Source of the DNA: Blepharisma japonicum
Lineage: Eukaryota; Ciliophora; Heterotrichea; Heterotrichida; Blepharismidae
Length of the DNA: 64,000 nt
NCBI GenBank assembly: GCA_949751835.1
Contig: CATKHK010000014.1
Span: 310,001-374,000, forward strand
Reading direction: 5' to 3'
Shown: in pieces, positions 1 through 64,000 of the stretch
How positions within the stretch are numbered: the stretch's first letter is position 1
Layout of the letters: each line of letters begins with the position of its first letter
Notes under the pieces: model-generated
The model's input: only the letters and a program-made list of their open reading frames with translations
Database searches by the model: none
What the model was told of the DNA's origin: nothing
Made by a program: the position numbers and the translations under genes

Positions 1-50
1 AAATACAAAGCAAAATACACTCATCATTTGATTTAAAGGCTAAGAAAAAT

Positions 51-779
51 ATGGCAAAAAGCTACGATTATTCAATTATCAAACCAGCTTTCAATAAAGA
101 AATACAAATTACAGGACAAACTATATTTTTAGTCTCAGGAATCTTAATGGAGATAATTGTAGTTGTGAATATCATTTGGTCTTGTGTAAGCACTTTTGAT
201 TGCTCTATATTTTGGCCTACAGTTAGCTATCTAGCTTGCTTTAGAGGCCATGATAGATTATTTAACTTTACTATGGCCTTTTATGCACTTATCACAGGAC
301 TATTTTTTATTACTGTACATGTCCACTTTTTCAAAATTTACACGCCTAGGCTCAAAATATTTTACACGCTTTTAAGTGCTGGAATTGTACTGGCCTTCCC
401 ATTTATATCAATGATTGATGAGGGAAATAGCTCGCATGTTGTTCCTTTGGAAAAAATTCATTACTGGATTATGATTGGGTTTATTTGTGGGGTTTTAACT
501 TGGATTTACATGTCTTTGCTTTGCATCAATGCAATTTCTATACCAAAAGAAAATTTGATATGAAAGGATTTTTTACTAAAATATTTGGCTATTGGATTTG
601 CAATCCTTTTGGCTAATTTATATGAATATACATATGCATACACAGAACAAACGAATTGGTTTACAAATCAAAATGTAGAAGCAGCTTGCGAATGGATGGT
701 TATTTCTATGACAGTATTTTTGCCTTTTATTTATAGTTTGGTGTTTCCTAGTATTAGATTAAGAGTCAAGGTTGGGTAG
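51..779 (+). CDS. PGAP2/Frag1-like multi-pass membrane protein
   Basis: The reading frame runs 242 codons, with TGA at 561-563 read as Trp. The product has about six hydrophobic segments. Order and spacing fit the Frag1/DRAM/Sfk1 (PGAP2) family: a WPTVSYLACFRG stretch before the second segment (compare LPSVSAAIGG in PGAP2), an acidic DEGNSSH loop before the fourth, and an EAACEWMVI segment near the C-terminus matching EAGVYTIFAILEY of PGAP2. PGAP2 acts in the Golgi in fatty-acid remodelling of GPI anchors, and ciliates coat their surface with GPI proteins. The family call comes from remembered motif similarity, so another small polytopic family is possible. The start is the first ATG after in-frame stops; the stop is TAG. 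It converges on the next gene. Confidence 0.55.
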
Positions 780-875
780 CTTATTAAATTAAATTTATAG
801 TATAATGGATAAATAAAAATTAAAATTATTCATTATATATATTGTTTTCCTTTAAATTGTTAAAATAGCAGTTTA

Positions 876-1976
876 TTAAGAGATATCTTCATAATCAAAG
901 ATGAAGCTTTCTATTGGGCTACAGTTCAATGTCGATACCCTTTCACTTTGAAAACCATTCATTATAATATCTGTCTGTTTTTTTATTTTCCCAGTGCTTC
1001 TCAGCTCCTCAACTTTGAAATTCTCACTCTTCCCTTTTCTCTCTTGGGTTTTATTTTTCGAAATATGCAAAAACAGAGGATTTTTTAAAAATTCATCAGC
1101 AATATGTAAAATTCCAGAATCACCTTCATCGCTTTGAGAAAAGTTTACTTGAACCGGGTATCTCGGAGTTTGAAAATCCGCCAAGTTAGCACCTTCATTA
1201 TGATTTTCAGGCTTTTTTATATTTGTAAAAGTGTCATCTAAAGCTGTGTATTGCGAAAGATTATCAAAATTCCCTTTGTTGTCTGCTATAGAAATAGAAG
1301 ATAGCTCAGGCTTAAAATATTTTCTTAAATTTGATTCTTCGATGCGGCTGTGTTCTGCTTGAGTAATTCTACTGGTACATAGGAGTTCTTCAAGTGTAGG
1401 AGAAGGTTGTTTGCTTCTGCAATGAGGATATGTTTTATCGATTCTGGTTCGCTGTTTTGCACTTTCATAGTTAATTTCACTTTTATTTGCATATTTCTTC
1501 AGATTTTCCTTATTTAAATTATTTTCCTTTTCAAGATCTCTGTTTTTGCTTTTAGATAAATCAGTCGTTTGTGCTTTAAATCTCGGGGTAGATTCAATTA
1601 GCAATGGTTTTGGAGCTTGCTTTTTTTGAATTGGCTTGGGAGGTTTGAGGGTTTTGCTTGATCTTTGTCGAGGATTTTCGCTTGAACTTCTTTTGGAATT
1701 ATCCTTTAATTTTTCAGATTCGCGGTTAAATTTTTCTAATTCATCTTTAATAGTCGAAAGCTTGGCTTTTATTTCAGGAATCTTATTTTTTTCAGATTCA
1801 AATGATTGCCTCATGATTAAATTCAATTGCTCTAATGATACAAATCCTGGTAATTTGCTTTGAATTGTGTTTATTCCTATAACTAATGTGTGTTCCACAC
1901 ATTTTCCTCATTGATTTCTAGGGTATAAAAATAGGAAATCCCTTATCAATTGGTTATCGCTTATGGAATCCAACAT
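876..1976 (-). CDS. unknown protein with conserved-looking N-terminus and coiled coil
   Basis: I do not recognise the family. The frame is open upstream of 1898 to an ATG at 1974-1976 (through a TGA Trp codon at 1908-1910), giving 366 residues instead of 340. The added N-terminus (LIRDFLFLYPRNQWGKC then VEHTLVIGINTIQSK) looks like a folded helical module, which favours the upstream start. Residues about 50-95 are highly charged and probably coiled coil. The rest is Ser/Lys/Glu-rich and probably disordered, with basic stretches near residues 95-135. It ends in TAA, with a 96-bp spacer to the convergent gene before it. A cytoskeletal or basal-body role would be a guess. Confidence 0.7.
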
Positions 1977-2255
1977 ATTTAACGATTCTTTATTTTATAA
2001 TTAATTTAAAGTTATTTAAAAATTAAAGATTCCCTCTATTTGGCTGCTCTATTAACTTAACTTATGAATTTAATATTTTTATATAGGTCCGAATTAAATA
2101 CAATGATAAAGCTCATAATTTAATGATTTTTATTGAATATGACCTATAGTAGAATAAAGGATGCAAAAATCATAATTAAAATGCTAAATTAAATTCCTTA
2201 CAATCACAAATCAATTGAACTTACCATCATTCATCACCCATTATAATCCATATAA

Positions 2256-3686
2256 ATGCCCAAAAAGCTCCGAGCAAAGAAAGCGAAATCCCAAACGCCT
2301 CTCGGAGGAAAAACAATCCACCGTGAAAACTACACAAAACACCATTCAAATTCTTCCACAAATCCAGACCGTGTTATAAAAGGACGAAAACCTCACTCCT
2401 ATAGATCAAAATCCACCATAAACCGTCTCAACCTTTACAACCAGAAACCAGATGAACAGCGCCGAGCTCTCCGCCCCGATCTGCCTGCAATGATAGAGCC
2501 AGATCGTCGTTGGTTTGGTAACACCAGAACAATCAAACAAGATGAGCTTGAACTTTTCAGAAATGAAGTCAGAGAAGCTACCTCAGACCCATACTCCATG
2601 CTTATAAAACCTAATAAACTTCCTATGGCTCTCATTTCAGAGCCTAGTGATAAAGCCAAACGTCCTCCTCTCTTAGATGTCGAGTCCTTTCAAGAGACCT
2701 TTGGATCCAAAGCTAGGCGAAAAAGACCAAAATTACAAAATTATGATTTGACAGCTATGGTTGAAGAAATTAAAAATAAAGAAGAAGAGTATGACGAAGA
2801 AAAAGACACAAACATTGTGAACGAGTATGGAGAAAAAGGAGAATTAAAGGACAGGAGGCTGGAAAAAGGACAATCAAAAAGAATTTGGGAAGAACTTTAT
2901 AAAGTTTTGGACAGCTCTGATGTAGTTTGCCAGGTGCTTGATGTTAGGGACCCTATGGGAACAAGATGCCCACATGTGGAAAAACAAATGAAAAAGAAAC
3001 CAAACAAGCATTTGTTCTTTGTACTCAACAAATGTGATTTAGTACCTACATGGGTAACAACTTCTTGGGTTAAGCAATTATCAAAGGAATATCCTACAAT
3101 TGCTTTTCATGCATCAGTCACGAATCCATTTGGAAAAGCTGCATTAATCCAACTCTTAAGACAATTTGATACTTTTCATAAAGACAAAAAAAATATTAGT
3201 GTTGGGTTTATTGGATATCCAAATGTTGGTAAATCTTCAGTTATTAATACTTTAAGATCCAAAGAAGTATGCAAAGTTGCTCCAATTCCAGGAGAAACAA
3301 AAGTTTGGCAATATATTACCTTGACAAAAAGAATTTATTTGATTGACTGTCCTGGAGTGGTTTATGACGTTGGAGATTCTGATGCTGATTTAGTGCTAAA
3401 AGGAGTTATCAGACCAGAGAAAATTGAAGATCCAAGCATTTATATATCAAGCATGCTGCCAAGGGTAAATAAAGAGCAATTACAAGGATTATATGGAGTT
3501 CAAGAGTGGCAAGATGCAGAAGATTTTATGACACAGATGGCTCAACAGTCTGGAAGATTATTAAAAGGAGGAGAACCAGATTTGAACACAATTGCGAAGA
3601 TGTTACTTCATGATTGGCAAAGAGGGAAAATCCCCTATTTTGCTGAACCACCTTCTAAAGAAGAAGCCGCTCTTGAGAAAAAATAA
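2256..3686 (+). CDS. NOG2: nucleolar GTP-binding protein 2 (NOG2/GNL2)
   Basis: A 476-residue circularly permuted GTPase of the YlqF/YawG group. The order G4-G1-G3 is visible: NKCD near residue 258, the P-loop GYPNVGKSS at 320-328, and DCPG at 364-367. Before these comes the basic NGP1NT-type N-terminal domain (about residues 40-190), starting with a Lys/Arg-rich tail expected to direct it to the nucleolus. In the family this GTPase acts in maturation and nuclear export of the pre-60S ribosomal subunit. It is a little shorter than animal GNL2 at the C-terminus, as in many protists. No intron or in-frame TGA is needed. The start is the first ATG downstream of an A+T-rich leader, and the stop is TAA. 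Confidence 0.93.
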
Positions 3687-4535
3687 TTAAGATTTTTCTA
3701 TATCCTTGGTATAATCTTTTTATGAATTGTAAACTAGCATTTTGCAATTTTTGTGGAATAATTAATCCTTAGGGTGAGTAAAAATCACCTATTATTGTAA
3801 AATTAAAAACCCTTTATCATATATTCAAGAATTGTTTACAGGTGAATCTTTTAAATGGTTTTAATCAATAAGGATATAATTTGAGTAGAAGATGTGAATA
3901 TTTTTATATAATTGAAAGTTAATTTTAATAAAACCCAATCTAATGTGTATTTTCAAGGGTAGACTAAATCTATGAAATATTTAATTTCAAAATAAATAAT
4001 AAGCATATATACTCACTTTACATTGCATAAAACAAAATTCTTGATTTTTAATGCTATCAAAAATTATAATGGCAAAATTCTATTTCCTCTCCGAACAAAA
4101 TAATAGATCTTAATTTTCCATTTTTATATGAAATCTGGTCTTGCCTGATAAATAGAGCGCTGACAAATCGATTTAATTTTAGTTAACTTCTCAGTTGACT
4201 ATTTCTTTCACTTGCAGGTTATTCTCTGGTTCCAGGTGAGAAATATCATCAAGGAAAATCAATTGTTGTATGAAAATTGTATTTATAAAATATTGCGAGC
4301 TTTCAATTGCTGCAGCTGAAAGCGCAATTTACATGCCAATATCGACTCGAATTTTATTATTGCTTCGTGAGATTAAAGTATCATAATTTTTACTACGAAA
4401 ATTCTTATCCGTTCAGCTATTTTAGGAAATTTTATGAGTGTTTGACCTTCAAAAATACCTTTAATAAATAATTCGTGGTAAATTGTGGTGAATATATTCA
4501 TATCATGTTTGTTTAATCACCAGTCTAATAATAAA
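3687..4535. other. intergenic spacer, no gene seen
   Basis: 849 bp of A+T-rich sequence between NOG2 and the ABC transporter. All six frames are broken at short intervals by TAA/TAG. I see no tRNA, no repeat and no frame resembling a known protein. It must hold the transporter's promoter because the two genes are in tandem. Confidence 0.6.
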
Positions 4536-7500
4536 ATGAAGGTCACCGAAGCAGAAGAGAACAGTCCGCTTGAAGGTCCAACTCCACAAGCTCCACAGGG
4601 GAAAGGAAGTATCAAGGACCTTTACAAGTATGCCACCTGCTTAGATTATTTTCTTATTGCAGTTGGCTTCATCTCTGCTGCTGCCTTAGGAGCGATCCAG
4701 CCCCTTTTCTTCTTGTTTATGGGAGATTTCTTTGGGAACATGGATGCGAACACCTCGAAGGATTCATTTTATGACTCAGCAAAAATTGTCTGCTATGAGC
4801 TTATCGGATCAGCTTTTGTGTTTACTGTTGCCGGAACACTTGCAGTTATGTGCTTTGTGAACGTTGGCGCTAGACAAGCTTTCCACTTCCGAAATCACTA
4901 TTTCAAAGCTATTATCAATGGAGATCCGTCGTGGTTTGACCTCAGACATGTCGCTGAACTTCCCCAATCCTTAGCAACAGAGACTTTAATGATTGAAAGA
5001 GCAACAGGAGATAAGCTAATTGTTCTAATTATGGGCACAAGTATGATAGTATCCTCTCTTATTATTGCTATCATCATGGGTCTTCAACTAGCATTATTTT
5101 GCTTAGTTTTCATGCCAGCTGTCACTTTGGGATTTATGCTAACTCACAAAGGACTTGAGCAAAGTGCCAAAATAGCTGATACTTCTTATAAACTTGCAGG
5201 AGGTATCGCTGAAGAAGCCTTGCAAGAGATCAAAACTGTGTCTTCGCTAAATGGACAGAGACATGAGGCTAAAAAGTATACTGAGTCTATAAAAGATTCA
5301 CAAAAATCCATGCTTCTTAGTGGGCTGAAGGTCGGAGGAGGCACCGCATTGGGCATGTGCTCTTTTATGGTCATGAATGGGGTCACTTATATTGTTGGGG
5401 CTTGGTTTATAGACAAAGGAGAAGACAATTGGGCTGGAGGGCAGGAGTATGATTTAACAAGAGTCATCACAGTCATGTGGGTGAGTCTTATGGCCTTCAA
5501 TAACATTTCTCTCTGCGTTCCTAGCCTTAAACTTATCAGTATGGGGAGAGTTGCCGTTTATAATATTTCAGAAATTATTAATGGAAAATCAAAACTTACC
5601 CAAGGAAGCCGCAAAAGCGATATTGAAGGCGCTGTCTCATTTAAAGATGTTAGGTTCGCATATCCATCTGCACCTAGCTCAGAAATTCTTAAAGGGCTTA
5701 GTTTTGACTTAGAACCAGGACAAAGACTTGGAGTTGTTGGAAGCACTGGATCAGGAAAAAGCACAATAATTCAACTCCTGCTAAGATATTATGAACCTTC
5801 TTCAGGAACTATTACAATAGATGGATACAATATCATGGACTATTCAATTAGTTATTTAAGAGAGCACATTGGGCTTGTGAGTCAAGAGCCACTGCTTTTT
5901 AATGCTAGCATTTTTGATAATATTAGATATGGAAAATTAAATGCCACTCAAGAAGAAATAGAATTCGCTGCACAAGAAGCAGGGGCGCATGACTTTGTTT
6001 CAGCATTGCCAGATAAGTATATGACTCCTGCAGGAACTAAAGGTTCTCAGTTGTCTGGAGGGCAAAAACAAAGAATTGCTATAGCAAGAGCTATCATTAG
6101 AAACCCCAAAATTCTCTTATTAGACGAAGCAACAAGTGCTTTAGATAGACAAACTGAGCAAGCTGTTGTTGAAGCAATCGATAAAGCAATGCCAAAAAGC
6201 ACAAGAATTACAATTGCTCAGAATTTACTTACAATAAAAGACTCAAATTTTATTATCATGATTGACCAAGGAGCTGTATTGGAATTTGGCAATCATAAGC
6301 AACTAATGAAAAATAAATCAAAATACTACCATCTCGTCAAAATGCAAAGAATTCAGCAGAAAAATGAAGATGATGAACAAGCTCAAGCAAAAGTAACTGA
6401 CCTTGAAGTAAATAAAACGAAAGAAGAGGAACAAGCCAAAAATGAGTATGATGCAGGAAACGTCAAGAAAAAAATGATGCTTATGAGCAAAAGTGAAAGG
6501 GGATGGCTTTACTTAGGAATGGCCGGATCAATGCTAGTGGGAGCTGGATATCCTTTAGTAGGAATGTTTAGTGGAAAAGAGATGTTCGTTCTTGCTTATA
6601 AGCAGAGCGACATGATCGCAAAAAGTTCTGAATACGCCGGCTACATCTTCTTATTAGCATTTTTTGTATCTCTTGGACTGATTTTCGAATCAGTCAGTTA
6701 TCCAAAAATGAGTGCAAATATCACAGCGAAAATGAGACAAGCAAGCTTTAAAGCACTTCTTAAATATGAAGCAGCATTTTTTGATCTTCCTGAAAACAAC
6801 TGCAGTGCACTTTCAGCAAGACTTTGCAATGATTGTGAAAAAGTTAATGGACTGGGTGGACATATTGTTGGTATCATGCTTGGAATTCTCACATCATTAG
6901 CAGTAGCTCATGGAGTTGCAGCTGGATATTCATGAAGAATGTGCTTAGTTTTCTTAGCCATCATCCCAATCATCATTTTTGCTACAACCGCATCTTTTAT
7001 GGCCCAATCAGTTGGTGTCGTAAAATTCAACTACGAGTCTTGCACAGCTCAAGCAGCTGATGCAATTATGAACTACAGAACTGTCAAAGCTTTTAACTTG
7101 GAAAATGTCATGCATGATAAATATTTAGAACCCGCAACTCAAGAGTTTGCTAGTATCCGTAAAAAAGCAGTAAACTCAGGCATTGCATATGGCTTGGGTT
7201 TTGGATTAATTTGGTGCGCTTATGCATTGCTTTTCTGGTGGGGTGGAAATATTGTAGTCAAAGATCTTGATAACTATGAAGATATGACTATTGCTATGAT
7301 GACCTGCATGTTTGGCTCAAATGCATTTTTCTTAGCTGGAATATATGCACCAGACGTTAAAAATGGAGTTGAAGCTGCAAAAAGGCTGTTTAAAGTTTTA
7401 GAATATCAGCCAAAAATAAATGTTAACAGCAAAGATGGGGAGAAAAAAGAAGTTGAAGGGAAAATAGAGTTTAAAGATGTAGTCTTTTGCTATCCAAATA

Positions 7501-8180
7501 GAAACTACATGGCTGTTAAAGCTTTAAGCTTTACGATAGAGTCAGGGACTCATTTTGCAATTATTGGGAGAACAGGGTCAGGAAAATCAACAGTAATCCA
7601 ACTTGTTTTAAGACTTTATGACCCATTAAGTGGCTCGGTCTTAATAGATGGCATTGATATTAAAGACTATAACCTCAAGCATTTAAGAAGCCAAATTGGA
7701 CTTGTAGGGCAAGAACCTGTTCTTTTTACTGGATCTATTGCAGAAAATATTGCATATGGGATAAAAGCTTCTCAAGATGAAATAGAAGAAGCTGCAAAAA
7801 AAGCTCAAGCAATTGAGTTTATAACAGATCCCAAATATCCAGAAGGTTTTGAACGCCAAGTCGGCATAAAAGGAAGTATGTTAAGTGGTGGACAAAAACA
7901 GCGTATTGCAATTGCGAGAGCTATTATCAGGAATCCTAAGATCTTGATATTCGATGAAGCAACAAGCGCTTTAGACTCAAAAACAGAGTTATTGTTGTTA
8001 TCTGCTATTAAAGAAGTAATGGCTGGAAAAACCGTAATCATGATCGCCCATCGTCTCAAGACAATTTCTGAAGCACATCAAGTTATGGTGCTGGAAAGTG
8101 GGAAAATTTTGGAAATCGGGACAAGGGAAGATTTGATGAATCAAGGAGGCTATTTCTATAATATGATTAGCAACCTTTAA
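4536..8180 (+). CDS. full-length ABCB (MDR/P-glycoprotein type) ABC transporter
   Basis: The 1214-residue product has the TMD-NBD-TMD-NBD layout of ABCB full transporters. NBD1 has Walker A GSTGSGKST (about residue 404), LSGGQ (about 505) and Walker B ILLLDEATSALD (about 526). NBD2 has GRTGSGKST (about 1011), LSGGQ (about 1116) and ILIFDEATSALD (about 1137). The TGA at 6933-6935 falls inside TMD2 (AAGYS-W-RMCLVF) and must be Trp. The ATG at 4536 is preferred because the open frame upstream has no ATG. Oddity: the switch-loop His is Gln (residue 562) in NBD1 and intact (His1172) in NBD2, so one ATP site may hydrolyse poorly. Substrate cannot be predicted; lipid or xenobiotic export is typical. 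Confidence 0.92.
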
Positions 8181-8890
8181 AGTTATAATATTTAATAACT
8201 TTATTTAGAATCAGTGATATGTTTTTCAATAACTATTTTTTAGTAAACAAAATTTCTTAGTAGGTGATAAGTGATAGTTGAAAATGAAATGAGAGTCCAC
8301 TTAAAATAAAATTAATTTTTAGATTGCTTATCACTTTATGATCATGATAAGGAGAAACCCTGAATTTTGTTTCTTAGGTTGATTATTTACAAATTATAAA
8401 AGCATAATAATATTGATTTTATTTTTAAAAAAAATGAGAGTTCATAATAATTTCTGTTATGATTCTTAAGAATGGAATATGATTAAAGGAATATTTAATT
8501 TTACAATTTTTTTCGTAATGCAAAGTGAGTGCTGTCTTATATGACGAATAATGATAGGATATGAAAATCTTATGAATATTCTAATGATCAAAAAACCTTA
8601 AGGAGAGAAATTAATTGCTATAGTGATATTCAAGATAGAATTAATTTGACTCCTAGAAGAGAAACTTAATCCTGAGGTTCAGACAAAATGAGAAAATGCT
8701 ATGTGGATCCATTTTAAATGAAAATTCTACGAAATTATCTTCCTGGCCAAAGAATTAAAAGCTCATAATTTAATTTGGAAACTTTTATTGAAATAACTCT
8801 TGAAAAGAACATGTTTTATCTTTTATTTTTCAAATTTATTTTCTCAACATTTAATTCTTAAACATAATTAAACCAAAATTCTTTTTGAAA
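8181..8890. other. intergenic spacer, no gene seen
   Basis: 711 bp of A+T-rich sequence after the ABC transporter. No frame stays open long enough to suggest a gene. The arms CTTATCA and TGATAAG near 8328-8355 could form a weak hairpin, but a 7-bp match is expected by chance in such DNA. Confidence 0.5.
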
Positions 8891-9285
8891 ATGAGCAAAG
8901 CTGAATATACTGAAGAAGTGATTGGTTAAAGTCAAAAGATCCTAAGCCAGGCCAAAATCAAAAGAGTTCTTTCAGAAGTCTCTGCTTTTAATTCTAAATG
9001 ACCAATTATTGAGGAAGAATTTGATGGCCTTAAACTTGCGGAATGCTGAGACGGGCAAAGAAAAGAGTTTGATGTGTAACTGGGAAAGAATTTAACCCTA
9101 ATGATGGTCTGTCTAATATGGGGCGATTCTCAGAACATCTTATTCTCTTGCAGCTGGATCAAACGAAATTAGGCTGCCTTACAGAATGTGCAAAGTTGCA
9201 GTTGCCAAGGAGAGCCCAAAAGCTCTTTTTGAAGCGGAAGAAAGATAAGCTCAATAAGGTTATAATGAAATGTTTATTAATTTTT
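8891..9285 (+). pseudogene. broken coding-like stretch, family not recognised
   Basis: An ATG at 8891 opens a coding-looking frame (MSKAEYTEEVIG, then SQKILSQAKIKRVLSEVSA and EEEFDGLKLAECWDGQR) interrupted by TAA after about 12 codons and again near 9078. Coding-like sequence then continues in other frames (GKEFNPNDGLSNMGRFSEH; later EIRLPYRMCKVAVAKE). G+C is clearly above the surrounding spacers. At least two stops and two frame changes would be needed, so it is either a decaying gene or a real gene misread near a contig end, since a scaffold gap lies 700 bp downstream. The first stop is not explained by a 15-nt GT-AG intron. No family assigned. Confidence 0.4.
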
Positions 9286-9291
9286 TAGCCG

Positions 9292-9742
9292 TTATTCTTC
9301 CTCCATCTCTATCATCCAAATTAAGGTGTAAGCTTTCGCTGGATCAGTTCTCTTTTCTTTTGCGATCCTAATGGCCATTTCAGCACACTTTCTGGCTCCC
9401 GAATAATAGCCACCAGCCCAATCAATAGCCCAAACTTTTTTGCTCCATCAAAGCTTTTATTGTTTTCAATAGCTTTCTCATAGAATTCAATAGCTTTATC
9501 GAAGTCTTAATTATCCTTGTATATTTGGGCTAGCCAAAGAGTAGCATCTTCATAGTTTTCTTTTTCTGATAGCTCAGTCGTTCTTCTGATAGACTATCTC
9601 TATCTTTGGGCCAGCTATTTATGTTCCTAATAAACTTTTCTTTTAATGTTAGATCTTCATAATTAAGGAGTTCCTGAGGATTTTGAAAGAGAATCAATGC
9701 TTCGAGTGGATTTCTATGCATGTTTGATTTAAAATAAACCAT
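9292..9742 (-). pseudogene. broken TPR/Sel1-like repeat protein relic
   Basis: On the minus strand, an ATG at 9740-9742 begins a plausible N-terminus (NPLEALILFQNPQELLNYED). Coding continuity then jumps frame to a tetratricopeptide-like pattern (ENYEDATLWLAQIYKDN, then DFDKAIEFYEKAIENNKSFD) with one in-frame TAA between these halves, and jumps again to WAGGYYSGARKCAEMAIRIA before a TAA at 9292-9294. Two frame changes plus one stop make this a pseudogene, or a gene damaged by consensus errors near the gap at 9962. The alternating Ala/Tyr/Leu spacing fits TPR or Sel1 helices that bind partner proteins. It converges on the relic to its left. Confidence 0.5.
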
Positions 9743-9834
9743 ATTTTATTCCGAAACATTAGCCCCATAAAGCTTAATGTAGCTGCAATTGCATTGATTT
9801 AAAAAATAAATTTATATGTTTTTTAAGTGCCCAG

Positions 9835-9961
9835 AAAGCAGGATTAATATTTCTGCATTTAAAATAACTTTGCCTAAAGTCTTAGATACCTTTTTTAGAA
9901 AATTTTATTCCACCTCACTGAGGTGCATATATTATGTATTTATAAATCATTAAAGATCTCT
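9835..9961 (+). repeat. 127-bp direct repeat, left copy, abutting assembly gap
   Basis: This stretch is identical, base for base as far as I can compare, to 10062-10188. It ends exactly at the N run and the other copy begins exactly after it. That geometry is typical of two contigs that share an end but were scaffolded with a fixed 100-N gap instead of merged. A real tandem repeat that stopped the assembler is the alternative. It contains a 15-nt near-palindrome at 9911-9925. Confidence 0.9.
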
Positions 9962-10061
9962 NNNNNNNNNNNNNNNNNNNNNNNNNNNNNNNNNNNNNNN
10001 NNNNNNNNNNNNNNNNNNNNNNNNNNNNNNNNNNNNNNNNNNNNNNNNNNNNNNNNNNNNN
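9962..10061. other. 100-N assembly gap
   Basis: Exactly 100 undefined bases. The round length indicates a placeholder of unknown true size. Because the flanks are identical 127-bp copies, the true gap may be negative (overlapping contigs), in which case about 227 bp of this window does not exist in the genome. Confidence 0.97.
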
Positions 10062-10188
10062 AAAGCAGGATTAATATTTCTGCATTTAAAATAACTTTGC
10101 CTAAAGTCTTAGATACCTTTTTTAGAAAATTTTATTCCACCTCACTGAGGTGCATATATTATGTATTTATAAATCATTAAAGATCTCT
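10062..10188 (+). repeat. 127-bp direct repeat, right copy, abutting assembly gap
   Basis: Second copy of the repeat at 9835-9961, in the same orientation and without a difference that I can see. Perfect identity in non-coding A+T-rich DNA argues for an assembly duplicate or a very recent duplication. The near-palindrome CACCTCA-C-TGAGGTG is repeated at 10138-10152. Confidence 0.9.
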
Positions 10189-10722
10189 ATCTCAGATAGA
10201 TTCTAAAAAGATTTAGAGAAGTCTTTAATAATCACACTGCCAATGCATTCATTCAGAAAGATTATTACAATAATATCTATAAAAGCATATGTCCAGAAAC
10301 AAACTCAGTTTATTGAAAAAGATTTGATAAAGGGATAAATTATCCAATCTCTCTCTAACTCTTTATTCAGCTATATCTCATTTAAGTCTTTCATAAAACG
10401 AATTATTTACATAAAAACTCAGATTTGAAGCAAATCCATTCAAATGAAGTATAATTATACTACCCTAAGTTCTAAATAGGGTAATAATTCTTTACAATTT
10501 TTCGGATGCCAGCTTTTCAAAAAAATTTATTTGATTTTTTAATAAAGAGAAATAGAATTGTCTATGAAAAAGCTTAGACCTTAGGTTATTATAGATCCGA
10601 AATATCCAGAAGCTTTGTTATTCAAGTAGAAACATAAGGAAGCATACAACATAATCAGCAGCATATAAGTATCTTTATTATGATATCAAACCTTTAAAGC
10701 TAATTTTTAATTAATCGATGTA
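10189..10722. other. intergenic spacer, no gene seen
   Basis: 534 bp between the gap and DUSP12. Stops are frequent in every frame and no family pattern is recognisable. The 5' region of DUSP12 must lie here. Confidence 0.5.
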
Positions 10723-11532
10723 ATGGATTATCCAATTTGTACTGAAATTCTTCCTGGCCTTTTCATAGGAGAATATAGGATTGCTCAAGATATGTCACTT
10801 CTTTTCAGTAATCATATAACACACGTCATTATTGCAGCTGAAGGGCTTGAGCAGCTTTATCCTAATCAAATCCATTATAAATATCTTCCGATACTTGACA
10901 CTCTAGACCAAGACATCTACCAATACTTCGAAGAATCCATCGAATTTATAGAAAATGCAATTTCACAAGGTGGAAAAGTTCTAGTTCATTGGTAATTTTT
11001 ATCTAGTCTTAGTGGAATTTCTCGAAGTGCTGCTATAGTTACAGCCTATGTGATAAAACACAAAAATATTAAAACTGCAGAAGCTTTGCAATTTATACAG
11101 TCTTTATATCCTTTAGCATGCCCAAACGATTCATTTATGAATCAACTTGTAAGATTTGAAACATTTTTAGGGCTGCTTGCAGAAGTGCCTTATTCTTGCA
11201 AAATTTGCCATACACAACTTTTCACCAAAGCAGATTTAGAGGAGCACACATCGCAAACATCCAAAAAATTCAAAAAAGGCAGCAAAGGAAATGATGTTTG
11301 CACTTCAATATTTGTAAGGAAAATGGACTGAATGCAAAACACTGAAGAAATTGATGGAAAGATTGAGTGCCCGCGTTGCATGAATAAGTTAGGAGAGTTT
11401 AATTGGTCTGGAAGACAATGCTCGTGTGGAAGATTTGTGGCGCCAGCATTTCAAGTGCATAATTCAGCAGTTGAGGCGAAGAGATCAAATTTAGATCATT
11501 ATATTGCGAGCCCAAAGGTTTGGAGTAAATAA
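10723..11532 (+). CDS. DUSP12: dual-specificity phosphatase 12 / YVH1
   Basis: 264 residues after removing one 15-nt intron (10992-11006) that splits the catalytic Cys codon; splicing restores HCLSGISRS, the HCxxGxSRS phosphatase loop, with Cys90 as nucleophile and Arg96 binding phosphate. The C-terminal half has the DUSP12 zinc-binding module: CKICHTQLF, then CPRCMNKLGEFNWSGRQCSC and GRFVAPAFQVHNSAVE. TGA at 11329-11331 is Trp. In yeast and animals YVH1/DUSP12 uses this zinc domain in late 60S maturation, exchanging MRT4 for the P-stalk protein P0. Together with NOG2 upstream this is a second 60S-assembly factor in the window, probably a coincidence of gene order. The stop is TAA. Confidence 0.93.
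10992..11006 (+). other. 15-nt spliceosomal intron (DUSP12)
   Basis: GTAATTTTTATCTAG. Removal joins TG|T (Cys90) and rebuilds the HCxxGxSRS motif; retention gives a TAA. Confidence 0.95.
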
Positions 11533-11585
11533 TTTCCTTAAATCAATAAGAATAAGCATTAGAATTATAATTGAAAATATAAACT

Positions 11586-12704
11586 TTAAGTATTTTTCAT
11601 CAACATTTTTTGTATTGAAAGTTTTGATTTTCCTTTCGTTTCAACCAAATCTTTCTGGAAATATATGACAGCTAAAAAACATACGCCTGAATAAATGAAA
11701 AAAACTGTTGAAATCCCTAATAAACTTGATAGAGAAGGAAATAAAAATACGACCATAATATTGAAAGTCCAATTAGAACTCACGCATGCACTCATAGGCT
11801 TTGCATCTAAAATTTCTCCACAGTACACTCATGTTATTGGCCCAGCAGATGCTTCATAGAATATCAAAAATAAAGCAATGAAAACTATTGGTGGGGCAAC
11901 TCCTGCATCAAAAATCCCTGAAAAAAGTCCCATAAGCAATGAGCATACAGCCATTCCTATATTTCCAAAGCATAATAGCGGCTTTCTCCCAAGTCTATCA
12001 ACAATTAATAACGCAATAACCACTCCTATCATACTTATAAGCTTAATTGCAAGCGTTAAGATTCTTGCAAAAAACTCACCTTCTCCAAATGAACTGAAAA
12101 TTCCAGTCGAATAGAATTGAATTGCATTGATGCCGCATCATTGCTGGAAAAAGTGTAGCATAATTCCTAATCTCATTACTTTGGAATGCTCCCTTTTGCA
12201 TGTGAAAAGTTCCCAATAAGTAGGTTCTGAGTTTTTATTAGTGCTTGGCAATGATTTATTGTATTTTAAGCTGTTAAAAATTTCTTTCGCACTATTTTTG
12301 GAATAAATTTCTTCTAAAGACTCTAATGCTTCCTTATGTTTATTGAATTTTAGCAGCCAATAGGGTGTTTCATGACGATAACAAGCAAAAAATAGGATCA
12401 ATTGCAGTAATGCAAAGAGCCCTTGCAAAGAAAGCATGAACAATCACCATCAATTAAATGAGTTTTTATCGAAGTCCTCTGTTGGTAATAGTAATGCGAT
12501 TGCAAATGCAAAAAGAACTCCTAGATTTATCATGATTTGAACTATGCTTCCAATTTTCCCACTTATTTTTGTAGGTGAGTATTCACTGATATATACAGGA
12601 CAAATCACTGAAAAAATCCCAGAAGTAAATCCAGTAAAGAATCTTCCAACCCCAAGGGTTGTTGTAGATGGAAAAATAAAAATTAAGGAGAATGTAGAAA
12701 ACTT
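11586..12704 (-). pseudogene. sugar-porter MFS transporter lacking its N-terminus
   Basis: The frame, with several TGA read as Trp, encodes most of a sugar-porter (SLC2-like) MFS protein. It has the end of TM3 with GVGRFFTGFTSG, then PVYISEYSP, the central loop, QQ-W-CGINAIQFYSTGIF of TM7, DRLGRKP between TM8 and TM9, and a KDLVETKGKS tail resembling the family's C-terminal signature. What is missing is TM1, TM2 and half of TM3 (about 85 residues). The frame meets TAA at 12705-12707 with no ATG before it, and no 15-nt intron restores an upstream exon. The 321 bp to the next gene show no coding trace. Either a 5'-truncated gene copy or a local rearrangement; an internal Met could only give a protein too short to transport. 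Confidence 0.75.
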
Positions 12705-13025
12705 TTAAAATTTAAGAACTACATAATTTTAAAATATCTTCTCTGGCAAAAACTCATTAAGAATACCTTTTTTTAGAAAATTTTATAAAATGCTTATTTT
12801 ATAATGAGTTAAAGCTATTTTTGGAATCATTTCAGAAATAAAAAAATACTTTTTATGTGAAAATTTATATAATTTTTATTCATTTTTCTATTCCCAAAAT
12901 ATTATTAATATAAAAAATTTACGCATTCTGGTCCCCAATTTATTTTCTTAATAAATATCGATTATTTTCCAATGTTCTGAATTTCTTCTAAACGAAATGA
13001 GAGCCTATTTCAAAGCAATAAATAA
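12705..13025. other. spacer where the transporter 5' end should be
   Basis: 321 bp of strongly A+T-rich sequence between the broken end of the sugar porter and the divergent RCC1 gene. No membrane-spanning frame is seen on the minus strand. A short stretch near 12763-12787 (ATACC, T-run, AGAAAATTTTAT) resembles part of the 127-bp repeat at the assembly gap; A+T richness makes chance likely. Confidence 0.5.
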
Positions 13026-15461
13026 ATGGAAGCTTCATATTCAAGTCAGCTAAAGCATAAATCAACCACATCATTGACTCAAAGCGAAGAACACACAAGA
13101 AGCACACAAATGTCTCATCCTTCTCTCCTAATTCAAAAAAGCCCAGCTTATGTTGGCCTTTCAAGCCTGTCAACACGCATTTCTAAGTTTCAGTCTTTTA
13201 CCACTGATCCTCTATATAAGTTTTCAGTGATTTCCCCCTCCAAACCAGATATTTCAGTTATTCTTGATAGAAATGAGTTTATATCAGCTGATTTAATCAA
13301 CTTAAAAGCTACCTTAGCTCATCTTCATGAAAAGAGCCCTTTTCGAAGAGGAAACGTTCAGGATGTAGTCAACCCTTTAGACACCGACCAAAGCTCTGTT
13401 CATGGCGTTCCTAAGAACTCTCTTAATTTAGGCAGTACATATTCGCAAGCACTTATGAGCCGAGCTTCTCTACAAAGTGAAGTTGAACCTTTTAATCTGG
13501 CAGAAGAAATGGCTAAAGACCAAGACTCATTTTCAATGGAAAGTTCTTTTCGCTCATCAGCGGCTTTTAGTGATCTTCCTGAAAAGCCTGATATTTCTTA
13601 TAATTCTAAAGCACTTATACTACAAATTCAGAGAGATTTTCAATGTAGGCAAGAAGATGATTTATATTTGCACTCAATTACTCCAGCAAGCTCATTGGTT
13701 AATTCTGATGAAAGTGGAGAAATGACCCCAGTAAGTTTAAGAAGCAGCAAACCTATGTTTGATGAAAAAAGCAGTGTCTCATATAGTCATCAAGGAGAAG
13801 AATTCTTATATAATTCAACTAATTTGGAATTGAGCATGATGGAATGAGAAGAAAGACGAAAAAGCAAAGCTATCAGTGAAGAAAGCCTTGAAATATCAAA
13901 CCCCTATGAAAATTATATGGCGAGAACTAATACTGATGCAAGCTGCATTGCGGAATTAGTCCCTGAACAAGAAAATGAAAACAGCACCTTTTTATTTAAA
14001 AGCATTGAAGCTCTCAGAAAAGCAAAAATAGCAAGATTTTCAATTGCGGAAAGCGAAATAAGCTCCCCTCCTGAAGATGAAGGATCAATTAGAATAAGCG
14101 CAGCTAACAGGTTATTTTTAAATGGAGAAACTGCAAGCAAAGCAAAAATGCGAACAGTCTACGATTCTCCACAACGTGAATTCAGACAGTTGCAACCTAA
14201 AATCCTAACCGATTCTATGTCTTTTGCAATGAGTACTTTTCCTCCAGAGTCTCAGCGATCAGTCATCCCATTTCCAGATGTAAATTCGCCACTCATAAAA
14301 AAGCTTGTGATATGTGAAGAAAATCCTAACTACAACTCTGAGGTAAAAAATAACAAAGAAATAATTCCTGTCACCATACAATATTCATTTGCTGCTTGTG
14401 GATATGCTACAGTGCCCCTCCTTGAGTTTTCTAAATCTGAAGGGAAAAGTAAAGGTTTCATTTTATATGATGATTCAAAGCAGCTATTAAACTGTATGCT
14501 CCCTACTAAAATTTTGAGAGAACTCAGCCATAATCCTGTGAAATGAATTTCTTGCGGGTTTGAGCATTGTGCAGCTATAACAAATGATGGAAAAGTTCTC
14601 ACATGGGGATATGGAGCATCAGGCTGTTTAGGTCATGGAGACACAAATACTTATTTAACACCTTCGATTGTAAATTCTTTATTCCAAGAAAATATTGTCT
14701 ATCTAGAATGTGGCGGCTACCATAATGCGGCCATTAATGAAGACGGCGATATTTGGGTATGGGGTCGAAATGACGTGCATCAGCTAGGCCTCAGCTTCTC
14801 AAAAATCGCTAAAGATGATATAGGACATGTAGCTTTAAGACCAATTAAGGTTAAAGGATTAAAAGAAGCTTGTATAAAAGGGATTGCTTGTGGGGAAGCT
14901 CACACTCTTGCATTAGACTCAGATGGGGTAATTCATACTTTCGGATGGGCTGAAGATGGACAATTAGGGATTTATCCATCAGAGTTAAAAGATGGGATGA
15001 TGACCACCGAAATTAAAGAAATCTCATCAATAAAACAAAAGGTTGTCAAAGTTTCTGCAGGGTCAATTTTTTCTGCTTGTGTCACAGAAACCGGAGAAGT
15101 CTATGTATGGGGAAATGGAGAACAAGGGCAACTCGGCCTTGGGAATAATATAAAAAGAGTCGATTTCCCAACTGTGGTAAATACTTTGAAGAGTGAAAAC
15201 GTTATTGATTTAGAATGCGGAGAAAGCCATGTAATTTGCTTGACACAAAGTGGAAAACTTTATGGATGGGGCCAAGGCATTGTTGGAGATTTTGGGAATG
15301 ATAAAATGTTTCCAAGAGGGTCTGATATAATCTGTTCAGTTCCAAGGGTGCTTAGTAATGTAGATATTGCCCATAGATATATCATGAAGAAAAAAGTAAA
15401 TCCATTAGATGATTTGGCAGCACAGTTAACTGCAAAACTTATGAAACTTCAGCAATGCTAA
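13026..15461 (+). CDS. RCC1-repeat protein with long disordered N-terminus
   Basis: 811 residues, with TGA Trp codons at 13845-13847 and 14544-14546. Residues 1 to about 440 are Ser-rich and without obvious fold. From about residue 450 there are RCC1-type blades: ISCGFEHCAAITNDG, LECGGYHNAAINEDG-IWVWG, IACGEAHTLALDSDG, VSAGSIFSACVTETG-VYVWG and LECGESHVICLTQSG-LYGWG, about five to six repeats of 50-60 residues. RCC1 propellers serve as Ran exchange factors or as protein scaffolds. The divergence, incomplete blade number and long tail argue against the true Ran exchange factor and for a scaffold or signalling role. The start is the first ATG after stops. No intron is visible. Confidence 0.88.
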
Positions 15462-15650
15462 TGTAAGTAATTTTTTATCATTATATATTTTATAAATAGT
15501 TTCTATTATATACAATAATAACTTCACTCTGTATAAATATGAATTTTATGCTGTGATAAGCATATATGTTCAAAATCTTTATTTAATCTCATAATTTGCT
15601 ATTATACAGATATTTTCATAAAAATGATATGTCTAATGCAATAATTAATC

Positions 15651-16553
15651 ATGGAGGCTGAAAATAAAACATTTACAGTTGAAGAGTCTGAAGATGACCC
15701 TAGCCCGCCAAATGACTTGCATGATACAGAAATTGAGTCACTTCGTCAGGATCAAAATGAATGCAACGAAAAAGCTCAAGAAAACCTAGAAAATTTGCAA
15801 AAACTTGACTCAGATGTCAAAGAAGCGATAAGTGCGATATCAAATGAAGAAAGTTATCATACCCGAGAGTCATTTGGGCCATGCCAATCTCAAGATCACG
15901 AAGCTGAAAAGCTCCTAGAAGACTTGCAGACTAATATTGATAGAAGAGACGTACTAAAGCAGCAGTTGAGATTAATACAAGATCGCCATCACAGCGAAGT
16001 AAAACAATGAGAAATCATAAGTGATCGAACTAGAGAAGAAATTGAAATCTTATTAAGCCGTAACCAAGAGCTTAAAGAGTGTATTGCATCAAAAGATAGC
16101 GATTTAGAGCGCCTACGAGAAGATTTAAATGATTTAAGATTAGAGATTAAAGAGCATAAGCAGCAAGAAACCCACTTTAAAAATTTGGTACAGAAAATTG
16201 AGGAGCAAATTGTAAATAATAATTAGATTGTTAAAGACCAGACTATTCAAGAGCAAGCAAATACTATTGAAGAATTATTGAAAGGGAAAACTGTGAAACA
16301 GCCAAGGACTTCCAAAGGATCGACATCTCCACTTCCCAAAGGGCCAGGGAAATATCAATCTGACTACATATTGAAAAGTAAACTGAGACAGGCACATAAA
16401 AAAAACACATCTCCTGCTGTAGCAGGAGATATTTATAGTACCCCTGAAAGACCGAAAAGTCCCATGTATAGTATTCTTGGAAGCAAGTCTCCTAAGCTGA
16501 GGCCTCAACCAATGAAGCAAGATGCAACTATTGTTTTGACTAAAATGGGTTAG
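15651..16553 (+). CDS. unknown coiled-coil protein
   Basis: 295 residues once the 15-nt intron at 16212-16226 is removed (EEQI joined to IVKDQTIQEQANTIEELL, phase 0) and TGA at 16008-16010 is read as Trp. Residues about 20-210 are Glu/Gln/Lys/Leu-rich with heptad spacing and probably form a long coiled coil. The last 80 residues are basic and rich in Ser-Pro (TSPLPKGPGKY, ERPKSPMYS, GSKSPKLRPQP), suggesting phosphorylation and perhaps microtubule binding. Within that tail the DNA holds a perfect 10-bp hairpin (16409-16430). Family not recognised. It ends in TAG, 46 bp from the convergent next gene. Confidence 0.8.
16212..16226 (+). other. 15-nt spliceosomal intron
   Basis: GTAAATAATAATTAG, phase 0. 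Retention would place TAG in frame; removal keeps the coiled-coil heptads in register. Confidence 0.9.
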
Positions 16554-16599
16554 ATAATAATAGAAGAAATTTTCAGCATAATTTATAATGCATATTTAA

Positions 16600-17742
16600 T
16601 TATATGACTCTGCTGTGCTTGTTTCTGATGTGCTTCATGATTTTTTCAGCAAAAAACGAAGTATCTTTCAGTATTTCTAAGGAAATCTCTTTATAATTTT
16701 CATCACTAATTATGCTTTGTTTGGCTTGGTCAACAATTGAAGGGTCTTTTTTGCTTTTAACTTGAATATTTTTAACAAGCGATTCATAATTCATTATATC
16801 TCTTAACACCTTTTCTTCTTTAGCTGTAGGTCTTTTGCTTCTGTCATTAGAATTTAGCACTTTCCTTGCAATTCTAAATCTTGATGTTCTGTGGCTTACT
16901 GAAGATACTCTATAACTTGACATGCTTCTCTCAGTATTATTTTCGGCGGCAGATTTTGTATCTAATATCTCTGAATTTTTCGACTCGATAATTGGTTCTG
17001 AATGCACTTCATTGCTTATTTGTGGAATTTCAATAAATTTGTTTTTATTTCTTTCTTTTCACATCGCCTGACTTTCAATGAGTTTTTCGATATCAGATTT
17101 ACTTTCATTTGGGGTTATTAATGTTTCATTTGATTTCTTATTATTAATTATAGAGCCATTTGCATTTTTAACTAGAGCTTTAATAAATCCTGAGTCTGGA
17201 GTTTTAAATGCAATTCAGTTTGAACTTTTTGTTTTTAATAATTTAATAGAAATTTTATGCTTCAAACTATCTTCTTTTAATAGCTTGACTGATAAATTTC
17301 GTTTTCCTTTGGCACTTTGGTGAGTCTCTGGACTCACACTAGATATAATTGTTCTTTTGATAGGAATTATATTTTTGGCAGTTTTATCTGTACACTCTTT
17401 GATTTTTAAACTTTTTAAACTCCTTCCCCTTTTTAGGTTAAATTGCATATTTTCTGAAGCATTTTCATTTTTTAAGTGATGAGACTGAGACTGTGAGCTT
17501 GATCTTGGAATTCTTAGTAATGAGTGGTTTGCATCACAGTTTATTGCTTTAATCCCAGAAATTAGTGTATCTTTGGATCTGTTTACCAGACTGAAATTAT
17601 TGTGTCTGCTATTGTCTAAAAGCATTCTTCTCTGAAGATAGAACTTTGACTTTTCAATTATTGATCCGCAGGTGTTAGAAAGCAGTAAAGAAGTGTCAAA
17701 TCCCATGGATGATGTTTCAATCGAGCTAAGTTTATTTTTCAT
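16600..17742 (-). CDS. unknown Ser/Lys-rich protein
   Basis: 380 residues in one frame, with TGA Trp codons near 17212-17214 and 17059-17061 that split it under the standard code. No membrane segment or recognisable domain. The composition is Ser, Lys, Asn and Ile rich with short basic clusters (RRMLLDNSRHNN, SYRVSSVSHRTSRFRIARK), consistent with a largely disordered phosphoprotein. The only stretch resembling a folded helix is near the C-terminus (residues about 300-370: EEKVLRDIMNYESLVKNIQ and ISLEILKDTSFFAEKIMKHI). The divergent kelch-like gene starts 178 bp away. No function assigned. Confidence 0.75.
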
Positions 17743-17920
17743 TATAATTATAAAATGGAGTTAAAGAGGGAAAGATATCTTTGTATGCCAGCATATAAAT
17801 GTTGATTAAGTTAAAATGATAATTATAATTGGTTCTGTAAATTGAACAAAATATAAATAGTGGGAGAGAAACATCTTTAATTATTTTTATTAATATTTAT
17901 TTATTCGGCGATTAAAAATC

Positions 17921-18781
17921 ATGAAATTACAGCAAAAAGATAATTTTGAAGCCAGATCAATCATATATGATAATAATGAAAGCAATTATTTATATTTTTT
18001 AAAGGAAGAAAATTCCCAGAAGCTCATATATATTTTTGATTTAGAAAATTACACAATTAGGAGCAAATATCTTAGACTCTCAAAATATTTAAATTGTAGC
18101 ACTACATTTGTAAGGATGCCTAATAATGAATTCTTCCTATATGGAAGTGAAATTTTAAAGGGAAGAAATTGAGCAGTGTCTGGAAATGCATGCATTTTTG
18201 ATATCTCGACATGCTCTGTCACAAAAGTTCTTCCAAGTGGTAAACCATGCTTTGAGACTGGGGGGATTTACTATAAGGGATCAGTTTATTTTTTCGGAGG
18301 CTCTGACCCTACTCAAATGTTAAATCTTGCAGTGAAATTTGATTTAAAAAAAAATCGATGATTTAGCCTTTGTTCACTTCCGACAGCAACCATGAAGTGC
18401 TCATGTGCTATTTTTAAGCACTTTATTTTGATAATTGGCTTTACTCCTTCAGATCTAGTTCAATATGATATTGATATAAATTCCTACTCATCAATTCTGC
18501 ATTTTGATCAATGACCTCCGAAATCCAAGTTTTTAATTAATGGAAATGACAGAATTTACATATTTGAAATTGATGGAAAAATTATAGAAAGTGAATATGA
18601 AAATGCTTACAAGTGAAATCAAATTGGAAATTCAGATTTCAATAGGAGCTCTCCTAAAGATTATCTAATTTTCCAAAATACTCTTTTTATTGTGGCTCTA
18701 CAGATAAATTGTTCAATTTATTTCAGTTTTAATTTAGATGAGAAGAAGTTGAGAAAAATAAAGTTGAGCCAAGCAGGCTAG
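17921..18781 (+). CDS. kelch-like beta-propeller protein
   Basis: 286 residues read through several TGA Trp codons (for example 18170-18172 and 18359-18361) to TAG at 18779-18781. Kelch-like repeats are visible: NACIFDISTCSV, then GGIYYKGSVYFFGGSDP, AVKFDLKKNRWFSLCSLP, and HFILIIGF with DLVQYDIDINSYSS. The Gly-Gly pairs, aromatic spacing and repeat length (45-50) fit a degenerate kelch propeller of about five blades. Kelch-only proteins of this size are numerous in ciliates; the partner is unknown. The start is the only ATG before the first repeat. Confidence 0.75.
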
Positions 18782-19025
18782 AAATTAGCACTGTTTTCAT
18801 TATATTAAATCCAATTTTTACTAATAAAAATTTCTTTAGATAATAGCCAAATATTATGATTGTATCTGTTAATGCAATCTATTAGTAAATGAAAATATTT
18901 ATTGGGTTATTATAAACTTTAATAAAATTCAAGGAAATTCTAACGATTTCCAGTTTCAATTATCATTCATCATATTTCAAAGTTATGAACATTTGTTATT
19001 TTAAAATATTATCTGCATTATCATT

Positions 19026-22000
19026 TTATGGTTGGCTATATAAGCTGTGAGAACCTGGGACAACAGTCGAAAATAGCTGCAATTTTTGCATTTTAAGTTT
19101 CTCTGAGTTGAGAAAAGGTCAGTAATAAATAAAGTACATTAAGACAGAAATACTAGAGTAGATAATGGTAACTATTAAAATCATATCAAGTTGGTGGGTG
19201 ATTTTATTTTTTGAATCTCTATTTGATAATATAAAATCGGTTGCGGCTTCGTTTTCGATAGATTTTATATATTCCTTATAGTTATTTATATTGAGGGCTA
19301 GTTTTCCTGATGTCGCAAAATTATAGGATTCAAAAATTATAATTTCGATTGCAACTACAGTGCCGTATTTGGAAATACTTTCAGTTGAGTTCGTATGCTC
19401 ATAAAGTCTTACTTTCAGTTCATCTGATATCAAATCCTGCATAGAATTATCAGAAATTTTTTCATTTACTTGGGCTAATTGATCTGCTGCATCGTAAACC
19501 TCGCTTAATAAATTTTGAAAATCATAATTAGACTCAAAATTTTCGGTTAAAATTGGAGTGTGGCATTCCTTTGCAAAAAAACTCATTCTCGTAGTCAATA
19601 TAAGTCTTAAACCAAAACTCTGCAATAATGTTGGACGATTATCCATGTATACTTTGCAGTCGCTATAAAGCCAAAATTCAATAATCATATAAAAAGCAAA
19701 TGAAAGAGATAAAAAAACTGATAATGTTTTGTAAAAACGCAAATAAATTCTTGTATTGATTTTTTTTATATTATTTTTTGACTTATTTTGAATTTTTATA
19801 TCTTCTAAATTCAAGTCATCATTATTATGAATTAATAAAAGCCTATCAATGCAAGCTTGTACAAATTCAACATATGCTAAATGAGATTCTCTTTTTACTG
19901 CGTTTCATGCTGAATTATTTTTATTATTTAAAGACCAGATATATCATACTAGGCCAGCTAAGCAGAGCATTAGGATACCGATTGAAATGAATGTCATGAC
20001 ACTAACCCATACACCTTGTTCATAAATTCTATTTGACTCACATAAAATTAGAGCATGCAATGCAGATATTGTATATTGATAAGTAAAGGTCAAGCTATTT
20101 ATTTGCAGAAATTTTAGCTCATCAATGTAAGGCTCATTTTTAGAAACTTTTTCTAAGAATTTATTTGTCTGAATAAGAATTACATAAGATATAAATAAAG
20201 AGATCACATCATATAAATTGTTTTTAACTAGATATGGGTTTGTGCTTATCATTCATACTGGAATTTCCGACTCAGTGACAATTTCTGAAGCAGGGCAATA
20301 GTCCCAATCGGATAACTCATCTAGCATTTTATTTTGTATTACCAATAATCCTCCTAAAATTAAATTTAAATCTTCAATTTCATAGGTTGTGCTCGCATTT
20401 CTTTGTGCATGAAATTCGAATGAAAGTAATGCATCAGCGATAGAGCTAATTTCGTATATCATTTGGCCTCCATTTTCAAATATTTGGATAGAAGCTGTTT
20501 GTTCAACTTCTTTATAAATATAAATTAAGATACCAATATTTGTTCCAGCAATGGCAATGATCTATTTTAAATTTACCATAATAAATAAAATTTTTTGAAA
20601 AATATTTATAGCTTTTTCATACTCTTGAATGACTCTTCTGACAAAGTCTACTTAAATTTTACGTTTTGTACTGATAGATTGGCTGCTAGTTTGTGGATTT
20701 GAATCCACTCTTTCATCATTTGGGCTATTTTTATCATCAATTTTGTTAATATTAATCTCTTCCAATTGCATTTTTGGCTCTGTTTTGAACAGAGGTTCTT
20801 CAAGTTCAAAGCAAATACTATTTTGTGTTTCATTAATCCTTAAAGTATTACGTTCCTTTCTGGAATCTTCGTATCCTTCAGACGAGCTATCTTCTTTATC
20901 AGATTCACAATTTTCTGGGTGATAGCCAGATTTCCATAATTCAATTTCTTCAGGATCTTCTATTAATAAAATTTCAGAGAACTTCAACCTTTTCCATTGT
21001 CTTACTAAATAGACCATAAAAATTTCTTTTTTCTTCAATATAACACTGATAATTTTAAAAGGGGGAATTTTTGATAAATCTAAATGAGGAACAAGATTTG
21101 ATACAAATTGGCCTTTTACTGATGATAAGTTATATCCCAAATTTACAGCAAATTCTTGGGTGTGATTGAAAATGAATCCTTCCCCAGATAATAACGCCAT
21201 CTCTCGATGATATTTTTTAGACCGAAGCGACAATAAAATGTAGGGAGAATCTTTAAAAGCAGCCAGCCTTCCAAACATATTGCACTCTACTAAATAGCCC
21301 TTTTGGGACATCATAAACAAATCCATTGGGAGACCAATATTGACGTTGTCACAATTTTCCAGAAATCTTTTGAGATTATCGTTATGATTTTTGTTAAAAG
21401 GCTCAGGGATGAAATCTGAAAGATAACATTCAAGCGCATCTGTAATAGTTGTCTCTAAGAGTTTAGCAGCTTTTTCGTTAATATAGAAAATTGATCCAAA
21501 TGACTTTGAGTTTAAAGATATTAAAATCATGCCATTGTCTTCATCATACATAGCCAGCCTTTTTTCCTCGTCCAGAAACGGATCTATTGACTTTACTGTT
21601 TCTTTTCTTCTCCTCATCAAGTTTGCTTGATCTGAATTTTGCATAATAGTTTGAAGAAAAGATGCATAAAGTTCATAGGCGTAGGCATGCTTGCAATTCA
21701 AAGTTATCTTTTTATACAAAAAATCAAGGCTATTGATGCTGTCAGATAAAATTGAAATTTTTCTGTATAAAGCATTGATATTTGGGCTTCTAGAAGTTAT
21801 TTCATTTACAGTTCCAAAAAGAATGTAGCAAAGCCTTTCATCTCTAATTTTTATTTTATTCAGATCTAATAAATACTCTAAAAATTTCAATTCTTGAGGT
21901 GTGCTATTTTTATTTTTATCAAAATCTTGGTAAATTCTTCATTCTTGGATTTCTCCTTCTAGACTCCAACTATATTCCTTTATTTTCGACAATTTCACTC

Positions 22001-23249
22001 TAGCAAGACTTTCATCTTTTACAATATGAAAGCAATAATTTGTTTGCCAAATAATGAAAAGCCTGTCAAAAGAAAATGAATAGCTATTTTGATAAAAAGA
22101 AAATTGATGAATCACGTCAGTTTTATTTTCATAACTTTTATCACCTAAAATATGCCGCATTTTCAGTTCGAAATCATATTGGTTTATAATTTGAATTTCT
22201 TTATTTTTGAAAGATAAAGCACGAGATCGTATTAAAAGCGCTATACAGATTAGTATTACAGGCTGCAAAATAACATTCATAATTGTTATCATAAGCGCAT
22301 CGTCAAGCAATGTTCCAAAATCAAAAATAATCATAACCCATGCAACACTTACAATTTTGCAACCATGTATAATATTTCCAACATAATTATAGTAAGGCAG
22401 ATTTTTATAAATATTGATAGTAATTGCAACTAAATATAAAAATAAAACAAATCTGAATTCAAGTATCAAGTCGACACCAACAATTGTATAGCAGAATACT
22501 GAAAGTGTAGATAAATAATATACATGAACAATTAAACTTGAATTTGCTTTTGATCTTAGGTTCTTGCTAGCTGTATGGTGCTTTATATCACTTGTTAATA
22601 TTTCATTTATTATTGCAATACCCATCAGTAAAAAAATAAACAGCACTGACAAAAAAGTTCCGAAAGCTCCATAATTGATTGAATCTGAACTTGCACTGCC
22701 AGTGTACTCAGTAATTACACCTATATCAAATGTCGAATATTTGAATACAACAAAAAGTATTGAATTAGATGGGATAAAGAATATTGTTGTTAAGCCACTG
22801 ACAATTCACCGAGTAAAATTTACTATCAAAATTGGTATATTGTGTTTAAAATACTGAAAAAAAGCGATAAGAATCAAGCAGCTCAGACAAAGCAAAATCG
22901 CCGATATTGTCCCATAAAAACAATAATTTATTCATCCACTATTTCCACATATAGAGTCAAAGTTAAAATAGCCTGCAATGATCCACAGCCCTGAACAGGA
23001 ATCTCACCCGGATATTCCCATCGATGGAAATCATGCGAAAAATATCAATTGAAGAGAAATAATCACTGAGATAATAACCTCAATCAATATTTGTGTTTTA
23101 ACTTCTATGCTGCCTTGATATTTCACTTTAAATAAAACTCCAAGATAGCTAAATATCGCCAATTTTAATCTTTCTCTTAACGGCATTTTGGTAGTGTTTT
23201 CGAATGTTTCGATTTCTTGGATTAATCCTTCATCATTCTTTATGTGCAT
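19026..23249 (-). CDS. giant multi-pass membrane protein with PAS domain
   Basis: 1397 residues after removing two 15-nt introns (20648-20662 and 20562-20576) and reading many TGA as Trp. Layout: about ten hydrophobic helices in residues 35-310; a cytosolic region; a PAS-like fold at about 565-650 (NGMILISLNSKSFGSIFYIN, AAKLLE, SDFIPEPFNKNHN); an acidic Ser-rich linker (about 780-860); then further hydrophobic segments with large intervening loops to the C-terminus. This layout matches a lineage-expanded ciliate family of polytopic PAS proteins (those carrying TmcB/TmcC-type regions, from memory). Role unknown: sensing redox, light or ligand with PAS is plausible but unproven. The second intron lies just inside a hydrophobic segment, supporting the join. 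Confidence 0.85.
20562..20576 (-). other. 15-nt spliceosomal intron (PAS protein, second)
   Basis: Minus-strand GTAAATTTAAAATAG, phase 0. Removal joins ILFIM to IIAIAGTNIGILIYIY, one continuous hydrophobic helix; retention gives TAG. Confidence 0.92.
20648..20662 (-). other. 15-nt spliceosomal intron (PAS protein, first)
   Basis: Minus-strand GTAAAATTTAAGTAG, phase 1. Removal continues the frame from the acidic linker (QSISTK) into HFVRRVIQEYEKAINIF; retention gives TAA. Confidence 0.9.
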
Positions 23250-24483
23250 ATTTTACAATAAGCCTATTTATAATGGATACCAGAAAGATGATAATAAATG
23301 GAGAAGAAAGTAATCTGGAGCGCAATTGAAATTGAATAGAAAATTATATTTGAATCAATATCCATAAGAAAAATTCCAGTATTTAAAATAAGCTGAAAAA
23401 GCTAATTCCATATTTTGTCAAAGACAAAAATGAATTAAAAATGCATTTTGATTCAATTTAGCCTAAGAATGATTATGTATGCTATTAAAAAATAATATTC
23501 ATTTATGATAGCTAGTTAATTCGCAAAATAGACTAACAATAAGTTTTGTAGATGGCAAATATAGCCATAGCTATTTAGATATCATTTCAATTGGCTTTCA
23601 GCCGATTTATGCTAATAGATAGTTAGTATCTATTAAAATGTTTGATGATGCCAGCAGATAGGCAGAAAGGCTTGTCTTAAAATCTAATTGACTAGCAATT
23701 TAATATTTCTCTTCACAACATAGTCAAGTATAAAACCTTAGAAAATTATTGAATGAACTTTGATGACCTAATTAATTTTTTTTGTAATATTGAGAGCCAA
23801 AATATTTTAATTGCATAATTTATCTAAAAATAAATCCTAATTGGTTATTCAAGGAAAATATGTTTATTTATTTGAATATTAAAATAATATAAGCCCTTTG
23901 GATTATTTTTTAGTCTATTGTTATCTAGCCCTTTTAAGGTTTTTCTTGATTGAATATAACACAATATGTTATCTCATTTCTTTGAATAAAAAAATGAAAT
24001 TAAACAGAGATATAAGAATTATTTAAGCGATCTGTATAAAGAAGATAAAGATAAAGTACCCGATATAAACAATAAATCTGCTGAAAATCATGTTTAAGCT
24101 TCGAATTTATATTAAAACTGAATTATCGATAATTATTATATAGCCAAGAATAGGTAGATTGCAGGCGGCAATTGTTAAGGTGGATTTATATTTGCTCAAC
24201 AGCAATAGTTTCTATATAATAACAATGAATTTTTGTTAGAAATCAGAAAGCCTTCGTAGTTAAAATTAAATTGAAAAATCAATTTTATAAATAAGCAATT
24301 TATGGCTCATTATTAATTTGCAAATTATAATGTAAAGATATCTTTTATCGAATTAAATTGAGGATTCTGAATAATTTCATATCCATTATTCTTGATTAGT
24401 TTTCTTGTATTTTAATTTTTATTACTCTCCATCTTCCAAAATTGCATTAATGGCCTAATATAGATTTCTTTAACAAAACAATA
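23250..24483. other. 1.2-kb stretch without an intact gene; possible gene relic
   Basis: The longest gene-free stretch in the window. Two blocks look partly coding on the plus strand: about 23521-23780 (SFVDGKYSHSYLDIISIGFQ, then LVSIKMFDDASR and AERLVLKSNWLAI) and about 23980-24400 (NEIKQRYKNYLSDLYKEDKD, IIDNYYIAKNR, FLYNNNEFLLEIRKPS). They lie in different frames and are interrupted by many TAA/TAG. The stop density is about what A+T-rich random DNA would give, so this is weak evidence for a decayed gene. No known family, no repeats, no tRNA. Confidence 0.35.
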
Positions 24484-25200
24484 ATGAAAAATAGCCAAAA
24501 TCTGTTCTGTTTGGACATGAGAAGCATAAGCCCTCACAATAGAAAGTATCAGTACGCGAAGTCAGTATCACCTATCGGGAGAAAAAGAGAAATTGATACG
24601 TCATTATTTGGGAGCCCAATTTTTAATAGCTCAAAAAAGATTATTGTCAACGGTGACGATTTAATTGATCTAAAGTACTTACTAGAAAAAAGTTTGTTTG
24701 ATATTTCAGCTTCCAAAGGCATGAATAGCGCGAGAATGCTGTACTGCCAAAAGAAGGAGAAAGAATTGATTTCAGATATGAAAAAGAGAAATAAAAATTT
24801 ACATCGAAAAATTCAAAAATCCTCAGCCTTAGCTGTTTCTAATAAGCCATCTTCCTCAAATACTTATTTAATAAACCCACTGGGTTTTCCTAAGAGAAAA
24901 TCAAGCATTTTCTTAAGGCGCTTTTCAAATCCCAAAAGTCCACACCCAATTCAATTTGAAAAATCCATCAGCGTCAACAAGATTTGCTCGCATCAAAATA
25001 GGCCGTCTTTGAAAAAAGAAACCTCAAAAACTCCTGATCCATCCCAAGAAAAAACACAAATAAATGTAAAGTTTAGCAGCTCAAGAAGATCAATATTCCT
25101 ATCTCGCAAGAAGTCTCATAGAAGTGACTCAAGCGAATCATCAACTGATTTTGATGCAGATAAAAGCTTGACGCCCAGAAATATATCTATAACTAATTAA
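24484..25200 (+). CDS. unknown basic Ser-rich protein
   Basis: 238 residues in one open frame without TGA or introns. Strongly basic and Ser-rich (RSISPHNRKYQ, KRRKSSIFLRRFS-like clusters, SSSRRSIFLSRKKSHRS), with several Ser-Pro sites and an acidic tail. A short helix-like segment (DDLIDLKYLLEKSLFDIS, about residues 59-76) is the only candidate folded part. No domain recognised. Its stop codon (TAA, 25198-25200) lies 5 bp from that of the convergent coiled-coil gene. Confidence 0.75.
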   Translation: MKNSQNLFCLDMRSISPHNRKYQYAKSVSPIGRKREIDTSLFGSPIFNSSKKIIVNGDDLIDLKYLLEKSLFDISASKGMNSARMLYCQKKEKELISDMKKRNKNLHRKIQKSSALAVSNKPSSSNTYLINPLGFPKRKSSIFLRRFSNPKSPHPIQFEKSISVNKICSHQNRPSLKKETSKTPDPSQEKTQINVKFSSSRRSIFLSRKKSHRSDSSESSTDFDADKSLTPRNISITN

Positions 25201-25205
25201 TATCA

Positions 25206-26261
25206 TTAATCATCCATATTTTTGCCATAAACTAAATCTTCCAGCCTTTGAATTTCATTCCACATATTTGAATTATCTCTTTTAAGCCTTGCATATTCAT
25301 TTTCTAATAGAGAAGCTTCTTTGGATAGAAGTTCAGCCTGAGAGGTTGCAGAAATATGATTGGATTTTAGCCGCTTCAACTCCATTTGTTGGGCTTCTAT
25401 TACTCTCTGTGAAGATCTCATAGTGTCTCTTAAAGACAAGATATCTTTTGCTGCTGTTTCCTTTAGACTTAAAATATGATTCCTAAGCTCAATTATTTCA
25501 TATTCCAAGTTTTGAATTAATTTATCTTTTGCTTCAAGTCTTGGGAGCAGTTCGCTATAAGAAACAGTAGATTGAGCCTTTATTTTTTCCAAATTTAATA
25601 TGTGCTGCTGATTTTCACTAGAAATTTCTTGATTGATATCCTCGATTTCTTTTTTTGATGTAACTTCCAAAAGTTCCTTATGGTAATCTATGCTTCCAGT
25701 AATTTCTTCAATTTCTTTCTTTAAGTTTTCAATTTGATCTTCGATATTCATTCTTGAATGTTCACACTCATACTCATATTCATCAAATTGTCTTTGGTTT
25801 ACTGACAAAATTTCTTCATATTTCTCAATATCTCGTCTTAGGCGACTTGCAGATTCATTTCTATCTTTGTCAATATTTTCTAGTCTAATTTCATATTCTT
25901 CTTTTATTTTGTCTAATTCTCTCACTTGGAGTTCTTCATTAAGTTCTAGCTGCTGCCTTAAACTGCTCAATTGGCCTGTTAATGCATTTTTTATTTTTTC
26001 ATAGCTCTTCCCTTGAGATTCGATTTTTTTGCGATTGTACTTTTGTGCTTTATTTTGGTGGGTTTCTATATCTTTTATATATTCTTTTGAGTATGTGGAA
26101 TTGCTTAGCCTGCTAAGAGATGGACTTCCGTCAAATTTAGCTAAATTAGTTTCAGTCACTGAGCTGATGATTGGCCCACCGAAGATGTAAGAATTTTGGT
26201 TTATGATATCAGGAGACTCCTTTCCATATAAGATTTTTGATTCTGTGTCTGAAAAATCCAT
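25206..26261 (-). CDS. unknown long coiled-coil protein
   Basis: 351 residues. After a 60-residue Ser/Asn-rich head the protein is continuous coiled coil from about residue 70 to the end: long runs of Glu, Lys, Gln and Leu with heptad spacing, no Pro after residue 70 except one near 245 (LLPRLEAKDKLIQNLEYEI). No motor, kinase or membrane segment. Such proteins in ciliates are usually basal-body, axonemal or cortical filament components; that is inference from fold only. One open frame from the ATG at 26259-26261 to TAA. Confidence 0.8.
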   Translation of the reverse strand: MDFSDTESKILYGKESPDIINQNSYIFGGPIISSVTETNLAKFDGSPSLSRLSNSTYSKEYIKDIETHQNKAQKYNRKKIESQGKSYEKIKNALTGQLSSLRQQLELNEELQVRELDKIKEEYEIRLENIDKDRNESASRLRRDIEKYEEILSVNQRQFDEYEYECEHSRMNIEDQIENLKKEIEEITGSIDYHKELLEVTSKKEIEDINQEISSENQQHILNLEKIKAQSTVSYSELLPRLEAKDKLIQNLEYEIIELRNHILSLKETAAKDILSLRDTMRSSQRVIEAQQMELKRLKSNHISATSQAELLSKEASLLENEYARLKRDNSNMWNEIQRLEDLVYGKNMDD

Positions 26262-26533
26262 TTAAGTTAAAATTAAGAAATTAATAGCAGCTATTGATAT
26301 GAATCTAGGAAATAAGACTATCACCCAATATCAGAATAAATAAATGCGCATTGCTATTCATATTTGATAAAAAATTTGATATTTAAGAAAGTTATTTTCA
26401 CAAAATTGATGCCATTGATCCTCGTCTATTAATGCTTTTCTTTTAACTTAATTTAGAGATCCTAAATCTTTTGCAATGCCTTTAAAAGTATAATTGCTTC
26501 TTGCTAGACAATGCTTTTCATTTTAAGCTTAAC

Positions 26534-26935
26534 TTATATGTCTCTTTTATTATCTGTTCTTTCTTCGTGAATTCTTTGTACAAATGCATGCTGAGCATCA
26601 TTGTATTTGTGTTTTAATTCATCGAGAGCTTGCCGTCAAGATACTAAAAGTTGTCCTTGGATAAGTGGGTCTTTTTCTTCACGAGCTGCCTCAAATTCTG
26701 CTCTAATAGATGTCTTAATAATTTTAGATCTAGCTATGAATTACCAAGGAGTCCCGTCAGTATGGCATCATGTTAAGCAGCTAGCAAATTTTAAGTATTC
26801 TCTAAAGAGCAGTAAAGCTTCTTTATTAGGAGGAGGTTTGTTAGATCTCAAAAGGTTTTCCACAGGCTTTTCCAGGATTTTGTCCAAAATTCCCATTTCT
26901 TTTATTATATTTTCATTTAAGTAAATCTTGCTCAT
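26534..26935 (-). CDS. LYR-motif mitochondrial protein (Complex1_LYR family)
   Basis: This gene is invisible as one frame because it has a 15-nt intron (26730-26744) and two TGA Trp codons (SCLT-W-CH, LVS-W-RQ). Spliced, it gives 128 residues. The LYR signature is present as LLLFREYLKF (LFR in place of LYR), followed after the intron by IIKTSIRAEFEAAREEKDP, the Arg and Asp-Pro pattern of the family, and a last helix ALDELKHKYNDA. LYR proteins dock on mitochondrial acyl carrier protein and serve as subunits or assembly factors of respiratory complexes and Fe-S synthesis. Which member cannot be decided. Start at ATG 26933-26935; stop TAA 26534-26536. Confidence 0.82.
26730..26744 (-). other. 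15-nt spliceosomal intron (LYR gene)
   Basis: Minus-strand GTAATTCATAGCTAG, phase 2. Removal creates the codon TG|A (Trp) between TP and SKIIKTSIRAEF; retention gives TAG. Confidence 0.9.
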
Positions 26936-27146
26936 GCAAAAAATTCAAGCAGCTTCAATAATTTTCCTAGCATGTAAACTATTATTAGCTGCATAATTAC
27001 TTATTGATAAAATATAAATGGAGTGGCTTATTGATGAGAGCTAACCAATAGTCTGATTGAAACTGCTTGGCTATGCCAGATACTTATTAATCAAATAAAA
27101 GCAAAATAATGTTAAAACATTTTGCGCAATAAAATTATAAATATAA

Positions 27147-28262
27147 ATGTCATTAGTAATCTCACATTTGAATATTACAGGAAAAAAGCTGCAACATCGG
27201 TTAAGTTTAAAAAGCAAAAAATTAAAAAAGTCATTCAACTCCTTAAGCACCAGCAACTCACCACTCCCCTTGTGCTCTCATCATCATGGAGCTTTACAGA
27301 ATAGTCCGAAAACTGTAATAAATAGCCCTGAAAAGACAGAAAATAAAATTCAAAAAAAATGGAAGGCCAAGGAATCCCACACATATAAGCATGAAAAACT
27401 ATTACCTCCTAAGCTGGAAAGTTTCTTAAAAGACAATTTGCGGCAGCCTCGACAAGAATGAAATGAAAAATCTTCAAAAAATTCTCGAAAAATGATAAGG
27501 CTAAAAAGGAAAACATCAGATTTAACAGGGTCAAAGCTAAGAAAGCAATTATCGATCCCTGAAAGAGCAGACACAATAAATGAACTATCAATTACAAAGC
27601 CAAAGTTTTCTAACTGGGAATTTTATTCTGTAAATTCAAATCAAACTACAAGAAAAAACACAATAGTTCCTTCAAAAGACACATTTTATAAAACTCACTC
27701 CTCAACCGAAAATTCTTTGCTATACACTTCAAACTCAATTTGTGCACCCTTAAACGATATTAAATGCCTTCAATCCTCAACAAGTTTAAACGTTTTGGCT
27801 ACTGAAGATCCAAAATCGAATATAAGTGATATAGAAAGGATTCTTGAAGATAACTCATGAATCATTAAAAAGCACAAATCAATAGTCAGCAGTCCAGTAA
27901 AACCCCAAATTACTCCAAAAATAGCTGACTCCCCTAAAGATGACACATTTTCGTTTCCTATCATCAGGAAGCTATTATCTCATCGCCAATCAAATACTTT
28001 GAGACCTGAGTTAAGACAAAGCATGACATCAGTCTATCCTAAATTTGAAATGTCTCCTTTCGGTAATCACAAAGGCTTGAAAGAATTTGATGACATAAAA
28101 AATTCTTTTATGAATTTAAATAGCGAAGAAACAACAGAAATAAGCAGGATCAAAAGAAAAAGGTATAATCAAACTCGAAAAATAACAAGATCAGCAAGTC
28201 CGAATGATTACAAATTTATGTCTTTATATATTGAATGATATGAAAAAAATCTAATTAATTAA
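27147..28262 (+). CDS. unknown Ser/Lys-rich protein
   Basis: 371 residues in one frame across three TGA Trp codons (at about 27459-27461, 27858-27860 and 28236-28238), ending in TAA at 28260-28262. Rich in Ser, Lys, Asn and Thr with many basic clusters (KSKKLKKSFNSLS, RKMIRLKRKTSD, RIKRKRYNQTRKITRS). No predicted globular domain or membrane helix; Ser-Pro sites suggest phosphorylation. The stop lies only 4 bp from the stop of the convergent KICS2-like gene. Family not recognised; the first ATG after stops was taken as start. Confidence 0.72.
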
Positions 28263-28266
28263 CACT

Positions 28267-29460
28267 TTAATTAACTCTGGGTGTCAGAGATCTCAATTGG
28301 GTACATAGCTGGTTTATGAACTCAGTTATTGCTTTAGCTTCGCCTTTTGGTCTTAATGACGCATAAGCATAAGCTGAAGCCAAGTATACATGGACGTCTA
28401 CTTTACAGAAATGAAAATACAGATCTAGTGAATTATACATCATTTCACTCACCCTATGGTTTGCCTTTATAATTGTAGAACTTTCACTTTGCAATGCAGA
28501 ATATAATGTAGCTTCAGTTTCATTTGGAAGCTCTTCAGGTTTTCAATTATGCTTGAAAACGGGTACAAACTTGTCAGGAATTGTTGATGTTAGTGAACTA
28601 TTTTTCCTTTTGCATCTATACCCTCCTTCTTGCCAATTTAATAAAACTTCATTTTCTCTTTTATCTAATAATAAAGCAATATAATGAATTTTCAGCTCTG
28701 CACATTTGGATTGAACTTTCCGTCTGCATATAATTTACCTGTTATAATATTCTTCGTTTTCCAATAAATTACCATCAGAAAGCGTTCTTTCGAAGTATAA
28801 AGTTGCCTTACCAATCAGTCCATGGAGCATTTTGACAAGATATCTATAGAGAAGATTATAATCATCAAAAGAATTACTATGAGAAATTGGAGAATATTTT
28901 TTGTCGCGAAATATTTTTTCCCATTGCTGGATGCTTGAGTGAGCTTTGGTTAATGAAATAATAGTCTGCAAAAAATTAAATCTTGATAAGCTTGTAAAAG
29001 CCATGACTAAGTTTTTGATAGAAGTCAGCTCGCATACCATTGTTTCTTGAAAAGGTCGTAAATCGTAATGATCACATTCACTGGTTTCTTTCAAATAGCT
29101 ATCGCATAAAAATGTAATATTTTCTGGGATCTGATAATCTGATTGAGAAAGAAGCTTGTAAATTTGACAAGTTTTCAGTTGGATTTGGGTGAGGTGGAGA
29201 ATTTCAATAAAGAAGGAATCATCTGAAGTGGTCAATCCAGCTCTAACTTCTTCATAAATGTCTCTTATTGCATGATCTCGATTCGGATCTTGAAGAGATG
29301 CCGGAGTGAAATTGTAATATTGCATTTCGAATACAATTAAGCCTTGCAAGCTTTTCATCATCTTGTGAGAGCATTGATAACTATTTAGTAGACCATAACA
29401 TTCTTCATAATTTTGCTCTGCAAGTTGGCAAGTAAATCTATCTTTAAATAATTCATCCAT
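28267..29460 (-). CDS. KICS2: KICSTOR subunit 2 (KICS2/C12orf66)-like protein
   Basis: 392 residues once the 15-nt intron at 28724-28738 is removed (NR joined to RKVQSKCAELKIHYIALLLD). The product aligns by eye along its length with human KICS2: RDHAIRDIYEEV with KDSIRTIYTSLH; FNFLQTIISLTKAHSSIQQW then EKIFRDK (residues 162-187) with [20 protein letters not shown] then GQIFEKQ; and the end, YFHFCKVDVHVYLASAYAYA then ITEFINQLCTQLR, with YFLTRPEPHFTIVIIFE then FISFLNEVSLALK. In animals KICSTOR tethers GATOR1 to lysosomes and restrains TORC1 when amino acids are scarce. The divergent neighbour is an S6K/SGK-like kinase 143 bp away. TGA at one site is Trp. Identity is from remembered sequence, not a search. 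Confidence 0.75.
28724..28738 (-). other. 15-nt spliceosomal intron (KICS2-like gene)
   Basis: Minus-strand GTAAATTATATGCAG, phase 2. Removal restores AG|A (Arg) and continues into the conserved C-terminal half; retention gives TAA. Confidence 0.92.
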
Positions 29461-29603
29461 ATAATTATTTCATATTATTAGATATAAATTTTTATGTGTT
29501 ATTTTACGGACTATTTTCTCAAAATATCCCAATCTTATCTCTTATTTTTTTAAATAAACAAAGCTATAAAGCATTTACCCTGAGCCAGTATTTTCTAATT
29601 AAA

Positions 29604-30689
29604 ATGGAATTTGAAACACAAAGAAATTGCTCAGTCAACGACTTCGAGCTGTTAAAAGTAATTGGAAAAGGCCGATTTGGGGAAGTTCTTTTAGTAAAGA
29701 AAAAAATAACAGAAGAATTATTTGCGATGAAAATTCTAAAAAAAAAATACATCGCAGAATGCAGACAAATCGAGCATACAAGAACAGAACGAAAAATTCT
29801 TGCAAGTGTCGACCATCCTTATATTGTCAAATTCTTCTATGCTTTTCAAAGTAACGAAAGGCTTTATTTAATTCTTGAATATTGCTCAGGCGGTGAATTA
29901 TTTTTCCACCTCAACCGAGCTCGTCGTTTTGATGAGCAAAGAGTTAAGTTTTATAGTGCTTGCCTTGTCCTTGCCATAGAACATTTACACAGCAAAAATA
30001 TCATTTATAGAGAGTAATTGTTATGCAGCTTGAAGCCTGAAAACGTTTTAATTGATGAAGATGGGTTCCCTAAAATCACTGATTTCGGTTTGTCAAAAGA
30101 AAATTGCACTGATGGAAGATCTGCAAGAAGCTTCTGCGGAACTGCTGAGTATTTGGCACCAGAAGTGATAATTAAGCAAGGGTATGGAAAAGCTGTTGAT
30201 TGGTGGTCACTTGGTTGCATAATATATGAAATGCTGATTGGGCTACCTCCATTTTATCATGAGAACAAAAAGTACGTGTATATGAAAATCCTTTCAGAAG
30301 AACCGCCTTTGCATGATTTTTTGTCACTTCCAGTAAAGAATTTGCTGACAGGCTTGCTTCATAAAGATCCGAATCGAAGATTGGGAGCAAGAGGGGCCGA
30401 AGAAATCAAAACGAATACTTGGTTTTTTGATATAGATTGGGCTGCTTTAGAAACAAAAACAATTATGCCTTCTTTTGTTCCTAGTATTTCTGATCCTGCT
30501 AATAGTCGATATTTCAGTGAAGAATTCACAAGCTCAGCTATAAGTTCTGCATCACCAAATCAATTATCGCCAAGAAATTCAAGTCCAACTTATGACGGAT
30601 TTTCATATTCCAGTAGTCCTTCAGAATCTAAATGCATTTTTGACAATGAATTCACAATAAGAGAGGAGGAAGGACAGCCAGTTGTTTAA
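29604..30689 (+). CDS. AGC-family protein kinase (S6K/SGK/Akt-like)
   Basis: 356 residues after removing the intron at 30014-30028, which splits the catalytic Asp codon. Visible: Gly loop GKGRFGEV (21-28), Lys43 in AMK, YRDLKPEN with Asp137, DFG at Asp155, and activation loop SFCGTAEYLAPE (Ser171 at the PDK1 site position). After the kinase fold comes an AGC tail with SFVPSISDP and a hydrophobic motif YDGFSYS, like FLGFTY of S6K and FPQFSYS of Akt. No PH domain precedes the kinase: residues 1-13 run straight into FELLKVIG. The ATG at 29604 is chosen because the upstream extension is not kinase-like. Probably PDK1- and TORC-regulated, by family. Confidence 0.9.
30014..30028 (+). other. 15-nt spliceosomal intron (AGC kinase)
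   Basis: GTAATTGTTATGCAG, phase 2. Removal joins GA|C, the catalytic Asp of YRDLKPEN; retention gives TAA. Confidence 0.97.
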
Positions 30690-30776
30690 CTTTTCGGATA
30701 TTTAGACATAGGTTTAAATATTTTTACAATAAATGGTATTATTTTTTAGAAATTCAATAAAAATCAACTAATAAAA

Positions 30777-31391
30777 ATGATAATTTTTATATGCTTATTA
30801 GCAATAACATTTTCGCATATAAGTCCTGAGGAGTCTATTTCAATGAAAATACAAAATAAGACAGAATTGCCTCTTATCAACCTAAGTGACAAGGAGGTTT
30901 CTCATCTACTAGATACTCATGCTAATAATTGACTCATTTTATTTTATGATTCAGGCATAAGAACCTCTCAAAACCTTATTAACACTTGGAAGAGGAGCGC
31001 ACACGTTTTGCATCAAGAAAATCATACAGATAATATAGGGATCGTAGATTTGCGAAAAAATTACACAAGAAATTTCATAAGGCTTGATCTTAATTCATAC
31101 CCAAAAGCAATCTATCTTAATAAAGGATTTTATTATAATTATACTGGACCAATTGATGCTAATGGTGTGCAAGATCTAATTAAAAAGAAAACTTATTTAA
31201 ATCACACAAGAATTAAAATTCCTCCACCTGTGACTTTTGTAAGCTTGATATTGAATACAGCAAAGCAAATTGTTGAAGGAAACCCGAAAGTTTTGAAGAT
31301 TCTAGGAGCAATGATGGCGATCATTATGATTTTTCCAATAGTGTTTTGTATCAAGCAATGCCAAAAGCCTGAAAAAGAAAAGGAAGAATAA
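30777..31391 (+). CDS. thioredoxin-fold type I membrane protein without CXXC
   Basis: 204 residues, with TGA at 30929-30931 as Trp. A cleavable-looking signal peptide (MIIFICLLAITFSHIS), then a thioredoxin-like domain: LILFYDSG, NIGIVDLRKN, YPKAIYLNKGFYYNYTG and DANGVQDLI follow the beta-alpha pattern of PDI/TMX proteins, including the Tyr-Pro turn. The active-site position reads SGIR, so it has no redox Cys pair. One transmembrane helix (about residues 170-192) and a short Lys/Glu-rich cytosolic tail (KPEKEKEE) follow. Likely an ER-membrane binding or chaperone protein related to redox-inactive TMX/PDI members; fold assignment is by pattern. Several N-glycosylation sites (NKT, NYT, NHT). Confidence 0.72.
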
Positions 31392-31412
31392 TTATTATGA
31401 TAATTAAACAAA

Positions 31413-32894
31413 TTATTTATATTTAGATATTGGATGGAGGCTTGCTTTTTGGTAATCACTCAGTGCATCATTATAGCATTGCTGAATTAAATTATTGTTT
31501 GGATCTAAATCTAAAGCCACAGTGAGTAGTAATAAAGCTTGCTTAACTTGGTTATGGCTGGGCTCATTATCCATTATTCCTTTTGCCTCTTCATAAAGTG
31601 CATTGGAGTTTTTGGGATTTCTCCCTGATATTCTATTCTTATTTATCTCTTTCAAATTTGTATTAATTTTCCCATAAATTTCATTAAAAAAATAATCTGA
31701 ATCAGTCAAATTATAAACTCTTATCATTTTTTTTGATTCTTCCAATAATGATTCATACCTTTTTTTACAATATTTTTCTATTTCTTTTGCAATATTCTCA
31801 TTCGTATCTTTATATTGATTCTGCAATGCAATAAATCCTTCAGTTTCATTAAGAATGCAGTCCAAATCTCTCGTTTTGGTGGCTAATTCCCAGTAATTTG
31901 GCTCAATTTTAACTTCAGGTTTATCTTCTTCCCCATTTGCTTTATTTTCTTCATCTTCCAGCTGGTCTGGCTCAAACTCATCTTCGCTAATTTCTCTTAA
32001 AATTTCATATTCTTCTATTGTTATGTCCTCTTCTTTCTTATCTTCTTCATGAAGTGGAGCAGGAGGTAATCTTGGCAAAGGTACTTCAATTTTCGGTGGG
32101 TACAAAGATTGAATATAAGGCATTTCTTTTAGTTGCTGAAAAGATGGCCTTCTTTCATGGTCATAAGTCAGCATTATTTTTATAAAATCTTTAACCTCTT
32201 GAGAAAGTTCACAGTTCGCTGGAAATTTCACTTCTTCCCTCTGCATTCTTTGAAGCTGCGCAATACTTCTGCAATTAAAAGCGGAAATTCCAGTAAGAAT
32301 TTCATAAGAAAGGACGCCTAAGCTTCAGACATCAGCTTTATAGCTATAATGCTCATCATTAAAAATTTCTGGGGCCATAAAAATTGGAGTGCCAAGCTGA
32401 GTTGTCGCTAAGTCGTTCTGAAGAATTTTTGCAAAGCCAAAATCCGCCACTCGAATGCTAGCATCGTCCGATTTGGTTGTTAGTAAAATATTTGCTAATT
32501 TTAAGTCTCTATGCATGATATTGTTACTTTGTAGGTTTATGAATGCTTCTATTATTTGGCTGATTCACTTTTTCGCAAGCGATTCTTTAACCTTTTGAAA
32601 GTCTTTAACATATTTTTCAAGATCTCCTCCTCCACAATATTCCATCATCAAGTAAATGTTGTTTTGTGTTCTGAGGACGTCATAAAGTTTTACGACATAA
32701 GGACTATCAGCTTTTCGGAGAGCTTTTATTTCGAGTTCTATTTGTTTATAAAGCTTTTCGTTCAGATTTTTTACTGGGATCACTTTTACTGCAATGGCTT
32801 GGTTGCTTTCTACTTGTTTTCCGATGTAGACGACACCATAATTTCCTTCGCCAAGCCTGGACTCAAGAATGTAGTTTCCTACTCGTTTCACCAT
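31413..32894 (-). CDS. ULK/ATG1-like Ser/Thr protein kinase
   Basis: 493 residues in one frame with TGA Trp codons, including the invariant subdomain-IX Trp at 32322-32324 (YKADV-W-SLGVLSYE). Kinase motifs: Gly loop GEGNYGVV (15-22), Lys37 in IAVKVI, EYCGGGDLEKYV, HRDLKLANILL (Asp130), VADFGFAK (Asp151) and LGTPIFMAPE. The EYCGGGDL and GTP-x-FMAPE strings resemble ULK/ATG1 and related kinases. The C-terminal 200 residues hold an acidic linker and a helical region ending in a TPR/MIT-like pair (QALLLLTVALDLDPNN, IQQCYNDALSDYQKA). MIT-like tails occur in ATG1/ULK kinases, supporting an autophagy- or trafficking-type role, but ULK3/4-like or NEK-like assignment is not excluded. Confidence 0.85.
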
Positions 32895-33390
32895 TTATCA
32901 GAAAATTATAAGCACTCTCAATTTTGGCAATGTTTAATAGACATATGGAAATTTTAAGAAATTAGAATTTAAAAAATGAGTGAAAATAATGGTTCACGTA
33001 CATAAAATTGTAAATAATATTTAAACATCTATGGATTTAATCCAATTTCCAAATAAAAAAGATATTTAGTTTTTAAGAATATTCATTTTTATATTTGAAT
33101 CTATAATTCTGATTTATCATCTTAAGCTTAAAACAAGCTTTATTCTTTCATAAATGGCAACAATTAATCGATTTAGTATGTTAACAGCCGATGAAAAAAA
33201 AAATATTAATTTGATAATGTGTGATTAAATCTTTTCCCCATTTTTAGTAATTAATTAATTCATTCATTCTACTCCAAGAGTCTCCAAGTTACCTATCGAA
33301 AGCTTGCACTTTATAAAACATTATTCTTTGAATTTTGAAAAAATTGATAAAAAAATTCTTAACAGATTTTAAATATAATATATAAAATCT
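32895..33390. other. divergent intergenic region, no gene seen
   Basis: 496 bp between the start codons of the ULK-like kinase (minus) and the carrier (plus). Very A+T-rich with stops in all frames. It must contain both promoters; no recognisable element. Confidence 0.5.
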
Positions 33391-34323
33391 ATGGAGGCCC
33401 TTTTCACAAAAGAAGAAATAAACAAGTTCATATCTGGCGGTGCCGCAGGAGCGGTAGCTAAATGTGTTATAGCTCCACTAGATCGTGTCAAGGTTCTATT
33501 CCAAGCTACTACACGAAGATTTACTGTCAATAATGCCTTTCTTGAAATGATTAGAATTTCTAGAGAGGAAGGCATTAGAGCATTTTGGAAAGGAAATTAT
33601 GCGATGATGCTTCGAATAATTCCTTATTCCGCAATAGTAATTTCTAATTAGCAATTCGCAACATATGACTACTACAAAAAACAAATTTTTGGAGCTGACA
33701 GAAACTCCTCAAAAACAAAATTAATGCTCTTTAATTTCATGCCAGGTGCTTTGGCAGGTGCCACTGCAGTCTTACTGACTTATCCCTTCGAAGTCACAAG
33801 AACTCGTCTTGCCATCCAAACGACTTCACAAGTTTATAGAGGAGTTTCACATGCTTTTTGGACTATTGGCAAGGCTGAAGGCATGAAAGGACTTTTTAAT
33901 GGGTTTTACCCTACCATTTGTGGGATTGCCATATACAGTGGGGTTTCCTTTTCTTTATATTTTACTTCCAAAGAAGTAATTGGCCACAGAGGGAATTTAG
34001 AGCATTTTCTTTTTGGCGCTGCTGCAGGAATAATTGGCCAGCTTTCTGCATATCCATTTGATGTGGTCAGAAAGCGTATGCAAGCTCATGGCTTTATAGA
34101 AAAAGTCTCAAGCTTTAGAGCAACTCACAATGAGGAAGAGCTTAAAAGCATGCTGAGCTATTGGAAAATGATAGTCAGGGGAGAAGGACTTCGAGGACTT
34201 TTCAAAGGATTCTCTATGAATATCGTCAAGTCTCCTATAGCCTCAGGCATTGTACATACTACAAATGAGGTGATGAATCATTATTTCGAAGACTACTCAG
34301 ACAAAGAGAAATCATACTTATAA
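33391..34323 (+). CDS. mitochondrial carrier, SLC25A42 (CoA carrier)-like
   Basis: 305 residues after removing the intron at 33637-33651 (IPYSAI joined to QFATYDYYKKQIF). Three mitochondrial-carrier repeats with PX[D/E]XX[R/K] signatures: APLDRVKVLFQ, YPFEVTRTRLA and YPFDVVRKRMQ, each followed by the GL/GF-x-x-x-Y pattern (WKGNYAMMLRIIPYSAIQF, FNGFYPTICGIAIYSGVSF). The first repeat is closest to SLC25A42/SLC25A16-type CoA and adenine-nucleotide carriers (PLDR-K-FQ, WRGN-AT-RV-PY-AIQF). It would sit in the mitochondrial inner membrane exchanging CoA-type cofactors for nucleotides. Complete at both ends; the stop TAA lies 26 bp from that of the convergent VMA12 gene. Confidence 0.85.
33637..33651 (+). 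other. 15-nt spliceosomal intron (mitochondrial carrier)
   Basis: GTAATTTCTAATTAG, phase 0. Removal rebuilds the conserved PYSAIQFATYD; retention gives TAG. Confidence 0.96.
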
Positions 34324-34349
34324 GAAATAATAGTGTTTAACTAATGAAA

Positions 34350-34847
34350 TTATTCGGTTTTTACCTTTTTGTCATCTTTTTTCGATTTAAGCACGTAGAG
34401 CAAGATTTCTGCATATAGACTGATGACAGTCACAATTAGTCCGACGATCATGCTTCCTTGAAAATCGTACTCTAAATAATATTTCCCAAGGTAATATCCA
34501 GAAAGCATTCCCAGGAATAGCACCGATATAAATGACATGCCGAAACTCAAACTTTCTTTGTATTCTTTGGCAGTTCCTGTAAGTGGCTTTTTATATACAT
34601 TCCCAACCATCTGCTGATATTCTCGTTCTTTACGCTTTTCTTCGAGCTTTTTAAAGAAAGCTGATCTTTTGGGTTCAGGTTCTTTTGGGAAAACAAAGCT
34701 GCAGCCTTTTAAGAGTTCAGCAATTTTTTCGTTGTTACTAACTAAGATTTCTCTAATTTCTGAGTAGTTAACAATATCGCCAATTATATGCTTCTTATTT
34801 GCTGCCAAAAAATCTTTGAGTGCTTGTGTAATCCTCAGTTGAACCAT
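34350..34847 (-). CDS. VMA12: V-ATPase assembly factor VMA12/TMEM199
   Basis: 165 residues. The cytosolic N-terminal half is helical and ends with the family hallmark KLEEKRKEREYQQMVGNV (about residues 67-84; the E-Y-x-x-M-x-x-N-V box). Two transmembrane helices follow (about 103-123 and 130-152) joined by a short loop, with a Lys-rich tail KSKKDDKKVKTE resembling an ER-retrieval Lys signal. Vma12/TMEM199 is an ER protein that, with Vma22 and Vma21, assembles the V0 sector of the vacuolar proton pump. The length is close to animal and fungal relatives. One open frame, first ATG, stop TAA. Convergent with the carrier gene. Confidence 0.85.
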   Translation of the reverse strand: MVQLRITQALKDFLAANKKHIIGDIVNYSEIREILVSNNEKIAELLKGCSFVFPKEPEPKRSAFFKKLEEKRKEREYQQMVGNVYKKPLTGTAKEYKESLSFGMSFISVLFLGMLSGYYLGKYYLEYDFQGSMIVGLIVTVISLYAEILLYVLKSKKDDKKVKTE

Positions 34848-34958
34848 AATTTACATTAGAAATATTTAGTTAAGATATTAATTGCTTTATTTTATATCGT
34901 ATAGAAAGCACAAAGACAACAAATAGCTTAAAAGGATACTGAGACACATTATTAAAAT

Positions 34959-35819
34959 ATGACTTCTAAAATAGAAGAGCATCGCCAAACTCCTCGTAGA
35001 CAAACCGACGTTTTCAATCAATCCTTTCGCAAAGCAAGCCTGAGCACAACTCTTGATACTCCTGAAAGCAGCAGAGATGCTCCATCTAAATTAAAAGCAT
35101 TGCAAAGAGTATTCCCACTTCAAAGAGTTCTAACATTCAAAGAAGATGAGCTTGACGAACTAGTGGTAACTACAGAAAAATTGGTCCCTCTCCCTAAGTC
35201 TCCAGATTCTCCTAATCAAACCAAAACATTTCAGAGTCAATTAATGAATGCTCAATCTCCAGTAAAAGAAAACACCAAGCAAGTTTATACTTCCACTAAA
35301 AAGTCACCTGCCAGGAAAAAGCCCAAAGTTGAGGAAAAAGATTTATCTACAGTTAAAGCAAGCCATTTAGAAGTAATAAGATGCCTAAAACGGTTCAGAA
35401 ATCTACAATTGCCATTTCCATTTGCAGATCCTCTACCTCAAGCAGCAATACGTAAGTCATAATCAGCTTATTCTAGCATGGATGACTCTCTTAAAAAGAG
35501 AATTTGCGACAGAAAACGCCAAGTTGAGTATATATTACCCCACAAACCTAAAGATATGAACAATTTACTTAAAAATTTAAAAGAAACAGAAAGAGTTTTA
35601 AGACAAGAGCCTTATTTTTTAAAGAAATTAAGGGATTTGAAGCCTGAAATTGAGATCGAAAAAACAGATAAAGGAAAAAGAAAAGAATTTCTCAGCAGAA
35701 GCTTTCATGTTAGAAGAAAAAACAAAAAAGAAAGGTTTTCCTTCGATGACATAAGGCATTTGAGTGTCCCGAAATCAGGACTGATCATCAATGACACATT
35801 ATTTTCTAATTGGCTTTAG
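34959..35819 (+). CDS. unknown basic protein
   Basis: 281 residues after removing the 15-nt intron at 35452-35466 (PQAAI joined to PYSSMDDSLKKR through a split Pro codon). The N-terminal 150 residues are Ser/Thr/Pro-rich and disordered; then a compact, possibly folded part (ASHLEVIRCLKRFRNLQLPF, PEPYFLKKLRDL-like helix, FSFDDIRHLSVPKSGLII). Highly basic overall, with no membrane segment. No family recognised. The divergent VMA12 gene starts 111 bp upstream. The start is the first ATG after stops. Confidence 0.75.
35452..35466 (+). other. 15-nt spliceosomal intron
   Basis: GTAAGTCATAATCAG, phase 1. Removal joins C|CT (Pro) and opens the frame to the downstream 113 codons; retention gives TAA. 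Confidence 0.85.
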
Positions 35820-35861
35820 GAACCTATTTAATAAGTAATGTAAACCTATGTATTGATAAAA

Positions 35862-36095
35862 ATGAAATGGCCGAAGTTCAATATTATACAGGCAGGCGGA
35901 GATACTAGAAGCAGTCAAGTCAAATATGTTAGAATTTTCCTTCTTATTAATGCAATCTTGTGTGGAGGAATTGCGTGGAAGCAGTATGAGCCAGCAAAAG
36001 AAATTCCTGAGCATGATATTAATAAATTGGAAGAAGAAGGAGAAATTTTAAGTGCTTTGAGCCAAGAAAGTAGCGAAAGTTTGAAAAAAGAATAA
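35862..36095 (+). CDS. small single-pass membrane protein, unknown
   Basis: 77 residues from the ATG at 35862, in a frame open since 35853 but with no earlier ATG. A basic N-terminus (MKWPKFNII and TRSSQVKYVR), one hydrophobic helix (IFLLINAILCGGIAW, about residues 28-42) and an acidic C-terminal tail. This is the shape of small accessory subunits of mitochondrial membrane complexes, but no family match is recognised. It lies 42 bp after the previous stop and 49 bp before the convergent PDE stop; that compact fit and coding-like composition support a real gene. Confidence 0.6.
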   Translation: MKWPKFNIIQAGGDTRSSQVKYVRIFLLINAILCGGIAWKQYEPAKEIPEHDINKLEEEGEILSALSQESSESLKKE

Positions 36096-36144
36096 GGTTA
36101 TTTATGTTTATTCCCTGAAATTATCAAAAAATATATATAATATA

Positions 36145-38427
36145 TTAAACTGCTGGCTTTGCTCCTACATCATCAGCAGATTTCATTATTTTTCCAGTGC
36201 TTAAAACTTCAGAAAAATCTTTGGTAAGAGATTGCACTACTAGTCCTCCAACTCCGACCATAGAAGAATGTTTAGTCTTGCTTTTTTCTTCCCACATCAG
36301 CTGATTTTGAGTTAATTGATCTAAAACTGTTTTATTTATAAGATCTGATTTCAGGAATTGGCATCATACTTCGAATAGCGGAATACAAATATTCTTTATA
36401 AACCCGGCCTGACTTTTAGGTATATCAGCGTTTTCTCTATCACAGTACATGGAGATTGGCTGATTTCGAGATCTTTCCACGTCTCCTTGCTTAAAAAATT
36501 CTTCACAAACAAGTCTTGTCCATTTTTCGTGCAATGCTGGAATTTTGGCACTATGCCCGATGTCAGCACATTTTAACCCCATGGATAGTACCAAAATTTT
36601 GTCATCTTGGACTTCCATATTTAAATCAGAGAAATTTAAACATCTTGTCCTGAATCTCCCTAGAATTTCGAAGTGTCTAGACATGTCTGTCTCCAAGACC
36701 ATTTCAATTATGAGTTTCCTTGCCTTTATCCAGTCATCTGAGCTCAGATGTTCGAAAATATTGCAGCCGTGCTTTCCCATAATACTAAAAATTTCAGAAC
36801 AGTGCATGTTTTCTAATACTGAGTTATCGTTATATTTCAAAGCTATTTCATGACGGTTGTTCACTAGGAATCTGTTTGTTACACCTGGATGGCCAACATC
36901 GTGGCCTGTTGCAGCAACAATTGAAGCCAACGTATCAATTGTGTTTAGATTTTTCAAAAAGTCACTTTGGAAATAAAAATACAGTAAAGTGTGCAGGACG
37001 TCAGCACCATGGCATGCATTGTGGTAAGGGTTATTTTGATAAGTCTAAATAAACATTACTTTTTCCACTGTTTGGAAAAATTTATCTGAAGTCTCTTCAC
37101 TAATGCTGAAGGATTCCCCTAATCCTCATTTCTGTAATAAATATTTGGCGACTATGTGGATGCTATGTCCAGTTGCATCATATATAAACCACACGTCAAA
37201 ATTCCAATTTTTGCCGACTGAATAAAGAACCCCTTCAAGCTCAGCAACTCCATAATTGCTAAATGGGAATGGAGGTTCTTTTTCGTCAATATCTGACATA
37301 GTTGTTCTTCTTACTCCTCTGTTTATTACAGTGGTGCTTTCATGGGTCACTTCCATGAAATTTTCTTTGATAAACGCTTTGTCCTGTTCATCTATATTTG
37401 AGTCCGCCTCAATTTTCACCTCCATCAAAAATGACCCATGGCCAATTCTTTTCTTGACTCTTTCCAATGCATATTGAGCCCTTTTCAGCCTATCTTTTAC
37501 ATCATTAAACATGATCACTGAATGTGCATACTTTATATCCTGCCTGATATCATCACAAATATGAACAAGTACTTCAATTTCTGTTTTTATTTTAACTTTA
37601 CTGTTGTTTTCTTGCTCGTTTTCTTTTTTTTCAAATGTTTTTTCTTCTCTCGTTTTCCTCCAAAAAAGCTGCCGAGTTCTAAAATCTGTTTGCTGTGATT
37701 CAAATATTTGCAAAACAAGGAAAACAAATAAAATCGAAAACTCGAATAGGGTCGAATAGACAGATAAAGGAGAATAGCCTAAATTTAGCCCAAGGAATAA
37801 AACTAGCGAAAGTACACACAGGAGCGTAATATAATAAAAGCATTCTGCTAATAGATTCCTCATCATAACTATAAAGCAAGAAATAATTGCAATTGTAGGG
37901 AATCTTGACTCCTTATAGTCTGTGTCCAGAATTTCACTCAAGACTCGATCATCACCAATTATCAGATAGATAATAGTGACAATACCTAGCACAAAATAAT
38001 AATGCCGATTTCTCATAAGAATTCAATGACTTTTCAAGGTGGACAGCAAAAGCATATAGGCGAAGGTCAGAAGGCAAGCACAGCAGCTGATATGGTAGAA
38101 TAATTGCTGATCTGAGTATTTTCCGTCAGAATGCAAGAGCAAAGAAAATGTAAGGATTACGATTAGATACAAGGTATAGAATAAGTAGAAGAAGAGAAGA
38201 GTATTTTTGAAATCTGGAGACACTGAAAGGCTATCGTTGCTATGGCAGTAGATGGTTTTTAAATATTTGCTGTTGAGCTCTTTGTCACGAAATGTTAAGA
38301 GATTGGGGCTTATAGGCAAATGGCTGTTTTCGTGCTCTTCATGCTCCAGAACGATGTAAGTTAAGGATTTGCTTTGTTTGGAAATTCCTTGATCATCAAA
38401 CTTGTTAGTTTTCGTGTGCTGTATCAT
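36145..38427 (-). CDS. membrane-bound cyclic-nucleotide phosphodiesterase (class I)
   Basis: 755 residues after removing the intron at 37045-37059. An N-terminal domain of about six transmembrane helices (residues 70-230) precedes a linker and a class I PDE catalytic domain. The metal-binding set is complete: NPYHNACHGADVLHT (about 461-475), HDVGHPG (His504, Asp505) and ADIGHSA (Asp617), with substrate-site strings WTRLVCEEFFKQGD and KSQAGFI. Splicing is needed to join EK to TYQNNPYHNACHG. It hydrolyses cAMP and/or cGMP; specificity cannot be read safely. Polytopic PDEs of this type are known from ciliates and apicomplexans, tying membrane sensing to cyclic-nucleotide signalling. Several TGA are Trp. 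Confidence 0.92.
37045..37059 (-). other. 15-nt spliceosomal intron (PDE)
   Basis: Minus-strand GTAATGTTTATTTAG, phase 0. Removal rebuilds the entry to the catalytic domain (EK|TYQNNPYHN); retention gives TAG. Confidence 0.96.
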
Positions 38428-38796
38428 TTATAAAACTACTTTATATTCTATTGTTCTTTAAATTATCAAAACATTGCTTAATAATGATCCCTTTGATATG
38501 AAATATTAACAGTTTTCTGATCAACTGATGAAAATATTAAATGAAAAATAATTATTGCTTAATTGACCATTTCATCATAAAAAAATGAAGGATTTAAGAT
38601 AAGTCTTTATAATACTCAATTTTTAAATAAGAAAACTTGATAAAAATTCGCTATACTTAAATGAGATTGACATATTTTGAGGCTTATCAAAGCCTTTTTT
38701 AATTTTTAAAAATCTGCAATATTAGGCTTTTATTGATCCTTGATTCTTTAATTAAATAATTTAATTCGAATCTAGAGTATTAAATCTTTGTGAGTA
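38428..38796. other. intergenic spacer, no gene seen
   Basis: 369 bp between the PDE start and the DUF229 stop (tandem minus-strand genes). A+T-rich with stops in all frames; it contains the PDE promoter region. Confidence 0.5.
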
Positions 38797-40902
38797 TTAT
38801 GTCAAAGTCTCAATGACATTTTCATCACAAACGCACAATTCTGGGTTATATTCCATGCTTATTGAAACATCCTCACACTTCCCTTCATAAGAATCAGCTC
38901 GATAAATGTTTATGATCTAAATTGATTTTACCCTTGCAAATTTTTTTACCCCACTTTCAAGTACAGGAAACGCTTTTAAGCCTTTACCTTCTTCTATTGA
39001 TAAGTCATCATCTTCTGATATATAAGCCCAAAACTCAAAAGTCACCCCCTTGCTTTCATTCACTGTAAATTGTACTTTCATCAGCAAATTCCCATTCAAA
39101 GTTCTACTATAAATAGCGTATTTCAATTTATTTAAAGAAAGCTTTTTGCATAAGAATCCTTTTCTGTGGTCATTTGAGATATAGGTGTTCAAATTTATTT
39201 CATCCAAAGCTTCAGTAACTATTCTAAGTATTAGTTTTCTTCACCCTTCATCAATTTCTTGTGCTAAATCAAGCTGCTTCATCACGTTGCTTCCACAGTA
39301 TCACGGAGAAATCTTTGCATCTTTGCATGTCCTTGTGTTAGGGACTTCTTCAGTAATTAAATCATAATAATTTTGGCTGCGCTTGCTTTCTAAATTATAT
39401 TGAAGCTCTGCCAGTTTAATCGTTAATCTTCTTAAATCAGGCTTAGTTGTTAATCTAAAAGTGTTGTGTTCCAATATAGAATATGAGTTTTCAATTGAAT
39501 CCAAATATTTTCTGCTTGATATAAAGAAAAATGCTGGGAGTCTATGCTCTTGGGTAGCATTTGTATTACTTTTGTAATTAATATATCTCATCCCATGATC
39601 ACCTGCTAATAAAATCACGACTTCATGACTTTCACTAAAAATTTCTGTCAAATTTTTAATGTAATTTCTTAAGTCTTCGTCTAATGTGCTTGCATGTTGG
39701 CCCGTGCTCTCATGAGCTGCTGTGAAATGATTGTAAATTCATAAATTGGACCGCAAATAAATATGAGCAAAATTGATGGAATATTCCATTAAATATCAGT
39801 GCGACATATGAGGACCAATACATCTTAGAGAGTTTTTATGTCCTTTGTGAGAAGAATAATTTGTAAACTTGTGTGCTGCGCAGTAAAATGGCTGTACAAC
39901 ACTGTCTGCATCTGGCTGGCTGCCAATTGAACTTAATAAGCCATATGGGCACCCTTCATAGCCGAAAAGAGTCATAAATCCTAGTTCTTTTAACTTTCTT
40001 CATATTGCATACTTCCCAAATCTGCTTAAATTGGAATTTTCTTTGATTTTTTTTCCAAGACCTCAATAGTTCGCTTGATTATCAGAAGTTTTCGCCCCTA
40101 TTATATTATGAAATTTAAAGTCAAATACTTTCCAATCCTGAGAGTTTTCATATTTATTCAGCAATTCAACTGTTTTTGGTAATTTTCTGTAGAAATGATT
40201 CCTAGAAAAGCTGTCTAGCGTCAGCATCGCTATTAAAATAGGTTTTTTATTTGTACCCGAGGCAGTCTGCAAATCATCAATTTTTTTCTTTGCTTCCAAA
40301 TAAGCTGCTAAATTTAATTTAGGCTTCATAGCAAACATATCAAAATCAGTTGAGTTTTTCTTACAAGTTGCCATTGCAAACTCATGATTGTTTCACAGCG
40401 GCCGACTAAAATTATGGTATTGCTGGATTTCTCAATATGGTTGCGAGTATTTTGGATTAGTAAAGTAATTATAAAAAGGCGGTCCCAGAATATACGTCCC
40501 TTCTTCACATTCAAGGCTAAATGAATTCCCAATTGTGTTGAAATTAAGTTTATAATTTGTATCATTATAAATATCTTCACATCTTGGATATTGATAAGGG
40601 GGAAATAAGCTACTTGCCTCCGTTTTTGTATATCCAAATGAAGATGGAATGGCAGGGATTAGAGAAGTCATGCTTTTCATAAGATCTGTGTCATCTATTG
40701 AAAAATTGTGAGGAACGAATTTCTTTTTATATTCATCATTAGAAAGCGCAGTAGAAAATATTGTAAAATCTTCTGACAAAAGATGGGATTTTTCTTCAAT
40801 ATCAGGGTCTTGGGAATGGAAAAAGACTTTTGATACTGAAATATAACTTGCAAAAAGGAGGATAGCCAGAATAACAGCTTGAGACAGCTGCAATATTTTC
40901 AT
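38797..40902 (-). CDS. DUF229-family protein (alkaline phosphatase superfamily), type II membrane
   Basis: 696 residues after removing the intron at 38917-38931. An N-terminal signal-anchor (AVILAILLFASYISVS) is followed by a luminal domain with DUF229/sulfatase-like landmarks: TLDSFSRNHFYRKLPKT (nucleophile region), GYEGCPYGLLSSIG, HESTGQHASTLDEDL (metal-binding His) and LLAGDHGMRY (Asp-His pair). The exon after the intron adds 40 residues ending in a Cys-rich NPELCVCDENV, a typical end of this family. Family members are extracellular or Golgi proteins of unsettled substrate, probably phospho- or sulfo-esters. Many N-glycosylation sites. It lies 22 bp upstream of the AGL stop in tandem. Several TGA are Trp. 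Confidence 0.85.
38917..38931 (-). other. 15-nt spliceosomal intron (DUF229 gene)
   Basis: Minus-strand GTAAAATCAATTTAG, phase 0. Removal joins KFAR to IINIYRADSYEGKCED and adds the Cys-rich end; retention gives TAG. Confidence 0.9.
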
Positions 40903-40924
40903 ATTTAAGAGTTAAAGAATTATT

Positions 40925-43900
40925 CTAATTATTCTGCTCTCTTATTTCGTAGAAAACTTCAAGCAGAGTCCCCACACTTGAAGCTTGAGCGCTACACGAA
41001 AACGCACAATGGTGCCCTCTATCATTTGTAAAAGCTGGCAGCGACATCCATGTTGATTTTTCTATACAATCCCTATGGTCTTTTAAGCTTTGTATTAGTT
41101 CGAGTGGGCTTTTGTAGTTGAATTTTTTAGCTGCTATCAAGTAATACCCAAATGGCCACAGCCACTCTGGCCCATTATGCAGACTAAACCCATGGGCAAT
41201 AGTAAATTCATTTGAGTCATTGTGAAAATCGACAAAATGCGCATATCTCTGGTCGCTTTCATTAAGAGTCTTAATTCCAAGCTGCCCTTTCCCTAGTAGA
41301 GGCAATAAATATGTTTCAATTTTGTCCAAAGCTTCAATTGCGTGTTCTTTATTAAACAGCTCTGGAGCAAAAGCCATAGCAATGCACACATTTGGCCTTA
41401 TTTGAGTTTCAAACTCAGGGGCTTGGCTTTTTACAGTGTCCTTATAGAAGCCATTTGAGTAATAAAAGTTTTCAAAGGAATATTCAATATTTCTTTTTCA
41501 TGCTGCAAAAGTTAAAGATTTTCCTTTAGAAAGCTTTACTTCAGAGTACGGGTAAATCCCTTGCTCATTCAATTTAAGCAGTGAAGAAATAACTGAATAA
41601 AGAAGTGCTGTCAATTCAATAGGAGCCCCATCACGAGGAGAAGCAGGGATAAATCGGTTTTCAGCTTTATCTGAAGACCCTAATATGTCCATCCAAGTAC
41701 CACAATTCCATCGATTTCCTCCATAGATAAAGCCTGTAATTGGATCTAAATTGATTTCGATGTTAAATCCTTCATCCTTCATTCGGGTATCCAGCTCAGG
41801 TCCTGCTCCTTCTTCAATGAAAAACATACCAGATGAGTGGGCTTGCAAAATATATTGGATGATATCTTTGATTTTTTGGGTTTGGGTTGATGAAGGATAT
41901 TTTAATTGGACTTCTTCATCAAAAATATCTTTTCCATCAGGGACTATGTTTATATAATCAATTATTCTTTGTAAAAATAACCAAGTTGTATCTCTTGAGT
42001 TATATCTCGTTCTTGACTGATTAGCAATGTTTGGAATTAGCCCATTCTTTACTAGAGATGCGAAATATAGCAGAATATCTTTTGCTTGTTTATACATAGA
42101 AGTGCATAAAAATAGTCCTTTTAGTGCGATTAAAGAATCTCTTCCAAATATCCTACTCTCTTCTGAAGCTAAAAATGGTAGACCTGCTGCCAAAGTGCAG
42201 TTATGAGGGTCGTTTGAAATTGATCCCCAGAACTGAGAAATGGACAAGCATAACTTTTCAAGCAAGCTATCATTTTCAAAGCTTAGAGGACTTTTCTTTA
42301 AAATTGATTTTAAAGTGTGAAGTTTTACGTTTCTAAACAGAAGCTTTGAGAATTTCATCAAATGCTGAGGCTTTATTGAGTGTGGAAGCTTTTTAATGTG
42401 CTCATAGCTCCCACACAGAAAGTTCGCAAGTTTTTCTGGAAGTGGGTAGCTTTTAATCCTACTGATAAAATAGTCAATAAGTCAATCTCCATTTCGTATA
42501 TTTTCATATACCAAATTATCAAGTTCTTTAATATTCATCAGCTCACCTACAATTCCTCCAATGCCAGCAAAGTTTAAAGGCTTATATTTTGCAACAGTAT
42601 AAACTTGGCGCTGATGTTGTGAAATTGCCAGCTCTTCTGAGTTGCATCGCCATAATAAATGATTTATATCTTCCAACGATAGTTCTTCGAAGATCTCCTT
42701 GCAATTTTCATAATCATTTAAAGTTTCATAAACTTCATGGAGTTTTGATATTGGATCAGCATCCAGCATTTTAGTTTTAATTATTGCAATGAACCCTTGA
42801 GGGACGTTATGCATGCTTAAGCAGTCAATTTTTTCGCTTTCTCTTCGATTTATAGTAAAGAATCGAAGATAATTGCTTTCGATTTCAAGAATAGCTTTTA
42901 AGCCATCTATATGAGCTGGGTCTGGTATATATTCTTTATCAGAGGGATTTTGCAAAGCCACTAAACAGACTTTATCAACTATTCCAGGTAATCTTACTTC
43001 TCCTAAAGTGACAGAGCTTGGGTTGTTCCAATAAGCAGATCTTCCAATAGTAACATATGATTTCAAGTTTGAAGGATTTTGTCTCAATATTAAGTGCACG
43101 TCTTCAGATTCCTTATGAATAAAAATCTCTGAATATCCTTTTTTAGCTAATTTTGTATGAAGTTTATTTATAATTTCTCTTACAGGCCACATATTTTTGT
43201 AAAATGTTGCGTAGTATTGGCTTTGGTCTACATTGATTTCATTATTTGTAATTCCATCTACAGTGACACATTTTTGATTAGGATCATGAATTCAATTTGT
43301 ATCATCAATAATAAATTTAAATTGGTAAGATTTCCCTAAGTCACTCTTCCTAAATATCAAAGTTGCAGAAAACTTATTGAGATCGTTTTTAAAGAGTCTA
43401 ATTGGATTTTCCCAATTGTCCCAGGCTCCTTTAATATCTACTGAAGTGCAATTTTCTAAGATTGGATTGTCTCTGATTTCTATCCTTGCTCTTATGCCAT
43501 CTCCTTCTCCAATCTTGATTTCTGGCTCTTCAATTCCTTCATTTCCAGGGAGCTTGTAAATTCTATGCTCAGTAACTACAGAAAGGGTTTTTGGAACATA
43601 TTCATCATATCCTCGAGTAGATGCCAATGCACAATTAGCCATCGCGACAAGAGCTGCATTAGGCAAGGAGTCCTGCACAGTTCTTTTTTGTACAGGAGTC
43701 TCATTATCATGTGTACAATCATATAAAAATACTGATACTGGACTTGGAGTTAGTTTAACAGGGCCCAATTTTGTTTGAGAAATGCCAAGCAAGTTTTTAT
43801 TTTCAAGCTCAGATTCTTCAATTTTCCCAACAGGGAACAATGCTCCTTCTCCATATTCATACAGCAAATGACCAAAATGAGTAGGATTATGAGCAATCAT

Positions 43901-45604
43901 AGCCTCTCTAACTAATGCATTAATCCCAAGTCTATTTACAAAGTATGTGTCCATCTTTACGTCAGAAGTAAACAACTCGCCAATTATAAGCAAATTAGGG
44001 CTGATTTTTCTAGCTTTATTCAGCATATACTCAGAGACGTTTATTGGAGTGCCGTGAGCATTGTCAAGCCGAATTCCTTTGAATATTCTTGCCATTGAAG
44101 TCACATAATTTTCCATCCTGTCCCACAATATGGGGCATTCTTCTCTGGAAGCTCCATAACGAAGCTTGATGCAATCTCCCCAGACATGGACATTTCTCCT
44201 AAAATAATGCCATCCATCTTTTGCAGCGAAATCATTAAGAACTTTATCATACCCCATTATTCACCCATTGAAAAGAATAACTTCTCCATTATTTAATTGC
44301 ATAAAGTACTCTCTTATCAGAGGATTATTCCATTTGATCACATGATTTTTTTCATGGAGGATCCTAAATTTAATTTCACTCTCGATATTTCCATAAATAT
44401 CTTCCAAGTGTTTTTCATAGCGGCTTAATAAGTTAGAGTTTACTTCAGTCAAACTTTGTTTGACCCTTTCCAATATAGCTTCATTACTCCAATTCTGGCT
44501 TTTGCAGTATTTTCATACTAACTGGTTGTCAACTTTTGTGGAGAAAATCCCTTCTCCTTCTCCTAGCAAAGCATAATTTTCAATAAAACTTGACAAATTT
44601 TCATAATATTCTATTTTGTAGTCACTTGCATTTAAAATTTCTTCGCTTTCATTTTCAATAAATTTGAGGTAGGCATCTTCGACATCAATTTGAAAATATT
44701 GAAATAATAAAAGTCCTGGAATGATGTCAACTTTGAGAATCTTCATGATACTTTTCAAGTCTTCTTCTGTTTCCACCTTATTTTCGTTCATATATCCTCT
44801 TAATGCTTTTCTGCTAATATCATTAGATAGCTTTACTAGTGCTTTATCGAGCTCATAAGCGACCCTCATCCAAGGAGAATTGGTTAAGTTATAAGCAGCT
44901 TCTGGGTGCTCTTCAATAAAAGGACTCCCATTTGCACAATGATTTAAAACAATATCAACAACACAGCCAATTCCATTTTCCTTATCCAAAGATTCCAATA
45001 CACTACAAAGAGTAGCATATTTTTCTTCTTCATCTTCCATTCCAGGGAATAATTCAGGATTCAAACGTGTAGGGTCACTTATACTGTAATGACTTAGAGA
45101 TCCTCCTAACACTTGAATAGGACATAAGTGAAAAATATTGAATCCCAAGCTACGCTGATGCTTCAATATTTCTGACCAATTATTAATTGGTCCTAAGCAT
45201 CTGCTCAACAAGCTTTGCAAGCATAAACCATTGAATGGGACAATTTCACCTCCTAAGGTAATGATTGGATCAACTACAATTCAATTGATTTCAGTCTTGA
45301 TCTGTTGGTTTAATTTATTCGTGTACTCAAGTCAGAAGCTAAAATTGCCTGGATTTGAAAATTCGACCTCAGTAGTCCAATGCCCAAAAGAGTTGGTCGT
45401 TCCTGAAATGCGTCTTGGGGGAAGATCTTGATATTTATCAAGATCTATCAATAGAGAGGTGACAGGAGTAATAATAGGAGACCCTGACTCAAGCTGAAAT
45501 TGAATTCGGGCTGACTGGGAGACTTTATAAATATTCTTTGAGATAGATGGAGTTGGTAAAAGTCCTGTATTTCGGTCTAGCCTGCAAATTCGGACTTCCA
45601 CCAT
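40925..45604 (-). CDS. AGL: glycogen debranching enzyme (AGL)
   Basis: A complete, intronless 1559-residue bifunctional enzyme, read through many TGA Trp codons to TAG. The N-terminal GH13 half (4-alpha-glucanotransferase) shows VVDIVLNHCANGSPF, RLDNAHGTP with nucleophile Asp514, IIGELF with acid Glu543 and CTHDNETP with Asp633, spaced as in animal AGL. The C-terminal half (GH133 amylo-1,6-glucosidase) has IFGRDSLIAL, DTTWLFLQ, GFIYGGNRWNCGTWMDILGS and GAPIELTALL. The enzyme removes branches left by glycogen phosphorylase in the cytosol. The length matches the eukaryotic enzyme, so nothing appears lost. The start ATG (45602-45604) is the first in frame. Confidence 0.96.
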
Positions 45605-46468
45605 TTATATCAGTTTCTGAATGTGAAATTAGGAGGATGTATGGCGATTAATAATAAATACTATCAAAGCTATTGATGATTCTATGAGTACATAAACAGA
45701 AAATCTCAATTTGAATTTATTAAAATTTTAAAATCTAGCTTAACATTAAATTTTTAACAATAAGTCTAGTCTTATTAAAATAAAGAGAGATTTATAAGTA
45801 GTTGCTCAAAATAATGATGACGATTTAGCATACATTAAATAATGCATGCTTATTAATAAAAACTTTGCTACAAACTTCTTAATCCCTTGAGTTAAGCTTA
45901 TTGTTTAATGATATTGGACTGCTACAACGCTATTTTAAGTCCAGCAATCAATAATAACTTAATACCAATTTTTACTTTGAAAAATTATAAACTTTTCTTC
46001 AGCAAAAATGATCTTATTTTGGTTATTTAGAGCTATTTAAAGCTTAAAGTTTATCCAAATATTTAAATTTAGCTTGTATGGGAAAGTTTGCTTGCAGATT
46101 TTTCAGCTTTTTAAATTATTAGCTTCGGAATTATGAAAAGTAATGAAGGGGCTAAACTTCGCACAATTTTTTCTAACTTATACTAAAGTCAAATGGGTGT
46201 TTATAGCTGAAATTAAAACTGCAATTCTCTAAATATCGTCTTTGCTGACATTTTAATGGCACAGTTTTAATACTAAAATTTATCATTAAATTTAATATTA
46301 AAGTGATATATCCTTATTTAAATAAAATATATATTTTTAGCAACGATAACGCGATAAAAAGCGTACCAAAATGCAAAGAAAAGTGAACTGAGCATTTAGG
46401 AAATTTAAAAAAAATTTAATTTGTGTTGAGCTTTAATTGGATAATATGAGTCCAAATATAAAAGTTAA
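45605..46468. other. divergent intergenic region, no gene seen
   Basis: 864 bp between AGL (minus) and the HSF-type gene (plus). Strongly A+T-rich, stops in every frame. No repeats or recognisable relic; it must carry two promoters. No clear inverted nGAAn arrays (heat-shock element) stand out. Confidence 0.5.
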
Positions 46469-47233
46469 ATGAAAAGAAAGAGAACGCTTTCAAAACCTTC
46501 AAGCTTCTTAAAGAAGGTCTTTGATATGTTAAAAAATGACGAAATTCAAGAGATAGTTTCCTGAAATAAAGACGGGCTTGCATTTACGATAAAAAATTCG
46601 GAAGAATTCAGTAGGGTAATTTTGCCTCTGTACTTCAAACATAAGAATTTTTCAAGCTTCACTCGTCAGCTGAATATGTATGACTTCCATAAGTATAAGA
46701 TTGAGGAGAATACTCATACATTTAAGCACCCTTTATTTCTTAAAGGTCGGAAGGACCTAATTAAAGAGATCATGAGAAAATCGATCTTCTCTCAAAGTTC
46801 TGAATCCTCAGCTAACGAACCGCATAAAACTGAGCTCACCCCTTTGCTGCAAAAAATGCATGAGCTCTATACAGACAATCAGAATTCGGAACAGCACATC
46901 AAAACTTTAGAAGAAAAGATCGAGAACATTCGAGAACTAAATTCTGACCTTTTGACCCAAATTAAGGAGTCAAAGGTAAGGATTAGAAATTATAAAAAGA
47001 TGCTGTTAAGTACTTCTAGCATTATGGGAACTACTGAAGACGATTTAGACTCCTTCCTCAAGCTAGAAACCCCAAGTTCAGAAGACCATAGTGAAAGTCC
47101 TGCTACAAATATGGCCATAGATCCAGGAGTTAAAAGGGATAATAAATCTGTTGGGTCGAGCGAATCAGGCGAAGAAAGAAATCTAAATAAAAGCGACGAT
47201 GATACTAGCATCTATCTGCAAACTGACACTTAG
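46469..47233 (+). CDS. heat-shock-factor-type transcription factor
   Basis: 254 residues from the ATG at 46469 (preceded by in-frame TAA). The HSF DNA-binding domain fills residues about 10-95: SSFLKKVFDMLKND, IVS-W-NKDGLAFTI (TGA at 46562-46564 supplies the conserved Trp), FSRVILPLYFKHKNFSSF, and the recognition-helix signature TRQLNMYDFHKYK. A coiled-coil trimerisation region follows (about 125-175: HIKTLEEKIENIRELNSDLL), then an acidic Ser-rich tail likely to activate transcription. HSFs bind nGAAn arrays as trimers. It is small for an HSF but complete; ciliates usually have several. Confidence 0.92.
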
Positions 47234-48362
47234 TAAGTTTGAAGATAATCTTAAATTTAAGAAATGAAAGAATTGGAATTTTGTACATATAGGATCTTAA
47301 CATAATTTCAAGCAATTTGATTTATTATCTTTGTGCTATAGCCTAATTAAGCAACTTATTAGCTTCTTTTAAACTGCTGCATAAAAATTTAAAAAATTTA
47401 TTTTTTCGAAATTTTACTAAATTGTAACCTAAGGTAAGCCTTTAATTCTGGCAAGTAGCTGATATGCTGAGACCTTTATTTATTAAGTATTCCAATCATA
47501 GGTGCGCTTCTTTCGTTTAAGCTTCAAAGTTTCACCATTTTATTAAACCTTGAAATTGCCAGTAATGACGGCCTACGAGTTGATTAAGAATAACAACGAA
47601 CATTTGATCTGATTTCAGCGTTTTAGAAATGGCATAGCATGGCAAATTCAAATTTAAGGTTAGCCGACTAAAATGATTGATAATAAAAATTTTCAGAAAA
47701 CTGAAAAATTTTTTATTGGAAAATCTAGGATTTAATTCAATGCACACTTCTTAAAACAGAAAAGCTGAGTATTTTCGAGAGAGCCTAATTGAGGAAGCCA
47801 AATGTTTGGCGCTTCTAAATAGCTTTCATTTAAATATTATAATTTCCTCCTTCATTATTAATCTTGCATATAATTCTTATTATGGTAATACTATCAAGTG
47901 TGTTAACTAATGTCTGAGTAAATGAGCACTTTTTTGAAGTTAAAATTAAGAATCAATAGATATTTTTATTTTAATTCAAAAAAATTAAACAATTCTTAAA
48001 AAATTTAATTATACTTCAAATGTGTGAGCAATTATTTAATAATTATGCATGTTTAGAGTTGCTGAAGCCGTGTAGGCTTCTTGGCTAGGATAATTACAGA
48101 AGTTTAGAAATTAAAAATGAAAATCTTGACTCAAGGTTTTTTTATTTGCTTAAATTACCAAATTTGCCATTTCTTACTTTCAATGCTTTTTCCTTTCTGT
48201 CGATTCAGTATTGTCATCATTTTTTGTCAAACTTCTATCTGATTCTTAATATTCAAGCTTAGTTTTTAATATTATAAAATCAACTTTTCATTTTTCAAGA
48301 GCAGTCCTCTTTACTCTGATAAATTACTCAAAAAATTATGAAAATCCTAAATTAAAGTTTTT
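47234..48362. other. convergent intergenic region, no gene seen
   Basis: 1129 bp between two convergent gene ends, unusually long for a tail-to-tail spacer here. A minus-strand open stretch at 47532-47747 starts without homology and has no good context. A short GAAGCC-GTGTA-GGCTTC hairpin lies near 48063. No tRNA found on either strand. A small RNA gene or a lost gene cannot be excluded. Confidence 0.4.
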
Positions 48363-51032
48363 CTATTTAAAACTATTGGTAATAGTACTGACTACTTTTT
48401 CAGCTTCACTTATAATTGCCCTAACGATTCCTGATTTTTCTACTTTTATCTTCATAAAAGTACTTGAGACAGAAATTCCTTCAATTTCATCAATCAAATT
48501 ATTTCTGATTTCTGTCTCATTTTGAGATTTTTCAGCTGCTTCATTTAAAAATTCACTAATATTTCGCTTGATATTTGAAATCATTTGCACAAATTCATTT
48601 ACAAATTCCATAAAAACTAATTTTAAATCATTTGTAGAGGGTTCTGATTTACCTTTTTTTTTCTTTGCTGGGATGCTTGGCAAACTTAAATTTCCTAATT
48701 TCAAAAGAAGTGTTGAATAGAACCCCACAGTTGCAATAATAAACGCTGCTTTTTTAAGCTCTTCTGGTGTTGAAAAATTTAAAAATCCTTCTGATTTAAA
48801 TCGATTCACGAATTCCATCAGTCTACTGATACTTTCTTTCAATGGATCCAAGCCTACTTTGATATTTGAAATAGCTTCGGACAATAAATAAAGAAAAGTA
48901 TAACCCTCACTGAAAATGGAATTTCGTGCTAGAAATTCGACTTTAGACTTCAGCTTGATCAATTCTTCACCTGCACATGCTTCTTCATTATTTTGAAGCT
49001 TATAAACAAATTTCAATATTATTTGTTCAATTTCGACATAGTCAAAATTCGACCATCTGCCAAAAAGCTGTCCTTTTTCTTCTCCACTATGCAAGACTTT
49101 ATATTCGCTGAGCACTTTTGTATCAGAGTTATCTACAAGATTGCCTCTTTCACGAAAAGCGTCAAATATTCCGACCCCGCTTTTGAGTGTATTCCAAGGA
49201 TCATCAATGCTGCTTTGTATTTTCAAAATAAAGTTTGTTAGTTTAATAAATTGGAAATAGAGAGAATTTGTTATTCTATTTCTGAAATTATAAAAATCAA
49301 TGATCTGCTCGACTGTATGATTTCTATATGCCTGCTGAGTGGACTCCGCAAGATCCATCATACCGTATTTATGAAAATTCAGCATGCTGACACACTCCTT
49401 GCTAAACTCATTTGAATAAACTTTCCAATCGTTCATTTCTTCAAATGCTAAGTAGCCTAATGACTCATGCTGAACAGATTTTATATCTAAAGTATAGTAA
49501 ATGTCGATAATTGACTTGGCAGCTCCAACCTTTTTATAAAGGTCTATTAATTCAAGCTTAAAAAAATAGTTGAATGGACTTTTAGATAGCCCAAACTCTA
49601 AAATAGCTATGCTTGACATATAAGAAGCATCAGTCTGTTGAAGAATTCTGGAGGTAATGATCACTAGTGGATCTATAATTCGATGCTCGCCTTTTTTAGG
49701 ATCTGATTCAATGCTCAAGGATGTCTTATAGATTCTTATAAGTTCTAGAAGATTTTCTGGTGTGTAGAGATTGAGTCTGTATTTAAGCTTCCAATATGTG
49801 GCTATTGAGCGTAATTGATTTAAATTTTCTATGGTTTCACAATTCAAGGGTGAAATCAAATTAAGCAGCTCTTCATATCCTTCTATAGGCAATATTTCTA
49901 AAAATAGCTTAATATCTTCAATAGTGGAAGGAATATCATTAAATTTCCTTATATATTTGTGTAGTCTTGGCAATAGAAGCTGCTTCTTATTATTATCCTC
50001 AAGAATTTTTTTTTCTAAAAGGACCTTAATCATTTGAAGCTCAGCAAGTCTTGACGTTCTTTTTATGTTCCTAACAATGCTTGAGGTTCCTTTAATTTCT
50101 TTTCTTGTGTATTTCAAGTTCGCATAGCAAGTTTTAATTATCATTTCTTTGCTCAGCTCTCTCATTGAACTAAAAAGTTCTGCAGGCTTTTCAATTTCCA
50201 ATTCTGCTACTTCAATCGTTAACTCTCCAGCCAATTCTACGGCGAAATCAATGTATTTTAGATAGCTGTCCCAATTCATCAAAGCTGTCCCTTCATTCAA
50301 ATTTAGCCTCAGCAGTTCATGGTAGCAGTCAATGGCTGCAAATTTATCGCTTTCAGCTACAATCTTTGCTTTTTTCATCAATCTTTCTCCAGGGTCAAGA
50401 AAATTAGAAAATTCATCAAGTAATTGTAATGATTTTCCTCCACCTTTTAATTCATCCATAAATAGTTCTAATTTAAGCATGGTAGGACACATATTGAACT
50501 CTGGGTTTGTTTTTACTTTTTGAAAAAATAATGTAGCGATATCTAATAGTTTTTTCTGGGCAGGATCCAAATATGCCTGAATGCACATACTTGTGACGGC
50601 TATCAGCCCATAATAAATGTCTCCAAAAAGCTTGAAAAGCTTCAAGGCGACTGCTTGCTGCTGTGCAAAGTTAAAGGATGATGCATAAGCGTTGAACAAG
50701 AGTGCTCCTACTTCTTTTCTTGGCTGTGCATTGAACATTTCGCTATATAAGTAAGCAATTCTGTCACTCCTGCCAAGTGACTTGTAAGTCAAACACATGA
50801 TGTCAAGCAATGATAAATCATTTGGCTTTTCTGCAGTTAATTGTTCTAAGATCTGAAGGCTTTCCTCATCTTCTCCTGATCTTTGAAGGACTAAGGCTTT
50901 TACTGCCTGAAGCATGGGATGAGGAGTTTTTTGGATGTGTGAGTTGCAGAGCTTCAAAGCTTTTTTATATTGTTTGTTGTCAATGAGGTCGTAAACCTGC
51001 CTGATCTTCCTTTCAATGACAGCTGAACTCAT
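48363..51032 (-). CDS. NAA25: NatB auxiliary subunit NAA25/MDM20
   Basis: 889 residues, one open frame without TGA or introns. The N-terminal part has TPR helices matching NAA25: RQVYDLIDNKQYKKALKLCN, LQAVKALVLQRSGEDEESLQ, KPNDLSLLDIMCLTYKSLGR and AQPRKEVGALLFNAYAS correspond to the human IYDYLDN, LKAIGLQRTGK, PTDDNSLQALTILYREM and LFMAYAR strings. The rest is all helical, as expected for the TPR superhelix that wraps the catalytic NAA20. A Lys-rich insert (PAKKKKGKSE) lies near residue 790. NatB acetylates protein N-termini beginning Met-Asp/Glu/Asn/Gln on ribosomes. The length is close to the animal protein. Confidence 0.88.
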   Translation of the reverse strand: MSSAVIERKIRQVYDLIDNKQYKKALKLCNSHIQKTPHPMLQAVKALVLQRSGEDEESLQILEQLTAEKPNDLSLLDIMCLTYKSLGRSDRIAYLYSEMFNAQPRKEVGALLFNAYASSFNFAQQQAVALKLFKLFGDIYYGLIAVTSMCIQAYLDPAQKKLLDIATLFFQKVKTNPEFNMCPTMLKLELFMDELKGGGKSLQLLDEFSNFLDPGERLMKKAKIVAESDKFAAIDCYHELLRLNLNEGTALMNWDSYLKYIDFAVELAGELTIEVAELEIEKPAELFSSMRELSKEMIIKTCYANLKYTRKEIKGTSSIVRNIKRTSRLAELQMIKVLLEKKILEDNNKKQLLLPRLHKYIRKFNDIPSTIEDIKLFLEILPIEGYEELLNLISPLNCETIENLNQLRSIATYWKLKYRLNLYTPENLLELIRIYKTSLSIESDPKKGEHRIIDPLVIITSRILQQTDASYMSSIAILEFGLSKSPFNYFFKLELIDLYKKVGAAKSIIDIYYTLDIKSVQHESLGYLAFEEMNDWKVYSNEFSKECVSMLNFHKYGMMDLAESTQQAYRNHTVEQIIDFYNFRNRITNSLYFQFIKLTNFILKIQSSIDDPWNTLKSGVGIFDAFRERGNLVDNSDTKVLSEYKVLHSGEEKGQLFGRWSNFDYVEIEQIILKFVYKLQNNEEACAGEELIKLKSKVEFLARNSIFSEGYTFLYLLSEAISNIKVGLDPLKESISRLMEFVNRFKSEGFLNFSTPEELKKAAFIIATVGFYSTLLLKLGNLSLPSIPAKKKKGKSEPSTNDLKLVFMEFVNEFVQMISNIKRNISEFLNEAAEKSQNETEIRNNLIDEIEGISVSSTFMKIKVEKSGIVRAIISEAEKVVSTITNSFK

Positions 51033-51310
51033 ATCGAATATGGAACCTGATATTATGAAACATTTAATTAAGCATTAGCATTAGTTGTTTTTATTGAATC
51101 ATTTTAGTTTATATATAGACTAGATTGACATTTTAAAGATCATTAAGTATAAATTTGTGTAGTTTTATAATTTTAACCAAAAATCTCATGGAAAATAATT
51201 TGGTTTAAATTTGCTTAATTAAGATTAAGTAGAATGAAATTTAATTCTTTTAGCTCAAAAATGAATGAAAACTTTATACATTATAAGACCTTTCTGTGCT
51301 CTGTATAAAT

Positions 51311-52132
51311 ATGGAAAGCATAGCTGTAATTGGAATCTCATGCCTATTTTCTTCATTGAAGTATACAATTGGAGCTAAAAGGAAAACAGTCGTTTTGTTT
51401 ACAATTCTTTTCACAGTTCTGCTATTAGGCCTCTATTTTCTTCAGCGAACTCCTACATATTACGATCTTCTAAAAGTAAAAAGAGATATCTCTTATTATC
51501 AATCCAAAGATCTCAGTAGAAAAGCAACAGAAGAAACCAGAGAAATATGGAAAATAATCAGCGATCCTCCTTCTCGCTTAGACTATGAGCTTTACGGTAC
51601 AAATACCGAAATAGCAAGTCACGTTCATCTTGAATCATCAATAATGTTCTATCTCTCATGAGTTATTACTATCAACATACTCTCTTTCAATACAAAATCA
51701 GGAAACTTATGGAAACACTTGGTCATTCCTTTAGCTATTATTGGCGTTTTTGAATTTGATTTAAAAATTCGAAAAAGTGTGAGATTTCCACTAGAATCGC
51801 TGCCATTTACATTGCTGGAGCACGTAAAATTGTTGCAAACTCTTTATGCAGCTTATGCTTTGTTTGCTATCTTGAATTCCCAAGTAAATGATCAGGCTAA
51901 AGATAAAGAAGATGAAGAGAAATGGAAAGCACTGAAGGAAAGTAATAAAGAACTTAAACAAATATCTGAAAAAATAAATGGAGAAAGTATGGAAGAAATC
52001 AAAGAATATTTAGCTGCAATTGTATTGCCTAGAAATATAGAACAAAACCAGCAAGAAAGTCCGTTAAAGAAAATAGGGAAAAAGATAGGAATGATGATTC
52101 TAGTTTATATAATAATCAATAAGATTGGCTAA
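51311..52132 (+). CDS. membrane J-like protein lacking HPD
   Basis: 273 residues, with TGA at 51659-51661 as Trp. A first membrane helix (VVLFTILFTVLLLGLYFL, about 27-44) is followed by a degenerate J domain at 47-96: TPTYYDLLKVKRDIS begins like helix I, and WKIISDPPSRLDYELYG matches the helix III/IV end (ISDP-x-x-R-x-x-Y-x-x-YG). The middle is shortened and HPD is absent, so it cannot stimulate Hsp70 in the usual way. One or two further hydrophobic helices (about 110-150), a coiled-coil stretch (DEEKWKALKESNKELKQISE) and a hydrophobic end (IGMMILVYIIINKIG) follow. Probably an ER or mitochondrial import-type membrane adaptor; not certain. Confidence 0.72.
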
Positions 52133-52748
52133 TTTTTAATTTAAAATTAATCGAAATATTAGGCACTATCCTCTGTATTTATGACAAATAATTTTTTATC
52201 ATGGTAGAATCGTTTTATTTCTATTATTAGCATAAGATAGTATAAATTCTTTATTCTAGATTACAGTTAGGTTATATATTCATTATTGAGTAATAATTCA
52301 GCCTCAATTAAAGCAAAATCTATGAAAATCATGAAAACATTTCGTTCTTATTATGATGCCGCCGCTAAAAAAATCAGTTAAACAAACTCATTATAGTTTC
52401 CATGATGAAAAATTACCATATTTTCTCCGTTTGCAAGATGCATAGGGCATATATTACTTCTCTTATTGCTTCTTGATTAAATTAAAAGATTAGAACCTCA
52501 AATGCCAATACTGTTTCATTAGCAAGCAATATTAGATACTCTCTATCATAATTTTTATACTAAAATAATGCTTTAAATAATTAAATGCCCAAGTTTAAAT
52601 TTAATATGTAAAGATTTGATGAAACATGCAAATTAAATATATTAATTCATTTAAATATAGTATCTTTTAAGATATTCAAATTTCTATCAAATGATTAATA
52701 CTATGATCTATAGCGCACCTTATATAAAGCCATAAACATATTTTAAAA
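52133..52748. other. convergent intergenic region, no gene seen
   Basis: 616 bp of A+T-rich sequence between two convergent gene ends. No frame stays open usefully and no repeat is seen. Confidence 0.5.
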
Positions 52749-55700
52749 TTAATTATTTTTTGCTCTATAAAATGGGATTTTTTCTGAAAGTTCTCTTTCT
52801 TGAATTTTCCCAGATGATATCGATCCAATATTCCTGACATCTGCCATCTCATACTCTAATCTCCTATTTGCCCTCTTCATTTTCCGATAAAAATAAAGAG
52901 AACCCATAAGTGAAGCTAAGAGCAGAGCACATACAATCCAGAAAATATAAATTCCAACTCCTTGCCCTTCAAATTCTGACTCAATATAAATTTCAGTAGG
53001 GTCATAAGACACATATTTTGAATATATGCGCTCTTGTGAAGGATTTATAGCTAAAATATTAATAAAGCCACGCTTTTCTTTTATAATGAACCTTATTTCA
53101 TTTTTTCCTGTAACAGTTCCATAATGTAGAGCTTTTGAAAACTTGTGTGAGGTCTGTATATCACAAGTGGTTTCAATTAAATTTGGGGAAACTTTGGAGA
53201 AATAGATGTGATACTCAATATTATTAGGATTTTCAATTGGCGTTCCATCTTGATATTCTATGGGATCAAAGGATGCTACTACAAGATATTTAGTAAGCCT
53301 TTCCCACTTGATCAAGCCATTATTTCCTGGCACAATATGCTTTGGAGCTATTTGGCCTTGCTTTGTAAATACAGTCGAGAGCTGATAGTTTTGTGTGCTA
53401 TCTGTATTTTTATTCATAGCAGAAACTGTTATGAAATATCTCCCCTTTGCGTTATTTATCATCCCAATTATTTTTCCATCCATTTTTCTTTCAACAATTA
53501 TTTCTGGATCTTCATCGCTTGCCATAGTCCAGTTTGATGAGATTTCTAATTTTAAATCCTCAGCACAAGGAATTAAAAATACTTCAAGTCTTCCCAATTC
53601 ATTTAAATTAACTTCATATCTTTTGCTTAAAATTCCTAGGTCTATGGAATCATAAATTTCAGAGCCTACTGCCAGCATGGTCGGAATTATGCTTTCTGAA
53701 CAATAAAATTCAAAATCGCCGCTTTCTTCTTTGGTAAATTTATCTGATGCAGAGCCAGATATCATGAAATTTAGCTTCCCAGGAATACCAGTTTCACGGA
53801 AAATCATTGATAAAGAATTAAAAGCAAAATCATAATTATTTTTTTTGTACTTGAAGCTCGCTTGTTCTTCTGAAGGAGGAGGCCTAACTTTATCATAACG
53901 TTGAAAGTCTGCATAAACTAGAGGGAAAAGATCTTTTGAAAAAGAAGTTAATTGGCAATGAACTGGGCCTGAGAAATTACGAGAAATGCCTGACTCGAAA
54001 TCAAAGTAAATATGGTCAAATGGATCATACTGAAGCCTATAAACCATAGGCCTGCCATCCATTAACCTTGCATAAGTATTTCTTAAATGAGCGGTAATTG
54101 TATAGATTCCGTCTTCTACGCCTTTTACATAAATATAGAAAGTCCCAATCTTGAAATTTTTGTCATTTGAGCGAATTCTTAGATGATCAATTTTATCATG
54201 AGAAAGCGCAGTCCAATTGAAATTTTTATCACTTGTATTTTTCATAGTGCCAACATAAATGTCTGTATCACCCATATATGAAGTTATTGAGAAGTCAACA
54301 TCTGATGAAGATGAAACGAGGAAAGTATATAACTGAATCTCACCTTTTTGGCAAGAATTTTTATATGGGATGCCATTTGGCAGAATCACAGCATCTTGAC
54401 TATTAGTAACAGTTATAGTGAATGATGAAGAAGAATTTTGATTTGTGCTCACTTCTATAATAAAGACACAATTAATACAGAAATCTGGATCATTTTTCGA
54501 GATTTGTATGCTATATTTATCTGGGCTTGAATTTGAGGACCAAATATAGTTTTTGAGTTTATCTATTACAGTGCCAACATCATCATTCCCCAAGTATGTG
54601 TACACAAGAATTGATGGATTTCCAAAGTATGGAGCTAAATTGATAGAAATAGCACTTTTTACTTCGCTATTAAATAAATAATAAGTTTTCGATCCTTTAT
54701 TTAGGCTCCCATATTGAGGGGTTCCACTGTGCAGCCATGTAAGATTTTGAGATCCACTATGAATAATAATTGAAAAAGATGAGGCAGTTTCTCCATAGAT
54801 TGCTATAAAGAATGTCCCAATCATGCCTTTTCTTAATTTAGGGTCGTTTGATGAAATTCTTAAAATGCTTTCTTGATTTTTTTTTGCAATTCAATCATAA
54901 ACACTCATAGTCGGCATAGCTCCTCTAGATACATACATATCTGGGAATTCTTCTGAAAATGAAGTTAATGTTATTGTCAGCTCAGAAACATTATTACTGC
55001 AATAAAATGAAAAGATTTTGTAGCTGTCCTTCTCAACAAAGCCATAAGTAGGAGTATTTTCAATTAAAGGTGCTATATCATCTTGCTGAGTTATTATAGA
55101 ATACTTGCATGTATCAGAGAAACAATTGACAGTAATAATGGCAATGCAGTTTGTATTGTTGCAGGTTTTGATATATTGGCTTGGAATCAATGAAATTTCA
55201 TCAGTCATTATTGAAGATAAAGACTGAAAAGTGCTGTTTGATCTTGATGGCATTGGCCACTGAGAGACATCCGTATCAAATGACCCGGTATTATAGATAT
55301 TAGCAAATATATCAGCATCACCTATAGAAGATTGGATAGTAATTTTTAAAGGCTTCGAGGAATCAAAAATGACATAATAATAATCATCTTCAGTTTTATT
55401 CAAGTAGCTCGTCTCAGGGCTTGACAGCATCAGCTGCCTAACAGCTGAATTTTTTGTATGGACCCTTATTGTATATCTTGACGAAAGTGATCCATAAACT
55501 CCAATATAAATAGAGCAATAAGTTTGATTTCCATGCTGATAATCATCGGAAAGATTAGGACATAATCTTTTCAAATCATTATTCCATGATAACGTTACAA
55601 TTTCACTGCCATAATATTCTGACTCAAAATTCTTGTTTTCTTTTGTAGGCTTTTTATTATTCTCATCAGCTGAAATATACAAATCAGGATCTCCAGACAT

Positions 55701-57914
55701 CGCATTTAGAGAAACTGTTACATCTTCATGCGATAAATAAATAGGAAAAGTGTAATATTTGTACTGCTTTTCTTTAACTTCACCATCAATGGGGATATTT
55801 TCTGTTATTAAAACTGGTGAGTTTTCTGTTGTAAATAGAATTGAATAAACTGGCGATTCGCTATTAGGAATTTCAGTCGCCATTACTAGAACATAATAAG
55901 TTGATGACATAAGATAGTTTTCATCGTTTTTATCGATTGATATAGAAGATATTTGGTTTGAAGTGCTTCAGCCACTTTTTCAGTCGTAATGTGTCTCGAT
56001 ATCCCTTCAATCTGTAATTGGCCCTTTATTTTTGATGTAAATTGTATATTTCCCGGTAATTGGAGTTAAATAAATTCCTAATGTTTCTTTAGTTGTATTT
56101 GAAAAAGATGTGGTGAAATAATAAATACAATAATCACGACTTGACAAATTATTTCTTTGTGGTATACCAGGCACAAGTTGGATAAAAGATTCAGTATTTT
56201 TAATATCTTCTTTAACTAAAATTGTAAAAGTTGACGATATTTTGGAATAGACAGCAATATGATACGTCCCAGATAAGTCGTCACCATCCTCACTTCCTTT
56301 TTTATAGTTAATTTGATCAACTTCATTCTTCTTTTTATTCGAAGATTTTTCATATTCAAAAATGGTTGGTTTTGACTGTTTGGATAAATATAAATCTGGA
56401 TTGCCAGAAATTGGGGTTAAAGTAATTTTTAATTCCATTACATTTGGATTAACAACTTCATATTTAAAATATTTATATCTCTTGCTAAGAATTGATGACT
56501 GTAAAGGCTGCCCATCTAATAATAAAGTTTCTGAATCAATAAAATTGGCAATCAAACTAAAATAATTATTTCCTAATGTGCTCCCAAGGACTCCAATAAG
56601 ATATTTTGTTGGTATTTCTGAAACATTTTCAGATGAAATATCAATAACTTGGAAACTCCCACTGTGCTTGGATTTTATAAGAGATTTATCATTGTTATTG
56701 ATTTGCTCAAGAGTTATTTCGCATGATTCCTTAATACAAGGCTTTGCATATAAATCCGCACTTCCTACTGTAGGTGTCAAATGAATAGAGAAATCAGCAT
56801 GTTGATCACTCAAAAATTCAATATAAAATAAACTGATTTTTTGGTATTCGACTGCTCCAATATTAGGAATCCCCATAGTTAATTTAGTGATGCTGTTTTG
56901 GTTCATTGATGCAGAAAGAGAATATGAAGAGTGGATTGCCGAACAAATGCCAATATAATAAAACCCAATAGGCTGATTCTTGCTTTCTCTATCAGCTTTA
57001 GTAATCTTCAGCTCATGAGTATTTAAAGACTTCATAAAATAGTCATACTCTACTGTGCTTGGCTTTTTTCCAACTTTAACAAAAATATCAGGAAGCCCAT
57101 AAAATGGAGTCAGATTGATTACGAGTGCTTCTTCTCCATGATCTACAAAAATTGAATAATAATTGCATTGATTTTCTCCTTCTAGTGTTCCCAAAACAGA
57201 TACAGAAGCTCTCAGTTGCGTCACAGAATCTTTCCCTACACTTGAAATTATGGTATATTCAGTGCTATTTAAAGCAACGATCGCTATTTTATATATTGCT
57301 CCAACTTTGAAATTTTCAACAAAAAAGCTTTTTCCCATATGAGAATTATCATCAATTCCCAGGGTATTCTCAGGTCCAGGCTCTATATCTCCTTCGCTCA
57401 CAAACATATCAAATTTTCCAAATCCAGCTGAAGCAGTTATTTCAACCTCTTTAAATTCTTCCCTTGTTTCAAATTTATAAAGGACCTGATACCCAGCTTC
57501 TAGATAATTAGTCTGTGGTATTCCAGGAACCAAATTAATTTCTTTAGTATAGGAAAGAGTTATGACATATCTACAGAAATTTTTGCAGGAAACCAAGATA
57601 AAATAATCAGAATTGCTTGATAATTGTTTATCTGGGATCACTAAAGACTCAGTTCCACTAGTGGCACTTTCCCAATCATAGTCTGACTTTGTGGGCTTTT
57701 TTCCTTTTTTGACATAAATATCGGGATCAGATCAGTCAGAAAAAGTCGTCAACACAATACTAAGATTTTTTGATGTTTTCGCACCTATATGGAATTGGTA
57801 AAAAAGCTCTCCACCATTAGGATTTTGTATATGTCCTTCAATAGACTGGCCATCTTCTAATACTTGTTGAGCATCCAATAAAGCTAAAAAGGCTAAAATC
57901 CACAGCATCACCAT
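52749..57914 (-). CDS. giant surface protein with PPC-like repeats
   Basis: 1721 residues in one frame through several TGA Trp codons. Signal peptide (MVMLWILAFLALLDA), then at least ten repeats of about 140-150 residues resembling bacterial-type pre-peptidase C-terminal (PPC) beta-sandwiches. Each has a YY/YF-x-F box (KYFKYEV, YKYYTFPIY, QLYTFLV), a strand such as ITLTPISGNPDLYLSKQSKP, and a WxSxSG-like or YTI/YFI strand end. The GxPDLYxSxxxxP core recurs as GLPDIFVKVGKKP, GDPDLYISADENNKKP and EFPDMYVSRGAMP. One membrane helix near residue 1650 (IYIFWIVCALLLASLMGSLY) and a basic cytosolic tail end it. Likely a plasma-membrane adhesion or coat protein. The divergent gene's ATG is 37 bp away. 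Confidence 0.85.
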
Positions 57915-57951
57915 TTACAATTATTTCAACGAATAAGAATTTAATTTAATT

Positions 57952-59886
57952 ATGGAAGCTTTTAAACGTGATACAACTGCTGATGATTTACAATCTTTTG
58001 ATCCTCAAGACTGGCCAAATATTCCACGTCCTATTATCATTACATTTGCCTTAATCAGAAAAGCGCTTTTAAATCATGAAAATGGCATTTCAAAACTAAA
58101 ACAATCAATTCATCATGTGGATGTTAAAGGAGAAACTCATTATAATGAGCTTGTAAAAACCATTTCAAATACAAATGATATGATAGTAAGCTCAGAAGAA
58201 ATTTGCAAAGATTTTACAGAAGAAAAATACGAAAAAGTGAAAAAGAAAATTCAGAAACTTCAAGGAAAAATTCAAAAAGAAAATGAAAATAGAGCAAAAT
58301 CGTTGGAAGATTATAAGTGAAGCTTGAATGAGCAGTTAGGAAATATTAATAAAAGAATTGATGCACTGCCTACTTTCGCGATTTTAGATGAACTAATTGA
58401 AGAGATGAAGGAAAAATTAAAAGAGAAATTAATTACTGAAGTAAGAGATACGCTATTGAACCCAGAAATCTATATGATGTCACAGAGACTAAGGCTTGTA
58501 AACTCGTAAGAGATATTTAGAGACTTAGAAAATGACATTGAATTAGCTAATAAAAAAATCATCACTGAAACCAAAATTTTAGATGAAAAAATTGAAAGAA
58601 TCAACTTCATTTTGAAAGGGAATAGCACTGAGATTGAAAAGAAAATTGAAAGTAATGGTAATGCTTTTAAAAATGAAATAAAGAAAATTAAAGATTTTGA
58701 TGAGCATCTAAAATCGCTGTATCATTCTCAAGATCAGCAAATATCAAAGCTATGCACAGCCTTAGGTGAAAAAATAAAAAAAATCAAAATTAGTATTAAA
58801 GAATGGCAAGATAAACTTGAAGAAGTGAAAAACTCTATTCCTCAGGCGCATATAATGCCTTCTCCTATTCCTCTGTCATCAATTCAAAATATTCCAGGCG
58901 TTGAAATTTCATCTTACTCTCCTACTGTATCTTTACAGCAAAACAACTTTAATCAGAAAGAATTCCAAGAGCAAATGGGACAAGAAGCCAAGCCTTTTCA
59001 AGAATTTCAACCTACTGAGCAATATCAAGATGAAGCTTTCTCTCCAAAATCTTTAAGCTTTAAGCCTTCACAAGATAGTATCCTTGATTTTCAAATCCCA
59101 GTTCATCCAACTTTTAATATTCCAATTGAAGAAATAACAGAAAAATTGAAAGATGAAATTAGAGAAGAAATTTCTGAACTAAAAATAGAAATTTATGAGC
59201 ACATAAAAACTCATGATGATAAATTAGCAAAAGATATAACGGATTCTATTAAGCCGATAGAAAACAGGATCAATAACACCAAAGGTGTATTAGAAAATTA
59301 TGTAAAAGAATTAAGAGATAAACTAGCGTGACTTCCTATCAGCCTAAACCAATTAGAAGGAATGAATCCGACTGAGGCAAGAATTTTTACACTAGAAGCT
59401 CGCTTGCGTTCAGAAGAAAATTCCCGAATTCAAGGCTTCAACCAAATTTTAAAGGTCCTTGACAACTCAAAACCACAGCTTCCTCCTTCAAGCCGCGCTA
59501 GCCCTGAGCCAACTCACAGACGAGAAGTTTCCACTCCTCAAATTCCTTCAGGAAGAGTTTCCAACCGACCTCGTAGTAAAATCTACGAACGTCGTGCAAC
59601 TCCAGGCGGTATGTGCACTTCTGACATGTGAAAAAAGCCATCCGAGCACAAAAAATCACTAAATGAATCAGATAGTATCCATGGCTCCAAAATCGCTACA
59701 CACTCCCCCTTAGAAAATTTCCTTTCAGACGACAACAATGCTGAAATTTTCCACAGATACCAAGCCCACCGAAAATTCAAAGAAATTCCTAAATCCTGGG
59801 ACCTTGACACATTTTCTGCTCAAAAAGACATGAGCCCTGTCCCAAGCAAGGACGAAATTACCTTAAGATCTAAGCTTTCAAACTAA
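57952..59886 (+). CDS. unknown coiled-coil protein with Pro/Gln-rich centre
   Basis: 639 residues after removing the intron at 58506-58520 and reading TGA (58318-58320, 59329-59331, 59629-59631) as Trp. Start: MEAFKRDTTADDLQSFDPQD, then IPRPIIITFALIRKALLNHE. Coiled coil runs about 45-295 (heptads in EKYEKVKKKIQKLQGKIQ and ELIEEMKEKLKEKLITEV), followed by a Gln/Pro/Phe-rich flexible stretch (about 300-390), a second coiled coil (about 395-470), and a basic Arg/Ser-Pro-rich tail (SRASPEPTHRREVST, NRPRSKIYERRATPGG). This resembles cytoskeletal or basal-body scaffold proteins; no family recognised. It shares a 37-bp divergent promoter with the PPC protein. Confidence 0.8.
58506..58520 (+). other. 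15-nt spliceosomal intron
   Basis: GTAAGAGATATTTAG, phase 2. Removal joins TC|A (Ser) and keeps the coiled coil in register (RLVNS|DLENDIE); retention gives TAA. Confidence 0.9.
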
Positions 59887-59933
59887 TTTTCCTTCTTATT
59901 AATTTAGCCATAAATCACCATAATAAAGGCAAG

Positions 59934-60524
59934 ATGTCAGATCATCGCAACAAGATCATCAAGAAAGGCAGCGAACCATCAGAATTCGAGTACCACGTAG
60001 CTCAGGCTCTGGGTGAAATCGAAGCCTCTGCAAGTGATCTTAAAGGCGAGCTGAAAGATGTGTTTATTACAGGTGCCAGCGAGTTTGAAGGAAAGTTCAG
60101 AGGAGCAGTTCGACAAGCTGTCATCATAATGTTCCATTACAGATCTCTTGCAGCTGTCAGAAAGATCTACGCTCGCTTATTAGGGGAACTTGAAAAGCGA
60201 TTTAGCAGACCAGTGGCTATTATTTTTAGCCGAACTATCTTACCCAAGTATCTTAAATCCAAGGGACAACAAAAACGACCTTATTCAAGAACTTTGACAA
60301 GTGTGCATGAAGCTATTTTGGACGATCTTGTATTCCCTGCTAGTATTCTTGGCAAGAGAATGAGGATTAAAACTGACGGCAAAAGAATTTTCAAAGTTTT
60401 GCTTGATCCTAAAGACAGAGAAAAGCTTGAAGAAAAATTAGATACCTTATGTGCAGTTTATAATAAACTCACCAATAAAGAGCTCGTTTTTGAGTTTCCT
60501 TTGAGCAGAGAGTTTCCAGTTTAA
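59934..60524 (+). CDS. RPS7: 40S ribosomal protein eS7
   Basis: 196 residues, complete, without intron or TGA. Family landmarks: VRQAVIIMFHYRSLAAVRKI, RLLGELEKRFS, RTILPKYLK, GQQKRPYSRTLTSVHEAILD then DLVFPASILGKRMR (human: [20 protein letters not shown] then FPSEIVGKRIR), and VYNKLTNKELVFEFP at the end. A component of the small ribosomal subunit body. The gene is more G+C-rich than its neighbours, as expected of a highly expressed gene. It starts only 47 bp after the previous stop, so its promoter is very short or overlaps that gene's 3' end. Confidence 0.97.
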   Translation: MSDHRNKIIKKGSEPSEFEYHVAQALGEIEASASDLKGELKDVFITGASEFEGKFRGAVRQAVIIMFHYRSLAAVRKIYARLLGELEKRFSRPVAIIFSRTILPKYLKSKGQQKRPYSRTLTSVHEAILDDLVFPASILGKRMRIKTDGKRIFKVLLDPKDREKLEEKLDTLCAVYNKLTNKELVFEFPLSREFPV

Positions 60525-60563
60525 CTTAACCTAAGGTTATCTTTACAAATTAATAGTAATAAT

Positions 60564-61406
60564 ATGAAAAGAAGTTTTGGGAGAAATAGAGAAGGGCTGC
60601 CTAAAGCAATGAGAAGTGGCATTCCTACGCTAGATTTGCTATTTCAAGGAGGGTTGCCTATGGGCAGCTTATGCTTAATAGAAGAAGATCCGAGGAATAA
60701 TGATTCGCTGAATATTTCGAGGTGCTTTTTAGGGGAAGGTTGTGTTAGTGATGAAAAATTGTTTATTTATGGAGAAAATCTTAGTGAAAGTTTGATCCCA
60801 GATATAAGGAGAATTGGAGATGGTGAGCAGAAATCTTCATCGATTCAATGACGTTACGAGACATTTAGCAACACAAGTCTTATAAGAGAGCCATATTGCA
60901 TTGACTTAGCAAGTACTGCTAGCAATCAAAGGAATGCTGTGTTTGGGGTGATTAGTCCAAGTATCGATGATTCTTATAAAAATCTATGAAATACTATAAG
61001 ACAGGATATTTTGTCACATGAAAATACAAATGCGGGTAGAGTTCTTATTCTCTCAATGTTGGGGAGCTCTTGGCCTAAACTTTCTTATTCTGATATTTAT
61101 CAGTTTTTGAGTAGTTTGAAAACTCTGTTGAGGACAATTAACGGAGTCTGCATGATAACGATGCCAACAAATACACTCAATGCAAATCTACTGAGCTTGG
61201 TATATTCAAGTTGTGATATTATTTTATCGTGTGAGAGTGTAGAAGGTAAAAAATCGTCCATGCTAAGGATTAAAAAAGCACCTAGAATGCTTGGAAATAT
61301 TAATTATGAAACGATACCACTTAGGATAAGAGCTGATAAATGCACGATAGCAATAGAGCAGCTTACAGCTAAAAACCATAAAGAGCATCAAGAAAATGCT
61401 GAATAA
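60564..61406 (+). CDS. ELP4: Elongator complex subunit ELP4
   Basis: 280 residues through TGA Trp codons at 60849-60851 and 60987-60989. Matches ELP4/PAXNEB: GIPTLDLLFQGGLPMGSLCL then IEEDPRNN (human GLPSLDQLLGGGLAVGTVLL then IEEDKYN), the Trp-Arg-Tyr after the insert (IQ-W-RYETF against IAWRYQLL), VLILSMLGSSWP, FLSSLKTLLRTINGVCMITM then PT (human VLRGLLRTSLSACIITM then PT) and RIKKAPRMLG. ELP4 is a RecA-fold subunit lacking a usable Walker P-loop; with ELP5 and ELP6 it forms the hexamer that aids wobble-uridine modification of tRNAs. It is shorter than human in the central linker. It follows RPS7 by 39 bp and converges on a TMBIM gene. Confidence 0.92.
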
Positions 61407-61465
61407 TTCGATTTTCGAAATAAATTTTAAGTGTTTTCGTTATAAACTTGTATTTATTAATTTTA

Positions 61466-62170
61466 TTAATTTCTTCTTCCCAAGAGTTGCAGAAGATATA
61501 AGAATAATCCAATAATGTCAATATATAAGCACATCGCTCCAACTATATAATCATCGTATCCAAGTTGGTATTTCCTACCTCCAGCTATCATTTGTGTATC
61601 AATGACGATATAAAATGTATAAATTATCACAAACACAAAACAAATTACTACATTGAGCGGCCTTGAATAGGCAAAAATTCCCATGAAGAGGGCGAAGAAA
61701 ATGGCACCAAGAAGGATTCCAAATAAAACCCCATAGCATGTTGTAAAATCTCTTTTGGTGAAGCAGGCATAAGCTGTGACTCCTATGGTGACACCCATTG
61801 TCATTACTGCTGCAATTAGGATTGTTATTGGATCGTAGTAAGCTGTAGCATTTGCGACTAGAAAACTTTCACCTAAAGTAAAAATTCCAGTCACAATGTA
61901 ATTTTGAGGTACCTTTCTAGCGAAATTTTTACAACAGAACAATGTTATGATGCATACTATTGCGACAGCAAACATAATGAGCAAAAACCATCAATTAACC
62001 CTCATTCAATCTCTGAATCCTTCAATTCCGACAGCCAGGCCTGTGATAAATGAAGTCATTGCAAGCTGAATTACCAGAATAGAGTAAACTTTACGGATGA
62101 ACCCATTACGGTCATCATACTGATTTTTCAGTGCATACCAGTCATTATTCCCTTGTTCAATATCGTGCAT
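61466..62170 (-). CDS. TMBIM/Lifeguard (BAX inhibitor-1 family) protein, copy 1
   Basis: 234 residues starting at ATG 62168-62170 and read through several TGA Trp codons (including DWM and NWWF). After a short tail (MHDIEQGNNDWYALKNQYDD) come about seven membrane helices. Family strings: RNGFIRKVYSILVIQLAMTS, CCKNFARKVPQNYI, IDTQMIAGGRKYQLGYDDYI and GAMCLYIDIIGLFLYLLQLL. The paired Asp residues expected for the calcium/pH site are present (IDTQ; YDDYI; YIDII). Lifeguard-type TMBIM proteins are ER or Golgi calcium-leak channels that temper cell death. It sits in tandem with a diverged paralogue 64 bp upstream. Confidence 0.9.
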
Positions 62171-62234
62171 TTTTATTTATATAATTTAGGCAAATTAATA
62201 TATATTTACTTATATATCACAACAAAATCTGATC

Positions 62235-62957
62235 TTACTTACAGATTTTATCTAGGCAATTAAAAATACAAAAAATAATCGCAAAAATGTCTATATATAT
62301 AGCCACCGATCCTGCAATATAGTCGTCACAAGTTAGTCCATATTTTCCTTCTTCAGCAATTAATTGAGTATCAATAACAAGATATAATGAAAAAAGAAGC
62401 ACACATCCTAAACTTATAAATACAGTCCAAATATGAGTGCTGAAGAAAAATCCCATGCATATCCCAAAGCATATAAAGGCTAAAGTAGAGCCGCTCAATA
62501 ATCCCCAGTGCCATGAATAATTATATCCAGAAAAAAGAGCATAAGCAGTTAGTCCTAGTGCAGCCCCTAAAGTTATTACTGCAGCAATAAAAACTGTGAT
62601 TGGGTCTAAAAGTGAAGCAATTGCCCCCATTAGGAGACTTTGACTAAATATTAAGATGCCAAGAATGAGAAAGTTTATTGGTACCTTCCTTGCCGCTTTT
62701 TTCCATACCAAAAGAATTAAGAAACAAACAAAATAAACAGCAATTAGGAACCAGAGAAACCACATATTGTCAAGGAACCACTGTTGGAATCTTTTAGATC
62801 CCATAACAGTTCCAGCAACAATAGTCGTAAAAATGAGTTGGATCGATAAGATCACATAGACTCTTTTCATAAAATCTTCTTTGTCTAGTTTATATTGGTA
62901 TTTCATATAGTGATAATCAGCCCGAGGTGCTCCTGGTTGGTTTGATTCTGCCTCCAT
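62235..62957 (-). CDS. TMBIM/Lifeguard (BAX inhibitor-1 family) protein, copy 2
   Basis: 240 residues without internal TGA. Same family: DFMKRVYVILSIQLIFTTIV, WKKAARKVPINFLILGILIF, VIDTQLIAEEGKYGLTCDDY and VAIYIDIFAIIFCIF. The N-terminal tail (MEAESNQPGAPRADYHYMKY) is longer and Pro-containing. Most conserved Asp residues remain, but the last helix ends in NCLDKICK in place of the LLQLLGRRN of copy 1, so the C-terminus has diverged. Clear tandem duplicate of the preceding gene but well diverged, so the duplication is not recent. Confidence 0.9.
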   Translation of the reverse strand: MEAESNQPGAPRADYHYMKYQYKLDKEDFMKRVYVILSIQLIFTTIVAGTVMGSKRFQQWFLDNMWFLWFLIAVYFVCFLILLVWKKAARKVPINFLILGILIFSQSLLMGAIASLLDPITVFIAAVITLGAALGLTAYALFSGYNYSWHWGLLSGSTLAFICFGICMGFFFSTHIWTVFISLGCVLLFSLYLVIDTQLIAEEGKYGLTCDDYIAGSVAIYIDIFAIIFCIFNCLDKICK

Positions 62958-63615
62958 TTAATATTTTGAATTATTATTTCGGGCTTAATAAAATCAGAAA
63001 AGTAAAAATGTCTTTATATTTCTTATCATGTGGTAGAAAGGATAGTTTTAAATATAAAAGTATGCGGATAAGATTTTTTCTGGGCAAAGAATTATTTAGC
63101 ATATACTGATTAATGCTTATATATAGTAATAATAGTTTTGTTAGTCTAGGCTAATTTAAAATTTAAAAGATTTTATATCACGAGAAGATTGATAACTTAG
63201 AAATTAGAAGCTTGAAATAGCCCCAAGTGTTTTGCTTAATTAAACCAAAAAGCTCGCTCTGTTGAAATTTTCTTAAGTTAGAGTTAAATTCTTGAAATAA
63301 AAATACTTCAAAAAAATGTTTTGCAACCAGATGGCATATATATTAATCATTCTAATATTAAGAAAAGCTAATTAAAGATCTTTAATAAAAATTTTATCCA
63401 TTTGCTAACTGTAAAAATCTAATTTATTGAATTTATCCTAAGAATCAGTTTTAAATAAAATATGATATTTATTTTATTAATTATTATCAGTTCTTATGAG
63501 AAATCTTTCTAAGAGAGTGATAGAAATTAGAGAAATTTGCAAAGAATTAAAGAAAGAAAGCTAGCCAAAATCACCGTTTATAATTGCCAATTCCATAGCA
63601 CTTTTTATAATCATA
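62958..63615. other. divergent intergenic region, no gene seen
   Basis: 658 bp between TMBIM copy 2 (minus) and DBR1 (plus). A+T-rich, with stops in all frames and no recognisable element. Confidence 0.5.
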
Positions 63616-64000
63616 ATGTATATCGCAGTTGTAGGATGTGTTCATGGCGAGCTTGAGTTAATGTACAATACTATTAAAGAGCTTGAAAATGAGCGCGGAG
63701 TTAAAGTCGACATCATCCTTTGTACTGGAGATTTCGAAGCTATGAGAAACGAAGACGATCTAAGGACTTTGACATGCCCAGAAAAATATCGCACAATGGG
63801 TGATTTTTGTAAATATCACAATGGCGAGCTTCAAGCTGAAACATTGACTTTGTTTATTGGAGGAAATCACGAAGCTGTAGGGCATATGAAGGAACTGCCT
63901 TGAGGAGGATGGGTAGCGCCAAATATTTATTATATGGGCAGAGCAGGAGTCATGAGATTTGGAGATTTAAGAATTGCAGGAATTTCTGGAATTTTTCATA
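63616..64000 (+). CDS. DBR1: lariat debranching enzyme DBR1, 5' part (runs off window)
   Basis: The first 128 codons of a metallophosphoesterase, with TGA at 63901-63903 as Trp. Motifs: [15 protein letters not shown] (the DBR1 form GCxHG, with Cys where other phosphoesterases have Asp), [19 protein letters not shown] (GDF), [28 protein letters not shown] (GNHE), [16 protein letters not shown] and [10 protein letters not shown]. This order and the Tyr-Met-Gly-x-x-Gly string are diagnostic of DBR1. It hydrolyses the 2'-5' bond of excised intron lariats in the nucleus. Here its substrates would be 15-nt introns, so lariat loops would be only about ten nucleotides. The gene continues beyond the window. 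Confidence 0.95.

Follow-up and report, generated by a model that had tools for sequence, protein, structure and literature searches.

Extremely short introns in Blepharisma japonicum and the position of their inner adenine

How can an intron of only 15 nucleotides be recognised, and which of its bases would serve as the branch point? The question is raised by the window (the whole 64,000-nucleotide stretch of a Blepharisma japonicum contig that was analysed), in which an earlier note, written from the letters alone, had placed twelve such introns with an adenine fixed at position 10. In our opinion the Blepharisma introns are almost certainly real, extremely short and nearly all 15 nt long, with an adenine at a constant inner position. 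The basic pattern is already known from Stentor; hence the observation is sound, but not new.

Introns of the window

The formula originally given, GTAA-N5-A-N3-YAG, describes 16 nt and matches the window 3 times against 3.64 expected, which is chance. With N2 the formula is correct: GTAAN5ANNYAG has 13 matches in the 64-kb window against 3.62 expected, a number that 0 of 100 shuffles reached. One match, 20169-20183, lacks an in-frame stop, unlike all the others; taking it out leaves a set of twelve, which we take to be those of the note, as it spans 10992 to 58520 and has T at position 9 in 10 of 12, exactly as had been counted before. In this macronuclear genome TGA codes for Trp. The thirteen places are as follows.

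10992..11006, plus strand: 15-nt intron, phase 2, GTAATTTTTATCTAG; open frames of 93 and 174 codons
16212..16226, plus strand: 15-nt intron, phase 0, GTAAATAATAATTAG; open frames of 189 and 108 codons; TAG in frame if retained; recovered by the scan described below
20169..20183, minus strand: candidate 13th intron, phase 0, GTAATTCTTATTCAG; motif match without in-frame stop
20562..20576, minus strand: 15-nt intron, phase 0, GTAAATTTAAAATAG; open frames
20648..20662, minus strand: 15-nt intron, phase 1, GTAAAATTTAAGTAG; 863 open codons upstream; TAA in frame if retained
26730..26744, minus strand: 15-nt intron, phase 2, GTAATTCATAGCTAG, in a LYR-family protein gene; open frames of 98 and 64 codons
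28724..28738, minus strand: 15-nt intron, phase 2, GTAAATTATATGCAG, in a KICSTOR2/C12orf66-like protein gene; open frames of 267 and 151 codons; recovered by the scan
30014..30028, plus strand: 15-nt intron, phase 2, GTAATTGTTATGCAG; open frames of 188 and 219 codons
33637..33651, plus strand: 15-nt intron, phase 0, GTAATTTCTAATTAG, in a mitochondrial carrier gene; open frames of 86 and 223 codons
35452..35466, plus strand: 15-nt intron, phase 1, GTAAGTCATAATCAG; open frames of 165 and 116 codons; TAA in frame if retained
37045..37059, minus strand: 15-nt intron, phase 0, GTAATGTTTATTTAG, in a cyclic-nucleotide phosphodiesterase gene; open frames of 456 and 299 codons
38917..38931, minus strand: 15-nt intron, phase 0, GTAAAATCAATTTAG; open frames of 660 and 39 codons; TAG in frame if retained; recovered by the scan
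58506..58520, plus strand: 15-nt intron, phase 2, GTAAGAGATATTTAG; open frames of 189 and 454 codons; recovered by the scan

The count of twelve introns, all of 15 nt, is borne out: twelve places fit GT-AG, the removal of each joins open frames in one phase, and retention leads to an in-frame stop. For 20562 and 20648 this holds only with both removed, and both are required to join two long frames via a 71-nt exon. The candidate 13th intron is open both spliced and retained, so frame continuity is uninformative about it; a Pfam scan of the gene carrying these three places found a single weak match, which lies apart from the junctions. That each intron must contain an in-frame stop was tried as a strict rule and rejected, as there are phase-1 and CAG cases without one.

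Homology crosses 5 of the 12 junctions. Four are crossed by Pfam domains, and all four scores drop when the 15 nt are retained: DSPc at 10992 (107.3 bits spliced, 89.1 retained), Complex1_LYR at 26730 (25.9 and 20.3), the kinase domain at 30014 (258.9 and 242.4) and Mito_carr at 33637 (215.7 and 203). The intron at 10992 interrupts the Cys codon within the HCxxGxSR motif of a dual-specificity phosphatase with a YVH1-like C-terminus; the alignment to DUSP10 is gap-free around the junction. The intron at 30014 falls inside the Asp codon of a protein kinase's YRD loop. The fifth junction, 37045, is crossed by the alignment to solved phosphodiesterases; the Pfam match begins 7 aa past it. The remaining seven junctions have open frames alone as their support. 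Among these, KICSTOR2/C12orf66 homology stops 11 aa short of the 28724 junction, the DUF229 match stops before 38917, which lies close to the 3' end of its gene, and Pfam finds no domain in the spliced product at 35452. Searches of the window for Rfam families and tRNAs gave nothing above threshold, and four telomere-like repeats form no runs of at least three in the window or in positions 1-200000 of the contig C1.

Length and register in the wider genome

Since GTAA, A10 and YAG are set by the search pattern, their presence in 12 of 12 introns is not tested by the window search. A homology-free scan of 264 kb with no requirement for inner bases recovered 8 of the 12 window introns. Among lengths 10-30, 15 nt alone is clearly enriched: there are 27 GT-AG candidates of this length, whereas five control end pairs give 2, 2, 3, 3 and 0. 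Of the 27, 25 have A at position 10, which is alone near-invariant: A occurs at most 12 times in 27 at any other position from 5 to 12. The two candidates without A10 are 58498-58512, an alternative that overlaps the real 58506 intron and likewise restores the frame, and C1:41045, which has negative coding scores on both sides. The best-of-six-frames filter behind these numbers was introduced after the result of a looser one was known; the looser filter gives 48 candidates against 8-23 in controls, 12 of them without A10, and A10 in 36 of 48 compared with 37 of 110 pooled across seven control end pairs. GTAC, GTAT and AAG ends are also present in the 264-kb sample. The invariance of GTAA and YAG claimed for the twelve survives as strong preferences and not as absolute rules.

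It could be argued that these are not introns at all, but GT..AG 15-mers that arose by chance, stops that are read through or germline DNA that was retained. As 15 is a multiple of three, many sites would differ from coding sequence by a stop codon alone, which suits this idea. On the other hand, the 15-nt GT-AG excess has no parallel in the controls, and taking the 15 nt out brings back the HCxxGxSR and YRD motifs as well as the phosphodiesterase frame. We give this explanation practically no credit.

Several limits of the scan should be kept in mind. It requires an in-frame stop, hence phase 1 is under-sampled, and at frame-shifting lengths individual 16-nt introns are inseparable from noise. 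At other multiple-of-three lengths, 28 candidates have A at position 10 in 14 cases, some of which share their donor with real introns, and at the fifth position before the end (L-5) in 6. The pool of 29 introns (12 from the window, 17 from C1) was chosen with A10, with the two non-A10 candidates excluded, so that its 29 of 29 does not count in favour of A10.

Pattern counts over both strands of the whole assembly allow a broader view, with expected numbers taken from a spacing baseline extrapolated from the 264 kb and split by reading-frame class. GTAAN4TANNTAG, the 15-nt pattern with T9-A10, occurs 3168 times against ~269 expected. Besides it, a modest excess is seen in only two of the patterns tested: the 15-nt T8-A9 pattern (702, ~355 expected) and the 16-nt pattern with A11 (519, ~351 expected). 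The 15-nt T10-A11 pattern shows no excess (334, ~379 expected). Classes of 14 and 17 nt (339 and 366, each against ~325 expected) were not accepted, from these counts and from the 264-kb scan. A 16-nt class with A10, to which three C1 candidates and its raw count of 519 had pointed, was likewise rejected: a first, flat baseline of ~350 was misleading here, and the frame-class baseline of ~491 leaves no clear excess. A reversed-pattern control gives 1100 for the 15-nt T9-A10 pattern and 996-1378 for the six others, exceeding each of their counts (1273 for 16-nt A11), so that the excesses of 16-nt A11 and 15-nt T8-A9 rest solely on the extrapolated spacing baseline. The stop codons and base order of this control differ, and it was set aside as a baseline. 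On the spacing baseline the excess is ~168 for the 16-nt A11 pattern compared with ~2900 for 15-nt T9-A10, and the genome probably has introns of 16 nt. Of the 100 T8-A9 matches listed (of 702), 82 carry A at position 10. Together with the A11 excess at 16 nt, this suggests that the inner A appears to be tied to the 3' end of the intron.

The putative branch nucleotide and its contacts

The A at position 10 had been called the obvious branch point. On sequence grounds we would call it the best candidate, given 25 of 27 in the scan and its retention in the T8-A9 class. It had further been held that such introns leave little room for the usual U1, U2 and U2AF contacts, and here the evidence is divided. 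U1, U2, U5 and U6 were found in the genome, and the aligned copies keep canonical contact sequences: ACUUACCUG in the U1 copy that was inspected, out of two U1-like ones, GUAGUA in 3 of 3 U2 copies, and ACAGAGA in U6. Moreover, a list of Stentor proteins includes orthologues of U2AF1, U2AF2 and SF1. The objection does hold for pairing with U2: with A10 bulged, positions 5-9 and 11 form 2.03 of 6 pairs compared with 1.99 for shuffled introns, and 702 of 2000 shuffles reach this value. Some other pairing registers outscore the canonical one with A10 bulged. None of the 12 introns, all of which begin with GTAA, contains the long U12-type branch motif.

The yeast-type branch sequence is UACUAAC. 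An improbable alternative is that T9-A10 is a conserved core which pairs with U2 (U-A35, A-U34), the bulged branch nucleotide being position 11, mostly U. Bulging position 11 does give the highest pairing with U2 GUAGUA among five bulge positions, 3.45 of 6 compared with 2.03 for A10, because T9 and A10 then occupy the -2 and -1 places of UACUAAC; however, two of the 3.45 pairs stem from bases fixed by the pattern. Position 11 is A in just 21 of 100 listed introns (of 3168), and a mainly U branch nucleotide would be exceptional. The T8-A9 class also speaks against it, since it keeps A at 10, and bulging A10 there gives the ordinary UAA register.

Even less probable, in our view, is that A10 belongs to a composite acceptor, UANNYAG, read by U2AF or SF1, with the branch elsewhere or variable. 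The apparent shift of the A with the 3' end in 16-nt introns would agree with such an acceptor, as would the presence of U2AF1, U2AF2 and SF1 in the Stentor list. Yet at the other positions between 5 and 12 A never exceeds 12 of 27, so the alternative branch nucleotide would have to be U or variable.

Hence we consider it very likely that these are ordinary U2-type heterotrich introns, of 15 nt with a few per cent of 16 nt, recognised by their geometry and branching at A10. The spliceosome would recognise them mainly through this geometry: G1-U2-A3-A4 would pair first with U1 and later with U6, U2 would set A10 as the branch nucleotide via weak pairing, and the AG 5 nt downstream of A10 would serve exon ligation, giving a 10-nt lariat loop and a 5-nt tail. 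In 16-nt introns the added base would mostly sit upstream of the A, past the 5' splice site, so that the A-to-AG distance is apparently the rigid one, perhaps mechanically.

A further step is more doubtful, although possible: that a ruler replaces the branch sequence, with the A 5 nt before the end and 9-10 nt after the start and no required complementarity to U2, and that exon-ligation factors for a distant 3' splice site are dispensable. The latter part draws on Slu7 and Prp18, which are listed as not found in Stentor by BLAST alone and which yeast can do without if the branch lies close to the 3' site.

Stentor and other ciliates

The strict register, which the earlier note regarded as its own observation, had already been printed for Stentor coeruleus. 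According to the text of Nuadthaisong 2022 (PMC9505925), 92.81% of its introns are 15 nt and 7.19% are 16 nt, with the branch A at position 10 in 8005 of 8173 of the former and at 11 in 442 of 633 of the latter; in PMC10946202 the proposal that the conserved A is the branch point is ascribed to Slabodnick 2017. As far as these sources describe it, Stentor shares with Blepharisma GT-AG ends, a length of mostly 15 nt, A10 in 15-mers, A+T-richness, canonical U1, U2 and U6 contacts and a Cwc25 without the Gly-Gly-Gly plug. The Blepharisma orthologue of Cwc25 has G-L-K at residues 2-4 of the N-terminal plug, in place of Gly2-Gly3-Gly4, provided that translation begins at the first ATG of the frame. 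As to the A11 of the Stentor 16-mers, the extrapolated baseline would favour it here, but the reversed-pattern control exceeds the count. Blepharisma differs in being another genus, with TGA read as Trp, and its register was derived from counts in the DNA and from frame continuity rather than from genome annotation. For Blepharisma stoltei, mainly 15- and 16-bp introns, 66% AT and UGA as Trp are described (Singh 2023, PMC9942806); that paper reports 41 Mb and 64 telomere-to-telomere sequences, whereas the assembly analysed here has 45.2 Mb in 224 contigs. In the main texts surveyed we found no A10 register in print for Blepharisma.

The main value of this work is the replication of the register in a second heterotrich. 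The same register, an A that seems to keep its place relative to the 3' end, and U2 complementarity not above shuffled narrow down which constraint is rigid. In human test genes, as reported in PMC11291888, splicing is profoundly disturbed at donor-to-branch distances below 50 nt, 46 nt being the shortest length that was still productive, and according to PMC6692369 a short 5'SS-branch distance makes Smu1/RED indispensable. Given these limits and this need, introns with a 10-nt loop would represent a natural test of the minimal spliceosomal substrate.

Other ciliates have tiny introns as well, as far as the cited texts describe them. Those of Nyctotherus (21-29 nt, GTA...TAG, branch motif not detected; PMC2633312) and Paramecium (20-33 nt, as cited there) are longer and variable. 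The karyorelict Loxodes magnus shares very short introns, defined by RNA-seq, but differs in their variable length, with a mode of 17 bp and a negligible share below 16 bp (PMC11441545).

Fifteen-nucleotide introns of the window

The earlier note had announced twelve introns, with their places unlisted, by a formula that as printed is one base too long and matches the window at chance level. The pattern GTAAN5ANNYAG matches 13 times against 3.62 expected, a number that none of 100 shuffles reaches, and we took the twelve introns to be these matches minus 20169-20183. When the 15-mer of each match was removed in all three phases, one phase joined two open frames in 12 of the 13, with a stop in frame when the 15-mer stays in, which bears the twelve introns out. 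The match at 20169-20183, without an in-frame stop, is a candidate 13th intron. For the introns at 20562 and 20648 the frames join only when both are removed, the exon between them being 71 nt; a Pfam scan found nothing at the junctions of this gene. Homology backs five junctions:

10992-11006, forward strand: intron in a dual-specificity phosphatase, splitting the Cys codon of HCxxGxSR
30014-30028, forward strand: intron in a protein kinase, splitting the Asp codon of the YRD loop
intron in an LYR protein
intron in a mitochondrial carrier
intron in a phosphodiesterase

The Cys and the Asp whose codons are split are catalytic residues. In the four cases where a Pfam domain spans the junction, its score always drops if the intron is left in, which is a modest test, because any insert would have this effect. 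For the remaining seven introns the basis is frame continuity.

The 15-nt class in a homology-free scan and in the genome

The scan covered both strands of the window and of C1:1-200000 (C1 being another contig of the assembly), 264 kb together, and sought GT..AG stretches, their inner bases free, that when taken out leave two coding-like frames joined. Under a loose filter 48 candidates of 15 nt passed, compared with 8-23 in the seven sets with control ends, with A10 (A at intron position 10) in 36/48 against 37/110 pooled controls. A strict filter, introduced after the loose set was seen, demanded that the right frame also score highest among all six on each side; it left 27 candidates at 15 nt, against 2, 2, 3, 3 and 0 for five control end pairs, with 8 of the 12 window introns among them, and from 10 to 30 nt no other length stands out. 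Among these 27, A10 occurs in 25, T9 in 22 and A4 in 24, and position 13 is T in 20, C in 3 and A in 3. Hence the fixed A of the earlier note is indeed nearly invariant, whereas its invariant GTAA and YAG become strong preferences. As to the two candidates without A10, 58498 overlaps the real intron 58506, and the coding scores flanking C1:41045 are both negative. Where the length is another multiple of three (28 candidates), position 10 is A in 14, and the position five nucleotides before the end is A in 6. The scan requires an in-frame stop in each candidate, but this does not select position 10 in phase 0 with TAG or phase 2 with GTAA, because there the ends provide the stop; 25/27 strict candidates are in phase 0 or 2.

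Since 15 is a multiple of three, intron retention leaves the frame unshifted; the consensus ends place a TAG (phase 0) or a TAA (phase 2) in frame, and phase 1 and CAG introns may be without a stop (e.g. C1:19168, C1:174153). One pair of intron sequences occurs twice, at a distance of 2202 bases (C1:56314, 56786, 58516, 58988), which suggests a tandem gene duplication keeping both introns.

Patterns varying in length and TA position were counted, forward plus reverse, over the 45.2-Mb assembly of 224 contigs, in which the window is C14:310001-374000.

Genome-wide pattern counts
Pattern	Observed	Reversed-pattern control	Spacing baseline (about)
15 nt T9A10	3168	1100	269
16 nt T10A11	519	1273	351
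14 nt T8A9	339	996	325
15 nt T8A9	702	1201	355
15 nt T10A11	334	1069	379
17 nt T11A12	366	1132	325
16 nt T9A10	519	1378	491

Only 15 nt T9A10 exceeds the reversed-pattern control. We prefer the spacing baseline (940 other spacings measured on 264 kb, then scaled to the genome; standard errors of means 23-30), because reversed patterns differ in stop codons and base order; the background also varies with the frame relation of GTAA and TAG, as both hold stop codons. Three classes lie above it: 15 nt T9A10 about 12-fold, 15 nt T8A9 about 2-fold (among the first 100 listed, position 10 is A here too in 82), and 16 nt T10A11 about 1.5-fold. The 16-nt class makes up about 5% of the summed excess, matching the 5-7% of the literature; its A appears to sit at 11, which would keep the A-to-AG distance at 5. 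G directly before TA is rare in 16-mers (1 of the first 45 listed) and in 15-mers too (2 of the first 100).

Putative branch nucleotide, snRNAs and the precedent of Stentor

With Rfam models the genome yields three copies of U2, one U1 over the cut-off and one below, and U6 and U5; the aligned copies hold the canonical contact sequences ACUUACCUG, GUAGUA, ACAGAGA and the UUUU loop. The third U2 gene (L011:1501-1693) is divergent, with the first loop and the surroundings of the AGCUUGCU stem-loop changed and GUAGUA intact; the second U1-like copy (L013:1501-1661) scores 61.8 bits.

With A10 bulged in the usual manner, pairing with U2 across 79 distinct introns does not surpass that of their own shuffled versions, and some slid registers outscore the usual one. 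The bulge placement that fits U2 best would put the branch at position 11, but among the first 100 introns listed that position is U in 67 and A in only 21. We therefore retain A10 as the better reading of the putative branch nucleotide. The Cwc25 orthologue begins MGLK, counting from the first ATG of the frame, and lacks the Gly-Gly-Gly plug that PMC9505925 describes for human CCDC49; the same had been published for Stentor. By raw count, the exons that precede 29 introns in the window and C1:1-200000 are rich in A at positions -4 to -2 (17, 20 and 15 of 29), where the U5 loop UUUU could pair; the exon ends in G in only 10/29.

The strict register had been offered in the earlier note as an observation of its own. 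PMC9505925 (Nuadthaisong 2022) gives 8806 introns for Stentor: 8173 measure 15 nt, the branch A being at position 10 in 8005 of them, and 633 measure 16 nt, the branch A being at position 11 in 442; the lariat is predicted to have 10-11 nt and a tail of 5 nt. PMC10946202 names Slabodnick 2017 as the origin of the branch-point proposal. The register being thus published for Stentor, the earlier note correctly rediscovered it in a related genus.

The Stentor table in PMC9505925 has Slu7 and Prp18 as not found, and in yeast, according to PMC10711555, both are dispensable at a short branch-to-3' site distance. A fixed 5-nt distance would explain their absence in Stentor, a connection not made in the parts of PMC9505925 consulted.

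The window (G+C 29-37% in 4-kb blocks) gives longer frames with TGA as tryptophan: 48 stop-to-stop frames of at least 150 residues, the longest 1721, against 40 and 903 under the standard code. Tiny introns together with this code agree with Blepharisma as described in PMC9942806, so that the source is probably a Blepharisma-like heterotrich. The 1721-residue frame (52752-57914, reverse strand) has a PPC domain as its sole Pfam match, at 35 bits, with no single stretch reaching the cut-off. At 9962-10061 there are 100 N in a row, presumably a scaffold gap.
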